The notes under the pieces: generated by a model
Seen by the model: only the letters and a program-made list of their open reading frames with translations
What the model was told of the DNA's origin: nothing
The model's database searches: none
Part shown: piece by piece, positions 1-64,000 of the stretch
Position numbering within the stretch: position 1 is the first letter of the stretch
Layout of the letters: every line of letters starts with the position of its first letter
Assembly: GCF_001701045.1 (NCBI RefSeq)
Contig: NZ_CP016757.1
Span: 1,047,501-1,111,500 of the forward strand
Origin: Cloacibacillus porcorum
GTDB lineage: Bacteria > Synergistota > Synergistia > Synergistales > Synergistaceae
Direction: 5' to 3'
Length of the DNA: 64,000 nucleotides
Position numbers and translations under genes: made by a program

Positions 1-2280
<2,280 letters not shown>

Positions 2281-2301
2281 CATAAATCCTTTATCCGCCT
2301 A

Positions 2302-2427
2302 AATTTGGCAGATCTTTGCACCGTAAGGCGCAAAGCGCTGGTCGGGGTCGCGTCGACGTACAGTAGTACGTCTTAGCTCGCCCTCCCTACGCGCTTCACG
2401 TCTTTCGGCACAAATCTCTACCAAATT
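2302..2427. repeat. Imperfect long inverted repeat in the 23S-5S spacer
   Basis: The arms at 2302-2323 and 2406-2427 pair at about 17 of 22 positions (AATTTGGCAGA opposite its near-complement). The interior holds a perfect small hairpin, GACGTAC-agta-GTACGTC, near 2353-2370, and GC-rich segments that could pair further. It may be an rRNA processing structure or a small repeat element inserted in the spacer. Nothing in it looks coding. Confidence 0.5.
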
Positions 2428-2488
2428 AAAGTTGAAATTTGAAGGTCAAAAAAGCAGGCGTATGTGGTATACTTATCCGCGTGCGAAA

Positions 2489-2660
2489 TGACAAAGCAGG
2501 TAAACGTGAAAACGTTTATTCATAAAGTTTCTAGTGGTAATAGATAAGTGAGAAAGAAAATCTATGATTTTCGTCTTCGAACTTAGTTTGTTAGCTGGGA
2601 AAATTGACAAAGCAGGTAAACGTGAAAACGTTTATTCATAAAGTTTCTAGTGGTAATAGA
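2489..2660 (+). repeat. 56-bp direct repeat that includes the 5' end of the 5S gene
   Basis: Positions 2489-2544 and 2605-2660 are identical over 56 nt. The second copy runs into the true 5S gene and contains its first 16 nt. The first copy therefore ends in a 5S 5' stub (CTAGTGGTAATAGA) that stops abruptly. The 60 nt between the copies include a small AGAAAATC/GATTTT hairpin. It looks like a segmental duplication in the rRNA operon. Confidence 0.8.
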
Positions 2661-2761
2661 GGAGTGGATCCACCCGGTCCCATGCCGAACCCGGCAGTTA
2701 AGCACTCCATCGCCGATGGTACTACGGAGGGTATCCGTGGGAGAGTAGGTCGCCGCTAGAA
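2645..2761 (+). rRNA. rrf: 5S ribosomal RNA
   Basis: A 117-nt 5S rRNA with the conserved core around CCATGCCGAAC and the loop GGGAGAGTAGG. The ends form helix I: TTCTAGTGG at the 5' end pairs with CCGCTAGAA at the 3' end. It follows the 23S gene in the same direction and is closed by the terminator at 2774-2806. This is the intact copy; a damaged second copy follows. Confidence 0.95.
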
Positions 2762-2773
2762 TTAATTTGAAGA

Positions 2774-2806
2774 ACGGCCCTGAGGAAATCCTCGGGGTCG
2801 TTTTTT
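2774..2806 (+). terminator. rRNA operon terminator 1
   Basis: A GC-rich hairpin (CGGCCCTGAGG, loop AAAT, CCTCGGGGTCG) is followed by six T residues, 13 nt after the 5S 3' end. A near-identical copy lies after the 5S-like relic at 3068, so the terminator was duplicated together with the 5S gene. Confidence 0.9.
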
Positions 2807-2816
2807 GTGTTATTTA

Positions 2817-3055
2817 TTCTGTGCGTAACAAGGGAGTGGATCCACCCGGTCCCATGCCGAACCTGGCAGTTAAGCACTACATCGCGGGTGGTACTACGGA
2901 GGGTATCCGTGGGATGGCCAGGGAGCCAAAAGGCCGGTTCTGCCTTTTGTGCGAGGTCGGCTAGTTTGTCCACCATGGCCAGGGAGCCAAATCAGTGTTT
3001 TTCTGATTTGTGCGAGGTCGGCTAGTTTGTCTGTCAGAGTAGGTCTCCGCTGGAA
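2817..3055 (+). pseudogene. Degenerate second 5S rRNA copy interrupted by a tandem insert
   Basis: Positions 2833-2913 copy the 5S core with a few substitutions. The first 16 nt are diverged and no longer pair well with the 3' arm (CCGCTGGAA). After GTATCCGTGGG the 5S sequence is broken by 122 bp, the two 61-bp units at 2914-3035. It then resumes at AGAGTAGG and ends in the usual 3' arm. A functional 5S RNA is unlikely because the insert lies in the helix IV/loop region. The relic keeps its own terminator. Confidence 0.85.
2914..3035 (+). repeat. Two tandem 61-bp repeats with different but self-complementary stems
   Basis: Unit 1 is 2914-2974 and unit 2 is 2975-3035, both exactly 61 bp. They share ATGGCCAGGGAGCC at the left and GTGCGAGGTCGGCTAGTTTG at the right. 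The middle differs but forms a 7-bp stem in each: AAAAGGC/GCCTTTT in unit 1 and AAATCAG/CTGATTT in unit 2. An outer AGCC/GGCT pairing is also shared. This is the covariation pattern of a selected structure rather than random drift. Confidence 0.85.
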
Positions 3056-3067
3056 TTAATTTAAAGA

Positions 3068-3100
3068 ACGGCCCTGAGGGTAATCCTCGGGGCTGTTTTT
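3068..3100 (+). terminator. Terminator 2, after the 5S-like relic
   Basis: The hairpin CGGCCCTGAGGG, loop TAAT, CCTCGGGGCTG is followed by five T. It is a near copy of the terminator at 2774. From here to 3334 the sequence is AT-rich and I see no gene in it. Confidence 0.85.
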
Positions 3101-3334
3101 GTGTCAATCATTATGTGTGAGAGGAAAATAGCGTTTTTTAGTGTGGAACGTTTTTTCTTTCTGCGTTTTGCCATGCCTCTTTAAAGACGCTTTCCTATAT
3201 CAAATTTTTTCGGATTTTTTCCTCTGATGTCCCTATTATGGGAGAGCAGATGGGCAAGTTCAACTAAGACGTTTTATCGAATGGTAATTAAAGAATAATA
3301 CCGACGCAGCGGTTTTTGGTAAAAAATGACTTCG

Positions 3335-3727
3335 CTATCTCTTGTCTCTCATAAAGTCCGAGAGCTTTTTCAGGTCACGAACATAGGAGAGGACCTTTAT
3401 CTTTTCCTCCATTGCCAGCTCGGCTACCGCCGTGAAAATCTCCCGCGTGATGCCGTTTGCCGCCGCGATATCGCCGCTGTCATCCGTATACTTAAGAAAA
3501 GGGCATTCTATCTGCCTCTCTTCCCTTATATCTTTTTTACTATCCTCGCCCATCAGCGAAACGAGAGAGACATCAAGCGCGGCCGCTATCTTCTCCAACG
3601 TTTTCAGGAAGGGGCGTTTCTTCCCATTTTCGATCTCTGAGATATAGCTTACGGAGAGATCGACCCTTTCCGCGAGATTTTCCTGTGTCAGCCCCTGGGC
3701 TATCCGGTACTTCTGAATCTTCCACAT
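3335..3727 (-). CDS. XRE-family helix-turn-helix transcriptional regulator
   Basis: A 130-aa DNA-binding protein. Residues about 5-60 form a Cro/CI-type HTH, with GLTQENLAERVDLSVSYIS as helices 2-3 and ENGKKRPFLKTLEKIAAAL following. The remaining 70 residues are charged, without a recognised domain, and may serve dimerisation or ligand sensing. It is transcribed away from a short AT-rich region that carries four helically spaced GCGAA motifs and two tiny ORFs on the other strand. That is the usual layout of a regulator controlling itself and a divergent partner. The target and signal are unknown. Confidence 0.85.
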   Translation of the reverse strand: MWKIQKYRIAQGLTQENLAERVDLSVSYISEIENGKKRPFLKTLEKIAAALDVSLVSLMGEDSKKDIREERQIECPFLKYTDDSGDIAAANGITREIFTAVAELAMEEKIKVLSYVRDLKKLSDFMRDKR

Positions 3728-3809
3728 TAGACAAGCCCCTTTCTTCTACCAATTTACTTAGAAAAGAGCTAAATTGCTATTAACAATAATCGAAATACTA
3801 TTAATATTG

Positions 3810-3877
3810 AGCGAAAATATTAAAACTATATTGACTTTAAGCGAATATACATCCACTATAGCCGAATAAGAGGCGAA
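3810..3877 (+). promoter_or_regulatory. Divergent control region with phased GCGAA motifs
   Basis: AGCGAA occurs at 3810 and 3840, AGCCGAA at 3860 and GGCGAA near 3872. The intervals are about 30, 20 and 11-12 bp, so all copies lie on roughly one face of the helix. A possible promoter for the plus-strand small ORFs is TTGACT at 3831-3836 with CACTATA or TATAGC ending at 3860-3862. The region lies just upstream of the XRE gene and could bind its product; this is inferred. Confidence 0.35.
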
Positions 3878-3906
3878 TGTAATCCATAAAATACGAAGGT
3901 ACATCT

Positions 3907-3951
3907 ATGCAGTTTTGGTGTATCCAAATGTTTTGTTGTCTTAATTCGTAA
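3907..3951 (+). CDS. Possible 14-codon Cys-containing leader peptide
   Basis: ATG at 3907 follows a weak GAAGG ribosome site after 7 nt and encodes MQFWCIQMFCCLNS, with three Cys and many hydrophobic residues. It lies between the possible promoter at 3831 and the 53-codon ORF at 4015, opposite the XRE gene. It could be a leader, a signal peptide or chance; there is no family to compare with. Confidence 0.15.
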   Translation: MQFWCIQMFCCLNS

Positions 3952-4014
3952 TGAGTTTTTTAGTATTCAATATCAGCAAAACAGAAACGAATAATAAACG
4001 GCGGCGACAGGTAC

Positions 4015-4176
4015 ATGCAAAAAAACGGAACAAACCGGCTGCCGGTACGCAATATTGAGAGGGGAGAGACTGTGAAGCAGAGGGCGTTATATATAACTTT
4101 TTTCATATCGCTGTCCATATCCGCGGCCTTGCTCTTTTTTCTTGCAGAGAGCATGGCCGTGCTGTGGCCGCGTTAA
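4015..4176 (+). CDS. Small predicted membrane protein (53 aa, or 34 aa from GTG 4072)
   Basis: The frame opens at ATG 4015 and stops at TAA 4174-4176. Residues about 25-45 (LYITFFISLSISAALLFFLA) form one clear transmembrane helix, preceded by basic residues. A better ribosome site, GAGGGGAGAG, lies before an internal GTG at 4072, which would give a 34-residue form beginning just ahead of the helix. The gene is divergent from the XRE regulator and is followed by a possible terminator at 4201. Size and shape fit small membrane peptides, including type-I-toxin-like ones, but no homolog is recognised. Confidence 0.4.
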   Translation: MQKNGTNRLPVRNIERGETVKQRALYITFFISLSISAALLFFLAESMAVLWPR

Positions 4177-4200
4177 TGAGCTTAAGGGGTTGGAAGTCTA

Positions 4201-4240
4201 TTTTGTCTCTGCGAGGGAGGGGGAAGACAAAAGGGTTTTT
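4201..4240 (+). terminator. Possible terminator between the small ORF and the surface-protein gene
   Basis: TTTTGTCT (4201-4208) and AGACAAAA (4225-4232) form an 8-bp AT-rich stem. It is followed by GGG and five T. The stem is weak, so this could be an attenuator rather than a terminator. Confidence 0.35.
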
Positions 4241-4296
4241 ATCATGAGGGTTTTGTAACGGCAAAGAAGGGGTAACAAAACAAAGAAAGGGGAAAT

Positions 4297-6573
4297 ATGA
4301 AAATGAGGAAACTAAGAAAATACGGAATAATTTTTCTTGTGTTGCTGATGGCGCTGATGTGCGCGCCGATGGCGATGGCGGCTACAGAGATAGGTCAGAA
4401 CAATATTGGGGATTTATTTAAGACAGCGGGAGATTATATACTGTCTGAGGATATTGCTTTAAACGCTAACACAAAGGCGATAGAGCTTTCTAAAGATTTT
4501 ACGGTAACTCTGGATTTGAACGGGCACGTGGTCTCCTCTGATACGAGTGTCTACAAAACGACTGATAGCACAAAATATCCGGCCAGCATAATCTATGCGA
4601 CGTCAGGTGACATGACTATTAAGGATAGCCAGGGCGGCGGAAAATTGCTGGATGTCAGTACCGCCGCGTATAGCAGCAATAATGACGGCGTAATACGCGT
4701 GAAAAATGGAGCCAAGTTGACCGTCGAAAAAGCGATAATAGAGGTCAAAAATGGTATAGGCATCACAACATATGATGACGGGACCAGAGTGACATTTAAA
4801 GACGGTGAAATAAACGTTGAATATGGTTTTGGTATAGCCACAAACGGGACTAATATCACTGAGCCTGGTTCCGGCATCTATGTGGAGGGCGGAAAGATTA
4901 CCGTAGCTAGCGCAGATTCTGCTGCTATCTATCATCCCAGCAGCGGCACCTTAAGTATATCCGGCGGAGAGTTAAGTGCTGCTGACGGCATTCAGGTAAA
5001 AGCTGGAACGGTAATGATTTCTGGAGGAACAATCACCGCATCCGGAGATCATAAAGTTCCCGCAAATGGTGTTTTCTCCGGTGGAGGAACAAACGAGCTT
5101 GGCAACGCGCTGTCTTTGATATCGCATAAGAGCTATAAGGGCGCCTCTATGGACGTGACAATTTCCGGTTCGGCGACGCTCATCTCAGAACAAACAAACG
5201 CGATTGAAACGTATATAAGCAGCGGAGGCGTGGATCATGTAAAGTCATTCAAAGTAATTGGAGGTATTTACAGCACCGATCCTAGTGATTACGTCAAAAC
5301 GCCCTATGTCGTAAAGCAAGGGGCGGATATGATGTATACCGTGACCCTCGCCGGAGTGGCGGTCGATCCGTCGTCGGTCGAGCTCGTGTTGGGGCTGAAA
5401 AATACCGCGCAGCTGAAAGCCTCCAGCGATATCGACAAAGAATTCTCGTGGGAAAGCAGCGATCCAAAAGTCGTCACGGTTGAGGGCGGTTCTATCACAG
5501 CCGTCAGCGCGGGTACGGCCATCGTAACGGCTACGGGAGATGTCAGCGGGAGCAAGGGTGTCTGTAAGGTCTCCGTACGTGATACGGACGACGTTGTCGT
5601 GACACCGGCCAAACTAGAGCTTAACGTAGGCGACAGCGGCAAGGTGACGGCGACATGCGACAAGGCTGACACGTTTACGTGGGAGTCGAGCGATCCCAGC
5701 ATCGCCACCGTATCGTCCGACGGCACGGTGAAGGCCGTTAAGGCCGGTATCGCCGTCGTTACGGCGAAGGGCGGCGTCAACTCCGCGGGCTGCGTCGTGA
5801 GCGTTACCGACCCAGCTAAACCCGACCCCGTCCCGACGCCTGCGCCGGTCGTTGTCGGAACGGTGGATAAAGAGGATAATCCGGTCAACACGGAGAGCGG
5901 CAAACCGGAAAATGTAGAGGCCACAGAATCCAGTGTACTCGGCGCGACGGATGAGAACAAGAGATATACTGCCGAGAAGATCGGTTTTAAGGCTACGGAC
6001 CTTGTTGCTAACGCAGAGGGCGACCTTACCGTGAGCCCCGTCGTCGCCAAGAGCGCGGTCGAGTCGGTGATGTCGGACGACAGCACCGTAGCGCCGGAAA
6101 ACATCACGACGCTTCCGCTGGTCGAGGCCCAGGTGGAGAAGAGCAAAAATGTAGCCGCGATAGCCCTTATGCTGATGGGCGAGGACCTCGGCGCGAAGAA
6201 CGGCAGCGTCGTGGCAGATATCAACCTTGTAAAGGTATTCGCGAACGGTACGGGCGCGAAATTCGGATATGCCGCCGTCGCCTCCGAGTACGGGGACAAG
6301 ATGTTCACGCTCAAGAATCTCGATGGCAAGAGCCTGGCGTCTACGGACAAGGTAAATCCCGACGAAGTTTACACCCTGGTAGTCTTTGTGGCCGACAACG
6401 GAGATTTTGACCTCGATGATACACTGGGCAACGTCGTCGACCCGATAGCGATAGCCACCAACAAGGCCAAACCGGCTCCGACTCCGCACAGCAGCTCCAG
6501 CGGCTGTAACGCGGGATTCGCGGGACTTCTTCTGCTTGCGGCGGTTCCATTTATTTACCGCAGGAAGAGGTAA
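4297..6573 (+). CDS. Secreted beta-helix/Ig-like surface protein with Synergist-CTERM-type anchor
   Basis: A 758-aa exported protein. Residues 1-29 are a signal peptide ending AMA. Residues about 30-350 carry short glycine-rich repeats (GGKITV, SGGELSA, SGGTITAS) typical of a right-handed beta-helix. Two BIG_2-like Ig domains follow at about 352-430 and 433-505, each with WESSDP then AGTAIVTATG or AGIAVVTAKG. Residues 510-730 have no recognised domain. The tail has a Ser/Pro linker, SSSSGCNAGF, a hydrophobic helix and RRKR. This matches the Synergist-CTERM sorting signal, in which the Cys is presumably processed. The likely role is adhesion or cell-surface structure. The ribosome site is AAAGGGG. 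Confidence 0.85.
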   Translation: MKMRKLRKYGIIFLVLLMALMCAPMAMAATEIGQNNIGDLFKTAGDYILSEDIALNANTKAIELSKDFTVTLDLNGHVVSSDTSVYKTTDSTKYPASIIYATSGDMTIKDSQGGGKLLDVSTAAYSSNNDGVIRVKNGAKLTVEKAIIEVKNGIGITTYDDGTRVTFKDGEINVEYGFGIATNGTNITEPGSGIYVEGGKITVASADSAAIYHPSSGTLSISGGELSAADGIQVKAGTVMISGGTITASGDHKVPANGVFSGGGTNELGNALSLISHKSYKGASMDVTISGSATLISEQTNAIETYISSGGVDHVKSFKVIGGIYSTDPSDYVKTPYVVKQGADMMYTVTLAGVAVDPSSVELVLGLKNTAQLKASSDIDKEFSWESSDPKVVTVEGGSITAVSAGTAIVTATGDVSGSKGVCKVSVRDTDDVVVTPAKLELNVGDSGKVTATCDKADTFTWESSDPSIATVSSDGTVKAVKAGIAVVTAKGGVNSAGCVVSVTDPAKPDPVPTPAPVVVGTVDKEDNPVNTESGKPENVEATESSVLGATDENKRYTAEKIGFKATDLVANAEGDLTVSPVVAKSAVESVMSDDSTVAPENITTLPLVEAQVEKSKNVAAIALMLMGEDLGAKNGSVVADINLVKVFANGTGAKFGYAAVASEYGDKMFTLKNLDGKSLASTDKVNPDEVYTLVVFVADNGDFDLDDTLGNVVDPIAIATNKAKPAPTPHSSSSGCNAGFAGLLLLAAVPFIYRRKR

Positions 6574-6625
6574 TGTAACGGACGCGAAGGACGATGTAAC
6601 GAAGAGGCAATAGCACAAGAAACAG

Positions 6626-6662
6626 GCCGCCGGAGGGGTTTTCTCTCCGGCGGCTTTGTTTA
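6626..6662 (+). terminator. Terminator after the surface-protein gene
   Basis: A perfect 10-bp stem, GCCGCCGGAG/CTCCGGCGGC, with loop GGGTTTTCT, is followed by TTTGTTT. It separates the surface-protein gene from the phosphonate operon. Just downstream, GTTACctttgcGTAAC near 6688-6702 is a small inverted repeat that could be an operator for that operon. Confidence 0.9.
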
Positions 6663-6771
6663 TGCCGTTACATATTTTTGTATTGACGTTACCTTTGCGT
6701 AACCCAGGCGAAAAGCATCCGTAACTTTGTGGTGGTTAAATTAGGCCAACACATTGAGAGGATGATTTTTA

Positions 6772-7824
6772 ATGATTAATTTGTCGGATCAAATCGGAAA
6801 AGCCTGGAAGTTCGCGCTGCTGCTCATCGCCGTTACCGCCGTCTTTGCCGCCGCGGCGGCGCATGCGGCGGGTAAGGAGCTTATCGTCTATACGGCGCTG
6901 GAGAACGAGCAGATCAATAAGTACCTTGCCACTTTTAAGGAGGCTAATCCCGATATAGATGTTAAGATTGTCCGCGATTCTACGGGCATTATCACGGCGA
7001 AGCTGCTCGCCGAGGGCGCTAATACCCCCGCGGACGTTGTCTGGGGCACGGCGGCCTCCAGCCTTCTCGTGCTTGAGAAGAGGGGGCTTATCGAGCCATA
7101 CGCGCCGAAGGGGCTTGACCGCGTTGAAAAGATGCTGAAGGATACGGCGAATCCGCCCGCGTGGGTCGGCATCGACGCCTGGGAGTGCGCGATCGTGGTG
7201 AACACCGCCGAGGCGAAGGCCCAGGGGCTGCCCGCGATAAAGTCTTACAAGGATCTTCTCCGTCCCGAGTTTAAGGGAAAGATCGTAATGAGCAACCCCA
7301 ACTCGTCCGGCACCGGCTTCCTCGCCGTTTCGGGAATCCTCCAGCTGATGGGCGAGAGGGCGGGTTTCGAGTATCTCGACAAGCTGCATGAGAATATCGC
7401 GCTCTATACGCACTCCGGCTCCGCGCCCGCGAAGAAGGCCGCTTCGGGCGAGTTCCCCGTCGGTATCTCCTACGGTTACGCCGGTGTGAACCAGAAGAAG
7501 AAGGGGGCTCCCGTGGAGATCGTCTTCCCCGTGGAGGGCAGCGGCTGGGACGTCGAGGCGAACGCGCTGATTAAGAAGAAGAATATCAAGCCAGAGGCGA
7601 AGAAGTTCCTCGACTGGGCCATCTCCGACAGGGCGATTAACGCGCTGAAGGACGATTACGCGATCACGGCGGTGAAGGTGGGCAATTCGATCCCCGAGGG
7701 TTATTCAAAGGAGCCGCTCTCGCAGCTTGTGAAGAAGAACGACCTGCGCTGGGCCGCCCAGAACCGTGACCGTCTGCTGAAGGAATGGGCCTCCCGTTAC
7801 GAGGGCAAGACGGAAGCGAAATAG
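6772..7824 (+). CDS. 2-aminoethylphosphonate ABC transporter, periplasmic binding protein
   Basis: A 350-aa family 1 extracellular binding protein. It has an N-terminal signal segment (FALLLIAVTAVFAAAAAHA) and the iron/AEP-type fold start ELIVYTALENEQI. Later motifs such as VVWGTAASSLLVLEK and GFLAVSGILQLMG fit the FbpA/PhnS group. The substrate is assigned as 2-aminoethylphosphonate because the next four genes are ATPase, permease, phnX and phnW. Alone, the protein could be mistaken for a ferric-iron binder. ATG 6772 is preceded by GAGAGGA. The ATPase starts 10 nt after the stop. Confidence 0.8.
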   Translation: MINLSDQIGKAWKFALLLIAVTAVFAAAAAHAAGKELIVYTALENEQINKYLATFKEANPDIDVKIVRDSTGIITAKLLAEGANTPADVVWGTAASSLLVLEKRGLIEPYAPKGLDRVEKMLKDTANPPAWVGIDAWECAIVVNTAEAKAQGLPAIKSYKDLLRPEFKGKIVMSNPNSSGTGFLAVSGILQLMGERAGFEYLDKLHENIALYTHSGSAPAKKAASGEFPVGISYGYAGVNQKKKGAPVEIVFPVEGSGWDVEANALIKKKNIKPEAKKFLDWAISDRAINALKDDYAITAVKVGNSIPEGYSKEPLSQLVKKNDLRWAAQNRDRLLKEWASRYEGKTEAK

Positions 7825-7834
7825 GGGAAGATCG

Positions 7835-8803
7835 ATGACCACTCTCCGAGCGATAAACATTACCAAGAGATTTAAAGGCATGACGGCTCTCGACAGGGTG
7901 AGCTTCGAGATTCGCGACGGAGAGTTCGTCTGCATATTAGGCCCCTCCGGCTGTGGTAAGAGCACGCTGCTGCGTTCGCTCGCCGGGCTGGAGGCCATAG
8001 ATGAGGGAAGTATAGAGATCGGGGGGCGCGATGTGACCTGCGCTCCACCTTCGGAGAGAAATTTCGGGATAGTCTTTCAGTCTTACGCTCTATTCCCGAA
8101 TCTCAATGTCGAGGAGAATATCGCCTACGGCCTTTGGAATAAGGGGCTCTCCAAAGATGAGGCCGCGGAGCGCGTCGCCGGCATCATCGAGACCACGGGG
8201 CTCGGCTGTCACAGTAAGAAGTATCCCCAGCAGCTTTCGGGCGGACAGCAGCAGCGGGTCGCCATCTGCCGCGCGCTGGTGCTGAATCCGGAGTTTTTGC
8301 TCCTTGACGAGCCTCTGTCGGCGCTTGACGCGAAGGTGCGTCTCAAGCTCCGCAAGGAGATTCGCCAGATTCAGCAGCGTTTCGCGATCACGACGATTAT
8401 GGTCACGCACGACCAGGAGGAGGCCCTCTCGATGGCCGACCGTATCATCGTTATGAACGAGGGGCGCATCGAGCAGATGGACACGCCGCAGGCGCTCTAT
8501 GACGCTCCCGTCAACGGCTTCGTCGCCGACTTCGTCGGCACGGCTAATTTTGTCGGCGCGGACCGGGCGATCCGTCCCGAGAGCCTCTGTCTCAGCAAAT
8601 CGCTGTCTGACAACACGATCCAGGCAGAGGTCTGCGATGTGGAGTACCGCGGAGCCTTTTACCGCATAGAGGTGGATACGCATGTGGGGCATCTGATGGT
8701 AGATATCCCCTCGCAGCAGAGCGACGCGAAGGTTTTACGGCTCGGCAGCCGCCTCTATATAGATATTCCGCAGGATAAGGTCATAATGCTCAAGAGCGCC
8801 TAA
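7835..8803 (+). CDS. 2-aminoethylphosphonate ABC transporter, ATP-binding protein
   Basis: A 322-aa ABC ATPase of the CysA/PotA type. Walker A is GPSGCGKST (about residues 38-46), the Q-loop is FQSYALF, the signature is LSGGQQQR, Walker B is LLLDEPLSALD and the switch is TMVTHDQEEA. The C-terminal 90 residues have a short TOBE-like regulatory region. It energises the fused permease that follows 2 nt downstream. AGGGGAAG precedes ATG 7835. The substrate is inferred from operon context. Confidence 0.85.
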   Translation: MTTLRAINITKRFKGMTALDRVSFEIRDGEFVCILGPSGCGKSTLLRSLAGLEAIDEGSIEIGGRDVTCAPPSERNFGIVFQSYALFPNLNVEENIAYGLWNKGLSKDEAAERVAGIIETTGLGCHSKKYPQQLSGGQQQRVAICRALVLNPEFLLLDEPLSALDAKVRLKLRKEIRQIQQRFAITTIMVTHDQEEALSMADRIIVMNEGRIEQMDTPQALYDAPVNGFVADFVGTANFVGADRAIRPESLCLSKSLSDNTIQAEVCDVEYRGAFYRIEVDTHVGHLMVDIPSQQSDAKVLRLGSRLYIDIPQDKVIMLKSA

Positions 8804-8805
8804 CG

Positions 8806-10455
8806 ATGAGAAAGATAAAAAACGCCAACAGATCCGAGACCGCGCTTCTCGCGATAAATTTATCTCTGCTCTTTACAGCCGTCGCCGCGCCGATGGCTGT
8901 TCTTTTTGCGAAGGCCTTCACCGATTTTGACGGGGCCTATATCGGGTTCGCGAACTTCCGTGAATATTTTTCCTCGCCGCACCTCGTCGGGGCGCTCTGG
9001 AATTCGCTCGCGATATCGACGGCGGTCTCGCTTCTGTCGCTGCTGCTCGCCTTCACCTACGCCTACGCTCTGACGCGCGCGGTGGTCCCCGCGAAGGGGC
9101 TTTTTAAGTTTCTCGCGCTGCTGCCGCTCTGCGCGCCGACGATGATGTTCGGCATCGCGCTGATCTACCTGATCGGCAATAAGGGTGTCGTCACGATGAT
9201 GGGGCTGAAGCTGCCGCTCTACGGGCCGCTGGGAATAATCATATCAGAGGTGGTCTACACCTTCCCGCAGGCCTTTCTGATCCTCTATATCACGCTCTCT
9301 TATACCGACAACCGTCTTTATGAGGCGGCGCGCGCGATGGGGACGCGGCCTATGCGGATATTGCGCACGATCACGCTGCCGGGGGCGAAGTTCGGCCTTG
9401 TCAGCGCCTTTCTCGTCGCCTTCAGCCTCTGTTTCTCCGACTTCGGCGCGCCAAAGGTGGTCGGCGGCAATTACAGCGTGCTGGCCACCGATATCTATAA
9501 GCAGGTGATCGGACAGCAGAATTTTGGGATGGGCTCGGTAGTCGGACTGCTGCTGATGATCCCCGCCGTGATAATGTTCGTCACCGAGCGTCTCACGGCG
9601 AGTGAGAACGGCGTCACGGTCAGCTCGCGCAGCATGGCCTACCGTGTGGTCCCCTCGCGTGGGCGCGACGCGGCGCTTACGGTATTCTGCACCGCCGTCG
9701 CGGGGTTTATCCTCGTGCTCTTCGGCGCGGTGCTCGCCGCTTCGCTGATAAGGGCCTGGCCCTATAATATGGCGCTGACCTTCGAGCACTTCACGGTGGA
9801 CAGTCCCGCTACGGGAGGCATCAGCTCCTTTTTCAACAGCCTTGTCACCGCTTTGCTGACGGCGCTCTGCGGCACGGTATTCGTATTCATGAACGCCTGG
9901 CTGGTGGAGAAGAGCACCGCGAACAGGCTGCTGCGGCAGGCGGACAATCTCTTTTCTCTGATACCGCTGGCGCTGCCGGGGCTTTCAATTGGTCTGGCCT
10001 TCATATTCTTTTTCAATATGGAGGGCAACCCGCTGAATTTCATCTATGGTACGGCGGCGGTGCTGGTGCTCGCGAACATCGTCCATTTTTATTCGGTGCC
10101 CTATGTTACGGCCTCTTCGGCGCTGAAAAAGCTCGACCGCGAGATAGAGGCGGTCGCCGCCTCGATGGCCGTACCGTCATACCGGACGCTCTTTAAGGTT
10201 ACGGTGCCGATGTGCCGCGCCGCGATCTTTGAGACGGCGCTCTATTTCTTTGTCAACGCGATGGTGACGATATCCGCGGTGGTCTTTCTCTATCCCGCGG
10301 ATTTTAAGCTTGCCTCGGTGGCGATCGTCAATATGGAGGACGCGGGGGATATCGCGCCCGCCGCGGCGCTCTCCGTCCTTGTCATTCTCGTCAACGTGGC
10401 GGCGAAATTACTTTACGAATATATCTTTGTGATGAAAAGGAGCGGCAACAGATGA
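8806..10455 (+). CDS. 2-aminoethylphosphonate ABC transporter, fused double permease
   Basis: A 549-aa membrane protein with about 12 hydrophobic segments arranged as two repeated permease halves, as in FbpB/PhnT-type iron and AEP importers. Each half has the EAA-type loop that contacts the ATPase: YEAARAMGTRPMRILRTIT near residue 170 and IEAVAASMAVPSYRTLFKVT near residue 450. One gene thus replaces the two permease genes of many systems. Its stop overlaps the phnX start (ATGA, 10452-10455), indicating translational coupling. Confidence 0.85.
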   Translation: MRKIKNANRSETALLAINLSLLFTAVAAPMAVLFAKAFTDFDGAYIGFANFREYFSSPHLVGALWNSLAISTAVSLLSLLLAFTYAYALTRAVVPAKGLFKFLALLPLCAPTMMFGIALIYLIGNKGVVTMMGLKLPLYGPLGIIISEVVYTFPQAFLILYITLSYTDNRLYEAARAMGTRPMRILRTITLPGAKFGLVSAFLVAFSLCFSDFGAPKVVGGNYSVLATDIYKQVIGQQNFGMGSVVGLLLMIPAVIMFVTERLTASENGVTVSSRSMAYRVVPSRGRDAALTVFCTAVAGFILVLFGAVLAASLIRAWPYNMALTFEHFTVDSPATGGISSFFNSLVTALLTALCGTVFVFMNAWLVEKSTANRLLRQADNLFSLIPLALPGLSIGLAFIFFFNMEGNPLNFIYGTAAVLVLANIVHFYSVPYVTASSALKKLDREIEAVAASMAVPSYRTLFKVTVPMCRAAIFETALYFFVNAMVTISAVVFLYPADFKLASVAIVNMEDAGDIAPAAALSVLVILVNVAAKLLYEYIFVMKRSGNR

Positions 10456-11252
10456 CAAACTGCAGAAAAATCAAATGCGTGATCCTTGACTGGGCCGGTA
10501 CGACGGTGGATTTTGGCTCGATGGCCCCGCTTAAGGTCTTTTCGGAGATATTCGAGCAGCGCGGCCTGCGCCTCGAGATGGAGGAGCTGCGCGCGCCGAT
10601 GGGGATGCCGAAGCTCGAGCATATCCGCGAACTACTCAAAATGGAGCGCCCCGCGTGGCTGTTCAGGGAGAAATATGGACGCGCGCCGACAGACGACGAC
10701 GCTCTGGGGATCTACGCCGCCTTTGAACCGGCGCTTATGAATATACTCCACAACTTCGCCGAGCCGATAGAGGGGGTCTGCGCCGCGGTGCGGGAGCTCC
10801 GGGAGGCGGGAATAAAGATCGGTTCCACAACCGGCTATACGAGAGAGATGATGGATGTCATCGAGCCGCTCGCGAAGGCGGCGGGCTACGCGCCGGACTG
10901 CGTCGTGACGCCCGACGAGGTCGCCGGTGGGCGGCCGGCGCCGTGGATGATATTCAAGAATATGGAACGTCTCGGTGTCTATCCGCCCTGCGCGGTGGTA
11001 AAGGCGGGGGATACGGCGGCGGATATCCGCGAGGGCAAAAACGCCGGTGTGATCAGCGTCGGCATCTTAAAGGGAAGCAGCGAACTGGGCCTTACGGCTT
11101 CGGAGTTCGGGGCGCTCTCCGCGGAGGAGATCGAGGACAGAAAACAGGCCGCGCGGGAGCGTTTTTACCTTGCTGGGGCCGACTATGTGCTGGAGAGCAT
11201 CACAGAGCTTCCGGCTTTTGTAAAGGAGATCGGTAAAGATGAAAGAGAATAG
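10452..11252 (+). CDS. phnX: Phosphonoacetaldehyde hydrolase
   Basis: A 266-aa HAD-superfamily enzyme that cleaves phosphonoacetaldehyde to acetaldehyde and phosphate. The nucleophile is Asp13 in DWAGTT, and the Schiff-base lysine of the cap domain is Lys54 in [23 protein letters not shown] (motif 2) and [12 protein letters not shown] (motif 3/4) complete the active site. Length is normal for the family. It overlaps the permease by 4 bp and phnW by 14 bp, so the three are translated together. Confidence 0.95.
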
Positions 11253-12375
11253 ATATCTGCTTCTGACGCCGGGGCCGCTTACGACCACCGCCGGTGTGAA
11301 GGAGGCGATGCTTCGCGACTGGTGCACCTGGGACAGGGATTATAACGACGTCGTGGAGGAGCTGCGGCGCGGGCTTGTGGAGATGGCGCTGCGTGACCGC
11401 GCCGAATGCGCCAATTATACCTCCGTGCTGATGCAGGGCAGCGGCACCTTTGCCGTGGAGTCGGTGATCGGCAGCGTGATTCCGCGGGGCGGCAAATTGG
11501 CGGTGCTCTCGAACGGCGCCTACGGCAGGAGGATAGCGGAGATCGCGGGAATTTTGAAGATACCAGCCGTTGAGCTGCGTTTTGACGAATGCGAGCGCCC
11601 CGACGCGGCGATGCTGGCCGAGATGTTGGCGGACGATCCGGCGGTGACGCATGTAGCGGTGGTTCACTGCGAGACCACGACCGGTATCCTGAACGACATT
11701 GAGAGCGTTGGCCGTGTCGCGAAGAGCTGCGGCAAAAAGTTTATCGTTGACGCGATGAGCAGCTTCGGCGGCATTTCGCTCTATATGGACGACCTCGACA
11801 TAGATTTTCTGATCAGCAGTGCCAACAAGTGCATCGAGGGCGTGCCCGGCTTCGCCTTCGTCATCGCGAAGCGCGTGGAGCTGGCCGAATGCGGTGGACG
11901 TGCCCGCTCCCTTTCGCTTGACCTCTACAGCCAGTGGAAGACGATGGAGGAGCACCGTGGCAAGTGGCGTTTCACCTCGCCGACGCACGTCGTCGTCGCC
12001 TTCGCGGAGGCGATGCGCGAACTCAAAGAGGAGGGCGGCGTCGTCGCGCGCAATATGCGCTATACCGCCAATCGGGACATGCTCATCCGTGGAATGGAGG
12101 AGCTGGGTTTCCGTGCGCTTCTTCCCGATGAGCTGCGCTCGCCGGTGATAACCTCTTTCCTCTATCCGGAGGGAGTCGGTTTTGATTTTACTGACTTCTA
12201 TGAGTCCCTCAAACGGGACGGTTATGTGATCTACCCCGGAAAGCTCTCCGAACGCGACACCTTCCGCATCGGAAACATCGGGGATATCCGGGAGGAGCAG
12301 ATAACGGGACTTCTCGCCGCCGTCGAAAGGTACGTCAAGCGGCTGGAAAATGAAGCCCCGTCGCTCTGCGCTTAG
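11239..12375 (+). CDS. phnW: 2-aminoethylphosphonate--pyruvate transaminase
   Basis: A 378-aa class V aminotransferase that converts AEP and pyruvate to phosphonoacetaldehyde and alanine, feeding PhnX. The start [11 protein letters not shown] is characteristic, and the PLP lysine is Lys197 in SSANKCIEG, preceded by DAMSSFGG. Together with phnX it supplies phosphate, acetaldehyde and nitrogen from AEP. Its last 4 bp overlap the end of the convergent glycerate kinase gene, so there is no room for a terminator between them. Confidence 0.95.
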
Positions 12376-13628
12376 CGGTCCACCAGCAGCAGCATCAGGT
12401 CGTTGACGTTGGTGCCGGTGGGACCGGTGACGATCAGCGAATCGCCTATTTTCAGGGCGCGGTTTGAATCATTATCCGCCAGCAGCGCCGCAGGGTCCGC
12501 GCCCCTTTTTGATATAAGGTCCCATGTCGAGCCGTCGGTCATCCCCCCGGCGGCCTCGGTGGGGCCGTCCGTGCCGTCGGAGCCGCAGGAGACGAAAACC
12601 ATTCCGTCGCTGCCGGCGAGATATTTCGCCATTATCAGCGCCAGCTCCTGATTGCGGCCGCCAAGCCCCTTGCCTTTAAGGCGCACGGTTGGTTCGCCGC
12701 CGAATATGAGGGCGCAGGGACGGCGGTATGGCGAGTCCTGCGCGCCGGCGAGCTTCGATGCGCCGTATATCCGCTCCGCGAGCTCCTCAACATCCCCGTC
12801 AACGGCGTCGTCGATAATATAGGCATTGTAGCCCAGCTCTTCCGCGCGCCGCGCCGCGGCTTCGCAGAGGATGCGCACGTTGGCGGCCATCACCGTCGTT
12901 ACGTTCGGCGTCTCGACAGGCTTCTGTCCTTCGATTACCTTATCGTCTATACCTAGTGAATATTTATCGTTTATATGGCGTATATCCTCCGCGCGCGCCG
13001 GGTTGGGGGCGGCGGGGCCGGAGGCTATCGATCCGAGGTCGTCGCCGAGCACGTCGGAGAGGACGATCTGATAGATTTTCGACGGCGCGCAGTGCCTGGC
13101 AAACCGTCCGCCCTTGACGGCGGAGAAGAGCTTGCGAATGGTATTTATCTCCTGTATGTCCGCGCCGCAGGCGAGCAGTCTGCCGTTCAGCCCGCGCATG
13201 TATTCCAGCGTTACGCCCGGCAGCAGGGATTCAAAGAGCGCGGAGCCGCCGCCGGAAACTAGAAAAAGTACCGCGCGTCCTTCGCTCTCTCTTTTAGTCA
13301 GCTCCAACGCCGCCTTAGCCGCCTCAAGACCATTTTCGTCAAGGATCGGATGACCGGCTTCGTATATCGAAAGGTTGGCGATCGGTCCTTCCGAATGCCC
13401 GTATTTTGTAATGACGGCGCCGCAGGCTATCCGTTCGCCAAGCTCGTCACAGGCCGCCTTCGCCATCCTCCAGGCCGCCTTGCCGATGGCGACGAGGACC
13501 AGCTCCTCCACAGGCCTCATCTCACGCAGAGCCCTGCGCACCGCCTCTTCGGGCATCGCCTCCCGCAGCGCGGCTGTATAAATTTTCTCGGCGTCTTTTC
13601 TAAGCGTGGAATTTGTAATGTTGACCAA
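12372..13628 (-). CDS. Glycerate 2-kinase (MOFRL family)
   Basis: A 418-aa protein of the DUF4147/MOFRL family, which phosphorylates glycerate to 2-phosphoglycerate. It shows [11 protein letters not shown] near the N-terminus, [13 protein letters not shown] (nucleotide loop) and the C-terminal MOFRL motif [13 protein letters not shown], followed by [17 protein letters not shown]. The frame opens at TTG 13628 with only a weak GGGG upstream, so the exact start is uncertain; no better Met lies near. It stands alone, convergent with phnW. Confidence 0.85.
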
Positions 13629-13805
13629 CCCCGTTCATATTGATTGAAAGATAGACTAACAGGAGGATATCACAAAAATGGAAAAATTTCAGTGGCGTAT
13701 GTGCGTAATGCCGAAGCAAACGCAGATTTTTTCAGGGATGGGAAAGAGAAAAATAGTGATTTATCTTCGGGTGAGGGGAGAGATAAGTAACGATGTTTTT
13801 TGGCG
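13629..13805. other. Intergenic spacer upstream of the glycerate kinase
   Basis: AGGAGGATATCACAAAAATGG near 13661 looks like a ribosome site and start codon on the plus strand, but the frame closes quickly. I see no other signal here. The MITE-like element begins at 13806. Confidence 0.4.
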
Positions 13806-13972
13806 CCCTCTCTGAGGGAGCTCCCCGCGAAGCGGGGTGAGGGAGAGTTGACCTTCGGTTCTCCCGCGGCTTTTGCCGCGGGCTCTGTTTGGCGCGGTTA
13901 CCACGCCAAACAGAGCAACACTCCTTCCGTCAGCCGCCCAAAACAGGCGGCCGACACCTCCCTCAGAGAGGG
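13806..13972. mobile_element. MITE-like non-autonomous repeat element
   Basis: The 15-bp perfect terminal inverted repeats are CCCTCTCTGAGGGAG (13806-13820) and CTCCCTCAGAGAGGG (13958-13972). The 137-bp interior is almost entirely hairpins: CCCCGC/GCGGGG, CCCGCGGC-tttt-GCCGCGGG, a 13-bp stem GCTCTGTTTGGCG/CGCCAAACAGAGC, and GCCGCC/GGCGGC. It carries no transposase. A 62-codon frame across it is an artefact of the GC-rich stems. Target-site duplications are not obvious. Confidence 0.7.
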
Positions 13973-14023
13973 AGGCAACAAGGGCTAGAAGCTAAACCGC
14001 AATTTATCTTTCCCCGCAATTGC

Positions 14024-14155
14024 GTAAATCGGCGTTTAGAAGTGCGAGTTGCTAAATAAAATGGTGGTTCCGATACCGGAGCCGTATCTTCATACGGCGA
14101 GGATTCGGAACCACCGTTTTATGACGCAAATCGTGCTTATAAACGCCGATTTACA
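14024..14155. repeat. Palindromic insertion-like element of about 132 bp
   Basis: GTAAATCGGCGTTTA at the left returns inverted as TAAACGCCGATTTAC at the right. The arms continue imperfectly through AAAATGGTGGTTCCGA/TCGGAACCACCGTTTT to a central GCCGTATcttcATACGGC hairpin. The whole element folds into one long hairpin. Its right edge lies inside the coding sequence of the TIGR04076-like gene, at the codon after CNDGLRPV, so it was probably inserted there. Confidence 0.75.
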
Positions 14156-14305
14156 GGGCGCAGCCCGTCGTTGCAGCGCGCATATCGCCACACCCGGTTT
14201 TCTGATCCAGTCGCCGTAGTAGAATAATCCCTCGCCCGCGCCATATTCGCGCGCGAGTTCCTCATCGAAGGTGGTTTTGAGCACCGTTATTTTGACCTTT
14301 TTCAT
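14090..14305 (-). pseudogene. Truncated, frameshifted TIGR04076-family gene
   Basis: The N-terminus MKKVKITVLKTTFDEELAREYG is a good match to TIGR04076 small proteins. After about 26 residues the family's middle section is missing and the frame jumps to DWIRKPGVAI, normally near the C-terminus. The expected CNDGLRPV follows only in another frame, so there is also a frameshift near 14180. The open frame then runs into the palindromic element to 14090. The original function is unknown, and this copy is almost certainly dead. It sits 20 nt downstream of speB on the same strand. Confidence 0.7.
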
Positions 14306-14324
14306 TTATCCTGTCTCCCGATAT

Positions 14325-15170
14325 TTAAAGATAGGCGAGCAGCATTTCGCGCAGCACCTTGCAGGCGAGCGCCGTGGAGGCTCCCGAATGGTCGTAGTGC
14401 GGCGAAAGCTCGCAGATGTCGAAGGCCTTGACATTCAGGCCGCGCAGGGAGAGGAGCGCCGCGAGCAGCTCCGTGAAGCGCAGCCCTCCGGCCTCAGGCG
14501 TTCCCGTGCCGGGGAACTCGGCGGGGTCTACGACGTCAAGGTCGAGCGTGATGTAGAGCGGCGCTTCGCCGATCTCCTTCACAGCTTCGTTGATTGTATC
14601 CGCGCGGAATTTTTCCATTCTCGTGTGCGTATCAGACCAGCGCATCTCTTCGCGGCTGCCGGAGCGTATGCCGAACTGGTATATCCTGCCGTCTCCGAGA
14701 ATGTCGTGGCAGCGGCGGATCACCGAGGCGTGCGAGAGTTCCTCCCCCATGTAGTCGGCGCGGAGATCCGCGTGGGCGTCGAAGTGGATGAGGCGCAGGC
14801 CGGGATATCTTTTCGCCGCCGCGCGCACCGCGCCGAGGGTCACAAGATGTTCGCCGCCGAGCAGAACGGGGATTTTGTTAGCCGCCAAGACCTCCGCGGC
14901 AGCCTCTTCGATGGCGGAGAGGGTTTTCGCGGCGTTGCCGAAGGGCAGGTCTAGGTCCCCAGCGTCAAATACAGAGTAATCCTCAAGGTCTCTCTCCTGA
15001 TAGGGGCTGTAGGTCTCGATCCCGAAGGATTCGGCGCGCATCGCGGCGGGGCCGAAGCGCGTGCCGGGGCGGAAGGAGGTCGTCGAGTCGAACGGCGCGC
15101 CGAAGAAAACGGCGCGCGCCTCCTGAAAGGAGGCGCCGCAGCCGATAAATCCCTGGATATTTGTCTCCAT
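14325..15170 (-). CDS. speB: Agmatinase
   Basis: A 281-aa ureohydrolase that converts agmatine to putrescine and urea. The binuclear manganese ligands are visible in GGEHLVT, HFDAHADLR and LDLDVVDPAEFPGTGTPE. It is the last gene of a minus-strand polyamine operon and abuts speE directly, with the stop followed at once by the ATG. With an arginine decarboxylase in the same operon, agmatinase rather than arginase or formimidoylglutamase is the best reading. Confidence 0.92.
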   Translation of the reverse strand: METNIQGFIGCGASFQEARAVFFGAPFDSTTSFRPGTRFGPAAMRAESFGIETYSPYQERDLEDYSVFDAGDLDLPFGNAAKTLSAIEEAAAEVLAANKIPVLLGGEHLVTLGAVRAAAKRYPGLRLIHFDAHADLRADYMGEELSHASVIRRCHDILGDGRIYQFGIRSGSREEMRWSDTHTRMEKFRADTINEAVKEIGEAPLYITLDLDVVDPAEFPGTGTPEAGGLRFTELLAALLSLRGLNVKAFDICELSPHYDHSGASTALACKVLREMLLAYL

Positions 15171-16022
15171 TTAGTCTGTCAGCTCTAGCTCTCTCTTCAC
15201 ATAGTTCGGCAGCATGAAGGCGCCGGTGTGGAGATCTGTGTTGTAGTATTTTGTCTCAAGGCCGAGGGTGTTCCAGGCCTCCGCGTCAAGGTCTTTGAGC
15301 GGGTCGAATTTTTTTGAGGCGAAGCCGAAGAGCCAGTGTCCCGAAGGATAGGTGGGTATGTGAGCCTGATAGACGCGGCAGACGGGGAAGAAGTCTTTGA
15401 TGCGCTGGTTGGCGCGCTTCATCGAGGCCTGATATGAATCATAGTAGGGATTTTCGTGCTGGTTGACGAGGATGCCGTCATCCGTCAGCGCCCGGAAGCA
15501 GTTGCCGTAAAATTCCTTTGTGAAGAGTCCTTCGCCCGGGCCAAAGGGGTCCGTCGAGTCGACAATGATAAGATCGTACTTTTCCTCGACCGTGCGCACG
15601 AATTTAAGGCCGTCCTCAAAGTAGAGGGTGACGCGCGGGTCGTCGAGTTTGCGGGAGGTGAAGGGCAGCAGCTCGCGGCAGACCTTGACGACCATTTCGT
15701 CGATGTCTACCATGTCGATCTTTTCGATGCCCTTATAGCGTGTGAGCTCGCGCACTGTGCCGCCGTCGCCGCCGCCGATGACGAGGACGCGCCTGACGTT
15801 CGGGTTGGTCGCCATGGGGACGTGGACTATCATGTCGTGATAGATGAATTCATCCTTTTCGGTGAGCATCATCAGCCCGTCGAGGGTGAAGAAGCGCCCG
15901 AACTCCTCCGAGTCGAAGACGTCTATCTGCTGAAAGGGGCTTTTGCCGCCGAAGAGCTGTTTCTTTATTTTGATCGAAAAGCGTACTGTAGGGGTATGTT
16001 CCTCTGTGTACCATAGTTCCAT
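15171..16022 (-). CDS. speE: Spermidine synthase
   Basis: A 283-aa aminopropyltransferase that makes spermidine from putrescine and decarboxylated S-adenosylmethionine. It begins with WYTEEHTPTVRFSIKIK and has the nucleotide site LVIGGGDGGTVREL and the catalytic segment IVDSTDPFGPGEGLF. Length is typical. It receives its two substrates from the products of speB and speD in the same operon. AGGAGGAAT lies ahead of the ATG. Confidence 0.95.
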   Translation of the reverse strand: MELWYTEEHTPTVRFSIKIKKQLFGGKSPFQQIDVFDSEEFGRFFTLDGLMMLTEKDEFIYHDMIVHVPMATNPNVRRVLVIGGGDGGTVRELTRYKGIEKIDMVDIDEMVVKVCRELLPFTSRKLDDPRVTLYFEDGLKFVRTVEEKYDLIIVDSTDPFGPGEGLFTKEFYGNCFRALTDDGILVNQHENPYYDSYQASMKRANQRIKDFFPVCRVYQAHIPTYPSGHWLFGFASKKFDPLKDLDAEAWNTLGLETKYYNTDLHTGAFMLPNYVKRELELTD

Positions 16023-16035
16023 AATTGTATTCCTC

Positions 16036-17499
16036 CTATTTTACCGTATATAGATAGTTTAACTCCATATCCTGCGGCCCCATGACGAGGCTGCCCTTTT
16101 CCTTCGCGTAAAGAATGTAGTCGAGAGCCTCCCTCGTGACCTCTTCGCCGGGGGCGAGGATGGGAATGCCGGGTGGATAGCACATAACGAACTCCGCGGA
16201 GATCTTTCCCACCGTCTCCCTGATCGGCAGGGGGCTGCTTGGCGCGTAGAAGGCCTCCTGCGGCGTCATTCGCACCACGGGAGGGATGTATTCGTGGTCC
16301 AGCAGTCCGAGCCCTTCGCGTCCATGCAGGCGCTTTATTTCGGAGAGCGAGGCGACAAGGCGCTCAATCGCGTAGTGGTTGTCGCCGACGGAGATGATCG
16401 CCAGCATATTGCCCATGTCGCCGAACTCTATCTGTATCCCGTAGTCGTCGCGTAGCAGGTCGTAGACCTCGACGCCCGCGAGCCCGATTTTCAGCGTGTT
16501 GACGGAGAGCTTTGTCGTATCGAAGTCGTAAATATATTTTCCGTCGATTATCTCGCGTGAGAAGGCGTAATAGCCGCCGATCCTGTTGATCTCGCCGCGG
16601 GCGTATTCGGCGAGCGAGACGACGCGCGCGAAGGTCTCCCTGCCCTCCGTGGCGAGGGCCTTGCGCGCGATGTCGAGCGAGCTCATGAGGAGGTATGAGG
16701 CGCTGGTCGTCTGTGTGAGGTTGATTACCGTACGGACGTAATCCGGACGCACGCGGCCGCGCTTCATTATCAGCAGCGAGCTCTGCGTCAGCGAACCGCC
16801 CGTCTTGTGCATGCTGACCGCCGCCATGTCTGCCCCCGCCTCCATAGCCGTGAGCGGCATGTCGCCGCCGAAATAGAAGTGTGTGCCGTGGGCTTCGTCA
16901 ATAAGCGCCGCCATTCCCGCGCGGTGTGCCGCCTCGGTGATGCGCCGCAGGTCGGCGCAGATACCGTAATAGGTGGGGTTGTTGACGAAGACGGCCTTTG
17001 CCTCAGGGTGGGCGGCAATCGCCGCCTCCACGTGGTCGGCGCTCATGCCGAGCGAGATGCCGAGCTCCGGGTGGATGCCGGGATCGACATAGACGGGGAT
17101 GATACCGCAGAGGATGAGGGCGTTGATCGCCGATTTATGAACGTTGCGCGGAATGATTATAGAATCGCCGCGTTTGCAGACGCTCATTATCATCGCCTGC
17201 ACGGCGGCGGTGGTGCCGCCGATGATCAGAAAGGCGTCGTCCGCGCCGAAGGCGTCGGCGGCCAGCGCCTCCGCCTCTTTGATGACGGAGGTCGGATGGC
17301 TGAGGTTGTCGAGCGGCTTCATAGAGTTGACGTCGACGGAGAGACAGCTTTTGCCGAGAAATTCCGTCAGCTCAGGCGTTCCGCGTCCCTGCTTGTGTCC
17401 GGGGACGTCGAAGGGGACCACGCGTCCCCGACGGTATTCCGTGAGCGCGTCCAGCAGCGGGGCCCTGTCCTGGGCGAGTTTGTATGTTCTCTCTCTCAT
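16036..17499 (-). CDS. speA: Arginine decarboxylase (aspartate-aminotransferase fold)
   Basis: A 487-aa PLP enzyme of the Orn/Lys/Arg decarboxylase major-domain family, close in length to the 490-aa Bacillus SpeA. The start region has VPFDVPGHKQGRG, the cofactor lysine lies in VSMHKTGGSLTQ, and VDEAHGTH-like IDEAHGTHFYF precedes it. Arginine is chosen over lysine or ornithine because agmatinase is in the same operon. ATG 17499 is preferred; the frame could open 3 codons earlier at GTG 17508, directly after the speD stop. Confidence 0.88.
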   Translation of the reverse strand: MRERTYKLAQDRAPLLDALTEYRRGRVVPFDVPGHKQGRGTPELTEFLGKSCLSVDVNSMKPLDNLSHPTSVIKEAEALAADAFGADDAFLIIGGTTAAVQAMIMSVCKRGDSIIIPRNVHKSAINALILCGIIPVYVDPGIHPELGISLGMSADHVEAAIAAHPEAKAVFVNNPTYYGICADLRRITEAAHRAGMAALIDEAHGTHFYFGGDMPLTAMEAGADMAAVSMHKTGGSLTQSSLLIMKRGRVRPDYVRTVINLTQTTSASYLLMSSLDIARKALATEGRETFARVVSLAEYARGEINRIGGYYAFSREIIDGKYIYDFDTTKLSVNTLKIGLAGVEVYDLLRDDYGIQIEFGDMGNMLAIISVGDNHYAIERLVASLSEIKRLHGREGLGLLDHEYIPPVVRMTPQEAFYAPSSPLPIRETVGKISAEFVMCYPPGIPILAPGEEVTREALDYILYAKEKGSLVMGPQDMELNYLYTVK

Positions 17500-17508
17500 C
17501 ACGCCCAC

Positions 17509-18321
17509 TTAGTACATATTCATTCCGTAGTAGATCTCGAGCATCTCTTTCGTGATGCGGTCGGTGATCGACAGACGCTCTTCGGGCGGCAGCTCGCGGG
17601 GATCGATGTTGAAGAGGTAGTCGGCGAGCCGTATCTCTTTCAGCATCATCTTTGTATGAAAGATGTTCGACTGATAAACGTTGACGTCTATCGCGTCGTA
17701 TCGGCGCAGCGTAGCCTCGTCGATATAGTTCTGAATGGAATTTATCTCATGGTCCTTGTAGTATTTTTTCCCGTCTATGTCGCGCGTGAAGCCGCGGATG
17801 CGGTAGTCGAGCGCGATGATGTCGGAGTCGAATTGACCGATGAGGTAGTTGAGCGCGTTCAGCGGCGATATCTTGCCACAGGTAGAGACGTCGATATCGA
17901 CGCGGAATGAGCTGATGTCGTTGTTGGGGTGAAATTCGGGGTAGGTGTGTACGGTCACGTGGCTCTTGTCGAGATGGGCGACGACCGTTTCGCGTTCGTC
18001 GTTGATCTTCTGCGCCCAGCAGCCGCGGTTGCAGGAGTCGTCGATCTGTGCCGGAGGCACGGACTCCTCGGAGATGAGGATGGTGACGCTGGCCCCCTGC
18101 GGATCGTAATCCTGTTTAGAGATATTCAATATACAGGCGCCAATGATGTCCGTAACGCCGCACAATATCTTGGTAAGCCGTTCGGAATTATACTGCTCGT
18201 CAATGTAAGCGATATAATCCTGCTTTTCCCGGTCTGTCTTTGCAAAACAGATGTCGTAAATGTTGAAACTCAACGTTTTTGTCAGGTTGTTGAATCCATA
18301 GAGCTGGATCTTATCTTTCAA
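17509..18321 (-). CDS. speD: S-adenosylmethionine decarboxylase proenzyme (Enterobacterial type)
   Basis: A 270-aa pyruvoyl enzyme that supplies decarboxylated AdoMet for spermidine synthesis. [20 protein letters not shown] and the self-cleavage region [16 protein letters not shown] match E. coli-type SpeD; the new pyruvoyl group forms from the Ser after LDK. The C-terminus keeps [15 protein letters not shown]. The start is uncertain: TTG 18321 aligns best with E. coli SpeD, but the frame is open to TTG 18345. First gene of the operon. Confidence 0.92.
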
Positions 18322-18394
18322 CCCTATCCCCACGTCCCTTCTCAAGCCGAGGCTTTATATTTTTCGCGGCAAATGACGCCGCAGTTAAATTAGA

Positions 18395-18423
18395 ACTATA
18401 CAGATAAAAGAGCCTGTTGTCAA
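18395..18423 (-). promoter_or_regulatory. Promoter of the speDAEB operon
   Basis: On the minus strand, TTGACA, a 17-bp spacer and TATAGT form a near-consensus sigma-70 promoter. Transcription would start about 65 nt before speD. No obvious riboswitch lies in the leader. Confidence 0.8.
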
Positions 18424-18457
18424 AGGTCTGTGCAAACGTTTGCTTAGTGGTTTCGCA

Positions 18458-18490
18458 TAAAAAAAGACCCGCGGCTGCCCGCGGGTCTTT
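18458..18490 (-). terminator. Terminator of the minus-strand DUF3798 gene
   Basis: AAAGACCCGCGG and its complement CCGCGGGTCTTT form a long stem. Read on the minus strand it ends in seven T. It lies 23 nt past the DUF3798 stop and just upstream of the spe promoter. Confidence 0.9.
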
Positions 18491-18512
18491 GGTATCTCAG
18501 ATATTGTTCCGC

Positions 18513-19718
18513 TTATTTGCCGCTGAACTTGATCTTCTGATATTTCTCAGGAACTTTGACGTCCGTAGCCTTCATGTAGCCCTTGCCGAGGATATATGTA
18601 TCCTGATAGATGAGCATCATGTTCTTCTTGGTTACGCCGGTTCCGAGGTCAGTGTAGTTCTGGCCGTTCCACTTCGCGCCGGGGGTGTACTCGGCGTAGC
18701 AGGCGAGGAGGTCTTTCTTGCTGTTGAGCTTCGCTTTGCCTTCTACTATGCGTTTGCCGAACTCTGAAAGGGCGGCGCTGTTCGTATAGCCATAGGAGTA
18801 GGCCCAGGTTCCCATGCGGCCCTTCGCGCCGGCGTCGGATACGGTCTTCTCAACCTTCTTGAGGATGACGGGCCAGTTGCCGGCTTCCTTCGTAAGGTCG
18901 ATGCCGAATGCTCCGGGGTAGCCCATGAGCGGTGAGGGAAGGTCGGCTTCGATGAAGTATCCGCCGTACTTTGCGAGCTGCTTGAGAAGCGGTTCGGTGT
19001 GGGCGTCGTTGGTGCAGAAGAAGGCGGTGTCTTTCCCGTACTTCTTGACCCATGCCGGCGTCTTTTCAAGGATGAACTGCTGGGCTCCGGCCACGCCTAC
19101 GTCGCTCGTGGGGTCGGGAGCCGTCTCAAAGACGAACTTGATGCCGAGGTCTTTGCAGGCCTGCTCCATGATCGCGCGGCGGCGTCCGAGAGTCTCGTAG
19201 CTCATGTGGCGCGGGAAGGAGATATGGACGAAGGTTTTGCATCCGAGCTTCTTCGCGGTGTCGATGATGAGGTATCCGCGTGATACGAAGTCGGCGTTGA
19301 TCGCCATGTCCGCGACGGAGGTGATGACGTTCGGGTCTTCATGGGCTTCGCCGGCGAAGCAGAGGATATCCTTCCTCTTCTCCTTAACGCGGCGGAAGGC
19401 TTCCGCTGTTCCCGGGATAGCCTGGTTGACGACGATGACCTTCATCTTAGGATCGTCGGCAAGTCCGGCGATCTGTGAGATAGTGGTCTCCATCTCCGAC
19501 ATAAAGTTGTCGGGATAGGTGAGGTGCTGGATCATACCGCCGTTTGCCACATCGCCGTATTTCTTGATCATCAGCTCTGCTCCACGAAGGTCGTCTTCGC
19601 TCTGTGATACGGTTCCGGTCACTATTCCAATGTGGAACGGCGCCTCGGCTGCCATTGCTGCTGTGCTTACGAAGAGCGCGAGCAGCGCCGCAAACAATAA
19701 AAGCATAGCTTTCTTCAT
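18513..19718 (-). CDS. DUF3798 solute-binding protein (copy 1)
   Basis: A 401-aa exported protein with a signal peptide (MLLLFAALLALFVSTAAMA) and the mature start APFHIGIVTGTVSQSEDDLR. The fold family (DUF3798) resembles periplasmic sugar or BMP-type binding proteins. It is closely related to the proteins at 21335 and 31408; shared landmarks are TYPDNFMSEMETTISQI, VHISFPRHMSYE and FETAPDPTSDVGVAGAQQF. It is divergent from the M24 peptidase and single-copy under its own promoter. ATG 19718 follows GGGAGG; the frame is open 15 codons further. The ligand is unknown. There is no lipobox. Confidence 0.85.
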   Translation of the reverse strand: MKKAMLLLFAALLALFVSTAAMAAEAPFHIGIVTGTVSQSEDDLRGAELMIKKYGDVANGGMIQHLTYPDNFMSEMETTISQIAGLADDPKMKVIVVNQAIPGTAEAFRRVKEKRKDILCFAGEAHEDPNVITSVADMAINADFVSRGYLIIDTAKKLGCKTFVHISFPRHMSYETLGRRRAIMEQACKDLGIKFVFETAPDPTSDVGVAGAQQFILEKTPAWVKKYGKDTAFFCTNDAHTEPLLKQLAKYGGYFIEADLPSPLMGYPGAFGIDLTKEAGNWPVILKKVEKTVSDAGAKGRMGTWAYSYGYTNSAALSEFGKRIVEGKAKLNSKKDLLACYAEYTPGAKWNGQNYTDLGTGVTKKNMMLIYQDTYILGKGYMKATDVKVPEKYQKIKFSGK

Positions 19719-19821
19719 GAGGATTCCTCCCAAGTTTTTTTGCCGCGTCTCGAAACTGTGCACTTAATTTTTTACGTAAACAATCTCTGGGAAGCGTGCG
19801 TCTGCCGCAGCAGATAGCCGG

Positions 19822-19851
19822 ATTATAGACTACCTGTCTTACGGCTGTCAA
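19822..19851 (-). promoter_or_regulatory. Promoter of DUF3798 copy 1
   Basis: On the minus strand, TTGACA, an 18-bp spacer and a perfect TATAAT. The leader to ATG 19718 is about 97 nt. Confidence 0.8.
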
Positions 19852-19941
19852 TAAAAAAGAGGTCTTATATATCAGTTAAACGTAGTGCATAACTAATTAA
19901 AATAGTAAATCTTTAAGTTGTATAGTGAAAATTTTCTGTGC

Positions 19942-19969
19942 TTGACATATTCCATACGTGGTTTAATAT
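19942..19969 (+). promoter_or_regulatory. Promoter of the aminopeptidase/importer genes
   Basis: TTGACA (19942-19947), a 16-bp spacer and TAATAT (19964-19969). The leader to the peptidase start is about 165 nt. The motif ATATATCAGT occurs both at about 19868 and 20032, flanking the two divergent promoters, and could be a regulator site. The rest of the 420-bp divergent region is AT-rich and shows no gene. Confidence 0.7.
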
Positions 19970-20139
19970 AAAGGCATATACAGTTCCGGGCCAGTTTTGG
20001 AGGCTAGTGGATAGTGTTTTTAGTTACCCGATATATCAGTAATTTAAGTAATAAAAAATAATGTGATTTACATTCGGTTTTTTGTTGAATCGCCTATAAG
20101 ACCGCTGAAAAATATCCTTACAGGAGGCAGTTGTCTACT

Positions 20140-21246
20140 ATGATAAAGAAAGAAAGAGTTGAACGTCTGGCGCAGACATTGAGGGAGAAGGGGCTTGACG
20201 CGCTTTATATCGGACCCTCAACGGACCTGGAGTATATCGGAGGCCTTGATACTCATCCAGACGAACGTGTACGCGGTTTGATGGTCGCTAAAGACGCACG
20301 CTGCTTTGCGATGACCCCGCTCCTCTATAAGGAGGAGATCGTCAACGCCTTCGGCGACGTTCCCTTCTATGCGGAATGGAACGACCACGAAGGGTTCACG
20401 GGGGCCTTTCGCCGCGGCTGCGAGCACCTTGGCGTCGTCGGCGGCAGGATAGCTTTCAATGACGGGGTCCGCGCGGTGGACATGCTGGCGGTACGCGACT
20501 CGATGCCGATGGAGATGGTCAACGGCGTGGATCTGCTTGCCGGACAGCGGTCGCAGAAGGATGATGATGAGCTTGAGCTGATGCGCGAGTCGTCGCGTAT
20601 CGTCGACAAGGTGGTTGCGAAGCTCCAGAAGTTTATCCGTCCCGGCATGAAGGAGCGCGACGTGGCGAAGAAGATCCCCGATTTCTTCGAGGAAGAGGGC
20701 GTTATCCAGATGTCCTTCAGCCCGATCGTCGCCAGCGGCCCTAACGGCTCGATGCCGCACTACTCGGGCGGAGAGCGTGTCATTGGGGAGAACGACATCA
20801 TCATCCTCGACCTCGGCGGCAGATACAAGAGTTATTGCTCCGATACGACGCGCACCCTCTTTACCGGCACGCCCACGGAAGAGATGAAAAAGATATACGA
20901 GATTGTGAAGCGGTCGCAGGCCGCTGGCGAGGCCGCCGTTAAACCCGGCGCGACGGGACAGGATGTAGACCGCGCGGCGCGTCAGGTTATCATCGACGCA
21001 GGTTACGGCGAATTTTTCTTCAACCGCGTAGGACACGGAGTCGGCCTTGCGGTGCATGAGAGCCCCTACATGATCGAGGGCAACGACGTTCCGCTTGCGC
21101 CCGGCAACGTATTCAGCGTAGAGCCTGGAATATACATCCCCGGTAAGTTCGGAGTGCGTATAGAGAATCTTGTGGCGGTACGCCCCGACGGCAGCGGTGA
21201 GGCACTGAACCACTTTACCCGCGAACTTACGGTCTGCGGGGACTGA
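20140..21246 (+). CDS. M24-family (Xaa-Pro type) metallopeptidase
   Basis: A 368-aa aminopeptidase P-like enzyme. Residues about 1-140 are the creatinase N-terminal domain. The catalytic part has the dimetal ligands in LDLGGRYKSYCSDTTRT (near 225), GHGVGLAVHESPY (near 298), EPGIYIPGKFGVRIEN (near 328). It lies between two DUF3798 genes and ahead of their importer, so it may process an imported peptide or proline derivative in the cytoplasm. AGGAGG ends 12 nt before ATG 20140; TTG 20131 is an alternative start. A broken copy of its 5' end occurs at 32818. Confidence 0.88.
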   Translation: MIKKERVERLAQTLREKGLDALYIGPSTDLEYIGGLDTHPDERVRGLMVAKDARCFAMTPLLYKEEIVNAFGDVPFYAEWNDHEGFTGAFRRGCEHLGVVGGRIAFNDGVRAVDMLAVRDSMPMEMVNGVDLLAGQRSQKDDDELELMRESSRIVDKVVAKLQKFIRPGMKERDVAKKIPDFFEEEGVIQMSFSPIVASGPNGSMPHYSGGERVIGENDIIILDLGGRYKSYCSDTTRTLFTGTPTEEMKKIYEIVKRSQAAGEAAVKPGATGQDVDRAARQVIIDAGYGEFFFNRVGHGVGLAVHESPYMIEGNDVPLAPGNVFSVEPGIYIPGKFGVRIENLVAVRPDGSGEALNHFTRELTVCGD

Positions 21247-21257
21247 TCTGTTGAAAG

Positions 21258-21298
21258 ACACGGAAGGGACATCTGTATAGTTTCCCTTCCGTGTTTTC
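21258..21298 (+). terminator. Terminator or attenuator after the peptidase gene
   Basis: ACACGGAAGGGA and TCCCTTCCGTGT form a 12-bp stem around a 12-nt loop, followed by TTTTC. The next gene starts 37 nt later with no clear promoter of its own, so partial read-through is likely. Confidence 0.75.
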
Positions 21299-21334
21299 AA
21301 TATATGTACCTAATTTGAGGAGGAACGATTTATC

Positions 21335-22525
21335 ATGAGAAAAGCAACGGTCTTTCTTTTCACATTGATCGCCGCGTCATTTTTGGCGACGGCGGCCTTC
21401 GCCGATGCTCCCTTCCACATCGGAGTCGCAACGCTTACCGTCTCCCAGGCCGAAGATACCTACCGCGGCGCCGAACGGCTTATCAAGGAATATGGTGATG
21501 TAGCAAACGGCGGCATGATCAAGCATGTCACAATGCCCGACAACTTTATGTCGGAGATGGAGACGACGATCTCCCAGATAGTCGGACTCGCCGACGACCC
21601 CAAGGTAAAGGTCATCGTCGTTGACGACGCGATTCCCGGAACGACGGAAGCCTTCCGCCGCGTTAAGGAGAAGAGAAAAGATATCCTCTGCTTCGCCGGA
21701 GAGCCGCAGGAAGATCCGAACGTGATCACAAGCACGGCGGACTTCGCGATCGGTGTCGACAACATCATGCGCGGATACCTCATCATCAACACCGCGAAGA
21801 AGCTTGGCGCTAAGACCTTCGTCCATATCTCCTTCCCGCGCCACATGAGCTACGAGCTGCTTTCACGCCGCCGCGCGATCATGGAGCAGGCCTGCAAAGA
21901 TCTCGGACTCAAGTTTGCCTTTGAGACGGCTCCAGACCCCACGAGCGACGTAGGCGTAGCCGGAGCGCAGCAGTTCATCCTTGAAAAGGTCCCCGCGTGG
22001 GTCCAGAAATACGGCAAGGATTCAGCCTTCTTCTGCACCAACGACGCCCAGACCGAACCGCTCCTTAAGCAGGTCGCCAAGCAGGGCGCGATCTTTGTCG
22101 AACCGGACCTTCCCTCACCGCTTATGGGTTACCCCGGAGCCTTCGGTATCGACCTTAAGGATGAGGCCGGAGACTGGCCCGCAATCATGAAGAAGGTAGA
22201 AAAGGCCGTAATCGACGCCGGCGGTAAGGGACGCATGGGAACATGGCCCTACTCGTACGGCTGGAGCACCGTCTGCGCCCTCGCCGAATATGGCAAGCGC
22301 ATAACCGAAGGCAAAGCGAAGCTCTATAACCTTAAAGACCTCTGGAAGTGCTATGACAAGTATACCCCAGGTGCGGAATGGAACGGCGCTCCCTACTATG
22401 ACATGGCGAAACAGATGAAGATAAAGAAGTTTGTCCTCGTCTATGAGGATACCTATGTCTTTGGCCGCGGCTACATGGGCGTAACCAAGGAAAAGGTTCC
22501 TGAGAAGTACATCAAACTTAAGTAG
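21335..22525 (+). CDS. DUF3798 solute-binding protein (copy 2)
   Basis: A 396-aa exported binding protein, signal peptide LFTLIAASFLATAAFA, then DAPFHIGVATLTVSQAEDT. It is collinear with copy 1 at 18513 and clearly a duplicate (VHISFPRHMSYELLSRRRAI, TAPDPTSDVGVAGAQQFI). It heads the importer genes at 22712-26485 and is the probable partner of that ABC transporter. It is separated from them by a terminator, a common device for making more binding protein than membrane complex. GGAGGA precedes ATG 21335. Confidence 0.87.
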   Translation: MRKATVFLFTLIAASFLATAAFADAPFHIGVATLTVSQAEDTYRGAERLIKEYGDVANGGMIKHVTMPDNFMSEMETTISQIVGLADDPKVKVIVVDDAIPGTTEAFRRVKEKRKDILCFAGEPQEDPNVITSTADFAIGVDNIMRGYLIINTAKKLGAKTFVHISFPRHMSYELLSRRRAIMEQACKDLGLKFAFETAPDPTSDVGVAGAQQFILEKVPAWVQKYGKDSAFFCTNDAQTEPLLKQVAKQGAIFVEPDLPSPLMGYPGAFGIDLKDEAGDWPAIMKKVEKAVIDAGGKGRMGTWPYSYGWSTVCALAEYGKRITEGKAKLYNLKDLWKCYDKYTPGAEWNGAPYYDMAKQMKIKKFVLVYEDTYVFGRGYMGVTKEKVPEKYIKLK

Positions 22526-22544
22526 CACTTCAAGATAATGCCAT

Positions 22545-22580
22545 AAAGTCTTTCCGGCGTTTTGCGCCGGAAAGACTTTT
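22545..22580 (+). terminator. Terminator between binding protein and ATPase genes
   Basis: AAAGTCTTTCCGGCG and CGCCGGAAAGACTTT form a perfect 15-bp stem with loop TTTTG, ending in four T. Likely a partial terminator within the transport operon. Confidence 0.9.
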
Positions 22581-22711
22581 GTAAAGTAACGGCACACACC
22601 GGATGGCAGTTCTTCTTGTGTTTTTAAGTAAAAACCACTAAGATACATCATGCTTTGTCCATTAAAGTGAAACGACAAAGATATATTTAGGTAAATTAAG
22701 AGGTGAAATGT

Positions 22712-24322
22712 ATGTCCATGGAAATTCCCCTTTTGAAGATGGAGAACATCGGAAAAGAATATTTCGGCAACCGGGTTCTTCAGGGTGTAACATTTTCACT
22801 GCGGCCCGGAGAGATAATGGGGCTGGTCGGAGAAAATGGCGCGGGAAAATCAACCTTGATGAATATCCTCTTCGGGATGCCGGTCATTCAGGAGACGGGT
22901 GGATATGAGGGGAAAATTATTATCGACGGGCAGGAGGTTCATTTCAAAGATCCTCTAGACGCCCTCGAAGCCGGCATTGGAATGGTCCATCAGGAATTTT
23001 CTCTGATCCCAGGCTTTACGGCCACGGAAAATATTCTTTTGAACAGGGAATCTGTCAAGTACAATGCGCTTGTGGAGGTATTCGGCGAAAGGCTGATGAC
23101 GCTTAACAGACCGGATATGAGGTCAAGGGCCGAGAAGGCCATCAAGACGCTCGGCGTCGACCTCAGCCCCGAGACGCTGATCAGCGAAATGCCGGTAGGC
23201 CACAAACAGTTTACCGAGATCGCGCGCGAAATAGACAGACGTAAGACGAGGCTTCTCGTCCTTGACGAACCGACGGCAGTCCTTGCCGAGAGCGAGGCGA
23301 CCGTCCTTATTTCGGCTCTCAAAACACTTTCCAAACAGGGTATAGCAATAATATTTATTTCGCACAGACTTCAGGAGATCATTGATCTCTGCGACAAGCT
23401 TATCGTACTCCGTGACGGCCGCGTCATACAGGAGGCGTACACAAAGGATACCAACGTCCGCCAGATAGCCTCTTGGATGGTTGACAGAAAGGGCGACAAA
23501 GCGGAAGAGGAAAAAGCGGAAAAGACGGAGAAAAAGATCGGTGACGTCATTTTGCGTACGGAGCATCTTTGGGTCGACATGCCCGGAGAGACGGTACGCG
23601 ACGTATCTATCGAGGTCCGCCAGGGCGAGATCCTCGGCTTCGGTGGACTGGCCGGACAGGGAAAGGTCGGTATCTCCAACGGTATCATGGGACTCTACGC
23701 CGCGGGCGGAAAGGTATTCCTGCGCGGCAAGGAGATAAAGCTCAACGACCCTGACGCCTCTCTGAAAGAGGGTATGGCCTTCGTTTCGGAAGACCGCAGA
23801 GGCGTGGGGCTTCTGCTTGAAGAGGGAATCGATTGGAATATAACCTTCACCGCGATGCAGGTGCAGGAAAAGTTTATTAAAAAGCTGCTTGGCGGCCTCG
23901 TCAAGTGGCGTGACGACAAAGCGGTGGATGAATGCACACGGGAGTATATAAAATCACTCGAGATCCGCTGCACAGGCCCCAACCAGCGCGCGATAGAGCT
24001 CTCCGGCGGAAACCAGCAGAAGGTATGTCTTGCGAAGGCCTTTGCCGTAAACCCGGAGATACTCTTTGTATCAGAGCCGACGCGCGGTATTGACGTCGGC
24101 GCGAAGAAGCTTGTTCTTGATACGCTGCGCAAGGTCAACGAAGAGGACGGAACGACGATCATCATGACCTCCTCCGAGCTGGAAGAGCTGCGTTCCATCT
24201 GTGACCGCATAGCAATAATAAACGAAGGCAAGGTATCCGGCATCCTGCCGGCGTCGGCGCCCGCCGAAGAATTCGGACTGCTGATGCTCGGTCACGTCGA
24301 AGAGCCCGCTGCCGTAAATTGA
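22712..24322 (+). CDS. Double-domain ABC transporter ATPase (DUF3798 module 1)
   Basis: A 536-aa protein with two ABC domains, as in sugar and nucleoside (RbsA/YufO-type) importers. Domain 1: Walker A GENGAGKST, VLDEPTAVL, FISHRL. Domain 2 (from about 265): degenerate Walker A GGLAGQGKV, signature LSGGNQQK, FVSEPTRGIDVGAKK. Asp of Walker B is replaced by Ser-Glu, usual for the second half of this class. Residues about 258-268 are a Glu/Lys-rich linker. ATG 22712 follows AGAGG by 8 nt. The permeases follow. Confidence 0.9.
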   Translation: MSMEIPLLKMENIGKEYFGNRVLQGVTFSLRPGEIMGLVGENGAGKSTLMNILFGMPVIQETGGYEGKIIIDGQEVHFKDPLDALEAGIGMVHQEFSLIPGFTATENILLNRESVKYNALVEVFGERLMTLNRPDMRSRAEKAIKTLGVDLSPETLISEMPVGHKQFTEIAREIDRRKTRLLVLDEPTAVLAESEATVLISALKTLSKQGIAIIFISHRLQEIIDLCDKLIVLRDGRVIQEAYTKDTNVRQIASWMVDRKGDKAEEEKAEKTEKKIGDVILRTEHLWVDMPGETVRDVSIEVRQGEILGFGGLAGQGKVGISNGIMGLYAAGGKVFLRGKEIKLNDPDASLKEGMAFVSEDRRGVGLLLEEGIDWNITFTAMQVQEKFIKKLLGGLVKWRDDKAVDECTREYIKSLEIRCTGPNQRAIELSGGNQQKVCLAKAFAVNPEILFVSEPTRGIDVGAKKLVLDTLRKVNEEDGTTIIMTSSELEELRSICDRIAIINEGKVSGILPASAPAEEFGLLMLGHVEEPAAVN

Positions 24323-24347
24323 TAAAGGGAACGCAGGTGAGCAAAAA

Positions 24348-25394
24348 ATGAAGAACAAACTACAAGAATTTATTGAAAACGCAGGATGGCCGCGAATAAT
24401 AATCGCTCTCTTCCTGTTCGCGCTCTTTATCGCCGCACCCTTTGTGGGCGTAAGGATCGACGCGTCGCTTTCCGATACGCTTGTGCGCGTCGGAATGAAC
24501 GGGATACTTGTCCTTGCGATGGTCCCGATGGTACAGTCGGGCTGCGGTCTTAACTTTGGACTGCCGCTTGGCATCATCGCCGGTCTCCTTGGCGCCGTCA
24601 CCTCGATTCAGATCGGCGTCAAAGGCAGCGTCGGTTTTCTCATCGCTGCGGCGATCGCCATCCCCATAGCCGTCGTTCTCGGATGGCTGTACGGACAGCT
24701 GCTGAACCGCGTCAAAGGTGACGAAATGATGATCGCGACTTATGTTGGATTCTCGTCGGTCGCCCTCATGTGTATAGCCTGGCTGCTGCTTCCCTACACG
24801 AGCCCGACGATGATCTGGGGGTACGGCGGCTCCGGACTCCGTACGACGATAAGCGTTGAGGGCTATTGGCTCAACGCGCTCAGCAAATACATAAACATCC
24901 AGATAGGCGAATTCTTCTATGTGCCGGTAGGAATGTTCCTCTTCTTCGCCTTTGTGGCCTTCCTCGTATGGGCCTTCTTCCGGACCAAGATAGGGACGGC
25001 GGTGACGGCGGTTGGTTCCAACCCCGAATTCGCGCGTGCCTCCGGCATCAACGTTGACCGCATGCGTACTATCTCCGTCATTCTCTCGACTGTGCTTGGC
25101 GCGCTCGGCATCCTCGTCTACGAGCAGAGCTTTGGATTCATCCAGCTCTACATGGGTCCCTTCTACATGGCCTTCCCGGCGGTCGCCGCGATCCTGCTTG
25201 GCGGTGCCTCCGTCAATAAGGCGTCGATGATCAACGTCGTGGTCGGGACATTTCTTTTTCAGGGAATACTGACCATGACGCCTTCAGTAATCAACAGCGT
25301 CATGCAGACGGACATGTCGGAAGTTATCCGCATCATCGTCAGTAACGGTATGATCCTCTACGCTCTCACGAGGAAAGTGACGGTGAAACGCTAA
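24348..25394 (+). CDS. ABC transporter permease (BPD_transp_2 type), module 1 subunit A
   Basis: A 348-aa integral membrane protein with about 9-10 hydrophobic segments of the branched-chain amino acid/ribose permease family. Family landmarks are GLNFGLPLGIIAGLLGA, the cytoplasmic loop TAVGSNPEFARASGI and LGGASVNKASMINVVVGTFL. The stop overlaps the next start by one base (25394). Its paralog in the second module is at 28596. Substrate unknown. Confidence 0.87.
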   Translation: MKNKLQEFIENAGWPRIIIALFLFALFIAAPFVGVRIDASLSDTLVRVGMNGILVLAMVPMVQSGCGLNFGLPLGIIAGLLGAVTSIQIGVKGSVGFLIAAAIAIPIAVVLGWLYGQLLNRVKGDEMMIATYVGFSSVALMCIAWLLLPYTSPTMIWGYGGSGLRTTISVEGYWLNALSKYINIQIGEFFYVPVGMFLFFAFVAFLVWAFFRTKIGTAVTAVGSNPEFARASGINVDRMRTISVILSTVLGALGILVYEQSFGFIQLYMGPFYMAFPAVAAILLGGASVNKASMINVVVGTFLFQGILTMTPSVINSVMQTDMSEVIRIIVSNGMILYALTRKVTVKR

Positions 25395-26485
25395 TGGCTA
25401 ACAAGAATCGTGAACTGAAAAATATTCTGGCCGACTACGCGGTGCCGATAGTCTTTATCGGACTCTCCGCGCTCGCTATCCCGCTTTCGGGTTTCTCCGC
25501 CACATATCTGATCCAGGAAATGTTCACGCGTCTGGCGAGAAACTCCTTCCTCGTCCTCTCGCTGCTCATCCCGATTCTCGCGGGAATGGGACTTAACTTT
25601 GGTATGGTCCTCGGTGCGATGGCGGGACAGATCGGGCTCATTTTCGTCACTGACTGGGCCGTCGTCGGCTGGGAGGGGATGCTGCTCGCCGCAATCGTGG
25701 GAATGCCCATTGCGGTCGTACTAGGCTACATCTGCGGCGCGGTCCTCAACCGGGCGAAGGGCCGTGAAATGGTGACGTCGTATATACTTGGGTTCTTCAT
25801 CAACGGCGTCTATCAGCTGATCGTGCTCTACTGTATGGGCAATATCATTCCGATATCGAACCCGCAGCTGGTCCTCTCACGCGGATATGGCATACGCAAC
25901 GCGATAAACCTCACCGGGGTTCGTCACGTTCTCGATAATCTCATTCCATTTAAGATCGGCACGATCGACGTACCGGTGGCGACCTTCATACTGATCGGCG
26001 TATTCTGCCTCTTCATCATCTGGTTCCGCCGCACGAAGCTTGGACAGGATATGCGTGCGATCGGGCAGGATATGGCGGTAGCGGATTCGGCCGGTATTCC
26101 AGTGGAACGTACAAGGATAATCGCGATCGTGATCTCCACGGTGCTGGCCTGCTTCGGGCAGATAATCTTCCTTCAGAATATTGGTACGATGAATACGTAC
26201 AACAGCCATGACCAGGCCGGTATGTTCGCTATCGCCGCCATCCTTATCGGCGGAGCCTCCGTAAGCCGCGCGACTATCGCCAACGTCTTTGTCGGCGTCG
26301 TGCTTTTCCACCTGATGTTCGTCGTTTCACCGATGGCGGGTAAGGAGCTTATCGGGCAGGCGCAGTTGGGAGAATATTTCCGTGTCTTTGTCTCCTACGG
26401 CATTATTGCGCTGGCTCTCGTTCTCCATGCCTGGAAGCGTCAGCGTGATAAGATTGAGGCCAGAAGAAACCTGAGAGGAGAATAG
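25394..26485 (+). CDS. ABC transporter permease, module 1 subunit B
   Basis: A 363-aa partner permease of the same family: LIPILAGMGLNFGMVLGAMA, IGQDMAVADSAGIPVERTRI (coupling loop) and IGGASVSRATIANVFVGVVL. Together with 24348-25394 it forms the heterodimeric channel. The related gene at 27292 is 71 residues longer. It is followed after 2 nt by a small membrane-anchored protein. Confidence 0.87.
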   Translation: MANKNRELKNILADYAVPIVFIGLSALAIPLSGFSATYLIQEMFTRLARNSFLVLSLLIPILAGMGLNFGMVLGAMAGQIGLIFVTDWAVVGWEGMLLAAIVGMPIAVVLGYICGAVLNRAKGREMVTSYILGFFINGVYQLIVLYCMGNIIPISNPQLVLSRGYGIRNAINLTGVRHVLDNLIPFKIGTIDVPVATFILIGVFCLFIIWFRRTKLGQDMRAIGQDMAVADSAGIPVERTRIIAIVISTVLACFGQIIFLQNIGTMNTYNSHDQAGMFAIAAILIGGASVSRATIANVFVGVVLFHLMFVVSPMAGKELIGQAQLGEYFRVFVSYGIIALALVLHAWKRQRDKIEARRNLRGE

Positions 26486-26487
26486 CC

Positions 26488-26976
26488 ATGACGACCAATA
26501 TCAATAAAAAGAGGCTGGTCATACGCTTGGCGCTGGTAGCGCTTCTTGTCCTCCTCTGCTTTGTCCTCTACTATATCGGCAAGGAGCACGAGGTGCTGCT
26601 TGATAACAAGAACGTAACTATCGAAGGCCGCGAGTATCAGGAGATCCCCTATATGAACGTGGTCGTAGACGGTGACGAGGATAAGGCGCTGGAGTTCTAC
26701 GCCGGCGACCGCGATGTCGTTAAACTCAAAGGCCCGAGCCATACGCTCAAGATAAGCGTCATCAACGAAGACACAGAAGAGGTCACCAAGACAGTGGAAT
26801 ACAAGCTCAGCCTGGGATCAATATCGAGCACGATGTATTCGCTGCCCGCTATCGTCGAAAGCGCGCCCAACGCGGAACTTCCGCTGCCCAACGCCAACGC
26901 AGTGGAGGAGAGCAGCGGCGGAGATGCTCAGCAGGAAACGATACCGTCCACCGAGGCGCCGGTACTTTCAGACTAA
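26488..26976 (+). CDS. Small membrane-anchored protein of the importer operon (DUF6672-like)
   Basis: A 162-aa protein with one N-terminal helix (LVIRLALVALLVLLCFVLYY) and an extracytoplasmic domain of about 85 residues rich in beta-strand pattern (NVTIEGREYQEIPYMNVVVD). The tail is Glu/Ser/Pro-rich. I recall this kind of protein from similar Synergistota importer operons as DUF6672, but cannot check it. Tight spacing to the permease suggests it is an accessory subunit. Module 2 has no such gene in the window. Confidence 0.65.
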   Translation: MTTNINKKRLVIRLALVALLVLLCFVLYYIGKEHEVLLDNKNVTIEGREYQEIPYMNVVVDGDEDKALEFYAGDRDVVKLKGPSHTLKISVINEDTEEVTKTVEYKLSLGSISSTMYSLPAIVESAPNAELPLPNANAVEESSGGDAQQETIPSTEAPVLSD

Positions 26977-27001
26977 AGCGTAAACAAGAACAATACAAAA
27001 T

Positions 27002-27034
27002 AAAGAATGCTCCCCCAGCGGGGAGCATTCTTTT
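27002..27034 (+). terminator. Terminator of importer module 1
   Basis: AAAGAATGCTCCCC, loop CAG, GGGGAGCATTCTTTT: a 13-bp stem with a T tract. Confidence 0.92.
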
Positions 27035-27218
27035 GTCTCCTGAATTGCTACAGCTCATCCCGAGAAAGATCAGATTCAAAGGATGTAACAACAAATTTCA
27101 ATAATAAAAGACGCATATGCGGATATTTTTAGTCTATAGCTGATTTTTTAACTATATTTGGCTGGATGATGCAGGAATTAAGGTTATCCTGTCTCAACTG
27201 TGCTCGGCATAACATGAA

Positions 27219-27250
27219 ACGGAAGGAAAGCCCTTGAGCCTCCCTTCCGT
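27219..27250 (-). terminator. Terminator of importer module 2
   Basis: On the minus strand, ACGGAAGG and CCTTCCGT form an 8-bp stem, followed by TTT. The loop is 16 nt, so it is weaker than its convergent partner. Confidence 0.6.
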
Positions 27251-27291
27251 AATTCATCTTTCGTGCGGTTCAATCAGAGGTAATGTTTTTG

Positions 27292-28596
27292 CTACTCTTC
27301 CAATGACGCCGTCCTCTGTTGCTTGAGTGCCTTCCATACATAGAGTCCCAGCGCTAAACCGATTACACCGTAGACCATGAAAGTCCTGAAATATTCACCG
27401 AGCAGAGCCTGGCCAAAGAGTGACTGACCAATCTCCGGGGACATGATGAACATGGAGTTGAAGAGGATCGTACCGAAAATCGCATTTTTGATGTTTGCCT
27501 TAGATGTGGAGGCGCCTCCGACGAGCAGCGATGCTACGGAGAACATTCCTATCTGCGTATGGGCGTTGTAGGTGTTGAGAGTGCCCATGTTCTGGAGGTA
27601 GATTATCTGCCCCCATGCGGCAAGGACGGTGGAGATCATTGTTGCGATTATTCGCGTTTGATCCACGTTGATGCCGGAGACCTGCGAAACATGCTGGTTG
27701 AAGCCAGCTGAGCGGAAGTCCTGTCCAAGCTTTGTCTTGGTGATCAGGACGGTGAAGAAGCAAAGAGCAACGATCAGCAAGCCTGTTACGACCGGCACGC
27801 GGCGCACCATCATGAGCTGCGATCCCGTGGTGAGTGCGTAGACCGAGACGGCGGTCAACGCGGCACCTAGCAAGACACTGCCGATGGCGCTTCCCCTGTC
27901 GTTTCTATAGCTCTCGCCCCGCTTGTTGTTGAGCCACCAGCGCACTGCCGTAAAAATGATGATTCCCGCGGCGACTACCAGCAGCGCATGAACAAAGGGA
28001 ATGGTCCAGATGTCGTCGAGGGCGTACTTCAGTCCGCCGCTCTTGGCGGGAACGAGGTCGACCGTCATTCTGATGCCTATACCGTCAGGTTTTATCATAG
28101 GATGCGTCGCGGGTACGGCGATGATCACGCCGATGACGAATAGGAAGAGGAACTGATAGACGCCGTTCGCGAAATAGCCGACGATGAGGCTGGCAATCAT
28201 CTCCTGCCCGCGCGTTTTGTTATAGAGCAGTCCTGTGAAGTATCCGCATAGCGCCGCCACAAAGAAAGCGATCACGAATGCGTAAAGCAGCCCAGGGATG
28301 CCGCCAAGTTCAAAGTATCTGACGATCGAAATCGCAATTTGTCCAGACATGGCGCCGATGACGATCCCGAAATTTAGCCCCAATCCCGCCAGTACCGGAA
28401 TTATGAGCGAAAGGACGAGAAAGGTGTTGCGAAAAATACGGCTTGAGAGCTCCGAGAGGAAGAATGGCAGCGAAACATTTTCCGAGACGAAGAAGCCAAA
28501 GAGGGTGAAGGCGACGAATATCAGTGTGACGATATTGTCCAGCAGCCACTGTCCGACGTTTTTACTCTCCGTCTGCGGTCTGAGCATTTCACCCAT
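27292..28596 (-). CDS. ABC transporter permease with an extra membrane segment, module 2 subunit B
   Basis: A 434-aa permease of the BPD_transp_2 family, paralogous to 25394-26485 (LIIPVLAGLGLNFGIVIGAM, GGASTSKANIKNAIFGTILF). Between the usual periplasmic region and the coupling loop it carries about 70 additional residues. These include a basic stretch, NNKRGESYRNDRGS, and hydrophobic segments that probably add two helices. It is the last gene of the second module; its ATG overlaps the preceding stop (TAATG) after AAGGAGG. Confidence 0.85.
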   Translation of the reverse strand: MGEMLRPQTESKNVGQWLLDNIVTLIFVAFTLFGFFVSENVSLPFFLSELSSRIFRNTFLVLSLIIPVLAGLGLNFGIVIGAMSGQIAISIVRYFELGGIPGLLYAFVIAFFVAALCGYFTGLLYNKTRGQEMIASLIVGYFANGVYQFLFLFVIGVIIAVPATHPMIKPDGIGIRMTVDLVPAKSGGLKYALDDIWTIPFVHALLVVAAGIIIFTAVRWWLNNKRGESYRNDRGSAIGSVLLGAALTAVSVYALTTGSQLMMVRRVPVVTGLLIVALCFFTVLITKTKLGQDFRSAGFNQHVSQVSGINVDQTRIIATMISTVLAAWGQIIYLQNMGTLNTYNAHTQIGMFSVASLLVGGASTSKANIKNAIFGTILFNSMFIMSPEIGQSLFGQALLGEYFRTFMVYGVIGLALGLYVWKALKQQRTASLEE

Positions 28597-29666
28597 TATC
28601 TCGCACCTCCTTTTACCTGCGTGAGGGCGTAAAGGATTATCCCATTCTGGATGATCATTCTCATGATTTCCGAAAGGTCTGTTCCCGCGAATATCTCATT
28701 CGCCACGGGGAGAGCCGTCGTCAGCAGGCCCTGAAACAGGAATACGCCGATGACGACGTGCGAGACCTTAGCCCGCGAGGCGGTAGCCCCGCCGATGAGC
28801 ACCGCGGCGACGGCGGGAAAGGCCATCATCAGCGGCGCGGTGTAGAGCTGGGCGTAGCCGAAGCTCTGTGAGTAGACGATTATCCCTACCGCGCCGAGGA
28901 CGGTGGAGAGGATGTTTGCGTATACTCTGTTCTTATCGATGTTCAGGCCGGTAGCTTGAGCGAATTTTGGATTGATTCCTCCAGCCGAGATGGCGATACC
29001 CATCTTTGAGCGGAAGAAGAGCCACACTAGTACGCAGAATAACGCAAATATGAGCAGCAGCCCAGTGGGAATCACGATATCACCGATGTTGAAAGCGAGG
29101 ATTTTATTGAGTATCTGTGCGGCGCCGACTGCATCCAGCTGTATCGTTTCCCTCAGTCCTTTGCCGATGAACCAGCCCATCTTGGGATTTTTGAAGGGCA
29201 GCATGAGCCAGGCAAGGCACATGAGCGCGACTACCGAAAAGCCGGTGTATGTGGCGATCGTCATTTCCGAACCTTTAACGGCATTCATCAGCTTTCCGTA
29301 ACCGTAACCAACTATCACGGCGAGCGGCACGGCGATCGCGAATGCCAACAACAGCCATGTATATCCTGATACGCCAGCCTCTATGGAACAGACCATCCCG
29401 AAGAGCCCGCAGACGATGCCGATGGGCAGTGCAAAGTTTGGCCCCGTGCCTGACTGAATGGCGGGAACCATCGCAAGTACCAGTATCCCGTTCATGCCGG
29501 CGCGCTTTATTGTGTCGGAGAGCAGCGCTGACATTGAGATGCCGACTACATAGCCGCCAACGAGTGTAAGCACCCAGAAAGCGGCGATGATCATAGTTGG
29601 CATCCCTATGGTGCTTACAACATCCCTTATTTTATACATAAAAGTGCTTTCATTTGACTCAGGCAT
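28596..29666 (-). CDS. ABC transporter permease, module 2 subunit A
   Basis: A 356-aa permease paralogous to 24348-25394: GTGPNFALPIGIVCGLFGM, the coupling loop ISAGGINPKFAQATGLNIDK and LIGGATASRAKVSHVVIGVF. It starts 1 nt after the ATPase stop and overlaps the next permease, so the module is translated as a unit. Confidence 0.87.
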   Translation of the reverse strand: MPESNESTFMYKIRDVVSTIGMPTMIIAAFWVLTLVGGYVVGISMSALLSDTIKRAGMNGILVLAMVPAIQSGTGPNFALPIGIVCGLFGMVCSIEAGVSGYTWLLLAFAIAVPLAVIVGYGYGKLMNAVKGSEMTIATYTGFSVVALMCLAWLMLPFKNPKMGWFIGKGLRETIQLDAVGAAQILNKILAFNIGDIVIPTGLLLIFALFCVLVWLFFRSKMGIAISAGGINPKFAQATGLNIDKNRVYANILSTVLGAVGIIVYSQSFGYAQLYTAPLMMAFPAVAAVLIGGATASRAKVSHVVIGVFLFQGLLTTALPVANEIFAGTDLSEIMRMIIQNGIILYALTQVKGGAR

Positions 29667-29667
29667 T

Positions 29668-31269
29668 TTAATGACTCCCTTCAGCGGTGTTTAATTTGCT
29701 GCCTGACATAAGAAGTCCAAATTCCGCATCCGTGGCGTCCGGCGGCAGCACTCCGCCCACCTTTCCCTCACAGATGATAACGATCCTGTCGCAGATGCTG
29801 CGGAGTTCCGCCAGCTCCGAGGATGTCATTACGATCGTCATACCGAGTTCTTCGTTGAGTTTGAGCAATAGGTCCAGAATGAGCTTCTTCGCGCCTATGT
29901 CTATGCCGCGTGTTGGCTCGGAGACGAAGAGAAGGGTAGGCTCCTGTGTAAGGGCACGCGCTACGCATACCTTTTGCTGGTTGCCGCCGCTGAGGCTCCC
30001 GGTATGCTGCAGCGGAGACTCGCAGCGAATATCGAGATCCTGGATCATTTTCAACGCATGTTCCCGCATCGCTCGATCGTTTTGAAAGGTCAGACCAAGT
30101 ACCTTTGTCATAAACAGTTCTTTTATCTGCATTGCGGTGAACGCTATATTGAGTTCAATGGACTCGTTGAGCAGAAGGCCTACTCCCTTGCGGTCCTCAC
30201 TTACAAAGGCAATGCCTGATTCTATGGTGGAGTGCGGGGCGTTAAGTTTGAGCTCCCGTCCTTTAAACATAACCTTGCCTCTTGTGGGATAGGTACCCAT
30301 GATACCGTTGGCGATACCTAACTTGCCTTGTCCGGCAAGGCCGCCGATCCCGACTATCTCTCCCTTTCTGATGTCAAGGCTGATGCCTTTGACGCGCTCT
30401 CCTGGCATTGCGACGTGCAGATCCTCAATGCGGAGTTCGATCTCGTCGGATATCTTTCTATGTGATGAACTGTCGCGCTCTATCGACACCTTCCGGCCGA
30501 TCATCAGCGAAGCAATCTCTGCCGCGCTCGTATCAGAGATGTTTTTCGTTGCCACATGCTCGCCGTCGCGCAGGATGGTGACGCGGTCAGCGACGCTGAC
30601 AATTTCGTCAAGCCTATGGCTGATGAATACAATTCCAATCCCCATCCTTGCGAGCCGTTTGATGGCGGCAAGCAGGTTTTGTGCCTCGGATTCAGTGAGA
30701 ACGGCAGTCGGCTCGTCAAAAACGAGTATTTTTATACCTGTTTTGTCAATCTCTCTCGCTATCTCTATAAACTCCATGTGGCCGACCGGGAGCCCCGCAA
30801 CGGTTGTGTACGCCTCAATATTCATGTCAAGCTTATCGAGAGCCTTGCGGGCGTCGGCATTCATCTTCGCCATGTCAATTGTTTCCAGCCTTTTGCCCAG
30901 AACTCTTGACACGATGTTCGGCGAAGTTATCTCTCTGTTCAGCTTGATGTTCTCTGCTATCGTATACTGGGGTATGAGCATGAATTCCTGATGTACCATG
31001 CCTATGCCGGCCGCCATCGCCGCGTGCGGCGATTTTATGTCTGTCGTTTTTCCATCGATAAGTATCTCGCCATCATATCCCCCTGTCGTGTGGATGACTG
31101 GCATACCAAAAAGGATGTTCATCAGCGTAGATTTGCCCGCACCGTTCTCTCCTATAAGAGCGTGTATCTCGCCTTTTTTTACATCAAAATTAATGTTTGA
31201 CAGGACATTGTTCCCGTAATAATTTTTGGATACGTTACGAAAACAAAGAAGGTTTTCGCTCAACGGCAT
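29668..31269 (-). CDS. Double-domain ABC transporter ATPase (DUF3798 module 2)
   Basis: A 533-aa ATPase paralogous to 22712-24322. Domain 1 has GENGAGKST, VFDEPTAVLTESE and FISHRLDEI; domain 2 has GGLAGQGKLGIANGIM, LSGGNQQKVCVARAL and FVSEPTRGIDIGAKKLI. The gene follows the DUF3798 gene across a terminator, the same order as in module 1. Confidence 0.9.
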   Translation of the reverse strand: MPLSENLLCFRNVSKNYYGNNVLSNINFDVKKGEIHALIGENGAGKSTLMNILFGMPVIHTTGGYDGEILIDGKTTDIKSPHAAMAAGIGMVHQEFMLIPQYTIAENIKLNREITSPNIVSRVLGKRLETIDMAKMNADARKALDKLDMNIEAYTTVAGLPVGHMEFIEIAREIDKTGIKILVFDEPTAVLTESEAQNLLAAIKRLARMGIGIVFISHRLDEIVSVADRVTILRDGEHVATKNISDTSAAEIASLMIGRKVSIERDSSSHRKISDEIELRIEDLHVAMPGERVKGISLDIRKGEIVGIGGLAGQGKLGIANGIMGTYPTRGKVMFKGRELKLNAPHSTIESGIAFVSEDRKGVGLLLNESIELNIAFTAMQIKELFMTKVLGLTFQNDRAMREHALKMIQDLDIRCESPLQHTGSLSGGNQQKVCVARALTQEPTLLFVSEPTRGIDIGAKKLILDLLLKLNEELGMTIVMTSSELAELRSICDRIVIICEGKVGGVLPPDATDAEFGLLMSGSKLNTAEGSH

Positions 31270-31320
31270 TTCCCCCTCTTCTATTTTTTCCGCAAGAATT
31301 TTTAGCTTTCTTTAGAACAA

Positions 31321-31359
31321 AAAAGAATTCGCAGGCTTTCAGATCCTGCGAATTCTTTT
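31321..31359 (-). terminator. Terminator after DUF3798 copy 3
   Basis: AAAAGAATTCGCAGG and CCTGCGAATTCTTTT form a perfect 15-bp stem with a T tract on the minus strand. It sits between binding protein and ATPase genes, as at 22545 in module 1. Confidence 0.9.
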
Positions 31360-31407
31360 CTGGATCAGATTATATCTTGAATTGTATTACTCCCCTCTGA
31401 CTCGTGG

Positions 31408-32547
31408 CTAATATGTGAGGAAATCCATCAGCACGAAGAGGTAGGTCGGGTATTTTTTGCCGGCCTCGTCAATATAGGGATTGGTTGTGACTTTTACCTT
31501 CGCGTAATCGGCCATGCACTTTTCCAGCACAGGAACGTTAAGTTTGTCAAAAGCGACTTCTCCGTTGATGATTTTCATCGCGTATTCCGTACCTGCGACC
31601 GTCGCCATCATGGCAACAGGAACCGGCCATGTCGAAAGTCTGCCGGAGACGCCTTTTTCCTTAAGTATCCTCTTTGTCTCGGCTATAACGTGCTGCAGGT
31701 TGCCCTGTTTCTCTGTATTGGACTGGATGCCGAGGGCCGTCGGGAATCCATGGTATGGTGACGGGCAGCAGGGCTGCGGATAGATAGCCTTGGCGTCTAC
31801 GACTGCTTTGATGAGCGGGATCTGCATGGCGCAGTTCGTTGAGAAGAAAGCCGTATCTTTTCCATACTTAGCTACCATCTTGGGAACGTCTTCAAGGATG
31901 AACTGCTGAGCGCCGGGCAGTCCTGAATCTCCGGTAGGGTCGGGCGCAGTGGCGTCTACGAATTCAAGTCCGATCTCGGCGCACTTTTTCCTCATCAATT
32001 CGCGGCGCGAAGAAAGAAGGACCTGCGACATATGCCTCGGGAAAGAATAGTGTACGAACGTTTTTGCTCCGAGCTTCTTCGCCTGGATGGGGATGGCGTC
32101 GCCCATTCCAAGTTCGTCAGGCTGGATGATAAGCTGAGCGCGGGCGGCGACATCCGGCGGGTTCTCCTGCGGCGTAGCATAAACGATAAAAATGTCTTTT
32201 CTTGTTTCAAGGAGCTTGTCTACGGCGGCATTGGTCCCCGGTACCGCCTGGTTAATGATAAGGGCTTTGATTTCAGGATCATAGGCAAGCTTCGCGACTA
32301 TACTTACCATCTGTTCCTGCTCGGCCATGAAGTTATCCGGCCATGTCACGTGGACGATACGGTCACCGTATTTCTTGACCATTTCCTGGGCGGAACGATA
32401 TTCTTCCTCGTTCTGTGAAACGGTGTTAGTGACGATTGCAACCTTGCCCTTCTTTGCAGCGGCTTCTGCGGCAGGAGCAATAGACACAACGGTAAATAAA
32501 CCGAGTGCGAGAACGACTGCCGTGGTGATGATCCAACGATTCTTCAC
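31408..32547 (-). CDS. DUF3798 solute-binding protein (copy 3)
   Basis: A 379-aa exported protein with a signal peptide (LGLFTVVSIAPAAEA) and then KKGKVAIVTNTVSQNEEEYR. It shares VHYSFPRHMSQVLLSSRREL and TAPDPTGDSGLPGAQQFILE with copies 1 and 2 but is clearly more diverged, for example PQPCCPSPYHGFPTALGIQS. It is the likely binding protein of module 2 and may bind a different but related ligand. It is divergent from the peptidase relic at 32818. Confidence 0.87.
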   Translation of the reverse strand: MKNRWIITTAVVLALGLFTVVSIAPAAEAAAKKGKVAIVTNTVSQNEEEYRSAQEMVKKYGDRIVHVTWPDNFMAEQEQMVSIVAKLAYDPEIKALIINQAVPGTNAAVDKLLETRKDIFIVYATPQENPPDVAARAQLIIQPDELGMGDAIPIQAKKLGAKTFVHYSFPRHMSQVLLSSRRELMRKKCAEIGLEFVDATAPDPTGDSGLPGAQQFILEDVPKMVAKYGKDTAFFSTNCAMQIPLIKAVVDAKAIYPQPCCPSPYHGFPTALGIQSNTEKQGNLQHVIAETKRILKEKGVSGRLSTWPVPVAMMATVAGTEYAMKIINGEVAFDKLNVPVLEKCMADYAKVKVTTNPYIDEAGKKYPTYLFVLMDFLTY

Positions 32548-32593
32548 AGCTTTTGCCTCCTTATTAGAATTAAGTGCGGGGTTACTAATGATA

Positions 32594-32622
32594 ATATTAA
32601 GCTATCAGTTCATAAGTGTCAA
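32594..32622 (-). promoter_or_regulatory. Promoter of DUF3798 copy 3
   Basis: On the minus strand, TTGACA, a 17-bp spacer and TAATAT; about 40 nt before the start codon. The 270-bp divergent region around it holds no other gene up to the peptidase relic. Confidence 0.8.
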
Positions 32623-32817
32623 TTAAAGTATTCTCTTTTGGTTCGTACAAACACATTATTCAAAAAAATAACATTATAATTGTAAATTTATTATAACTAC
32701 TGTGATTATAAGCTTAAATAAAGTATTGTTACGCGTTTGCATGCAGTAGAAAGGACTGATAACGATCAATTCGCTACAATCAGACGACGCCAAAAAACTT
32801 TGTAAGAGAAGGGATTT

Positions 32818-32903
32818 ATGATAAGAACCGGGCGGGGGTCAAACTTGCAGCAAAGTTGGAGAAAAGAGGCCTTGACGTGCTTTATATCGGACATTCGACA
32901 TAA
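32818..32903 (+). pseudogene. Decayed N-terminal fragment of an M24 peptidase gene
   Basis: ATG ATA AG at 32818, behind AGAGAAGGGA, matches the start of the intact gene at 20140. A frameshift follows at once. In the other frame (from 32820) the product reads AGVKLAAKLEKRGLDVLYIG, then HST and a stop at 32901. The intact enzyme has VERLAQTLREKGLDALYIG, then PST. Everything downstream is gone. The fragment is divergent from DUF3798 copy 3, exactly as the intact peptidase is divergent from copy 1. Confidence 0.8.
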
Positions 32904-32913
32904 TTATGTTCAG

Positions 32914-32995
32914 ATTGGTATAAAAATACGACATGTGTATCATTGAAATAAAAATTACGAATAAATTAAAACAATAATAAAAAATGTATACCAAT
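32914..32995. promoter_or_regulatory. Separated inverted arms ahead of the GntR gene
   Basis: ATTGGTATA (32914-32922) and TATACCAAT (32987-32995) are perfect 9-bp complements 64 bp apart, with AT-rich DNA between. GntR regulators often bind such arms, and two could be bridged by looping. The second arm ends 42 nt before the gntR start. The link to this GntR protein is inferred. Confidence 0.35.
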
Positions 32996-33037
32996 AATAT
33001 AAAAGATATGCTATCCTATCATGCGAGGTGAATGGAA

Positions 33038-33685
33038 ATGGAAGAAAAGTCATTATCTGCACAGGTATATGAAAAGATCAAAGGGGGGATAATTTCCCTG
33101 AAATATCCCCCAGGTTCGGTGCTCAAGGAGCGGGAGCTCTCGGAAAGCCTCGGCGTGAGCCGTACGCCTGTGAGGGAGGCGATACAGCGGCTGTCGCAGG
33201 AATTCTGGCTTGTTCCCGGAGAGGGGAAGCGTATGCAGGTGCGCCCGGTCACTATCGCCGACGTACACGAGATCATCCAGATACGAAACTTAATGGAATA
33301 CGCCGCTATAGACGAAATGCTAAAGAACGGTGAACCACGGGTGGTTGCCGGTCAGTTGGATTCGATATTGAATGAGATGAAATCGGCTACGGAGGAATAC
33401 GTCTTTACAACGCTGGATTTGAAGTTCCATTACCTTGTGGTCGAGAGCATGAAAAACGACAGGCTGCTGAGATTCTGGAGCACCGTCCAGGACGAGGTGC
33501 TGCGAATGGGATTACTGGTGCTCAAGGGAAAAGACCGTTGGCATGAAGTGATAAAGGAACATGAGCACCTGGTAGATATGCTGTGGAACAAAGATGCAGA
33601 GAAAATTAAGTTTGCGATGAAAGAGCATCTGGAACATAGTTATGCGGCTTTGATAAGGGATTTAGAAGAGCGAATCACAAATTAA
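33038..33685 (+). CDS. GntR-family transcriptional regulator (FCD type)
   Basis: A 215-aa regulator. Residues about 5-70 form the winged HTH (LKERELSESLGVSRTPVREAIQRL), and the rest is an all-helical FCD ligand domain with metal/ligand-type His and Asp residues (LKFHYLVVESMKNDRL, EHEHLVDML, MKEHLEHSY). Such proteins usually sense a carboxylate metabolite and repress neighbouring catabolic genes. It precedes the DUF2848-to-MFS island and is its natural regulator. ATG 33038 is 7 nt after GAGGTG; an ATG two codons earlier is too close to it. Confidence 0.9.
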   Translation: MEEKSLSAQVYEKIKGGIISLKYPPGSVLKERELSESLGVSRTPVREAIQRLSQEFWLVPGEGKRMQVRPVTIADVHEIIQIRNLMEYAAIDEMLKNGEPRVVAGQLDSILNEMKSATEEYVFTTLDLKFHYLVVESMKNDRLLRFWSTVQDEVLRMGLLVLKGKDRWHEVIKEHEHLVDMLWNKDAEKIKFAMKEHLEHSYAALIRDLEERITN

Positions 33686-33715
33686 AAAGAAAAATAAAAA
33701 TGGAACAGTAAAGAT

Positions 33716-33757
33716 AAAGCGGAGCGCCGACCAAAACGGTTTCTCCGCTTTTTGTTT
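33716..33757 (+). terminator. Terminator of the gntR gene
   Basis: AAAGCGGAG and CTCCGCTTT form a 9-bp stem around an 18-nt loop, followed by TTGTTTTT. It separates gntR from the next promoter at 33776. Confidence 0.8.
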
Positions 33758-33775
33758 TTGTAAAAACGTATGCTC

Positions 33776-33816
33776 TTGACAAATTTGCATCCAAAATAGA
33801 TAATTTGTATGCAAAT
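33776..33816 (+). promoter_or_regulatory. Promoter with overlapping palindromic operator, catabolic island
   Basis: TTGACA (33776-33781), a 17-bp spacer and GATAAT (33799-33804). ATTTGCAT (33783-33790) and ATGCAAAT (33809-33816) are perfect 8-bp inverted arms, one inside the promoter spacer and one just past the -10 box. A third partial copy, ATTGCATAT, is near 33842. A protein bound here would block transcription; the adjacent GntR product is the obvious candidate. Confidence 0.65.
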
Positions 33817-33886
33817 AAGATAAACATATCCCTTTAATAAAATTGCATATCTTGAAATAGTATAAAGTTTGAAAGGAGTCGGTATT

Positions 33887-34588
33887 GTGAAGTTTAAAGT
33901 TTTAGCGAAAAGCGGAGAAGAAAAGATAATTGATTTTGTACCGAAGCATATTATCAACGCAGGCTATACCGGGCGTGATCAGGCTGCGGTCCAGGCCCAT
34001 ATCGATGAGTTAAAGGAAGAGGGAATACCAGCACCCGACAAGACGCCTGTCTACTTTGTGAAATTTATCGATAAAATTACGCAGTCAGGAGGCTTTGAAG
34101 TCCTTGACGAGACGGACCACTCTGGAGAGGCGGAATTCGCCCTATTTTTTGACAAAGACGAAATATATGTAGGCGTTGGAAGCGACCATACCGACCGCAA
34201 ACTTGAGACTGTGGACATACCAAAGGCAAAACAGATATATCCCAATACCATCAGCAAGGAGCTTTGGAAGCTGAGCGACGTTATTGACCACTGGGACGAC
34301 ATCACTCTGCGCAGCTGGATAAAGGTGGACGGAGAGAGAAAGCTCTTCCAGGAGGCGAAGCTGACGGCCATGCTGGATGCGGCGGATCTTGTGGAGAGGG
34401 CGAAGAAACTCCTTTGTGATCCGAATGACACAGAGGGGTTGGTCCTCTATTCAGGAACCGTCGCATCCCTTTTTAAAGCGGACTACAGCCCTTATTTTGA
34501 GACTGAGCTTGAGGATCCGATCCTTGGCCGCAGGCTGGGCAACGTCTATGAGATGACCTGCAAGTCATCCTGGTATAAGGGCAATTAA
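33887..34588 (+). CDS. DUF2848 family protein
   Basis: A 233-aa cytoplasmic protein of the DUF2848 family, with the landmarks NAGYTGRDQAAVQAHIDELK and EIYVGVGSDHTDR. The family's function is not established; the conserved Asp/His pair and its company with hydrolases suggest an enzyme acting on a carboxylate or ring-opened intermediate (inference). It is the first structural gene after the palindromic operator. GTG 33887 is chosen because AAAGGAG ends 8 nt upstream. Confidence 0.82.
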   Translation: MKFKVLAKSGEEKIIDFVPKHIINAGYTGRDQAAVQAHIDELKEEGIPAPDKTPVYFVKFIDKITQSGGFEVLDETDHSGEAEFALFFDKDEIYVGVGSDHTDRKLETVDIPKAKQIYPNTISKELWKLSDVIDHWDDITLRSWIKVDGERKLFQEAKLTAMLDAADLVERAKKLLCDPNDTEGLVLYSGTVASLFKADYSPYFETELEDPILGRRLGNVYEMTCKSSWYKGN

Positions 34589-34633
34589 ATAAGTTTTCCA
34601 TATATAAACAAAATCAGAGGAGGCGCTTTTGTT

Positions 34634-35035
34634 ATGGCAAAGCAGGAATACGAAATTCGCGATGTGGATCTTCACGGAGAATGGCGGCTGGTAGAGGGCG
34701 GTTACAACGGTACGATGGAGAAAGTTCTCTCCTATGACCCAGAGACGGGAAACTACACAAGGTTGCTGAAATTTCCGCCTAAAACAGAGATGCCGGAGGT
34801 CCTCTCGCATGATTTCTGTGAAGAGATATACGTGGTAGACGGCTATCTGACCGATACTGACAAGAATATCACAATGTGCAAGGGCTATTATGGCTCACGC
34901 CTTCCCGGTATGAAGCACGGCCCTTACAGCATTCCCCTCGGCTGCATGACGATGGAGTTCCGTTATCAGGACCCCAACAAGCCGATCGACCCAGAATGTT
35001 CGCTCCTTAAGAATAAACTCGGCGCACCCAGATAA
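34634..35035 (+). CDS. Cupin-domain protein (ChrR-type)
   Basis: A 133-aa single cupin. Recognisable barrel motifs are HDFCEEIYVVDGYLTD and MKHGPYSIPLGCMTMEFRY, with His and Glu residues that could bind a metal. Such proteins include isomerases, decarboxylases and lyases of small carboxylates, or sensors. It lies 45 nt after the DUF2848 gene, behind AGAGGAGG, and before a terminator. The exact reaction is unknown. Confidence 0.75.
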   Translation: MAKQEYEIRDVDLHGEWRLVEGGYNGTMEKVLSYDPETGNYTRLLKFPPKTEMPEVLSHDFCEEIYVVDGYLTDTDKNITMCKGYYGSRLPGMKHGPYSIPLGCMTMEFRYQDPNKPIDPECSLLKNKLGAPR

Positions 35036-35054
35036 AATAACGAGTTTATCTTAT

Positions 35055-35094
35055 TAATAAGAGGCGTTTATATGACGCATAAACGCCTCTTTAT
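35055..35094 (+). terminator. Terminator after the cupin gene
   Basis: AATAAGAGGCGTTTAT and ATAAACGCCTCTTTATT form a long near-perfect stem around ATGACGC. It may divide the island into two transcripts or act as a partial terminator. Confidence 0.8.
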
Positions 35095-35128
35095 TCTCAT
35101 CTTTTATATTTGAAGGAGAAAAGATATT

Positions 35129-36349
35129 ATGAAACCAAACCTTTCCGTAGAATACTGTGGCGTTAAATTTAAAAATCCGATGGTCATCGCCTCGGCTTCT
35201 CCGAGCAAAAACGGCGAATATATGCGCCGCTGTGCCGAGTCTGGCGCTGGTGGTGTTATCGCCAAGACCTACAGCCCCGAGCCGCTCGCTCAGAAATATG
35301 TCTCTCCGCGCTTTACGGTCCTCCATAAGAAGGGCTGGCCCCACAACTACTCCAACTATTCATGCGAATTTCTCGCCACCTACAACACCGAGGAATGGAT
35401 GCGGGAGATGGCGGCTGCGAAGAAGGCGTGTGACGAACGCGACTGCACGCTGGTCGGCAGTATCTCGGGAAATTCAAAGGAGAGCTGGATTGAGTTGGCG
35501 AAACGCATGGAGGATCTAGGTCTGCCGATGCTTGAACTCAACTTTGGCTGCCCGCATCCCAAGGATCTTGGCTACAAGAGCGGGCAGGAGCTTGGAAATT
35601 CTCCCGAGGCGGCGGCTGAGGTGACGCGTATCGTCTGCGAAGCCGTTAAGATCCCGGTATTTGTAAAACTCACCAGCGAGGCCGTCAGTATCGTTGATGT
35701 GGCGCAGCGCTGTAAGGGCGCGGGTGCGGCGGGTTTCACGGTTGTTAACCGTTTCTCGGCTCTTGATGTAGATATTGAAACGGGACGCCCGATCCTCCAC
35801 GGTGGATTCGCAGGTGTCGGCGGCCCCTGGATGAGGCCGATAACTCTCAAGTGGATCGCGAAGATTGCTGAGGCGACCGGAATGCCGATCTCTGCGACTA
35901 ACGGGATCTTCAGCTGGGAAGATGTGATCAAGTGCATCATGTGCGGCGCGACCACTGTGCAGACCTGCACGGCGATCATGTACGGCCCGAAACAGTTCGG
36001 CGAGGTTAAGACTTTCCTTGATGGCGTGGAAAAGTACCTTGTCGATCACAATATCGACGATATCAACAAGCTCCGCGGCATCACCCTGCCGCAGATAATC
36101 ACCTGGGACAAGGTAGACCGCGAGCATACGGCGATCAGCGTAGTGTGTCAGGATAAGTGTATCGGCTGTGGTCTCTGTCCGAGCTGGTGCTTCTATGACG
36201 CGATAAAGATTGTTGATGTCAACGGCAAGAAGAAGTCCTGCATCGATCCGGATAAGTGCGACGGCTGCGGTCTCTGCGCGGCGCTCTGTCCGAAAGACGC
36301 GATTGAGATGAAGGGCGAAGTGCCAGTCTATCTGGGTGACTTTAACTAA
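35129..36349 (+). CDS. PreA-like dihydropyrimidine/dihydroorotate dehydrogenase with ferredoxin domain
   Basis: A 406-aa flavin enzyme. Residues about 1-330 are a dihydroorotate dehydrogenase-type barrel (NPMVIASASPSKNGEYMRRC, LELNFGCPHPKDLGYKSGQE, VFVKLTSEAVSI). The C-terminus holds two 4Fe-4S clusters: CIGCGLCPSWC and CDGCGLCAALC. PreA reduces uracil or related rings, or works in reverse. The usual partner PreT, an NADH-linked subunit, is not in the window, so electrons must come from elsewhere. The last 78 nt are copied in the relic at 42655. The ribosome site is AAGGAG. Confidence 0.88.
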   Translation: MKPNLSVEYCGVKFKNPMVIASASPSKNGEYMRRCAESGAGGVIAKTYSPEPLAQKYVSPRFTVLHKKGWPHNYSNYSCEFLATYNTEEWMREMAAAKKACDERDCTLVGSISGNSKESWIELAKRMEDLGLPMLELNFGCPHPKDLGYKSGQELGNSPEAAAEVTRIVCEAVKIPVFVKLTSEAVSIVDVAQRCKGAGAAGFTVVNRFSALDVDIETGRPILHGGFAGVGGPWMRPITLKWIAKIAEATGMPISATNGIFSWEDVIKCIMCGATTVQTCTAIMYGPKQFGEVKTFLDGVEKYLVDHNIDDINKLRGITLPQIITWDKVDREHTAISVVCQDKCIGCGLCPSWCFYDAIKIVDVNGKKKSCIDPDKCDGCGLCAALCPKDAIEMKGEVPVYLGDFN

Positions 36350-36360
36350 GAGGATAAAAG

Positions 36361-37146
36361 ATGTCAAAAGACGGCAGATTTGCCATCGTTCGCGGGGGCG
36401 GAGATCTTGCGACGGGGATCATCTACAGGCTGTGGCGAAGCGGGTTTCGAGTTCTTTCGCTCGAAACGTGCACGCCGCTTGTGGTGAGGCGTACGGTATC
36501 GGCTGCCTCTGCCGTCTTTAATGGAAGCGTCGTCATCGATGGGATGCCGGCGAAAAAAATATCGTCCACGGATGAGGTATTTGCGGGCGGAGATGTCTCC
36601 GTACTGATAGATCCGGAGGGTGACTCGATAAAAAAACTGCGTCCGGATTTACTTGTCGACGCCATTATGGCTAAACGAAATACCGGAACGACGATAGATA
36701 TGGCCCCGCTGGTTATCGGAATAGGGCCAGGATTTACGGCCAAGGTTGATGTTCATTACGTTGTTGAGACTAAACGTGGACACTACCTTGGCCGCTTAAT
36801 TTCAGAGGGCGGTGCCATCCCGAATACAGGTATCCCCGGGATGGAGATGGGCTATACCACGGAACGTCTTTTAAGGGCGCCAGCCGAAGGATATCTGACG
36901 CCATATGCGGAGATAGGCGATCATGTGGAGGCTGGGGATGTAGTTGGAGCAGTTGGGACGAAAGAGGTCCGGGCGCAAATTCGCGGAACGCTCAGAGGGT
37001 TGATACATCCGTCGGTTTATCTTACAGAGGGTTTAAAGATAGGCGACGTTGACCCCCGCGATGTCCGGGAGCATTGTTTTTCAATCACCGATAAGGCGCT
37101 GGCGATTGCCGGAGGAGTCTTAGAGGCGGTCCTCAGAAATTGTTGA
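36361..37146 (+). CDS. yqeB: YqeB-type selenium-dependent molybdenum hydroxylase accessory protein
   Basis: A 261-aa protein of the EF2563/YqeB family, which accompanies molybdenum hydroxylases with labile selenium. It opens with FAIVRGGGDLATGIIYRLWR, a nucleotide-binding-type loop, followed by VLSLETCTPLVVRRTVS. GIGPGFTAKVDVHYVVETKRGHYLGR is also characteristic. It sits 11 nt after preA and 37 nt before the hydroxylase genes, which supports a role in maturing that enzyme. The biochemical step is not known. Confidence 0.82.
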   Translation: MSKDGRFAIVRGGGDLATGIIYRLWRSGFRVLSLETCTPLVVRRTVSAASAVFNGSVVIDGMPAKKISSTDEVFAGGDVSVLIDPEGDSIKKLRPDLLVDAIMAKRNTGTTIDMAPLVIGIGPGFTAKVDVHYVVETKRGHYLGRLISEGGAIPNTGIPGMEMGYTTERLLRAPAEGYLTPYAEIGDHVEAGDVVGAVGTKEVRAQIRGTLRGLIHPSVYLTEGLKIGDVDPRDVREHCFSITDKALAIAGGVLEAVLRNC

Positions 37147-37182
37147 TGTAACTCCATCTGAAGTGTCAGGAGGATGAATGCA

Positions 37183-37662
37183 ATGGAGACGCGGGAACTA
37201 AATTTTATTGTGAACGGAAAACCTCAAAAGATAGAGGTACGTACAAATTGGACGCTTGCACTGGCGCTGCGTGAGAAGCTAGGTCTATTAGGAACTAAGA
37301 TCGGGTGCGGCGAAGGTGAATGCGGCGCCTGTACGGTGTTAATGGATGGAAAGACGGTTACTTCATGCCTTGTCCTTGCAGTACAGGCTGAAGGAGCAGA
37401 AATTATTACTATAGAGGGGCTTTCTTCCGAAGACGGACTTCATCCCGTACAGCAGGCCTTTGTCGACGCCGGGGCCATACAGTGCGGATATTGTACGCCT
37501 GGTATGGTCATGTCTGCGGTGGCGCTGCTGGAGAGATATCCAGACCCCACCGATGAACAGATACGCTATGGGCTCACGGGGAACCTTTGCCGCTGTACCG
37601 GTTATCAGAAAATCTTTGAGGCTGTGAGGATAGCCGCAAAACGGATGAGGGGGGTGGCGTGA
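37183..37662 (+). CDS. Molybdenum hydroxylase, 2Fe-2S subunit
   Basis: A 159-aa small subunit of the xanthine dehydrogenase family. The plant-type ferredoxin domain has CGEGECGACTVLMDGKTVTSC; the helical second domain has CGYCTPGMVM and NLCRCTGYQ. It passes electrons from the molybdenum site to FAD. ATG 37183 lies 9 nt after AGGAGG; an ATG at 37174 directly touches that site and is unlikely to be used. The TGA overlaps the next gene's start. Confidence 0.92.
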   Translation: METRELNFIVNGKPQKIEVRTNWTLALALREKLGLLGTKIGCGEGECGACTVLMDGKTVTSCLVLAVQAEGAEIITIEGLSSEDGLHPVQQAFVDAGAIQCGYCTPGMVMSAVALLERYPDPTDEQIRYGLTGNLCRCTGYQKIFEAVRIAAKRMRGVA

Positions 37663-39998
37663 TGGCTGACGTTCGCTTTGAGAAAGGCGTGTATTCTGTA
37701 ATAGGCACAAAGCAGCCCTATATTGACGCGTATGATAAGGTCACGGGGCGCACCAATTATGTAAGCGACCTTTCCCTTCCCGGGATGCTTCATGGAAGAG
37801 CCCTGCGCAGTCCCTATCCTCACGCGCGGATCATTTCTCTTGACACTTCGGCGGCGGAGAAGGTTCCTGGAATCAAATGCGTGCTCACAGGCAAAAACGT
37901 TCGGCAGAACAAGTGGGGGCCGGTTACAAAGGATGAATACCTGCTTGCCGTCGATAAGGTAAACTTCGTCGGAGATGAGGTTGCTGCGGTTGCCGGCGTA
38001 GACGAAGAGGCCTGCGAAGAGGCTCTTTCAAAGATAAAGGTCGAATATGAAGAGCTGCCGGCGGTACTGTCAATGCATGACGCGATGAAAGAGGGAGCTC
38101 CAGTTATACATGAGGACTTTCCCGGCAATGTAAACCATCATTTTGATATTCCGCGCGGTGATATAGACTCCGTTTTTAAAAACGCCTATTTGGTACATGA
38201 AGGCGAATATGAGACTCAGCTTGAATATCAGGCCTATATTGAACCGATGGGCGGTATCTCGACCTGGGACAGTAAGGGTAACCTTACGATATATGCCGGT
38301 ATCCAGACGCCTACCTGGTCAAGGAATGATTACGCCGTAGCGCTTGGCATCCCGGTCGAAAAGATAAGGATCGTACAGCCCTATTTTGGCGGCGGGTTTG
38401 GCGCCAAGCTCTCGCAGCAGGTACACCCGCTCGGCGCGCTGCTTGCGAAATACGCCGAGCAGCCGGTCAGGTTCTTCTTAGACAGAGTTGAAGATTTTCA
38501 GTGCGGGCTTCCGCGCGTACCGATGTATTTCAAGATCAAGACGGCTTGGGACAGAGACGGCAAATACCTTGGAAAACGTACCTATATCCTTGCCGACAAC
38601 GGCGCGTACGCGTCTTACGGAGCGCCGATCGCGCTGACGGCCATGTACCGTATCGATATTATGTATCAGGTTCCGGTCCTGCATTCTGTATGTGATCTGG
38701 TTTATACGAACAAAGTTCCAACCGGATGCTTCCGTGGCTTCGGCAACACGCAGATGCACCTTGCGCACGAAACGCATCTTGATGAAGTCGCCGAAATGCT
38801 GGGAATAGGTGCGGATGAAATACGTTACCGCAACATCGCCGTTCCGGGCTACAAGAATCCGCATGGCTGGAAGACCAATAGCTGCGAGATTAAGCAGTGC
38901 ATTGAAAAAGCGGTCACGAAATCCGATTACCACGCGAAACGTGACGAGCTGACCAAGAAAAATGAATCCACCGGCGATATCAAAAGAGGAATCGGGCTTG
39001 CGGGCGCGGTGCATGTATCCGGAAACAGATCGTTCATAAAGCCGTTTGAGGGAGGCGCAGTTCTCCTTCGGATGAATGAGCAGGGAAAAGTCTACATTTA
39101 CAGCAACGAGCCGGATATGGGACAGGGCATAAGGACTACGCTGAGCATATGCGTCGCAGACGCGCTTAAACTGGACCTCGACCATATCTGTGTGCCTGAT
39201 CCCGACACGAATATCGTGCCGTTCGGGCTTGGCTGTTTTGCCAGCCGTGGAACTTACATGGCTACTGGCGCGATGCACATGGCGGTGGAGGATATGAGGG
39301 CGAAGCTGATAAAACTTGCCTCAGAGATGCTTTCGCTTCCTGAAGAGGAATTGAAGCTGGCGGACGGCTCCGTCGTTTCCGCAAAAGATCCCTCTAAAAG
39401 AGCGTCATTTGCCGAGCTGGCGTGGAAACATGTCTGTGATTTTCCAGGACAGCATATTCTGGGAATCGGACACTTTACCCCCGCGGGCGTCGAATATCCC
39501 GACGAAACAAAGTACAACAATATCTCAGGAGGCTATGCCTTCGGGTGCCATGTTGCGGAGGTAGAGGTAAATACCAAAACCGGACAGATCAAGGTATCTA
39601 ATATATTCGCAGTTCACGACGTTGGTCAGCCGATAAACCGTTTGGCCCTTGAAGGACAGCTGCAGGGCGGTATCGCTCAAGGATACGGATGGGCCCTCAT
39701 GGAGCACTTGAAACATAACGAAAAGGGCAGAGTGGCAAATGCCTGTTTCCTTGACTACCAGATACCGACCGCCGCGGACATTCCCCAAATAGAGGTGGAC
39801 TTTGCGGACAGCTTTGAGTGGTCGACCGGGTTTGGTGCAAAATCGATTGGAGAATGCGCGACAAATCCAACTGCTCCCGCGATATTGAACGCTATCTATA
39901 ATGCGGTGGGGATAAGGTTCAAAGAACTTCCAATAACCGCCGAAAAGATGCTCAAAGCGCTGAAAGAAAAAGAGAAGGCCTCTGAAGGCAGAGGTTAG
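37662..39998 (+). CDS. Molybdenum hydroxylase, molybdopterin-binding large subunit
   Basis: A 778-aa catalytic subunit of the xanthine dehydrogenase/aldehyde oxidase family. The molybdopterin motifs FGGGFGAK and GCFRGFGNTQ and the catalytic glutamate in GAKSIGECATNPTAPAI (near residue 734) are all present. The sequence around the glutamate differs from true xanthine dehydrogenases, so the substrate is probably another N-heterocycle or aldehyde. It overlaps the 2Fe-2S subunit (ATG at 37662 inside its TGA); the FAD subunit follows 15 nt later. Confidence 0.9.
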   Translation: MADVRFEKGVYSVIGTKQPYIDAYDKVTGRTNYVSDLSLPGMLHGRALRSPYPHARIISLDTSAAEKVPGIKCVLTGKNVRQNKWGPVTKDEYLLAVDKVNFVGDEVAAVAGVDEEACEEALSKIKVEYEELPAVLSMHDAMKEGAPVIHEDFPGNVNHHFDIPRGDIDSVFKNAYLVHEGEYETQLEYQAYIEPMGGISTWDSKGNLTIYAGIQTPTWSRNDYAVALGIPVEKIRIVQPYFGGGFGAKLSQQVHPLGALLAKYAEQPVRFFLDRVEDFQCGLPRVPMYFKIKTAWDRDGKYLGKRTYILADNGAYASYGAPIALTAMYRIDIMYQVPVLHSVCDLVYTNKVPTGCFRGFGNTQMHLAHETHLDEVAEMLGIGADEIRYRNIAVPGYKNPHGWKTNSCEIKQCIEKAVTKSDYHAKRDELTKKNESTGDIKRGIGLAGAVHVSGNRSFIKPFEGGAVLLRMNEQGKVYIYSNEPDMGQGIRTTLSICVADALKLDLDHICVPDPDTNIVPFGLGCFASRGTYMATGAMHMAVEDMRAKLIKLASEMLSLPEEELKLADGSVVSAKDPSKRASFAELAWKHVCDFPGQHILGIGHFTPAGVEYPDETKYNNISGGYAFGCHVAEVEVNTKTGQIKVSNIFAVHDVGQPINRLALEGQLQGGIAQGYGWALMEHLKHNEKGRVANACFLDYQIPTAADIPQIEVDFADSFEWSTGFGAKSIGECATNPTAPAILNAIYNAVGIRFKELPITAEKMLKALKEKEKASEGRG

Positions 39999-40013
39999 GG
40001 GGAGGAAGCTGCT

Positions 40014-40862
40014 ATGTTCAACGTCACTTATTTTGCGCCTAACAATTTGTCTGATGCGCTCGATTATCTCTCCGAACACAAAGATGCGCGGATATTGGCG
40101 GGAGGGACGGATCTTATCGCCAAGTGGAAGAAGATCGGTCACCCTGATATGGATCTGCTGGATATCCGCAATATAGAAAGTTTTAAAGAGATATCTCAGT
40201 GTGAAAATGGGCTATTCATTGGGGCGGGTGTCACGATGGATACGGTACAGTACAGCGCCGTTATTGTGGAACAGTTGCCGATTCTCGCCGAGGCGGCGGG
40301 CAAGGTTGGGTCCGTGCAGGTCAGGAACATGGCCACGATCGGAGGCAACATCTGCAATGCCGCTCCCTCCGCCGATACGGTATTGCCTCTCATTGTATAT
40401 GATGCCGAGGCAGTAATTGTTTCAAAAAATGCCGAAAAACGTTGTCCTTTGAAGAAATTTTTTGTCGGTCCTGGCAAAACGATTCTACAGCAGGGTGAGC
40501 TGCTGAAAGGGGTTTTCGTACCTTATCCCGCTAAAGAAAGCGGCGCCGCGTTTGCAAAACACAGCAGGCGTGTGGGAATGGACTTGGCGACGGTCGGCGT
40601 GGCGGTTGATATCTGTCTGAGCGACGATACGGTGGGATATGTCAGGGTTGCACTTGGAGCCGTTGGTCCAGTTCCTATTTTCGTAAAAAGCCTTGAAAAA
40701 TTTACCGGAGCCAAGATAGGAGACGGTGTTATAGAAGAAATAGCTGTTATTTCAGCCGACCAAGCGGTACCGATTACCGACGTACGCGGCAGCAGAGAAT
40801 ATAGAAAAGACATGGTTTATGAAAATGTGAAAAAGTGTCTGTCTGAGGCACTCAAGAAGTAA
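40014..40862 (+). CDS. Molybdenum hydroxylase, FAD-binding subunit
   Basis: A 282-aa CoxM-type flavoprotein completing the three-subunit hydroxylase. The FAD motifs AGGTDLIAKWKK and TIGGNICNAAPSADT are clear, and the C-terminal CO-dehydrogenase flavoprotein domain follows (VGMDLATVGVAVDICL, ITDVRGSREYRKDM). GGGGAGGA lies ahead of the ATG. Downstream are 146 bp without a gene or convincing terminator. Confidence 0.92.
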   Translation: MFNVTYFAPNNLSDALDYLSEHKDARILAGGTDLIAKWKKIGHPDMDLLDIRNIESFKEISQCENGLFIGAGVTMDTVQYSAVIVEQLPILAEAAGKVGSVQVRNMATIGGNICNAAPSADTVLPLIVYDAEAVIVSKNAEKRCPLKKFFVGPGKTILQQGELLKGVFVPYPAKESGAAFAKHSRRVGMDLATVGVAVDICLSDDTVGYVRVALGAVGPVPIFVKSLEKFTGAKIGDGVIEEIAVISADQAVPITDVRGSREYRKDMVYENVKKCLSEALKK

Positions 40863-41008
40863 TGTAACTTAACTGTTGGCGGCATTCTGTGTGAAAATTG
40901 CCGGCTTTTTACGCCGAGTGCCGCTAGCGTTGCTTATCCATATTTATAAGTAATCGCGTATGAAGTACTAAAGTCTGTTCAAATTTTTTGATGAGGAGTT
41001 GGTCTTGA

Positions 41009-42241
41009 ATGGCGATATGGGAAAAAGGACCAGGTTTTGGCGAAGGGCTGCGTTCTTTCTGGGGAGATCAAAACTTTGCAAATGTAAGCAACGGTATAAT
41101 TGACGGCCTCGTTTTTGGAATCATAGCTATTCCCCTTATCCAAAAGGCCTGTTCCGTGGCGAATTTGCCGCCAGAGATAGTAGAAAGCTGGCTTGTGACG
41201 GTCTATGTCGGTGGCGGTATAATAAGCTGCATAATGGCGCTGTATTATAAACTCCCTATTGTCGGCGCTTGGTCCATCCCAGGAGCGATGGCGCTGGCGC
41301 AGGTACTTGGTAATTTTACCCTGCCGGAAATGGTCGGTGGTTTTTTGGTCGCGGGCCTGATCGATTTGCTTTTAGGTCTAACGGGAACGGTAAGAACACT
41401 TGTCAGAAAGATCCCCGGCGCCGTTATGATGGCGATGGTTGCCGGTACTCTCTTTGGATGGGGCTCTAAATGTGTTACATCTTTTAAAACGGCTCCAGTA
41501 ATATGTGCCTTCGGAGTAATCGGTTTCGTTATTTGTAAAAAATTCCTTAAAAGAGTGCCAGCCGTGGTTGGTACGTTGGTAGCGGTATTTGCCGCATCAA
41601 TAGTAATGGGAAAACTTGCGCCGATTCCTTTTGATTTTTCCATCGCCAAACCTGTGTTTGTAATGCCCGCGTTCAACATCAAAGCGGCGCTTTCCATAGG
41701 CGTTCCTCTTGGATTGTTAGTTGTATGCGCTGAGAATATGCAGGCCATAGGCGTTCAGATTGAAATAGGCAAGAAGCCGCCAGTAAATGCTATCACTGTT
41801 ATTAGCGGTATTGGAGGGATCATAGCCCCGTTTTTCTGCGGGCACAACTGCAATATAGCCGGGCCTATGACTGCGTGGGCCGGGAGTGACGACTGCGGTG
41901 AAGTGGACAAGCGTTATGTAGCCGCCGTATGGTGTGGTATTGCTTTTGCCCTCACCGGAATATTTGCCAAGTTTACGATGGGGCTCCTTGCAGCCATTCC
42001 AGCCGAAGCATTAAATATGGTAGTCAGCCTTACGCTGATAGGAATGATTATCGGTGGCTTGCAAGAATCTTTTGGATCTGGCAAATTTAAATTCGGCAGT
42101 TTTGTGTCATTCATTACCGCAGCCAGCGGTGTGACCTTCTTTGGAATTGGTTCCGCATTCTGGGCTCTCTTTGCCGGCACGGTAATAACTCTTCTGCTGG
42201 AGAAAGGAGACTACGATTCAATGGTATCGCCGTTGGATTAG
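41009..42241 (+). CDS. BenE/NCS2-like membrane transporter
   Basis: A 410-aa inner-membrane protein with about 11-12 helices. The pattern PIVGAWSIPGAMALAQVLGN, GVPLGLLVVCAENMQAIGVQ and FFCGHNCNIAGPMTAWAG fits the benzoate/proton symporter BenE group, related to nucleobase permeases. It probably imports the compound attacked by the hydroxylase or PreA-like enzyme. ATG 41009 follows GAGGAG by about 10 nt. Confidence 0.8.
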   Translation: MAIWEKGPGFGEGLRSFWGDQNFANVSNGIIDGLVFGIIAIPLIQKACSVANLPPEIVESWLVTVYVGGGIISCIMALYYKLPIVGAWSIPGAMALAQVLGNFTLPEMVGGFLVAGLIDLLLGLTGTVRTLVRKIPGAVMMAMVAGTLFGWGSKCVTSFKTAPVICAFGVIGFVICKKFLKRVPAVVGTLVAVFAASIVMGKLAPIPFDFSIAKPVFVMPAFNIKAALSIGVPLGLLVVCAENMQAIGVQIEIGKKPPVNAITVISGIGGIIAPFFCGHNCNIAGPMTAWAGSDDCGEVDKRYVAAVWCGIAFALTGIFAKFTMGLLAAIPAEALNMVVSLTLIGMIIGGLQESFGSGKFKFGSFVSFITAASGVTFFGIGSAFWALFAGTVITLLLEKGDYDSMVSPLD

Positions 42242-42257
42242 GGGCTTATCAATATAT

Positions 42258-42294
42258 TTCGTGCAGTACCGGTCATATTGCGGTATTGCACGAA
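42258..42294 (+). terminator. Hairpin after the transporter gene, possible terminator
   Basis: TTCGTGCAGTACCG and CGGTATTGCACGAA form a 14-bp stem with one mismatch. It is followed by TAAATTT rather than a true T run, so termination may be partial. Confidence 0.5.
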
Positions 42295-42329
42295 TAAATT
42301 TCTAAAAAGTGATGATCATATGAGTTAAG

Positions 42330-42655
42330 AAAAAATTTTTTAGAGCGTGGCTTGTCCAGATTCCGGTAGTTCTCTGAGACAGGCGGGTGAATATGGAGAG
42401 TGTTGGGCGCTGGTTCTCTCCGAGTGTTACAGACCGGCAGAGATTACGACCGCGTTTGTTCTTCCTGAGCTTTGGAATACCGGCTACGCGCTTGATATCG
42501 TTCCAAAGCTGGCTGACAGAAACGCGGCAGAGACGACGGAGCTCCTTGGGCGCCTGGCAAAGAAATACGGCTACGGTCTTTGCGCGGTGCTCTGTCCGAA
42601 GGATGCGATCAAGATGAAGGGTGAAGTGCCACTCTATCTGGGAGACTTCAATTGA
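42330..42655 (+). pseudogene. Chimeric relic: 5' nitrilase-family gene joined to 3' preA
   Basis: Positions about 42335-42572 copy the 5' part of the nitrilase gene at 45481, and 42567-42655 copy the last part of preA (36266-36349). The two meet at a shared ACGGCT. The start ATG is lost, a TGA interrupts the nitrilase frame near 42373, and 2 bases are inserted near 42416 (TTCTCTCC for CTCTCC). A 102-codon frame through it is therefore a remnant. It sits between the BenE-like and TRAP genes and implies a former nitrilase-to-preA order. Confidence 0.88.
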
Positions 42656-42666
42656 GGTGACAGACT

Positions 42667-43128
42667 TTGCGTCTATTAGAAAAAATAGCGGGAGCTATAA
42701 GCATTTTTTTCCTGGGTGTTGCTATTCTTTTAGTAACTTTCAATGTTACCGCGAGATATGTTTTCAATTACGGAGAACCATGGTGTGAAGAAGCGATACG
42801 CTATTCTGTCGTCTTTGCCACATTTTTTGGACTAAGCCTCGCAGTTGCTAAAAATGAAAGCATGAAGATAGATGTATTGGTACAACTTACAAAGGGCAGG
42901 CTGCAGCGGTTGATTCATCTGATAGGCACGTTGGCGGAAGTTACGGTGCTGTGGCTGCTTCTATACTTCTCATATCTTCTGGTGGCAGAAACGATAGAAA
43001 GCGGTCAGATAACGCCCTCGGCGGATTACCCGATGTACATTCCGTATCTGTTTGTGACAGCGGGAGTCTTTGTATGTGCCTTGAGCTCGCTTTACGCCCT
43101 TTACAATGCAATAAAGGGGGAAAAATAA
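42667..43128 (+). CDS. dctQ: TRAP transporter small membrane subunit (DctQ)
   Basis: A 153-aa protein with four transmembrane helices and the DctQ motif FNYGEPWCEEAIRYSVVFATFFG. It bridges the binding protein and the large subunit of a sodium-driven carboxylate importer. It starts at TTG 42667, 6 nt after AGGTGA; no Met lies near. The large subunit begins 1 nt past the stop. Confidence 0.88.
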   Translation: MRLLEKIAGAISIFFLGVAILLVTFNVTARYVFNYGEPWCEEAIRYSVVFATFFGLSLAVAKNESMKIDVLVQLTKGRLQRLIHLIGTLAEVTVLWLLLYFSYLLVAETIESGQITPSADYPMYIPYLFVTAGVFVCALSSLYALYNAIKGEK

Positions 43129-43129
43129 G

Positions 43130-44419
43130 ATGGAAATGGCGATGGTACTTTTCGCTACGCTGTTTATTTTCCTTTTCCTCAGTGCCCCTATCTACGTGGC
43201 GTTGACAGCCTCTTCGCTTATAACAATGTTTATTTTTGGCGATTACAGTTTGTCAGCGGTCATGCAGAGGATATTTGGCGGCATGGACAAATTTGCCCTG
43301 ATGTCTCTGCCATTTTATGTTCTTGCCGCGGATATTATGACTGTTGGGGGAATGTCCAAAAAAATCGTTGATTTTGTTAATGTGGCAATGGGCAGCTTCC
43401 GTGGCAGTCTTGCCATCGTGACACAGGGGGCCAGTATGTTTTTTGGAGCATTATCTGGCTCAAGTCCAGCGACGGTAGTTGCGATAGGCTCGATGATGTA
43501 CCCCAGGCTCACAAATGAGGCTGAGGGAGGTTATTCCAAGAGGTTTGCCGCTGGCCTTATTACGTCGTCGGGAGCTGTAGCAATTTTGATACCTCCGAGT
43601 ATAACGTTCATTATTTACGGAGCCACGACAGGTGTTTCGATTGCGGCGCTGTTTGCCGGCGGACTTGGCGCTGGGCTAGTATTCGGTGGCTTGATAATGC
43701 TCTACAGCTATTATTACGCCTTAAATCACCACGTGGTAGTTGGACAGAAAGTTACCAGCGCTGAACTTATAAAAGTTACCAAGGATGCTTCTTGGTCTCT
43801 TGGGGTTCCGGTAATTATTGTCGGTGGAATATCAGCCGGGATATTTACTCCCACGGAGGCTGCTGGATTTTCAGTTGTATATGCGCTTTTTGTATGTGTG
43901 TTCATATACAAGGAACTTCCACTTTCAAAGCTATTAATGGCAATGAAGACCTCTGCCGTTACGATAGGACAGCTGATGATGCTGCTTGGTACGGCAGGGT
44001 TGTTTGGCTGGGTGCTGACTGTCTCGTTCTTTCCGCAAATTCTTGCTGAGTTATTGACGACGACCATAACATCGAAATATACCATGCTGTTTATTGTCAA
44101 TATAATGTTCCTTATTGCAGGGATGTTTGTTGATGGAGGTGCGGCCATAATGATTCTTGCGCCGCTGATCTTTCTTCCTATGGTCAAACTTGGCGTCGAC
44201 CCCGTTCATCTTGGAGTAGTTTTAGTAACCAACCTCTCTATTGGTATGTTTACTCCACCCTTTGGATTGAACCTTTTTGTCGCGCGCTCTGTTACGGGAC
44301 TGTCTCTTGGTGAAATATACCGTTCCGTGTTGCCGTTTATAGTAATCAGCATAATAGCTCTGATTATTATTACCTATATTCCGGCGGTGTCTATGATTTT
44401 TGTTTCGCTACTTTCTTAA
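43130..44419 (+). CDS. dctM: TRAP transporter large membrane subunit (DctM)
   Basis: A 429-aa channel subunit with about 12 helices. It shows LPFYVLAADIMTVGGMSKKI, GALSGSSPATVVAIGSMMYP, IPPSITFIIYGATTGVSI and GMFTPPFGLNLFVARSV, all standard for DctM. The substrate is set by the DctP protein that follows 32 nt later. It is part of the catabolic island. Confidence 0.92.
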   Translation: MEMAMVLFATLFIFLFLSAPIYVALTASSLITMFIFGDYSLSAVMQRIFGGMDKFALMSLPFYVLAADIMTVGGMSKKIVDFVNVAMGSFRGSLAIVTQGASMFFGALSGSSPATVVAIGSMMYPRLTNEAEGGYSKRFAAGLITSSGAVAILIPPSITFIIYGATTGVSIAALFAGGLGAGLVFGGLIMLYSYYYALNHHVVVGQKVTSAELIKVTKDASWSLGVPVIIVGGISAGIFTPTEAAGFSVVYALFVCVFIYKELPLSKLLMAMKTSAVTIGQLMMLLGTAGLFGWVLTVSFFPQILAELLTTTITSKYTMLFIVNIMFLIAGMFVDGGAAIMILAPLIFLPMVKLGVDPVHLGVVLVTNLSIGMFTPPFGLNLFVARSVTGLSLGEIYRSVLPFIVISIIALIIITYIPAVSMIFVSLLS

Positions 44420-44451
44420 TATTAATGAATACTCAGGGAGGAAAATTGACT

Positions 44452-45462
44452 ATGAAAAAGAGCTTTAAGTTGGCAGTACTGGTTTTAGCGTGTGTCGTCG
44501 CTGTTGCGGGAATTTCGGAAGCCGCAGTAAAAAAGGTCAAGCATGCGATCACCGTCAATATGGATGACGCCGGAGGTGTTGCGGCAGCTACAATGAAAGA
44601 TAATATAAAAAAGTATTCGAACGGCGCGATGGAACTTCAAATTTTTCCTGGAAGCCAGCTTGGAGGAATGAGGGAACACTATGAAGCATGTCAGAGCGGC
44701 GCAATTGAAACGATTTATGTCGCGGCGTCGGCGGCTTCGAAGTTTGTTCCCGAAGTGGGAGTCTTAGATTTGCCCTTCCTCTTTCCGACCGACTATGATA
44801 AGGCGTGGAAGGTAATAGACGGGGATTTAACAAAAATTCTTGCCGAGAAACTTGCAAAGCAGAACTTTGTCCTCCTCGGCATCGCTCCCTATGGCTATAA
44901 GAGCCTCCATTCAGGTACTAAACAGATCAAATCTTTGAAGGATATCTCCGGCATGAAAATAAGGATTATGCCGTCAAAGACTCTGGAGCTTACGTACAAG
45001 GCGTGGAATGCCAATCCGACCCCCGTTGAATTTGGCGAACTTTATGTAGCTCTTCAGCAGAGAGTCGTCGACGGCGGAGAAAATGGCCTTTCTGTTATAA
45101 AGGCGCAGAAATTTAACGAAGTACAGCCGTACCTCACAGTCTCAAAACACGGCCTTTTTATGGGGCTGATGGTCGCCAACAAAAGATGGTTTGATAAACT
45201 TTCTGATAGCGAAAGAGAGGTAATTATAAAGGCGGCTAAAGAAAATATAACGCAGCAGCGAAAGTATGTGGCTGAAGAGGACGAAAAAATAATCAAATAC
45301 CTTGGCGAGAACGGTATGACGGTCTATCGTCTCAGTTCTAAAGAGGCGGCTGAATTTGAGAAGGCTTCACAGCCGGTATATAAGGCTTTCAGCGATATCT
45401 CAGCGGAAAACAAAAGAACGCTGGATACTGTCTTAAAGGCTAAAAAAGACTTTGGATACTAA
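44452..45462 (+). CDS. dctP: TRAP transporter substrate-binding protein (DctP)
   Basis: A 336-aa periplasmic protein with a signal peptide (LAVLVLACVVAVAGISEA). The family's conserved carboxylate-binding arginine lies in MKIRIMPSKTLELTYKAWNA, and ALQQRVVDGGENGLSV follows. It captures an organic acid for DctQM. ATG 44452 is 10 nt after GGGAGG; the frame is open 9 codons earlier at ATG 44425. The nitrilase-family gene follows in the same direction. Confidence 0.9.
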   Translation: MKKSFKLAVLVLACVVAVAGISEAAVKKVKHAITVNMDDAGGVAAATMKDNIKKYSNGAMELQIFPGSQLGGMREHYEACQSGAIETIYVAASAASKFVPEVGVLDLPFLFPTDYDKAWKVIDGDLTKILAEKLAKQNFVLLGIAPYGYKSLHSGTKQIKSLKDISGMKIRIMPSKTLELTYKAWNANPTPVEFGELYVALQQRVVDGGENGLSVIKAQKFNEVQPYLTVSKHGLFMGLMVANKRWFDKLSDSEREVIIKAAKENITQQRKYVAEEDEKIIKYLGENGMTVYRLSSKEAAEFEKASQPVYKAFSDISAENKRTLDTVLKAKKDFGY

Positions 45463-45480
45463 AATTGGGAGGCAGGAATA

Positions 45481-46293
45481 ATGGAAAAAAAATTTAGAGC
45501 GGGACTCGTCCAGATACCGGTCGTTCTCGGGGACAGGCAGGCAAATATGGAGAGTGTTGAGCGCTGGCTCTCCGAGTATTACAGACCGGCGGAGATTACG
45601 ACCGCGCTTGTTCTCCCGGAGCTCTGGGACACCGGCTACGCGCTTGATATTGTTCCGAAGCTGGCTGACAGAAACGCGGCTGAAACGACGGAGTTCCTTG
45701 GGCGCCTGGCAAAGAAATACGGCTGCTGGTTTACCGGCGGTTCTGTGATGGCGGAAGATAACGGGAAGTATTACAACAGAGCCCTGATCATCAATCCTCG
45801 GGGCGAACTGGTCACATTTTACGACAAAGTTCACCTCGTGCCTTTTATAACGGTAGAAGACGGAGTATTTGAGCATGGAGAAAAGCCCTGTGTTTTTGAT
45901 ATGGACGGCATCACCTGCGGGAGCCTTATCTGCTACGACATCCGTTTCCCTGAGTGGATCCGCGTATATGCCCTGAAGGGAGTGGAGACGCTGTTTATCT
46001 GCAGCCAGTGGACGCGCTCTCGTATGGACCTCTATCGGACGATGATACGCGCCCATGCGATAGAAAATATGTTCTTTACCGTGGCGGTAAATAACTGTGA
46101 CTATTCCGGCGACATTGATTTCGGAGGCGAGTCCTTCGTGTCGTCGCCGACCGGCGATGTTCTTGCCTCTTGCAGCGGCACGCGCGACGGAAAGTTTGCC
46201 GAAGTGGATGTTACAAACATAAACGAAAACAGGCAGTTTCTCAAGGTTTTTGAAAAACGGCTGCCGCATCTTTACGGCGATCTTTGTAAATAG
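45481..46293 (+). CDS. Carbon-nitrogen hydrolase (nitrilase superfamily, omega-amidase-like)
   Basis: A 270-aa amidase with the nitrilase triad Glu47 (LPELWDTGY), Lys116 (FYDKVHLVPF) and Cys151 (SLICYDIRFPEW). Length and motifs are closest to omega-amidases and related small amide hydrolases, which release ammonia from a dicarboxylic acid amide. It follows the TRAP importer genes by 18 nt. A decayed copy of its 5' end is at 42330. Its likely role is to hydrolyse an amide formed after ring opening or imported by TRAP (inference). Confidence 0.87.
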   Translation: MEKKFRAGLVQIPVVLGDRQANMESVERWLSEYYRPAEITTALVLPELWDTGYALDIVPKLADRNAAETTEFLGRLAKKYGCWFTGGSVMAEDNGKYYNRALIINPRGELVTFYDKVHLVPFITVEDGVFEHGEKPCVFDMDGITCGSLICYDIRFPEWIRVYALKGVETLFICSQWTRSRMDLYRTMIRAHAIENMFFTVAVNNCDYSGDIDFGGESFVSSPTGDVLASCSGTRDGKFAEVDVTNINENRQFLKVFEKRLPHLYGDLCK

Positions 46294-46386
46294 TCCGTTT
46301 ATGTAATATCGCGGATAGGTGGAGGGGCTGTCATTGTGAATCACACTTTTGGCGGTCCCTTTTTATTCTTCGTAAGGGTGATATTA

Positions 46387-47631
46387 ATGAAAAAATTTGA
46401 TGGAATAACCGTTTATACCACTTATGCGCTGTTGATTATGTCCTATTTCCTAAGCTGCTTGATAAGAACCTCCGGCGGCGTCGTTCTTCCTGTGGTTTCT
46501 TCTTCGATAGGGTTGTCCTCAACTGCCGTTGGTCTTATATCTGGAATGTATTTTTACGGTTATACGATGTCACAGCCGTTCTGCGGGAAGATGTGCGACG
46601 ATAAAGGACCATTAAACGTAGAGATGTGCGGACTTGTAGTGTTTACCTGCGGGCTGTTGCTCTTCTCGCTCTCAGAGAACGCTTTCATGTTGTGCGTGGC
46701 GCGTCTCTTACTCGGGGTTGGAGCGGGGCCTACTTTCTGCGGGTTGATGGTTTTTCAGGCTAAAGCGCTGCCTCCGCATCTGTTTTCAAAATTTATGGGA
46801 TTCACCATAATGTTTGGCCACTTCGGAGGCGTAGTGTCGATAACGCCATTGGGTTCGGCGATTGATATGTTAGGCTATAAGAACGTACATTATATCCTTG
46901 CGATTTTTTCTGTAATTATAATTTTTATGCTTTATATGATGAACCGCCGTCTATTGTTTATAAAGTCTGAAAAGGAGCAAGTTTCTCGCAGCAGCGGTGT
47001 GTTGAGGGGGTTTCGGATCATATTTAACAGCAGGCCGCTCCTTGTCGTCGTAATTGTGTGGTCCCTAACCATGATACTCCAGATGAACCTGATCGGGTTA
47101 TGGGGTGTCAGCTGGATAAGCAGCGCCTGCTTATTGTCACAAGAGACGGCAAGAAACTGCATGTCAATGGGCGGTATCGGCGTCCTCGCCGGAGCGTGTA
47201 TCATTGGCTGCACAGGCAACAAATTTTCTAAATCGGCAGCATACCTTCGGGGGTTCTATATTATACAGATAATAAGTTTGGCTGCATTGATCATTGGCGT
47301 GAGTTATTGTTGGCAATGGGAATCTTTAGCAGCTTTAACATTTATAATTGGTATGACATTGGGGATTATAAATGTTTTATGCAATATATTCCTATTTAAG
47401 ATAGTTGGCGGAGATTTGGTTGGGACGGTAACTGGGGCATGCAATGTTATCCTGTTTTTAAATGTGCTGCTGAGCCAGTGGTTTTCAGGCGCGTTTATTC
47501 AGAAATGGAACGAAACGATGATTTTTTCACAAGTTGCAGCACCATCAGCGTTTTTTGCACTTGTAGTTGTCTTGGGAATAGTTATCTTTTATCCTATTTA
47601 TAATACATCTTATAAATCGCTGAACGAGTAG
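46387..47631 (+). CDS. MFS transporter
   Basis: A 414-aa, 12-helix major facilitator protein. The first half has VVLPVVSSSIGLSSTAVGLI and YGYTMSQPFCGKMCDDKGP, the typical loop 2-3 motif. It ends the island and may export a product or import a further substrate. ATG 46387 follows AAGGGTGA; a GTG at 46336 after GGAGGGG would add 17 residues and cannot be excluded. AT content rises towards its 3' end. Confidence 0.8.
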   Translation: MKKFDGITVYTTYALLIMSYFLSCLIRTSGGVVLPVVSSSIGLSSTAVGLISGMYFYGYTMSQPFCGKMCDDKGPLNVEMCGLVVFTCGLLLFSLSENAFMLCVARLLLGVGAGPTFCGLMVFQAKALPPHLFSKFMGFTIMFGHFGGVVSITPLGSAIDMLGYKNVHYILAIFSVIIIFMLYMMNRRLLFIKSEKEQVSRSSGVLRGFRIIFNSRPLLVVVIVWSLTMILQMNLIGLWGVSWISSACLLSQETARNCMSMGGIGVLAGACIIGCTGNKFSKSAAYLRGFYIIQIISLAALIIGVSYCWQWESLAALTFIIGMTLGIINVLCNIFLFKIVGGDLVGTVTGACNVILFLNVLLSQWFSGAFIQKWNETMIFSQVAAPSAFFALVVVLGIVIFYPIYNTSYKSLNE

Positions 47632-47731
47632 TTTTTTCCACAAATGGCAATTTGTTCTGTCAATACTAAAGTGATATATAATATCTCTCTAGTCAACGAC
47701 ATAAACGACATAGACGTATAGGAGGGGCATT

Positions 47732-48972
47732 TTGAAAGATAAAAACATTTTGCTCACGCCGCTCTTTCTGCGGCTCTTTATTCCCTTTGGGGTTGGGTAT
47801 TTCCTGTCGGTATTCCTCGGCAGCGCCAACGCGACGATGGCGCCGATGCTGGTTACGGAATTTACGCTTTCTCCCTCCGATCTTGGTTTCATGAGCTCCA
47901 TATATCTGATATTTTTCGGACTCGCGCAGTTTCCACTCGGCGTCTTTCTTGACAGGTACGGAGCCCGCGCCACGCTCGCGCCGATGCTGCTATTTGCCGT
48001 CGCCGGCGCGCTGGTATTCGCCGCGGCGGAGGGTTTTGCGGCGCTGGCCCTCTCCCGCGCGCTTATCGGTATCGGCCTCTCAGGCAGCCTCATGGCGGCC
48101 TTTAAGGCCTACGCCTCGTGGCTGCCCGCTGAGAGGCTCCCGCTGGTCTACAGCGTCCAGTCTCTGATGGGCGGACTTGGCGGCATGTTTGCCACGCGGC
48201 CGATCTCGGTGGCCTTCGGTCTGTTCGGATGGCGGCAGGTGTTCGTCATGCTTGCCGCCGTCTGTCTTTGCAGTGCGTCGCTGGTCTGGTTCGTCGTCCC
48301 TAATGACAGGCCCGGAGGCGCTGTGAAAGTGGATTCATTTGTAAAGCAGCTGTGGAAGATGTTCGGCTTCTTTGGCGACCGCCGTTTCTGGCTCGTAGCG
48401 CCGACGGTGACGGCGGCACAGAGCGTGATGTTCGCCTTTCTCTATCTTTGGGTGGGACCGTGGATGCTCGATGTTGCGGGAATGGAGGTCAGCGAGGCGG
48501 GGATGTATATGATGCTGGCCTTCGGCGGCGCTGCCCTCGGTTACTTTGGCAACGGTATCCTTGCGGGATGGTTCAAAAGCAGGGGCTGGCTCACCTGGGA
48601 GCAGCTTTATCTGTTATCCGGCGTGCTGCTGACCCTTGTGCTGGCGGCGATAACGCTGATAAACGGCAGATGCGCGGCTCCGCTGTGGGGCATCGTGATG
48701 TTCCTCTCGACGATGACGATGATCTCTTTTCCGATAACGCGCACGATGTATGCGGGTGACGAGGTTGGCCGCGTGCTATCACTGCTGAACTTCACCATCT
48801 TTTTTCTTTCATTGTTCAGTGGTTCATAGGCGTGGTGATCGACCTGTATCCCGTCAGAGAGGGGCATTTCTCCCCGGCGGGGTATCAGATGAGCCTCGCC
48901 GTCGTCGTGGTCTTTAATTTAGCCTCCTGTATCTGGTATTATTATGGAATGAAAAGGGACAACAGCCGATAA
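47732..48972 (+). pseudogene. MFS transporter gene with a frameshift in a T6 run
   Basis: An MFS protein (FLGSANATMAPMLVTEFTLS; FFGLAQFPLGVFLDRYGARAT) reads well for about 357 residues. At 48800-48805 six T are followed by a stop at 48829 in this frame. Adding one T restores FIVQWFIGVVIDLYPV and 48 more residues to TAA 48970, giving about 413 residues, the normal MFS size. It is either a recent frameshift, an assembly error, or slippage on the T run. The ribosome site is AGGAGGGG and the probable start TTG 47732. Confidence 0.8.
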
Positions 48973-48983
48973 GGAGGCGCGAT

Positions 48984-49859
48984 ATGTCGAAGATATACAG
49001 GATAGCGGCAGAGGCGGTGACGGAGAAGGTCTGTGAGCTTGCGCTCACCGCCAATATGTATCTGCCGGAGGAGGTAAAGCGGGCGCTTACCGAGGCCCGC
49101 GCGGCGGAGAAGATGCCGCTGGCCCGTTCGACCTATGATGAGATCATACGGAACGCGGAGCTTGCCGCCGAAAAATATATGCCGATCTGCCAGGACTGCG
49201 GCATGGCAGTTTTATTCATTGAGCTCGGGCAGGATCTCCACGTGGAGGGCGGCGGTCTTGAAGATGCGATAAACGAGGGTGTGCGCAAGGCCTACCGCAA
49301 CGGTTATCTGCGCAAATCCGTCGTCTCCGATCCGCTCATCGACCGCAGGAACAGCGGCGACAACACGCCGGCGGTGATTCACTGGCGTGTCGTGCCGGGG
49401 CACGCTCTTGATATCACGATAACGCCAAAGGGTATGGGCAGCGAGAATATGAGCCGCATATATATGCTTAAGCCTGCGGACGGCGTCGACGGCGTGATAA
49501 GGGCCGTCGTGGAGACGGTGGAACAGGCTGGCTCGAATCCCTGTCCGCCGGTGGTGATCGGCGTCGGCATCGGCGGGAATTTTGAGACCGCGCCGCTTGC
49601 CGCGAAAGAGGCTCTGTTGAAGCCCTATGGCGAACGTCACGCGGTCTCCGCCTATGCGCAGATGGAGGAGCGCATACTGCGCGAGGTCAACCGCTTGGGT
49701 ATCGGCCCCGCGGGTATCGGAGGCACGGTTACGGCGCTTGACGCGCATATCGTCATCCGTCCGACGCATATCGCGGGAATGCCGGTGGCGGTCAACCTCT
49801 GCTGCCACGCGCTGCGCCATGCGCACGGAAGATTGGAGGGGAGGGTGGAAAATGATTGA
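48984..49859 (+). CDS. Fumarate hydratase (class I), alpha subunit
   Basis: A 291-aa 4Fe-4S hydro-lyase subunit (TtdA/FumA N-terminal type) that interconverts fumarate and malate. Cluster cysteines are visible in MPICQDCGMAV, in SNPCPPVVIGVGIGG and in NLCCHA near the end. With the beta subunit it makes a two-subunit enzyme; tartrate dehydratase is the main alternative. It begins 12 nt after the MFS gene, behind AAGGAGG. Confidence 0.9.
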   Translation: MSKIYRIAAEAVTEKVCELALTANMYLPEEVKRALTEARAAEKMPLARSTYDEIIRNAELAAEKYMPICQDCGMAVLFIELGQDLHVEGGGLEDAINEGVRKAYRNGYLRKSVVSDPLIDRRNSGDNTPAVIHWRVVPGHALDITITPKGMGSENMSRIYMLKPADGVDGVIRAVVETVEQAGSNPCPPVVIGVGIGGNFETAPLAAKEALLKPYGERHAVSAYAQMEERILREVNRLGIGPAGIGGTVTALDAHIVIRPTHIAGMPVAVNLCCHALRHAHGRLEGRVEND

Positions 49860-50415
49860 GGTCAAGCATATAAGACTGCCGCTCAGCGACGAGGATGTGG
49901 AGGCGCTCCACGCCGGAGATATAGTGAGGCTTTCGGGGAAGATTCTTGTGGGACGCGACGCGGCGCACAAGAGGATCTCGGAGGCCTTTAAGGACGGCGG
50001 CGAGCCTCCTTTTTCCATCGATAATGAAGTGATTTATTACGCGGGGCCCGCGCCTACGCCTCCCGGGGCGGTGATCGGTCCCATCGGACCGACGACGAGC
50101 GGCCGTATGGACCCCTATACGCCTCTGCTGCTCTCGAAGGGGCTGCGCGGCATGATCGGCAAAGGAAAGCGCACGTCGGAGGTGCTGGAGGCTGTCAGAG
50201 AGCATAAGGCCGTATATTTCGGCGCTACGGGCGGTACGGCGGTACTGCTTGCGGATTCGGTAAAGAGTGCCGAGCGCGTCGCCTACGACGATCTTGGCCC
50301 CGAGGCGGTCCTGCGGCTTGAGGTTGAGGATATGCCGCTTGTAGTGCTCGCCGACTGCCACGGGGGAAATCTCTACGAGAGCGGCCCTGAGGAGGCACGT
50401 GAGAGCTTTTTGTAA
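49852..50415 (+). CDS. Fumarate hydratase (class I), beta subunit
   Basis: A 187-aa protein with the FumA C-terminal domain: LPLSDEDVEALHAGDIVRLS, GAVIGPIGPTTSGRMDPYTP and KAVYFGATGGTAVLLADSV. ATG 49852 overlaps the alpha-subunit stop by 8 bp behind GGAGGGGAGGG. The open frame extends upstream but only as a shadow of the alpha subunit. Together they form the heterodimeric, oxygen-sensitive fumarase used by anaerobes. Confidence 0.9.
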   Translation: MIEVKHIRLPLSDEDVEALHAGDIVRLSGKILVGRDAAHKRISEAFKDGGEPPFSIDNEVIYYAGPAPTPPGAVIGPIGPTTSGRMDPYTPLLLSKGLRGMIGKGKRTSEVLEAVREHKAVYFGATGGTAVLLADSVKSAERVAYDDLGPEAVLRLEVEDMPLVVLADCHGGNLYESGPEEARESFL

Positions 50416-50774
50416 TATTGAACAAAGACTTTAATGAAATACACATTATAATTTTATATGTTTCTTGACTTTTTCAGGAGGGGGTGACCACATGTTTTCT
50501 GCAAGCCTTTGACAGGCCGTTTTTCCGGCGGCGCACGGAGTGCGCCGGAGCGAGAGCGGCTGTAATGGGAGCGGAACATGCGGTCTCCGCCTCTTTCTTT
50601 TCCCTGTGATCCTGTAGTTTAAGCTTTCGGATATTCAGCCCGCTCTTGATTGGAGTTCACCGTGATACGGCAGGTGTATGTCATTGTGCTTGCGTAAAAG
50701 CCGGTTATCTTTGCGTCGTGAATGTTATTGGGTTTGAAATATCGAACATTTGCTTAACAACAGGAGGAATTTTA
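50416..50774 (+). promoter_or_regulatory. Structured leader upstream of the first TAXI gene
   Basis: The 359-bp region holds AGGAGG (50476-50481) and a 6-codon mini-ORF, MFSASL (50492-50512), which overlaps a weak hairpin GCCT-ttgac-AGGC followed by CGTTTTTC. A GC-rich hairpin follows at 50524-50549, then GCGGA/TCCGC (50571-50590) ending in a T-rich stretch. The order is that of an attenuation leader. No clear -35/-10 pair was found apart from TATAAT at 50447. Confidence 0.4.
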
Positions 50775-51728
50775 ATGAACAAGGCAACAAAAATGATATT
50801 GTCACTGGGAGCGGCCTTGGCGTTTACGGCCGCCGCGCTTCCGGCGGCGGCCGCACAGTTTGTAAATATTGGCACTGGTCCCACCGGCGGGACCTATTAT
50901 CCTGTAGGCGCGGGTATCGCGAAGATCTGGAATTCCGGCATCACGGATATGAGGGCGAACGCCCAGTCCAGCGGCGGTACCCGCAACAATATCCAGCTGA
51001 TGGAAACCGGAGAGGCGCAGGTTATCTTTGCCGACGGCCTTTATTATGACGCCTATAACGGGCGGGACAGCTACAAGGGTACGCCAAAGAAGTTTATGCG
51101 CGCGATGGCTCCGCTATATCCCGAGGCGATACATATCGTCGTGCGTAAAGGCTCCGGCATAAAGAGTCTTGCCGACCTCAGGGGCAGGAGGGTCTCGGTT
51201 GGCGCCGTCGGCGGAAGCGTGGAGCTTACCTCCGACAACCTTTTTAAAAACGCCGGCATCGACCCCGCGGATATCAAAAAGGATCATCTGGGACACAGCG
51301 AGTCGGTGGCGGCGCTGCAGGACAGGCAGATAGACGCGGCGATCACGGTGGGGGCGATCGGCATTTCAAGCGTTGTGGAACCAATGACGCTGGGGATTGC
51401 CGAACTTATTGATGTTCCCGACGCGGTCGTTAAAAAGATGATCGAGACGACGCCATATTTTGCGCCGCTAACGATACCGGCTGGAAGCTACAAGGGGCAG
51501 ACTCGCGACGTTAAGACCTTCAGCAGCCCGAACATCCTCGCGGTTGACGAGAAGCTTGACGAGGCTGCCGTATATGAAATGACGAAGGCTCTCTTCCGGC
51601 ATAAGGGGGATTTGGTGGTGATCAGCGCCAGGATGAACGCCATGGACCCGAAGCATGTGAAGGATATCAGAATACCGCTGCACCCCGGAGCCCTTAAATT
51701 TTACCGGGAGATCGGCGCGGTGAAATAG
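50775..51728 (+). CDS. TAXI-type TRAP transporter solute-binding protein (1)
   Basis: A 317-aa exported protein with a signal peptide (SLGAALAFTAAALPAAAA). The TAXI family opening FVNIGTGPTGGTYYPVGAGI is exact for this group. ATG 50775 is 8 nt after AGGAGG; the longer frame from 50646 is not expected to be translated. It is a close paralog of 52078-53025. Both serve the fused permease at 53115. TAXI proteins usually bind dicarboxylates or amino acids; the ligand here is not known. Confidence 0.92.
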   Translation: MNKATKMILSLGAALAFTAAALPAAAAQFVNIGTGPTGGTYYPVGAGIAKIWNSGITDMRANAQSSGGTRNNIQLMETGEAQVIFADGLYYDAYNGRDSYKGTPKKFMRAMAPLYPEAIHIVVRKGSGIKSLADLRGRRVSVGAVGGSVELTSDNLFKNAGIDPADIKKDHLGHSESVAALQDRQIDAAITVGAIGISSVVEPMTLGIAELIDVPDAVVKKMIETTPYFAPLTIPAGSYKGQTRDVKTFSSPNILAVDEKLDEAAVYEMTKALFRHKGDLVVISARMNAMDPKHVKDIRIPLHPGALKFYREIGAVK

Positions 51729-52077
51729 CCTCGGACGCAGTTTAAATTCGCGCCGGAGAGCTTTGCGGCTCCGGCGCGAATTTGTCAGAGAAAATTCACA
51801 AATGGTATTTAGCATTATTGAGAGAAATATTGAAACCGAAGATTTCAACATTATATTATATACGCTGTATACTTAATTTGCACCGTTATTATATAAAAAG
51901 ATGTAGAATTAAATTTATACATATTGCTTTTTGTATTTCATGGGTGAGTCATTATAATTAGAAAACAATCATTTGGTATCCATGATTAAGCGTCTTCAGC
52001 TTTTCAATACGAAAGGAGGCTAGTTTTTTAGAGGTATCACCCAACAAAAATTCGATTTAAAAGGGGATGTATCATTT
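51729..52077. other. Spacer between the two TAXI genes
   Basis: It begins with a strong terminator (51744-51783). After that it is AT-rich, with a TTGAAAccgaagaTTTCAA hairpin near 51833 and a 13-codon frame, MIKRLQLFNTKGG (51982-52023), ending inside AAAGGAGG. The second TAXI gene probably has its own promoter here, but no consensus boxes stand out. Confidence 0.5.
51744..51783 (+). terminator. Terminator after TAXI gene 1
   Basis: AAATTCGCGCCGGA and TCCGGCGCGAATTT form a perfect 14-bp stem ending in TTTG. Confidence 0.85.
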
Positions 52078-53025
52078 ATGAAGAATTTCATCAAACTGGT
52101 ATTGGTAACGGCTCTCATCTTCTCATTTGCGGCCTCGGCTTCGGCGGCGACTTTCATCAACATCGGCACCGGCTCTACGGGAGGAACATACTACCCGGTC
52201 GGCGCGGCGATGGCTAAGGTTTGGAACTCCAGCATTTCCGGTATGAAGGCAAATGCCCAGTCTACCGGCGGCACGGCGCAGAACCTCGCGCTGCTCGGCA
52301 AGGGTGAGGCTGAGGTGATCTTTGCGGACGGGCTTTATTTCTTCGCCTATGAGGGTAAGGGAGCCTTTGAGGGCAAAGCGATGAAAAACCTCTGCGGTCT
52401 CGCGCCCCTCTACGCGGAGCCGATACATTTCCTTGTTGCCAAGGGCAGCAATATAAAGAGCATCAAAGACCTTAAGGGCAAGCGCGTCTCTGTCGGCGCC
52501 GTCGGCAGCGGTACGGAGGTAACGGTCCGTACCCTTCTCAAGGCAAACGGCATTGACCCGGACAAGGACATCAAAGCCGAAAATCTCGGACTCTCCGACA
52601 CCGCCTCCGCCTTCGCCGATAAGAATATCGACGCCGGTCTTACGGTAGGCGCGCTTGGCATCGCCGGCGTGGTGGAGATCGCGACGCTTGGCACCGCTGA
52701 GCTTCGTGATTTCGAGCCGGAAGTGATAGACAAGCTTTGCAAGGAGCTTCCCTATTATCTGCCCTTCGATATTCCCGCGAACACCTATAAGGGACAGACA
52801 AAACCCGTCAAGGCGATGGCGAGCTGGAACGTCCTCATAACGAACGATAAGCTCGACACCGATACAGCCTATCAGATGACGAAGGCCCTCTATGAGAAGA
52901 AGCAGGACATCCTTAATGTCTCCTCAAGACTTTCCTCAATGTCGCCCGAGAACCTGAAATACATCCAGGTTCCGATTCATCCCGGCGCCCTTAAGTATTA
53001 CAAAGAGATCGGCGCGGTGAAATAA
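52078..53025 (+). CDS. TAXI-type TRAP transporter solute-binding protein (2)
   Basis: A 315-aa exported protein with a signal peptide (LVTALIFSFAASASA) and TFINIGTGSTGGTYYPVGAA. It is highly similar to the protein at 50775, down to the C-terminal IPLHPGALKFYREIGAVK/IPVHPGALKYYKEIGAVK pattern, so the genes are a tandem duplication. It is nearer to the permease and may be the main partner. ATG 52078 follows AAAGGGG. Confidence 0.92.
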   Translation: MKNFIKLVLVTALIFSFAASASAATFINIGTGSTGGTYYPVGAAMAKVWNSSISGMKANAQSTGGTAQNLALLGKGEAEVIFADGLYFFAYEGKGAFEGKAMKNLCGLAPLYAEPIHFLVAKGSNIKSIKDLKGKRVSVGAVGSGTEVTVRTLLKANGIDPDKDIKAENLGLSDTASAFADKNIDAGLTVGALGIAGVVEIATLGTAELRDFEPEVIDKLCKELPYYLPFDIPANTYKGQTKPVKAMASWNVLITNDKLDTDTAYQMTKALYEKKQDILNVSSRLSSMSPENLKYIQVPIHPGALKYYKEIGAVK

Positions 53026-53056
53026 CTTACGGCGGCAAACAGACTTAGACCTGACC

Positions 53057-53081
53057 GCGCGGGAGTCCAAAACTCCCGCGC
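53057..53081 (+). terminator. Hairpin between TAXI gene 2 and the permease
   Basis: GCGCGGGAGT and ACTCCCGCGC form a perfect 10-bp stem with loop CCAAA, followed by CCTCTTTC. Probably a partial terminator or an mRNA-stabilising structure that lets binding protein exceed permease. Confidence 0.6.
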
Positions 53082-53114
53082 CCTCTTTCGCCAGTATTTT
53101 TAGGAGGAAAGTAT

Positions 53115-55100
<1,986 letters not shown>

Positions 55101-55133
55101 CAGGATGTAAATAAAGACCACAGGCGGCCTCTT

Positions 55134-55160
55134 TCCTCATGGAAGAGGCCGCTTTTTATT
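55134..55160 (+). terminator. Terminator of the TAXI-TRAP operon
   Basis: GCGGCCTCTTTCC and GGAAGAGGCCGC form a 12-bp stem with loop TCAT, followed by TTTTTATT. Confidence 0.93.
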
Positions 55161-55193
55161 GTATAATAATCTACCGGAATAGGAGGTGTGCCA

Positions 55194-55688
55194 ATGTCTT
55201 CGCAATTTTATACAATATTCGCCGTCGTTCTCGGCAGCGGAATCGGCTATAAATTAAATTTCCCCGCCGGCGCGATGGTGGGCGGCCTTCTCGGAGGCCT
55301 CATAGTCAAAGCTTTTTTCACGATGGGGCTTGACCCGAAGATAGACTGGCTTTCCTATCTTTCCCAGGCGCTTGTGGCCTACGTTCTGGTCCGCGGAAGT
55401 GATTTTTCATCCTTAAAGGAATTGCCCAAGTATCTTCCCGCGGCGATCGCCTACAGCCTGCTGCTTCTCGTTTTTACGCTTGGGCTGGCCTGGTTCTTTG
55501 CCCGCTTCTGCAACATGGACTTTCTTACCTCGCTCTTCGCGACGACGCCGGGCGGTCTCACCGGTATTGCCGTGGTGGCGGTGGATATCGGCGCGAATCC
55601 CGCGATCTCCGTATTATTCAATATTTGCCGGATTGTCACCGTGCTCGTTGTGGTGCCGATACTCGCCAATATAATAGTACGACACTGA
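55194..55688 (+). CDS. AbrB-type membrane protein, single repeat unit
   Basis: A 164-aa protein with about five helices. LFATTPGGLTGIAVVAVDIG and FNICRIVTVLVVVPI match the repeat unit of the Gneg_AbrB_dup membrane family, which normally has two units (about 350 residues). This copy is half length and may work as a dimer. ATG 55194 is 7 nt after AGGAGG. The function is not established for the family. The acyltransferase gene follows after 12 nt. Confidence 0.75.
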   Translation: MSSQFYTIFAVVLGSGIGYKLNFPAGAMVGGLLGGLIVKAFFTMGLDPKIDWLSYLSQALVAYVLVRGSDFSSLKELPKYLPAAIAYSLLLLVFTLGLAWFFARFCNMDFLTSLFATTPGGLTGIAVVAVDIGANPAISVLFNICRIVTVLVVVPILANIIVRH

Positions 55689-55700
55689 AAGGAAAACCGA

Positions 55701-56603
55701 ATGGCACAAAGTCAGCCTTTTATATGGCACTCGCTCAATATGTTCAGAAAACTGGTATGCGCGCTGCCGCACGAAAAGGCGGTCGCGCTTGGCGGCGCTC
55801 TCGGTTCCCTCGTCGCCCGCTTCTCCGTCCGTAAGGTCTCCGAGGCGCAGGAGCGCTGTGCGAAGATACTCGGCGTGCCGCGCGAAAGGGCGCGGGAGAT
55901 CGTGCTTGGCTCCTACAATCACTTTGGCCGCGCCGCCGCGGAGTTTGCGAGGATGCCGGTCATGGCGGATAAGATGGACTCTCTGGTCAGCAGCAGCGGC
56001 CACGAGTATATTGTTGAAGCGGTGGAATCTAAGCGAGGCGCAATACTTGCCACCGCGCATATCGGCAACTGGGAATACGCCGCCTGCTGGCTCGCCCATC
56101 AGGGGCTGCCGATAAATTCCCTTGGTACAGACCAGCGTGACGACCGTATCACCGAATTAATAAAAGAGCTGAGGCGCGCGGGCGGCTCGAAGGCGCTAGG
56201 TAAGGCCAACGACCTGAGAGCGATGATGAAGGCGCTGCAGAACGGCGAGATCATCGCCGTCCCTGTGGACCAGGACGCGAAAAGGGCGGGGGTGGTCTCG
56301 CCCTTTCTTGGCTCGCCGGCCAGCACTCCTGTAGGTCCCGCTAAGCTCGCCGCGAAGCTTGGCTGCGACGTCATTCCCGGTATCTGTGTACGCCGGCCTG
56401 ACGGCATAACCTTCGAGATGAAGTTCTATCCGCCGATGAAGGGACGAAACGGCGAGCCTTTCGGCAAGGATATCCAGGCGAGCACGGACGACTTGAACGC
56501 CGTCATATCAGAGGGCATACGCGCCTATCCCGATCAGTGGATGTGGATGTATCCGCGCTGGGAATCCGTTGAGAGAGGCACCTTTGATGATTGCTGGGAT
56601 TGA
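55701..56603 (+). CDS. Lipid A-type (LpxL/HtrB) lysophospholipid acyltransferase
   Basis: A 300-aa membrane-associated acyltransferase. The HX4E catalytic motif is in ATAHIGNWEYAACW, and VPVDQDAKRAGVVSPFLGSP and MWMYPRW at the C-terminus are conserved in LpxL proteins. It should add a secondary acyl chain to lipid A, consistent with a Gram-negative outer membrane. It overlaps the next gene by 17 bp. Confidence 0.88.
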   Translation: MAQSQPFIWHSLNMFRKLVCALPHEKAVALGGALGSLVARFSVRKVSEAQERCAKILGVPRERAREIVLGSYNHFGRAAAEFARMPVMADKMDSLVSSSGHEYIVEAVESKRGAILATAHIGNWEYAACWLAHQGLPINSLGTDQRDDRITELIKELRRAGGSKALGKANDLRAMMKALQNGEIIAVPVDQDAKRAGVVSPFLGSPASTPVGPAKLAAKLGCDVIPGICVRRPDGITFEMKFYPPMKGRNGEPFGKDIQASTDDLNAVISEGIRAYPDQWMWMYPRWESVERGTFDDCWD

Positions 56604-57021
56604 CCCCGGACGCTGGAAGATCGGCGTGGCCTTCGCTGATGGCGATGCGCTGCTCTTTTCCGCGATAATCCCCGCGGAGAAACGTACCGTTCTCATCAAG
56701 TCCTTTGAGAGAGGCGACTGGAGCCTTTTGGAGGAATGGCGGCAAGAGGGCAGTATAAAAAACATAGAAGGACGCCGTGCCGAAAAGATCTACATTGGCA
56801 ACGGTACCTCTTCAAGAGAGTTCGCGAGGGAATTCCCCTTTGAATATAGCAAGACGGATGAATATGGCACGACGCTTGAGGCGCGGAAAATATTCTGGCG
56901 GCTGCACCCGCCGGGCGGAATCATGAAGCTTGTCCCGCTCTCGCTGCGCACGCCGCCAAGGAATATTGATGATCTTGCCGCCTATGCCATCATTTTGAGG
57001 GCAGAGGGCTTTTCAGCTTAA
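56587..57021 (+). CDS. RuvX/RNase H-fold protein, uncharacterised
   Basis: A 144-aa protein that begins MIAGIDPGRWKIGVAFADGD, the metal-binding first strand of RNase H-fold resolvases such as RuvX/YqgF. Later segments resemble the family only loosely; LRTPPRNIDDLAAYAIIL near the end could supply the closing Asp. It may be a degenerate nuclease or RNA-processing factor. It is coupled to the upstream acyltransferase and its stop overlaps the end of the convergent gene by 9 bp. Confidence 0.55.
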   Translation: MIAGIDPGRWKIGVAFADGDALLFSAIIPAEKRTVLIKSFERGDWSLLEEWRQEGSIKNIEGRRAEKIYIGNGTSSREFAREFPFEYSKTDEYGTTLEARKIFWRLHPPGGIMKLVPLSLRTPPRNIDDLAAYAIILRAEGFSA

Positions 57022-57534
57022 CCTTACGCGCACGCCGTACTCCGCGAGCTCGTTGTTCATGCTCTCCGCGATAGCCGAGACCGCCGCGCCGTACATGTCG
57101 GAGGTAAGGTTTTTTTGCCCGCGCGGCCGTACGATGACGATCTCGGGGGATTCGCCGCCCATCATATAGGGCAGAGCGCATTTGCAGAGCATAAAGAGCC
57201 CGTTTAGCGCCGCCGTGTGCGCCGTAAAGTCCTCCTCAACGAGGTCGAGGAAGAGCTCTCCCCGCGCCGTAAGCTCCGGCGCGTAGACGAGCATCTCAAT
57301 GGCTCCCAGGCTTTCAGCACAGCTGACGACCGACGGCGCTATCGCCTCAAGCGTCATCTCCGCCGTTACACAGCCTCCCGAGCAGCAGGCGATTTCGTTA
57401 AGCCGCCTCTCCAGACCCGCCGCCGTCTCCGTGTCAGCGCAGGTATAGTAGACCTCTCCCTCCATAATCAGCTCAGATATTTCCGCAAGACAGGAGGGGG
57501 CGAAGGGCAGAAAAATTTTTCTCTTCTTAGGCAT
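57013..57534 (-). CDS. SDR-like protein lacking the usual active site
   Basis: A 173-aa protein. The second half (HTAALNGLFMLCKCALPYMMG, MYGAAVSAIAESMNNELAEYGVRVRL) follows the short-chain dehydrogenase pattern. The YxxxK lysine is absent (YGAAV) and the N-terminus has no GxxxGxG cofactor loop. It is therefore probably not an active dehydrogenase, and may be a structural or regulatory relative. It lies 10 nt downstream of yerC in the same direction and is likely co-transcribed with it. Confidence 0.6.
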   Translation of the reverse strand: MPKKRKIFLPFAPSCLAEISELIMEGEVYYTCADTETAAGLERRLNEIACCSGGCVTAEMTLEAIAPSVVSCAESLGAIEMLVYAPELTARGELFLDLVEEDFTAHTAALNGLFMLCKCALPYMMGGESPEIVIVRPRGQKNLTSDMYGAAVSAIAESMNNELAEYGVRVRLS

Positions 57535-57544
57535 ATTGCCAGGA

Positions 57545-57853
57545 TTACTTATCTTCGCTTGCCTTCATCGCTTCGAGCTTACGCAGCACGTCGCGGTAGC
57601 CGTCGGCGCCGTATTCGACAAATTTCTTTACGCGGCTGATCGTCGCGGTGCTTGCTCCGGTGGCCTGTACGATCTGCGGATAGGAAAAACCCTTGATGAG
57701 AAGGCTGGCGACCTGGAGTCTCTGCGAGAACGCTTTGATTTCCGAAAATGTGGCGACATCCTCAAGGAAACGGTATGCTTCGTCACGGTCTGTAATGGCG
57801 ACTATGGAATCGCAAAGCTGGTCGGTGAATTCGTCTTTCCACTGGTTTGACAT
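57545..57853 (-). CDS. yerC: YerC/YecD-family TrpR-like transcriptional repressor
   Basis: A 102-aa all-helical DNA-binding protein. FSQRLQVASLLIKGFSYPQI and ATGASTATISRVKKFVEYGA form the TrpR-superfamily helix-turn-helix, and FLEDVATFSEI the dimer region. The family is related to TrpR, but its effector is not known. It lies just below a perfect palindrome (57905-57937), which overlaps its own promoter and suggests autoregulation. Confidence 0.9.
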   Translation of the reverse strand: MSNQWKDEFTDQLCDSIVAITDRDEAYRFLEDVATFSEIKAFSQRLQVASLLIKGFSYPQIVQATGASTATISRVKKFVEYGADGYRDVLRKLEAMKASEDK

Positions 57854-57900
57854 AGTTCTGCCTCCGTATTTTAGAACTTTAATCAGGGACTATATTAAAA

Positions 57901-57937
57901 AGGATACGCCAAATTGTGGAATTGTCAAGTTGGCGTA
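57901..57937 (-). promoter_or_regulatory. yerC promoter and palindromic operator
   Basis: TACGCCAA (57905-57912) and TTGGCGTA (57930-57937) are perfect inverted arms 17 bp apart. On the minus strand TTGACA (57928-57923), a 16-bp spacer and TATCCT (57906-57901) form a promoter enclosed by the arms. Binding by YerC would shut off its own gene. Confidence 0.65.
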
Positions 57938-58195
57938 ATGTACTAAAGTGATTTTTATGTGTGTAAGGAAAAGACAATATCGGCCGCGCTGAATCCATCA
58001 AGCATTAATATGGAGATAGAGCCGCCCGCCTTGCCGGGTATATTTATGCGTTCTGCAATGTCTGTATTCCCTATCGCAAATTTTGTCAAAAGAGTGGTAA
58101 AATACAAAACGACTGTAAAAAGGAAAGTGAACGCTCAAGAGGCAAAGCAATAGAATAACCAGGGTTTTATAACCCGATCGGAGGAACAATTATAG
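57938..58195. other. Intergenic region upstream of proS
   Basis: 258 bp without a supported gene; frames on both strands lack ribosome sites. TAAAAT near 58099 could be a -10 box for proS. GCCCGCCTTGCCGGGTA near 58022 is a short GC-rich stem. GATCGGAGGA gives proS a good ribosome site. Confidence 0.5.
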
Positions 58196-59638
58196 ATGGC
58201 TAAAAACATTACACCAAAGGAAAAAGATTATTCACAGTGGTATCTCGACGTTATCCGTGTCGCGGAAATGGCTGACTACGCGCCGGTAAGAGGCTGTATG
58301 GTCGTGCGGCCGACGGGCTACGCCGTATGGGAACTTGTGCAGAAACATTTTGACGACGCCTTCAAAGAGACCGGACATGTCAACGCCGCCTTCCCGCTGC
58401 TGATACCGCAGTCTTTCCTCTCCAAAGAGGCGGAGCATGTCGAAGGTTTTGCTCCCGAGTGCGCCGTCGTTACCCACGCGGGCGGCGAGGAGCTCGAGGA
58501 GCCGCTTATCGTGCGTCCCACCTCCGAGACCGTCATCGGCTATATGTACAGCAAATGGGTCCAGTCGTGGCGCGATCTGCCGATCCTGATAAATCAGTGG
58601 TGCAACGTCATGCGCTGGGAAAAGCGCCCGCGCCTCTTCCTCCGCACCTCGGAGTTCCTCTGGCAGGAGGGACATACGGCCCACGCGAGCAAAGATGAGG
58701 CCGTCGAGGAGACGCTGCGTATGCTCGAGGTCTATCGCCACATCATGACCGATTACCTCGCGCTGCCAGTTCTTGAGGGGGAGAAGACCGAGGGAGAGCG
58801 TTTCCCCGGAGCCGACAACACCTACACCTGCGAAACGATGATGAGCGATAAAAAGGCGCTGCAGGCCGGTACGAGCCACTACCTAGGGCAGAACTTCGCG
58901 AAGGCTTTTGAGATACAGTTCCAGAACAGGGACGGCGAAATGGAATTTGCCTATACAACAAGCTGGGGAGTCTCAACGCGCCTCATCGGGGCTATCATCA
59001 TGACCCACGCGGATAACGACGGCCTCGTGCTGCCGCCGCGCATCGCCCCCGTCAAGGCGGTCATCATCCCCATCTCGACGAGCGACGAGAAGATCGACAA
59101 AGAGCTGATGCCGAAGGCCGCCGAACTCAAGGCGGCGCTCAACGAGGCGCTTGGCGGACGTTTCGTCAACGTAGACACCCAATTCCATATGCGCCCTGGC
59201 GACCGCTTCTTCTCGCACCTTCAGAAGGGCGTGCCGCTTCGCCTCGAACTTGGAGAAAAGGAATACGCGGCGGAGAAGCTGCGTGTCGTGCGCCGCGATA
59301 CCGGCGAAAAGATAGACATCGCCTGGGCTGACGCGCCGACGGCGATCCCCGCGCTGCTTGACGAGATACAGCGGAACCTCTACAACCGCGCTCTTGAGTT
59401 CCGTCTTGCCAATACGCACAGGGCGGAAAACATGGAAGAATTCAAGCGGCTTCTGGAGGAGAAGGGCGGCTTCATCGAGGTGTTCTTCGGAGGTTCAAAA
59501 GCGGACGAAAAGGCCATCAAAGAGGCGACCGGCGCGACGCCGCGCTGCTTCCCCTTCGCCCACGCCGAGGAGCGCGGCAAATGCTTCTATACCGGCAAAG
59601 AGGGCGCTAGAAAGGCGATCTTCGCGAAGGCCTATTAA
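58196..59638 (+). CDS. proS: Prolyl-tRNA synthetase (short, archaeal/eukaryal-type)
   Basis: A 480-aa class II synthetase that charges tRNA-Pro. It opens YSQWYLDVIRVAEMADYAPV; motif 2 is NVMRWEKRPRLFLRTSEFLWQEGHTAH; motif 3 is close to TSWGVSTRLIGAIIMTHADN with LPPRIAP following. It has no long editing insertion of the bacterial-type enzyme and ends in a Tyr, as archaeal-type ProRS do. This form occurs in several anaerobic bacteria. It is a single gene with its own terminator. Confidence 0.95.
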   Translation: MAKNITPKEKDYSQWYLDVIRVAEMADYAPVRGCMVVRPTGYAVWELVQKHFDDAFKETGHVNAAFPLLIPQSFLSKEAEHVEGFAPECAVVTHAGGEELEEPLIVRPTSETVIGYMYSKWVQSWRDLPILINQWCNVMRWEKRPRLFLRTSEFLWQEGHTAHASKDEAVEETLRMLEVYRHIMTDYLALPVLEGEKTEGERFPGADNTYTCETMMSDKKALQAGTSHYLGQNFAKAFEIQFQNRDGEMEFAYTTSWGVSTRLIGAIIMTHADNDGLVLPPRIAPVKAVIIPISTSDEKIDKELMPKAAELKAALNEALGGRFVNVDTQFHMRPGDRFFSHLQKGVPLRLELGEKEYAAEKLRVVRRDTGEKIDIAWADAPTAIPALLDEIQRNLYNRALEFRLANTHRAENMEEFKRLLEEKGGFIEVFFGGSKADEKAIKEATGATPRCFPFAHAEERGKCFYTGKEGARKAIFAKAY

Positions 59639-59669
59639 GTATCAAAATACAGAATATGACGAAAAGCAT

Positions 59670-59702
59670 AACGCGGAGCCCGAAGGCTCCGCGTTGTACT
59701 TT
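59670..59702 (+). terminator. Terminator of proS, possibly bidirectional
   Basis: AACGCGGAGCC and GGCTCCGCGTT, loop CGAA: an 11-bp stem followed by GTACTTTTT. It may also serve the convergent TRAP genes. Confidence 0.85.
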
Positions 59703-59735
59703 TTGTCTCTGTTATTGCCGAAATCTCTTTTTATC

Positions 59736-61052
59736 TTACCAGGGAATGCCGAGGATGAGATGCGGCAGGGCGAGCACTACTTTCGGGATGTAGGCGGTCA
59801 CAAGCAGTACCGGTATCCAGCAGAGGACCATGAATTTCAGCGCGGGGCTCATGATCTCGTTTATCGCCGCGCCGCCCACTCGTCCGCTTAAATAAAGGAC
59901 CGGCGCCGCAGGCGGCGTGATACAGCCGAGCGCGGTGTTCACGCCGACGATCGCCGCGTAATGGACCGGGTTGAAGCCGAGGTCCATGATGATCGGAAGC
60001 AGGATCGGCGTAGTCAAAACGACGACGCTGATATCGTCCATCAGCATTCCCATCAGCACGAGGAAGACGTTGATCATCATCATGACGATGATGGGGTTGG
60101 TCGAGATCGAATAGAAGAGGTGCAGTACGCGTCCGGGGAGATCCTCAAGGATGTAAAGGCGCGAGAGCATCGAGACGGAGTAGAGCATGACCATGATAAC
60201 GCCCGTTGTGATCGCGCTTTCGACGATGATGTTGAAAAGGGTCTTCCAGTTGAGCCCTTTGTAGACGAAGAGGCCGATCGGGATGCAGTAGAGAACGGCA
60301 AGGGCCGAGGCCTCGGTCGTCGTCATGACGCCGCCGTAGATGCCCCCGAGTACCATTACCGGCATGACAAGTGCCGGTATGGCGAGGCGGCCGCGTTTCA
60401 TGAACATCTCCATACGCTCTTTGCCAGTGCGTTTTACCTCGACAAATACCTCTTTATTGTTGCGCAGCATCCAGACATTGATGGCGCTGAGCAGGATAAT
60501 GGTGATTATTCCCGGCCCTACGGTGGAGAGGAAGCAGGCGAGGACGGAGATGCCGCTTATCCAGGCGAAGATGATCAGCGTCGCGTTCGGCGGGATAAGC
60601 AGTCCAAGCAAAGAGGCGTTTGCCATCAGGGCGCATGCGTGTCCCATCGGGTAACCGCCGGAGCGGAGGCGCGGAAACATGATTGCGCCGATACAGGAGA
60701 GGGTCGCGCAGGCCGCGCCGCAGATGGAGCCGAATACGGCGCAGGAGACTACGGCGACGATGCCGAGACCGCCGCGGATATGACCGACAAAGACGTCGAC
60801 CATGTCAATGAGTTTTTCAGCGATCTTGCCGCGTTCCATGATCCCGCCCGCGAGAATGAACATCGCGATGGCGATGAGAGATACTGAGTTCATCTGTGTG
60901 AAGCCATAGGGGAGCAGTTGTGTTGCCTGATACCCAGCGCCGTCCGGACCGCCGAAGAAGATGAGCCAGGCGCAGGAGGCCATGAAACTTACGGGGACCG
61001 GCACGCCGATGGTGAGGCAGGCGATGAGTATGAGAAGCGCGATATAAATCAT
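59736..61052 (-). CDS. dctM: TRAP transporter large membrane subunit (DctM), second system
   Basis: A 438-aa channel subunit with about 12 helices. Landmarks: FILAGGIMERGKIAEKLIDM, GAACATLSCIGAIMFPRLRS, IPPNATLIIFAWISGISVLA and ITPPAAPVLYLSGRVGGAAI. The sequence is only distantly like the DctM at 43130. It overlaps the upstream DctQ gene by 4 bp. No DctP gene lies nearby in the window, so its binding protein must be encoded elsewhere or this is an incomplete set. Confidence 0.9.
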   Translation of the reverse strand: MIYIALLILIACLTIGVPVPVSFMASCAWLIFFGGPDGAGYQATQLLPYGFTQMNSVSLIAIAMFILAGGIMERGKIAEKLIDMVDVFVGHIRGGLGIVAVVSCAVFGSICGAACATLSCIGAIMFPRLRSGGYPMGHACALMANASLLGLLIPPNATLIIFAWISGISVLACFLSTVGPGIITIILLSAINVWMLRNNKEVFVEVKRTGKERMEMFMKRGRLAIPALVMPVMVLGGIYGGVMTTTEASALAVLYCIPIGLFVYKGLNWKTLFNIIVESAITTGVIMVMLYSVSMLSRLYILEDLPGRVLHLFYSISTNPIIVMMMINVFLVLMGMLMDDISVVVLTTPILLPIIMDLGFNPVHYAAIVGVNTALGCITPPAAPVLYLSGRVGGAAINEIMSPALKFMVLCWIPVLLVTAYIPKVVLALPHLILGIPW

Positions 61053-61642
61053 GAGCGGTTTCCTCCCTCTTTAAGGAATAGTTTTTTCCCTGCACTGATC
61101 ATTTCCAGCATAAAGTACCACGACATTGAGAGCAGACCGAGGAATATCGCGATATAGACCGTCCAGAGGGGGATACGCCAGGCCACCGTACGCGGCAGCG
61201 CGACGAAGGTGCCCAACGGCCCCATGAATCCGAAGATGAAAAATTCCCAGCCATACCAGGTAAAGAGCAGCGTCACACCGAAGGTGATGACCGTGCGGAT
61301 GAAGATCACCGCATCTTTCTTCCTGCTCTCGCGCATATAGGACTGAACCAGGTCCGCCGATACATGTGTACCCGCGAAGGAGCCGTAACCGGCCCCCATA
61401 AAGTAGAGCCAGAAGGCGAAGATCTTGACCCATTCTTCATATCCGTAGAGGTCCATCTGGAGGAAATAGCGCATGATCGTCGCCGCGCTGATGATCAGCA
61501 CAAGCAGCATCGACATGCAGAAACAGACGATAGAGTAGAAGCTGACCGTGATTTTATCAAAAAGATTATCAGGCTTACGGACGCCGGTTACCTCATCGTC
61601 CATAAGCGCCGCCATTTCGATACGTTCGGAATTGGCTGCCAT
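61049..61642 (-). CDS. dctQ: TRAP transporter small membrane subunit (DctQ), second system
   Basis: A 197-aa protein with four helices and the DctQ motif MDLYGYEEWVKIFAFWLYFMGAGYGS. An N-terminal hydrophilic tail of about 25 residues is longer than usual. It is translationally coupled to DctM. AAAGGAG lies before the ATG. Confidence 0.87.
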   Translation of the reverse strand: MAANSERIEMAALMDDEVTGVRKPDNLFDKITVSFYSIVCFCMSMLLVLIISAATIMRYFLQMDLYGYEEWVKIFAFWLYFMGAGYGSFAGTHVSADLVQSYMRESRKKDAVIFIRTVITFGVTLLFTWYGWEFFIFGFMGPLGTFVALPRTVAWRIPLWTVYIAIFLGLLSMSWYFMLEMISAGKKLFLKEGGNRS

Positions 61643-61730
61643 TATAAAGACTCCTTTCTCAAAAGACAGGTAAACTTAGGCTGACAGGATAAATCAGCCT
61701 TAGATGGATTTGCCGTCTGTATGAGAGAGC

Positions 61731-62102
61731 CTATTCCAGCTTTTTAACGGTGTTTATATAACGGTCTTCAGGAGTGATGGTCTGCGCTGAAAGACGGAGC
61801 TTCCGCAGAGCGTCATGGCAGGGGCTGGCCTCCATGTATACAGGAGAAAGAATGCAGCCGCCAAGTCCGCCTTTGACGATTTTCCGTCCCGTCTGCACAA
61901 AGGACTGGAGGGCGGATAGCATGGCCAGATCGCCGCTCTGTATGACGGCCTCTGCCGAAGCGGAAGATTCAGTCCGGTCACCGCCAAAAGCAAATCGGTA
62001 ATGATCGTTTATCTCTTCGAAGTTTCCAAAGAAAGAGAGGAACATCACGGAGGCAAGCATGAGTAACGTCATATATCTAAAGGTATTTCGCATCCGCTCC
62101 AT
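61731..62102 (-). CDS. Hypothetical membrane-anchored protein
   Basis: A 123-aa protein with one N-terminal helix (YMTLLMLASVMFLSFF), then about 95 polar residues without a recognised domain (ASAEAVIQSGDLAMLSALQS; CILSPVYMEASPCHDALRKL). It may be anchored on the outside of the membrane. It is 88 nt upstream of the TRAP DctQ gene on the same strand and follows the acyltransferase gene. No homolog is recognised. Confidence 0.55.
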   Translation of the reverse strand: MERMRNTFRYMTLLMLASVMFLSFFGNFEEINDHYRFAFGGDRTESSASAEAVIQSGDLAMLSALQSFVQTGRKIVKGGLGGCILSPVYMEASPCHDALRKLRLSAQTITPEDRYINTVKKLE

Positions 62103-62173
62103 GATATCATCTCCTACTTTTTCTGATTATCTGATATATTACCATAACTTACATTTTTCTGTGCGGATTCTGT

Positions 62174-63442
62174 TTATTTTATGATGTTCTGCAAAAAGTT
62201 TTTATTGGTAATATACCAATCAGCAGATTGAATTTCAGAGAGGATATGACACTCCCACAGCGCGGCAAGAGTCTCTTGTATCCCGCGTTTAAAGCAGTAT
62301 TCGGGGGAACGGTTTTCATGATAGCGGGCCATCGATGAGGCTCCGTACCATCTGCCGCCGGGCAGCGCTTTTACGCCAGCCGCCGCCAGCACGCGATGAA
62401 CGCCAAACTCTATGACGATGGCGTCGTTGTCACCTAAAGCTTCGGATAACGCGGCGAGGGCGAGATCGAAACGTACCGTATCGCGGCAGTGCCGCCGGCG
62501 CCACTCAGGGGCTTCCACCTCCCGCGCCGTGAGCGGCGCGCCGGTAACGGAGGAGAAGAGCGGACAGCAGCCGTCACGAAGGGTTGGAAAGGCCAGCGCC
62601 ACTATCGGCGCGAGCGCCGGCTCCATTATTGCGGAATGGGCGGCCTTCGGCACGCGCAGCCTTCTGTGCGGCATCGCCTTTCGGTCAAGCACCCTCTCGA
62701 AGTCGGAGAGCGCCCTGAGCTCGCCGGATACGACGACGGAGCGGCTGCTATTGACGGCGGCGACGGAGAGCCTCCCGCCATACGCCGCCGTCAGCCGGAA
62801 AATTTCCGCGGAGTCCGCCGCGACATGGGCCATTGCGCCGGACTCCGCGAGGGAATCGATGATCAGTGCGCGCCGGCAGACGAAGCCGAGCATCTCCTCG
62901 TAGGAGGCCATGCCGCAGACGACCAGCGCCGTCAGCTCTCCGAGAGAATGGGCGATCATCATATCCGGATGCGCTCCCCACGCGCGGTACTGCATCGCAA
63001 GCGCCGCGCCATATATGAGGACGAAGAGCTGTTCCTCCATGCTGCTGCGTGCCTTGCCGCGCGAGAGGATATCATTCACGGAAAGCCGTCCGTGGCGGTC
63101 GAGCACGCACTGGGCGCGCTCAATATACTCGCGGAAGACCGGCAGCTCCGCGCAGAGGGATTCGACCGGCACGGGACCGGCCGAGCCCTGGCCCGGCATC
63201 GCAAAAACGAGTTTTAGCTTTTTGCCGGTCTTTGGAGGAGAGGCATTCAGTGCTTCGATGGCCTCTTCTGTATCCGAGGCGACGAAGGCTCTGCGGCATG
63301 GGCCGCCGTCCGGACTGTTGCCGCCGAAGAGTACGCGCGGGCACTCTCCAGCCTTCAGCCGTTTGGCGAGCAGTGCGCAACACGCCACCAGCGCGGCGTC
63401 ATCGTCAGCGGACAGGGCAAATATTCGGGTGTCATTTTCCAT
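62174..63442 (-). CDS. Stand-alone polyketide-synthase-type acyltransferase domain protein
   Basis: A 422-aa protein. Residues 1-75 resemble the linker that joins ketosynthase and acyltransferase in type I polyketide synthases (FALSADDDAALVACCALLAK). From VFAMPGQGSA (79-88) it is an AT domain with the nucleophile Ser166 in AHSLGE and a His in AAHSAIMEPAL. No ketosynthase, carrier protein or other PKS gene is in the window. It could be a trans-acting AT, a malonyl-CoA transacylase-like enzyme, or a repurposed acyltransferase. The downstream 60 residues are unlike AT. Confidence 0.75.
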   Translation of the reverse strand: MENDTRIFALSADDDAALVACCALLAKRLKAGECPRVLFGGNSPDGGPCRRAFVASDTEEAIEALNASPPKTGKKLKLVFAMPGQGSAGPVPVESLCAELPVFREYIERAQCVLDRHGRLSVNDILSRGKARSSMEEQLFVLIYGAALAMQYRAWGAHPDMMIAHSLGELTALVVCGMASYEEMLGFVCRRALIIDSLAESGAMAHVAADSAEIFRLTAAYGGRLSVAAVNSSRSVVVSGELRALSDFERVLDRKAMPHRRLRVPKAAHSAIMEPALAPIVALAFPTLRDGCCPLFSSVTGAPLTAREVEAPEWRRRHCRDTVRFDLALAALSEALGDNDAIVIEFGVHRVLAAAGVKALPGGRWYGASSMARYHENRSPEYCFKRGIQETLAALWECHILSEIQSADWYITNKNFLQNIIK

Positions 63443-63508
63443 TTAGATGTTCCATTACGCTAAAGTTGACAGAACGGCAGTTTTACCGGGGCGAAGACCG
63501 GCGCAGGA

Positions 63509-64000
63509 TCATTTGCCGACGCAGAAGCTGCTGAATATCTTGTCAAGCAGATCCTCGCTCGCGTCGATGCCGAGCAGCGACGACAGCTGAGCCCTGGCAT
63601 CCGATATACAGGAGAGGACGAGATCGTCTCCTATCCCGGCAGAGAGCGCCGCGCGTGCGGCAGAGAGCGCCTCTTTTGTTCTTGCGAGGCACTCCATCTG
63701 CCGCGCGGTGACGGAGTAACCTCCGGCAAGCTCCCCGCCGGAGAGCGCCGTCTTAAGAATGAGCTCCTTCAGCTCGTCAAGCCCGCTTCCGTGGGCGGCG
63801 GAGACGGCGATGCGCGGATGGTCGGGGAAATGCGCCGCGATATCGGCCTCGGTAATCCTCGCGGGGAGGTCGCTCTTGTTCAGGATGATGATCTGCCTCT
63901 TCGCGGCGGCGGGCAGCGCCGCCTCCATCGTGAGATCGCCCTCCGAACTGTCTATCACCCGCAGGATGATATCGGCCTCCTCCATCGATTTGAGCGAGCG
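63509..64000 (-). CDS. mnmE: tRNA modification GTPase MnmE, C-terminal part
   Basis: The gene runs off the right end of the window; only the last 164 residues or so are visible. IIILNKSDLP is the G4 motif, IAVSAAHGSGLDELKE the G5 region, and the C-terminus FCVGK is close to the canonical FCIGK whose Cys takes part in 5-carboxymethylaminomethyl-uridine formation with MnmG. The frame continues upstream of the Met, through RSLK. Confidence 0.93.
   Translation of the reverse strand, partial: RSLKSMEEADIILRVIDSSEGDLTMEAALPAAAKRQIIILNKSDLPARITEADIAAHFPDHPRIAVSAAHGSGLDELKELILKTALSGGELAGGYSVTARQMECLARTKEALSAARAALSAGIGDDLVLSCISDARAQLSSLLGIDASEDLLDKIFSSFCVGK

Follow-up and report, generated by a model that had tools for sequence, protein, structure and literature searches.

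How a 5S rRNA gene comes to be split by two hairpins whose arms differ in sequence and still remain complementary is the question raised by the rRNA locus at the start of the window, the term used here for the whole analysed stretch of 64,000 nucleotides from Cloacibacillus porcorum. The window begins with a 23S rRNA gene, which is followed by an intact 5S rRNA gene (2646..2761, + strand; Rfam cmscan RF00001, 102.4 bits) and, just 3' of it, by a degraded 5S copy (2818-3056; cmscan 46.8 bits from 2818). The spacer between the two contains a terminator-like hairpin (2768..2807, +). The 5' part of the remnant (2818..2914, +) ends with GTGGGA at 2914, the equivalent of E. coli A99, and the 3' part (3037..3056, +; direct repeat D2) resumes with GAGTAGG; in the intact gene, both motifs adjoin and provide the empty-site reference. 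In E. coli numbering, the cut separates A99 from G100; it falls within loop E of 5S rRNA. Beside the rRNA operon, a helix-turn-helix regulator (3335-3727, - strand) and a protein that has two Big_2 domains and is putatively secreted (4297-6573, +) are encoded. The region 6772-12375 encodes a solute-binding protein, an ABC transporter, a HAD hydrolase and a class-V aminotransferase in a row, which resembles a cluster for the uptake and degradation of 2-aminoethylphosphonate, with Pfam assignments for the HAD hydrolase and the aminotransferase only.

The interruption consists of unit 1 (2915..2975, +) and unit 2 (2976..3036, +), both of which were recognized from the sequence and are matched by the covariance model R1 described below. 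Each unit is exactly 61 nt long, and removal of both restores a 117-nt 5S-like sequence. In unit 1, stem 1 (TGGCC/GGCTA, 2915-2919/2959-2963) encloses a core made up of 2920-2927 (AGGGAGCC) and 2949-2958 (GTGCGAGGTC), inside which stem 2 (AAAAGGC/GCCTTTT, 2928-2934/2942-2948) is located, and a tail follows at 2964-2975 (GTTTGTCCACCA). Unit 2 has its stem 1 at 2976-2980/3020-3024, its core at 2981-2988 and 3010-3019, its stem 2 (AAATCAG/CTGATTT) at 2989-2995/3003-3009 and its tail at 3025-3036 (GTTTGTCTGTCA). The units have stretches of 17 and 25 nt in common, with 100% identity and a spacing of 61, and their differences are confined to stem 2, the loop and part of the 3' tail. The tandem units, their matching flanks and their two different, complementary stems are as described in the original prediction; it did not extend to the outer stem (TGGCC/GGCTA) with the conserved internal loop inside it, nor to the 12-nt tail.

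Self-folding inserts at a fixed 5S point have been described before, also in pseudogenes, and other phyla have expanded 5S rRNAs, which contain helical inserts and are present alongside normal 5S rRNA (PMC7812874); Synergistota are not mentioned in this survey. The hairpins could be regarded as a ribosomal expansion segment of a functional minor 5S species, and several Synergistota genera have inserts at the same point of 5S. However, in all five rRNA operons of the genome, an intact 5S gene lies upstream of one or two insert-bearing remnants; helix I forms nine of nine pairs in each of the five intact genes, compared with 6-7 of nine at best in the remnants, scored with shifted registers allowed. 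The 5S copy is indeed broken, as originally proposed. In the window, the terminator-like hairpin precedes the remnant and loop E is split by the cut, and the majority of the hairpin family lies outside 5S genes. Because the host 5S copy has decayed, a functional expanded 5S rRNA is highly improbable. The inserts resemble the published expansion segments in that they fold on themselves and occupy a fixed 5S point, but here the only 5S copies that carry them are remnants, in which they lie at A99/G100, and the repeat family to which they belong is dispersed in the genome. The earlier designation as a 5S insertion is correct in that the units lie inside a 5S remnant, but the hairpin is dispersed rather than 5S-specific, with 5S remnants as one of the sites at which it has landed recurrently.

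A blastn search with the two units against the C. porcorum genome gave 33 matches. Some of them lie in other 5S remnants at the identical point, and many are intergenic palindromic repeats. The covariance model R1, built from 12 diverse copies, matches this 3.59 Mb genome 54 times at E<=10 (52 of the matches have E < 0.01). Across Synergistota, R1 matches 33 of 188 genomes at E<=0.1, with a best E < 1e-3 in 26, and the copy number in related genomes ranges from none to more than 50. Matches in genome G182 (L050) and in G009/G010 (L116/L117) look coincidental or coding and were rejected. A strict exact pattern, too strict to exclude distant relatives, found a single other locus among 85,000 species genomes, which also belongs to Synergistaceae. 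The original prediction had anticipated either a folded element under selection or repeats whose stems are interchangeable; a lack of further copies, together with stems that do not pair elsewhere, was named as the contrary outcome. The covariance-model search of Synergistota uncovered a repeat family with covarying stems, whose copies recur and whose stems pair. The inserts belong to a family of small DNA hairpins that had no name so far, appears to be mobile and occurs across Synergistota.

An element is about 55-66 nt long: its two stems, 1 and 2, are separated by a conserved asymmetric internal loop, and a tail of 12 nt follows. The consensus of the first subfamily reads T-AAGC or T-GGCC (stem 1), AGNGARCC, stem 2, loop, GTGYGANTC, the complement of stem 1 and the tail. 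The internal loop (AGNGARCC / GTGYGANTC) is conserved, and both flanking stems are variable; stem 2 types include AAAAGGC, AAATCAG, AAATCGG, AAAACGC, AAAACGA, GAAATC, GATTTGC and CAAC, each with its complement. The tail is most often GTTTSTTCAYCA or GTAGTTACAYCA and usually ends with ATCA or ACCA. A MAFFT alignment of 12 diverse copies, made without fitting to the structure, retains all 15 pairs, of which seven are double-changed. The covariation score of these copies is 0.43 vs. 0.144 for shuffled and at most 0.094 for slid alignments, and none of 500 shuffles reaches it. Among 36 distinct ungapped 54-mers, which were likewise aligned independently of the structure, 98.5% of the cells pair, and single-pair variants are present (e.g., TA/CG/AT, GC/CG, TA/AT/CG); in 87 distinct rows fitted to the model, 14 of 15 pairs are double-changed, including a change of a core G-C to A-U. 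The alignments A3 and A5 are fitted to models, which counts against the best explanation. Both stems and the core G-C/A-U pair vary through compensatory change. With dozens of copies in the genome and a covariation score that no shuffle reaches, chance does not account for the 61-nt units.

Template-switch correction of quasi-palindromes is a known mutational process that gives rise to compensatory-looking changes, and it could keep the arms complementary without any selection. The block exchange of stem 2 between the otherwise identical units in the 5S remnant fits a template switch or gene conversion; however, this process should also erase the internal loop, which is non-complementary and nearly invariant while the flanking stems vary. 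Mere quasi-palindrome correction is disfavoured because the internal loop is conserved and unpaired, and we consider it very unlikely. Strong covariation around a conserved internal loop, together with the mainly intergenic location of the copies, would also suit a structured host RNA or a protein-binding site with a function in termination, transcript processing or nucleoid structure. Such a host function is rather improbable in view of the copy numbers, which differ so widely among related genomes, and of members that are nested in one another. Apart from ORFs within the repeats, flanks shared at a single locus and an IS element close by, no gene family recurs next to the copies; the corresponding clusters comprise repeat translations, shared tRNA-Leu/rRNA flanks and a transposase of the IS3-like kind, which lies close to a few copies. 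In addition, Rfam contains no match: with permissive thresholds, only 5S was matched around the inserts, and no other family reached its gathering score.

A second subfamily was spotted through its insertion inside copies of the first. Its members have the form TAAGT-GAGAxA-stem-CGTNNTCGA-ACTTA with a similar tail, and the outer T...A stem is common to both subfamilies. The corresponding model R2 matches 13 of the 188 genomes, and 9 of its 13 pairs are double-changed. One such hairpin is located 5' of the intact 5S gene in the window (2545..2597, +; R2 match G000:1050043-1050095, i.e., window 2543-2595, G000 being the C. porcorum genome). It reads TAAGT-GAGAAA-GAAAATC..GATTTTC-GTCTTCGA-ACTTA, has a degraded tail and is preceded by a further 5S copy that is truncated to its 5' end (TCTAGTGGTAATAGA; 2530..2544, +; direct repeat D3). 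It sits between the copies of a 65-bp direct repeat (2486-2550 and 2602-2666), by which the 5S leader and the first 5S bases are doubled.

Occupied and empty versions are known for three kinds of sites: the 5S site between GTGGGA and GAGTAGG, an intergenic palindrome cut between CTCTCTGAGG and GAGGTGTCGG, and the core of the first subfamily, which is cut between GTGYGA and NTCG and harbours a second-subfamily element at five loci in two species. At the 5S, intergenic and nested sites compared, no target duplication beyond one ambiguous base was found. The units look mobile because they form clean insertions without target duplication in 5S copies, intergenic palindromes and their own core. The left neighbour of 101 copies is A in 68% and is preceded by G in 60%, and the commonest position of insertion is directly 3' of GA or CA. 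A pattern that requires an insert of 42-70 nt at the 5S point was run against 188 genomes and matched G000, G130, G132, G140 and G165; the reversed-pattern control gave 0 matches. Genome G169 carries one element of each subfamily in tandem at this point, at the start of a contig, and none of the five 5S genes of the congener G137 has an insertion at A99/G100. In five or six genera, this point harbours elements of either subfamily or of both. The 5S inserts stem either from several gains or from a single gain followed by replacement and loss; in both cases, one and the same point is occupied by different elements. Two loci, L205 (G140) and L176 (G130), are 5S remnants with a further palindromic insertion of ~110-130 nt before the motif CGCCGATGG. 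A replication-strand bias (27 vs. 14, p=0.06) is not significant and suggestive only. Insertion into RNA was considered and dropped because the units are antisense to tRNAs but sense to 5S.

At some loci, a unit lies between a partial gene copy and a further copy, and an intact gene always remains. These arrays are found at tRNA-Leu(GAG) in four genomes, at tRNA-Arg(CCG) in two, at the 5S leader in three and at the start of one protein gene, and the tails of their units are degraded. At L026 (G000, ~265.9-266.6 kb), L147 (G137), L049 (G169) and L093 (G168), tandem 3' ends of tRNA-Leu(GAG) alternate with antisense hairpin units; the intact tRNA comes first, and the terminator is included in three of the four loci. 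L086 (G000, ~2.218 Mb) and L149 (G137) consist of tRNA-Arg(CCG), a unit and a second copy of the 3' half from the anticodon loop onward. L200 (G000, 911651-911943) has the same layout as the RNA genes: the first codons of a protein gene and a hairpin are repeated three times in tandem, followed by the intact gene. At some of the tRNA and 5S-leader arrays, the target flank is duplicated and the tails are degraded, which simple insertion does not explain; the arrays may have arisen when units entered tandem duplicates and deletions ensued, or may result directly from the insertion mechanism. The tRNA-Leu(GAG) and tRNA-Arg(CCG) 3'-fragment arrays, with units at their junctions, are also reminiscent of scars of site-specific integration, i.e., attachment sites at tRNA and rRNA genes. 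The elements, however, are too small for genes, most copies are intergenic and contain no tRNA sequence, and none matched the phage, plasmid and viral collections, so that there is little to recommend this origin.

Among known systems, REP elements and REPINs with their RAYT transposases (PMC3116915, PMC2817692, PMC3733652) are similar in many respects: the Synergistota hairpins are likewise short, intergenic, imperfect palindromes, which occur in tens of copies and composite arrays and are non-autonomous. They work like REP or MITE elements, but the GTAG/CGTC tag of REP elements is missing at the 5' foot of the hairpin, and no RAYT partner is found near the copies. The left flank is mostly GA, CA or TA with a variable foot, and GTAG is present in one subfamily only, on the 3' side. 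Unlike REP elements, the hairpins have a conserved internal loop between two variable stems and a 12-nt 3' tail, and enter 5S and tRNA regions as well as their own core. No report of REP-like elements in Synergistota was found in the openly licensed literature. A subterminal hairpin, the lack of target-site duplication and insertion after a short motif on one strand are shared with miniature elements of the IS200/IS605 type; the units differ from these in having a single hairpin and in that most tested carriers are devoid of a Y1 transposase. Y1 transposases (PF01797) are present in 7 of the 22 carriers searched and absent from 15. None of the 16 Y1 loci scanned contains an R1 match, no tested Y1 gene adjoins a unit, and the sole Y1 gene of C. 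porcorum is IS200-like, with ends unrelated to the units. A search for a mobilising enzyme, i.e., an adjacent IS200/IS605 or RAYT partner, in the own and 22 related genomes revealed none, and no recurrent neighbour gene of the copies resembles a driver. Rickettsia palindromic elements are mobile palindromes of a similar type, which are likewise present in many copies; they enter ORFs in frame, whereas the Synergistota hairpins are mostly found in intergenic regions or in duplicates of RNA genes.

Taken together, we consider it probable, at roughly 75%, that both inserts are copies of a palindromic mobile DNA element, which is non-autonomous, is present in many Synergistota and needs its fold to move. 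A recombinase or transposase supplied in trans would recognize the folded strand, internal loop and tail included, thereby allowing copies to persist. As the folded strand would be what this enzyme recognizes, the arms would be selected to stay complementary, and their sequence could drift or be exchanged among copies as long as complementarity is kept. In C. porcorum, a unit probably entered a redundant 5S copy and was spread by duplication and exchange among the five rRNA operons, and stem 2 would have been exchanged between lineages of units. The ribosomal work would be done by the intact upstream 5S gene, and the inserts would need no role in the ribosome. The most natural guess for the route would be one of the IS200/IS605-REP kind, in which hairpins are recognized on a single strand. 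A more far-reaching proposal, which we hold to be unlikely, is a new class of mobility: an enzyme would move hairpins of ~60 nt on single-stranded DNA, target the GA step in folded internal-loop motifs (5S loop E, the own core and tRNA arms), and the gene that is hit would be restored through duplication of the flank.

The proposed non-autonomous element adds a phylum-wide set of short mobile hairpins with strong covariation and without a known transposase, and the covariance models are ready for use in annotation. With this family, one can also ask in a natural setting whether an RNA-like structure can be maintained by selection for mobility and nothing else. Finally, the exact point in 5S loop E, which is reused by two subfamilies in several genera, provides a handle on the enzyme and its target rule.

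What the first reader, a model, noticed from the sequence alone, without database searches (positions are those of the whole stretch)
33038..47631. Candidate undescribed catabolic island with a GntR regulator, DUF2848, PreA-like enzyme and a selenium-type molybdenum hydroxylase
Genes for hydroxylating (Mo hydroxylase plus YqeB), ring-reducing (PreA-like), possible ring-product processing (DUF2848, cupin) and amide hydrolysis (nitrilase family) lie with two kinds of importer. The set resembles a route for an N-heteroaromatic or cyclic amide, but no known pathway I can name has this exact combination. The substrate cannot be told from the sequence.
Basis: partly seen in the sequence, partly recalled or inferred. 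Interest (0 to 1): 0.72.

Follow-up and report, generated by a model that had tools for sequence, protein, structure and literature searches.

The report
Uncharacterised ring-degrading gene island in Synergistota
A gut bacterium carries a conserved set of genes that looks built to break down a nitrogen-containing ring compound without oxygen, by adding oxygen from water, reducing the ring and then opening it; the exact compound is unknown.

Summary
Every named gene is there, on one strand, at about 33.0-47.6 kb: GntR/FCD, DUF2848, cupin, PreA-like flavo-ferredoxin reductase, YqeB, three-subunit Mo hydroxylase, BenE, TRAP, nitrilase-fold amidase, MFS. It is not chance: the DUF2848-cupin-PreA run recurs in 8 of the 34 DUF2848-bearing Synergistota genomes whose surroundings I read, and a promoter with an overlapping palindrome is conserved before DUF2848 in 6 genomes. 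The hydroxylase misses all curated xanthine-dehydrogenase cut-offs; its best solved match is Mo-Se nicotinate dehydrogenase. DUF2848, on which I found no paper, is predicted to have the fumarylacetoacetate-hydrolase fold. DUF2848 with an amidase (often a cupin) also occurs in a haloarchaeon, actinobacteria, proteobacteria and Priestia, in places beside other hydroxylases (Mo, flavin) or reductases (FrhB-like, OYE). Best reading: hydroxylate, reduce, then hydrolyse an N-heteroaromatic acid to a 2-oxo dicarboxylate plus ammonia. Picolinate is my best single guess (about 0.27). In one genome an MttB/corrinoid/betaine-transporter block stands where BenE would be, which points to an N-methyl betaine as feedstock. 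All reactions, selenium and the substrate are inferred.

The parts
32841..32900 (+). remnant of the N-terminus of an M24 peptidase-family gene, upstream of gntR
   Evidence: 20 aa, 65% identical to the M24 protein of G021 (E 3e-5 when only this gap is searched, 0.010 in the whole window); an intact M24 lies just upstream of the island in G026
33032..33685 (+). GntR/FCD transcription regulator
   Evidence: PF00392, PF07729; before DUF2848 in 7 of 8 island genomes, the eighth (G019, first copy) being cut by the contig end
33716..33760 (+). probable terminator after gntR (AAAGCGGAG...CTCCGCTTT then T run)
   Evidence: inverted repeat printed, sequence; not listed by the terminator scan, whose loops are 8 bases at most
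33776..33815 (+). promoter TTGACA-17-GATAAT with overlapping palindrome TTKGYATRCMAA, probable GntR operator
   Evidence: conserved in 6 genomes; joint pattern found in 14 of 197 loci, all 14 being island promoters
33887..34588 (+). DUF2848 protein; predicted FAH-fold, Mg-dependent hydrolase of a 2-oxo/2-imino acid lactam or amide
   Evidence: PF11010; AF2 model and fold search; conserved HxxE, ExE and D
34634..35035 (+). ChrR-type cupin (Cupin_7)
   Evidence: PF12973; 80-95% identical in the other islands; a cupin match lies in the same ORF as a CN hydrolase in Priestia
35129..36349 (+). PreA-like FMN/2x[4Fe-4S] reductase; proposed ring reductase
   Evidence: PF01180 and 4Fe-4S families; NCBIfam PreA 259 bits under its 335 cut-off; 86-94% identical among six islands
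36361..37146 (+). YqeB, marker of the labile-selenium cofactor
   Evidence: TIGR03309 341 bits, cut-off 220
37174..37662 (+). Mo hydroxylase [2Fe-2S] subunit
   Evidence: PF01799, PF00111
37659..39998 (+). Mo hydroxylase Mo-binding subunit
   Evidence: PF01315, PF02738, PF20256; both halves match 3hrd (Mo-Se nicotinate dehydrogenase) best
40014..40862 (+). Mo hydroxylase FAD subunit
   Evidence: PF00941, PF03450
41009..42241 (+). BenE-family importer, probably for an aromatic acid
   Evidence: PF03594, 249 bits
42331..42651 (+). rearrangement scar: Nit 5' copy joined to PreA 3' copy
   Evidence: blastn 88% and 87% to 45485-45724 and 36261-36345
42667..45462 (+). TRAP transporter DctQ, DctM, DctP
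   Evidence: PF04290, PF06808, PF03480; homologous TRAP genes flank DUF2848 in other Synergistota
45481..46293 (+). nitrilase-fold amidase (Nit), proposed omega-amidase step
   Evidence: PF00795; nearest solved chain 3p8k, 160 bits
46336..47631 (+). MFS transporter
   Evidence: PF07690; homologues follow the run in G001, G009 and G026

Best explanation
The island encodes one inducible, oxygen-independent route for an N-heteroaromatic acid. BenE and/or TRAP import it. The Mo hydroxylase, probably selenium-dependent through YqeB, puts an oxygen from water next to the ring nitrogen and makes a cyclic lactam (pyridone) form. The PreA-like FMN/[4Fe-4S] protein, fed by ferredoxin rather than by PreT, reduces the ring double bond conjugated to the new carbonyl, as dihydropyrimidine dehydrogenase does with uracil. 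This leaves a cyclic N-acyl enamine of a 2-oxo acid. DUF2848, a Mg-dependent FAH-fold enzyme, binds the 2-oxo/2-imino carboxylate and, perhaps with the cupin, opens the ring. Nit removes the amide as ammonia. GntR represses the operon at a palindrome over the promoter until an inducer binds. Best single substrate guess: picolinate to 6-hydroxypicolinate to 6-oxo-1,4,5,6-tetrahydropicolinate to 2-oxoadipamate to 2-oxoadipate + NH3 (about 0.27). Shown: gene content, synteny, conserved promoter/palindrome, predicted FAH fold, conserved residues. Inferred: every reaction, the order of steps, selenium, the repression by GntR, the substrate.
For: Conserved run: DUF2848-cupin-PreA in 8 of the 34 DUF2848-bearing Synergistota genomes read (34 of 38 such genomes, among 185). 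In all 8 of 185 genomes with a hydroxylase at least 70% identical, a PreA gene (in G009 a part of one at the contig start) lies in the same run. Promoter plus palindrome conserved in 6 genomes; its pattern in 14 of 197 loci, all island promoters. Both halves of the Mo subunit match nicotinate dehydrogenase 3hrd best, 249.6 v 226.8 and 166.7 v 142.4 bits for the next. DUF2848 model: the first 8 Foldseek rows (E 8e-5 to 6e-3) are FAH-fold 2-oxo-acid enzymes (family membership of these entries partly recalled); rows 1-46 of the 50 shown by VIA-align are of that kind at Z 8.1-12.1, then a drop to 4.3. HxxE, ExE and D conserved in 21 DUF2848 proteins, 28-92% identical to the window's; the FAHD1 dyad is His30-Glu33 (PMC8398924, passages). 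The same logic with other enzymes: L127 GntR, CN hydrolase, DUF2848, cupin-like, FrhB-like, Mo hydroxylase; Natrinema Mo hydroxylase, DUF2848, cupin, CN hydrolase within 9 kb; Rhodococcus and Prescottella DUF2848-OYE-CN hydrolase; Thioclava flavin reductase-HpaB-cupin-amidase-DUF2848. In G021 MttB, BCCT, corrinoid protein and an MtaA-like protein lie between the hydroxylase and Nit; that MttB occurs in 1 of 185 genomes at E up to 1e-80, only there. SelD, YqeC and YqeB in the genome.
Against: No enzyme of the island was assayed in any work I found. No downstream genes fix the product. The sister species G001 has the same DUF2848-cupin-PreA with another hydroxylase (40% identical), so the substrate may differ between islands. 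The nicotinate-dehydrogenase affinity is only partly specific: a second locus of the same genome matches 4HBCR and 3hrd about equally (245.6 v 242.2), and a third paralogue 3hrd, aldehyde oxidoreductase and XDH about equally. DUF2848 shows no sequence-level link to FAH proteins; the model is of middling confidence (pLDDT 67.6) and its Foldseek TM-scores are low (0.31-0.54). In 9 of the 34 genomes no CN hydrolase was seen near DUF2848 (4 of these 9 stretches are short because the contig ends). The cupin is not tied to DUF2848: in Rhodococcus pyridinivorans it lies beside a P450 with no DUF2848 annotated. The second DUF2848 locus of G019 has cupin and amidase but no PreA of its own before the contig ends. 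BCCT imports many betaines, so the MttB block does not name the ring.
Confidence: 0.6

Rival explanations
1. Nicotinate (or trigonelline after N-demethylation) degradation of the Eubacterium barkeri kind: 6-hydroxylation, reduction to 1,4,5,6-tetrahydro-6-oxonicotinate, opening to 2-formylglutarate.
For: Closest solved hydroxylase is nicotinate dehydrogenase. The MttB block in G021 would fit trigonelline. Two PrpF-family genes lie elsewhere in the genome.
Against: No amidohydrolase (enamidase is one, recalled) and no later pathway genes among the island proteins scanned. FAH-fold enzymes act on 2-oxo acids, whereas this route gives a 3-oxo-type acid. Around the two PrpF genes I recognised no E. 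barkeri set (read mostly from ORF starts by eye).
Confidence: 0.2
2. Pyrrole-2-carboxylate (from hydroxyproline breakdown) is hydroxylated at C5 and hydrolysed by DUF2848 and the amidase to 2-oxoglutarate + NH3; the PreA-like protein has another role.
For: HpaB-type monooxygenase with flavin reductase, cupin, amidase and DUF2848 in Thioclava; HpaB-type neighbours also in Roseateles and Cupriavidus. That a known pyrrole-2-carboxylate monooxygenase is of this type is recalled. The Natrinema locus also has DAO, OCD/mu-crystallin and aldehyde dehydrogenase genes. No PreA or OYE gene is annotated beside DUF2848 in Thioclava or Roseateles.
Against: The PreA-like gene is 86-94% conserved in the island and is not explained by this substrate.
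Confidence: 0.15
3. Pyridinediol (mimosine-derived 3,4-DHP / 2,3-DHP) degradation.
For: An 86% identical hydroxylase and the full run lie in G026, probably Synergistes jonesii by size, contig number and genus, which cleaves pyridinediols (PMC12366334, section 7). Reduced 2,3-DHP would be a 2-oxo lactam, which suits an FAH-fold hydrolase.
Against: The island is also in genomes of other genera, including the window's own, for which I know of no report of DHP degradation. BenE and the betaine block point to an acid. The identity of G026 is inferred.
Confidence: 0.1
4. Ordinary purine or pyrimidine catabolism (selenium-dependent xanthine dehydrogenase plus dihydropyrimidine dehydrogenase).
For: [quoted passage not shown] difficile (PMC11448449, abstract and passages). 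PreA is the best-scoring NCBIfam family of the reductase.
Against: Mo subunit and PreA-like protein miss all xanthine-dehydrogenase and PreA cut-offs. No PreT, hydantoinase, allantoinase or purine permease among the island proteins scanned.
Confidence: 0.06

Closest known systems
Nicotinate fermentation cluster of Eubacterium barkeri (nicotinate dehydrogenase, 3hrd)
   Same: Mo hydroxylase whose best solved match is this enzyme, with a ferredoxin-type ring reductase; selenium trait
   Different: Mo-binding part is one chain here, two chains (3hrd A, B) there; DUF2848 + cupin + nitrilase-fold amidase in place of enamidase and the later enzymes (E. barkeri cluster details recalled)
PreA/PreT dihydropyrimidine dehydrogenase
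   Same: PreA-like architecture: FMN barrel plus two 4Fe-4S clusters
   Different: 259 bits against a 335 cut-off; 30-33% identical to the annotated PreA rows listed; no PreT partner among the island proteins scanned
FAHD1 / fumarylpyruvate hydrolase / Cg1458 (FAH superfamily)
   Same: predicted fold of DUF2848; HxxE and ExE..D conserved
   Different: no sequence similarity detected; substrate unknown
DUF2848-cupin loci of Thioclava, Roseateles, Cupriavidus with HpaB-type monooxygenase (unnamed pathway)
   Same: cupin and DUF2848, with a PF01425 amidase in Thioclava and Roseateles, beside a ring hydroxylase
   Different: oxygen-dependent flavin monooxygenase and another amidase family; no PreA or OYE annotated beside them in Thioclava or Roseateles

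Membership tests
Selenium-dependent Mo hydroxylase (SDMH) trait | yqeB with the hydroxylase, selD and yqeC in the genome | tested here: met
   YqeB over cut-off in the island; SelD 321 bits (one in-frame TGA) and YqeC 126 bits in the genome
Selenium-dependent Mo hydroxylase (SDMH) trait | labile Se on the Mo site of this enzyme | not testable with these tools
   needs purified enzyme or 75Se labelling
Xanthine dehydrogenase (NCBIfam equivalogs) | score over the curated cut-off | tested here: not met
   L: 562 v 780, 546 v 916, 445 v 784, 365 v 830, 330 v 850; M: 235 v 310, 229 v 287; S: 190 v 217, 183 v 254, 168 v 212
Nicotinate dehydrogenase (E. barkeri) | closest solved homologue of the Mo subunit | tested here: met
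   3hrd A and B first for the two halves, but two paralogues come close to it too
Nicotinate dehydrogenase (E. barkeri) | Mo-binding part split in two chains | tested here: not met
   single 779-aa ORF v chains of 425 and 330 aa
Nicotinate dehydrogenase (E. barkeri) | 6-hydroxylation of nicotinate | not testable with these tools
   enzyme assay needed
E. barkeri nicotinate pathway | enamidase and later pathway genes beside the hydroxylase | tested here: not met
   none among the island proteins scanned; PrpF-family genes elsewhere only
PreA (NCBIfam PRK08318) | score over cut-off and a PreT partner | tested here: not met
   259 v 335 bits; no PreT among the island proteins scanned
FAH superfamily (for DUF2848) | FAH fold | tested here: met
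   predicted model only: Foldseek and VIA-align, pLDDT 67.6
FAH superfamily (for DUF2848) | sequence or profile similarity | tested here: inconclusive
   no match; the last used a two-sequence FAH profile
FAH superfamily (for DUF2848) | metal-binding ExE..D and catalytic His/Glu | tested here: inconclusive
   H39, E42, E82, E84, D104 invariant in 21 sequences; their place in an active site was not checked on coordinates
Ring-catabolic operon (one regulated unit) | conserved order, strand and promoter/operator | tested here: met
   transcription itself not tested

The most novel reading that the evidence does not exclude
DUF2848 founds a widespread class of ring-opening hydrolases, FAH-fold enzymes that cleave cyclic N-acyl enamino acids (a C-N bond where FAH enzymes cut C-C). 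With cupin and amidase they form a portable module joined in evolution to Mo or flavin hydroxylases and to PreA-, FrhB- or OYE-type reductases to degrade N-heteroaromatics. In gut Synergistota it gives a new anaerobic picolinate/homarine-type pathway and, at the boldest, the pyridinediol (mimosine detoxification) genes of Synergistes jonesii.
Probability: 0.25. Interest if true: 0.82.

Novelty: new variant of a known kind. Interest (0 to 1): 0.58.

Why it matters
It gives a domain of unknown function (PF11010; no paper found in the open-licence library) a predicted fold, a probable mechanism and a partner set that can be assayed one enzyme at a time. It predicts an anaerobic way, new to me, by which gut bacteria may remove N-heteroaromatics such as pyridine acids, their N-methyl betaines or toxic pyridinediols. 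For S. jonesii, a 2020 review lists the products of DHP breakdown as unidentified (PMC7590051, passages), and a 2025 review asks for genomics and transcriptomics of DHP degradation (PMC12366334, passages). This island is a concrete candidate to test there.

Tried and rejected
Wrong family number: one search searched PF10941 (DUF2620) in place of PF11010; only its statement of where the window lies was used.

Sequence routes to a fold for DUF2848 failed: phmmer v PDB 0 hits, profile v PDB 3 chance-level hits, hhalign v two FAH-type proteins 0.2%. Only the predicted model gave a fold.

Literature: trigonelline + MttB gave 3 papers (listing only) and pyrrole-2-carboxylate + amidase + monooxygenase gave none. 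Searches on 6-hydroxynicotinate, picolinic acid and pyrrole-2-carboxylate + hydroxyproline were read as listings only. S. jonesii searches showed 30 rows of 165 and 37 papers; no title named DHP genes. Of those papers I read two whole (PMC4153494, PMC11008178), sections and passages of PMC12366334, and passages of PMC3709534, PMC7590051 and PMC9318921. This is no proof of absence.

Finding the island outside Synergistota by its PreA: 53 loci, of which 6 are 87-89% identical (5 Synergistaceae/Synergistes records and one contig filed as a Caldisericia MAG, L039). Of the other 47, 45 match most of the barrel at 23-31%, and 2 (L084, L088) match only a short stretch. By plasmids: 176 records, all under 60% identity; of the 20 listed, those with an annotation under the match read PreA. 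The palindrome alone is not specific: 2 places in the own genome against 3 for the reversed control; with 2 mismatches in the window, 10 matches v 5.5 expected. The promoter scan as a whole is weak: 33 found v 20.4 expected, terminators 22 v 19.8.

Considered and dropped: FumA/FumB and the second MFS as part of the pathway. They follow the run in G000 and G026 but not in G015 or G021. Genomes not read around DUF2848: 4 of 38 (G073, G075, G136, G140).

In one search the window's own amidase hit within 8.5 kb is the scar, so I count the window with the genomes whose amidase lies farther along the run.

Organism names: the window's genome as Cloacibacillus porcorum is recalled from size and phylum; G026 as S. 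jonesii is inferred (2.7 Mb, 60 contigs, rounded, v 2,747,397 bp in 61 contigs; same genus as G033, whose 4516-base contig equals JAEEYY010000049.1, Synergistes sp.).

Roles read off ORF starts by eye, not by a family search: most genes around the two PrpF copies and parts of the Natrinema and Cupriavidus loci.


Full report
What is there. From DUF2848 to the M subunit the gaps are -4 to 93 bases; the gap before BenE is 146 and the gap before the TRAP genes 425. That 425-base gap holds a scar: a copy of the Nit 5' end (88% identical to 45485-45724) fused to a copy of the PreA 3' end (87% to 36261-36345). The window is 1047501-1111500 of a single 3,585,187-base contig.

Is it more than chance. 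DUF2848 occurs in 38 of 185 Synergistota genomes. I read the surroundings in 34 of the 38 (and the window; not G073, G075, G136, G140). DUF2848, cupin and PreA stand in a row in 8 of 34. A cupin lies within 8.5 kb in 13 of 34, and a TRAP large subunit within 8.5 kb in 21 of 34. A CN hydrolase stands within 8.5 kb in 22 of 34, and in 3 more (G015, G021 and the window's own genome) it lies farther along the same run; in 9 none was seen, 4 of these being short stretches at contig ends. A hydroxylase at least 70% identical occurs in 8 of 185 genomes, and in all 8 a PreA gene lies in the same run; the G009 contig begins inside PreA and the G165 contig just before it. So there is a wide core (DUF2848, amidase, often a cupin or TRAP) and a narrower island that adds the PreA-like protein, a Mo hydroxylase and mostly YqeB.

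Regulation. Before DUF2848 there is a TTGACA-17-GATAAT promoter whose -10 box runs into a palindrome, perfect in G032 (TTGGCATGCCAA) and G033 (TTGGTATACCAA). The joint pattern is found in 14 of 197 fetched loci, all of them island promoters, from 6 genomes; G015 and the fetched parts of G019 lack it. A full or half site also lies before gntR in G032, G001 and the window. The palindrome alone is not rare enough to trace a regulon. This supports one regulated unit; transcription was not measured.

The hydroxylase. The S, L and M subunits score below every NCBIfam cut-off listed for them, those of xanthine dehydrogenase, 4-hydroxybenzoyl-CoA reductase and CO dehydrogenase included. The best solved match of each half of L is the Mo-Se nicotinate dehydrogenase of E. 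barkeri (249.6 v 226.8 bits and 166.7 v 142.4 for the next chain). The different hydroxylase in the sister genome's island (40% identical) prefers it still more (first half, 262.6 v 213.7). Two controls from the window's own genome weaken this. One paralogue matches 4-hydroxybenzoyl-CoA reductase and nicotinate dehydrogenase about equally (245.6 v 242.2). Another matches nicotinate dehydrogenase, an aldehyde oxidoreductase and xanthine dehydrogenase about equally (143.0, 141.7, 140.7). YqeB is in the island and twice more in the genome; SelD and YqeC are present. In C. [quoted passage not shown] Selenium here is an inference.

DUF2848. No paper in the library mentions it, and no sequence search reaches a related solved structure. 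A model from six sequences (pLDDT 67.6, pTM 0.70) has as its first eight Foldseek matches FAH-fold enzymes (E 8e-5 to 6e-3, TM-score 0.31-0.54). In VIA-align rows 1-46 of the 50 shown have Z 8.1-12.1, by title or from recall all of that superfamily (fumarylpyruvate hydrolase, FAHD1, HpcE, keto-deoxy-sugar-acid dehydratases, oxalocrotonate decarboxylase, MhpD and putative members); the next row is at 4.3. In 21 sequences H39, E42, E82, E84, D104, K116 and others are invariant. FAHD1 uses a His30-Glu33 pair and a Mg that binds a 1,2-dicarbonyl (PMC8398924, passages). I did not check residue positions on coordinates.

The same logic elsewhere. L127, a genome of another family, has GntR/FCD, CN hydrolase, DUF2848, a cupin-like protein (under the Pfam cut-off), an FrhB-like iron-sulphur protein and a different Mo hydroxylase. 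A haloarchaeal plasmid (Natrinema) has a Mo hydroxylase with CoxG, DUF2848 (46% identical), cupin (55% over 96 aa, other strand) and CN hydrolase. Rhodococcus and Prescottella plasmids have DUF2848, an Old Yellow Enzyme and a CN hydrolase. Thioclava has flavin reductase, HpaB-type monooxygenase, cupin, amidase and DUF2848 in a row; HpaB-type neighbours recur in Roseateles and Cupriavidus. In Priestia the cupin match lies in the same ORF as the CN hydrolase, next to DUF2848. Other loci have less: Paracoccus, Pantoea and Caballeronia show DUF2848 with an amidase and a transporter but no ring enzyme. Different hydroxylases and reductases around one hydrolytic core argue that the core opens and deamidates the ring product.

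Substrate clues. BenE-type importers suggest an aromatic acid (family knowledge). In G021 MttB, BCCT, corrinoid protein and MtaA-like genes stand between the hydroxylase and Nit on the same strand, and no BenE was seen on that contig. This MttB occurs in 1 of 185 genomes at E up to 1e-80, only there. That suggests an N-methyl betaine whose demethylation gives the ring acid: homarine to picolinate, or trigonelline to nicotinate. An FAH-fold enzyme needs a 2-oxo or 2-imino acid. Of the two only picolinate gives one after 6-hydroxylation and reduction, hence my preference (about 0.27). Nicotinate, pyrrole-2-carboxylate and pyridinediols stay open.

Mechanism, step by step. Import: inferred. Hydroxylation beside the ring nitrogen: inferred from the family. 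Reduction of the double bond conjugated to the new carbonyl: inferred from the PreA family. Ring opening by DUF2848: inferred from fold and residues. Amide hydrolysis by Nit: inferred from the family. Induction through GntR: inferred from the footprint.

Synergistes link. G026 carries the run with an 86% identical hydroxylase. It shares a genus with G033, whose contig is that of a Synergistes sp. record, and its rounded size and contig number fit S. jonesii 78-1 (PMC4153494, whole text). That species cleaves pyridinediols (PMC12366334, section 7). The review calls for genomics and transcriptomics of DHP degradation (passages). The island is also in other genera, so this is a lead, not a claim.

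Verdict. A real, conserved island for which I found no description; new in its combination, built from known enzyme kinds.

Noticed in passing
G000:C1:3113000-3132999 (L167); alike in L169-L174: A second YqeB-linked Mo hydroxylase locus with an OYE/FAD/FeS reductase, a 4Fe-4S protein, amidohydrolase, methylaspartate ammonia-lyase (482 bits, cut-off 286), fumarase-type hydro-lyase and citrate-lyase-type subunits. It looks like a ring-to-methylaspartate-to-citramalate route; L169-L174 hold parts of the same set.
   Followed up: partly
window 20131-32547: Two DUF3798/ABC-transporter blocks upstream of the island, one with an intact M24 peptidase-family gene (20140-21237, 86% identical to that of G021). 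An M24 remnant lies at 32841-32900; intact M24 genes lie upstream of the island in G026 and G021. Genes annotated as M24 or Xaa-Pro peptidase also lie near DUF2848 in Caballeronia and Bradyrhizobium.
   Followed up: partly
window 47732-50415: A second MFS gene and class-I fumarase subunits follow the island; the same order is 65-85% conserved in G026.
   Followed up: partly
L016 9239-17871: The sister species has the same DUF2848-cupin-PreA start but another Mo hydroxylase, another amidase type, TRAP genes and a second PreA (65% identical): a cassette swap.
   Followed up: partly
L179 (G000:C1:1842426-1843355): SelD match with one in-frame TGA, probably a selenocysteine.
   Followed up: no
L039: A contig filed as a Caldisericia MAG carries cupin and PreA 81-88% identical to the Synergistota island: transfer or mis-binning.
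   Followed up: no
L192 (G000:C1:647000-666999): A fused 947-aa Mo hydroxylase beside PrpF, TRAP and MmgE/PrpD genes; the only other exact copy of the palindrome pattern in the genome (662932) lies in this stretch.
   Followed up: no
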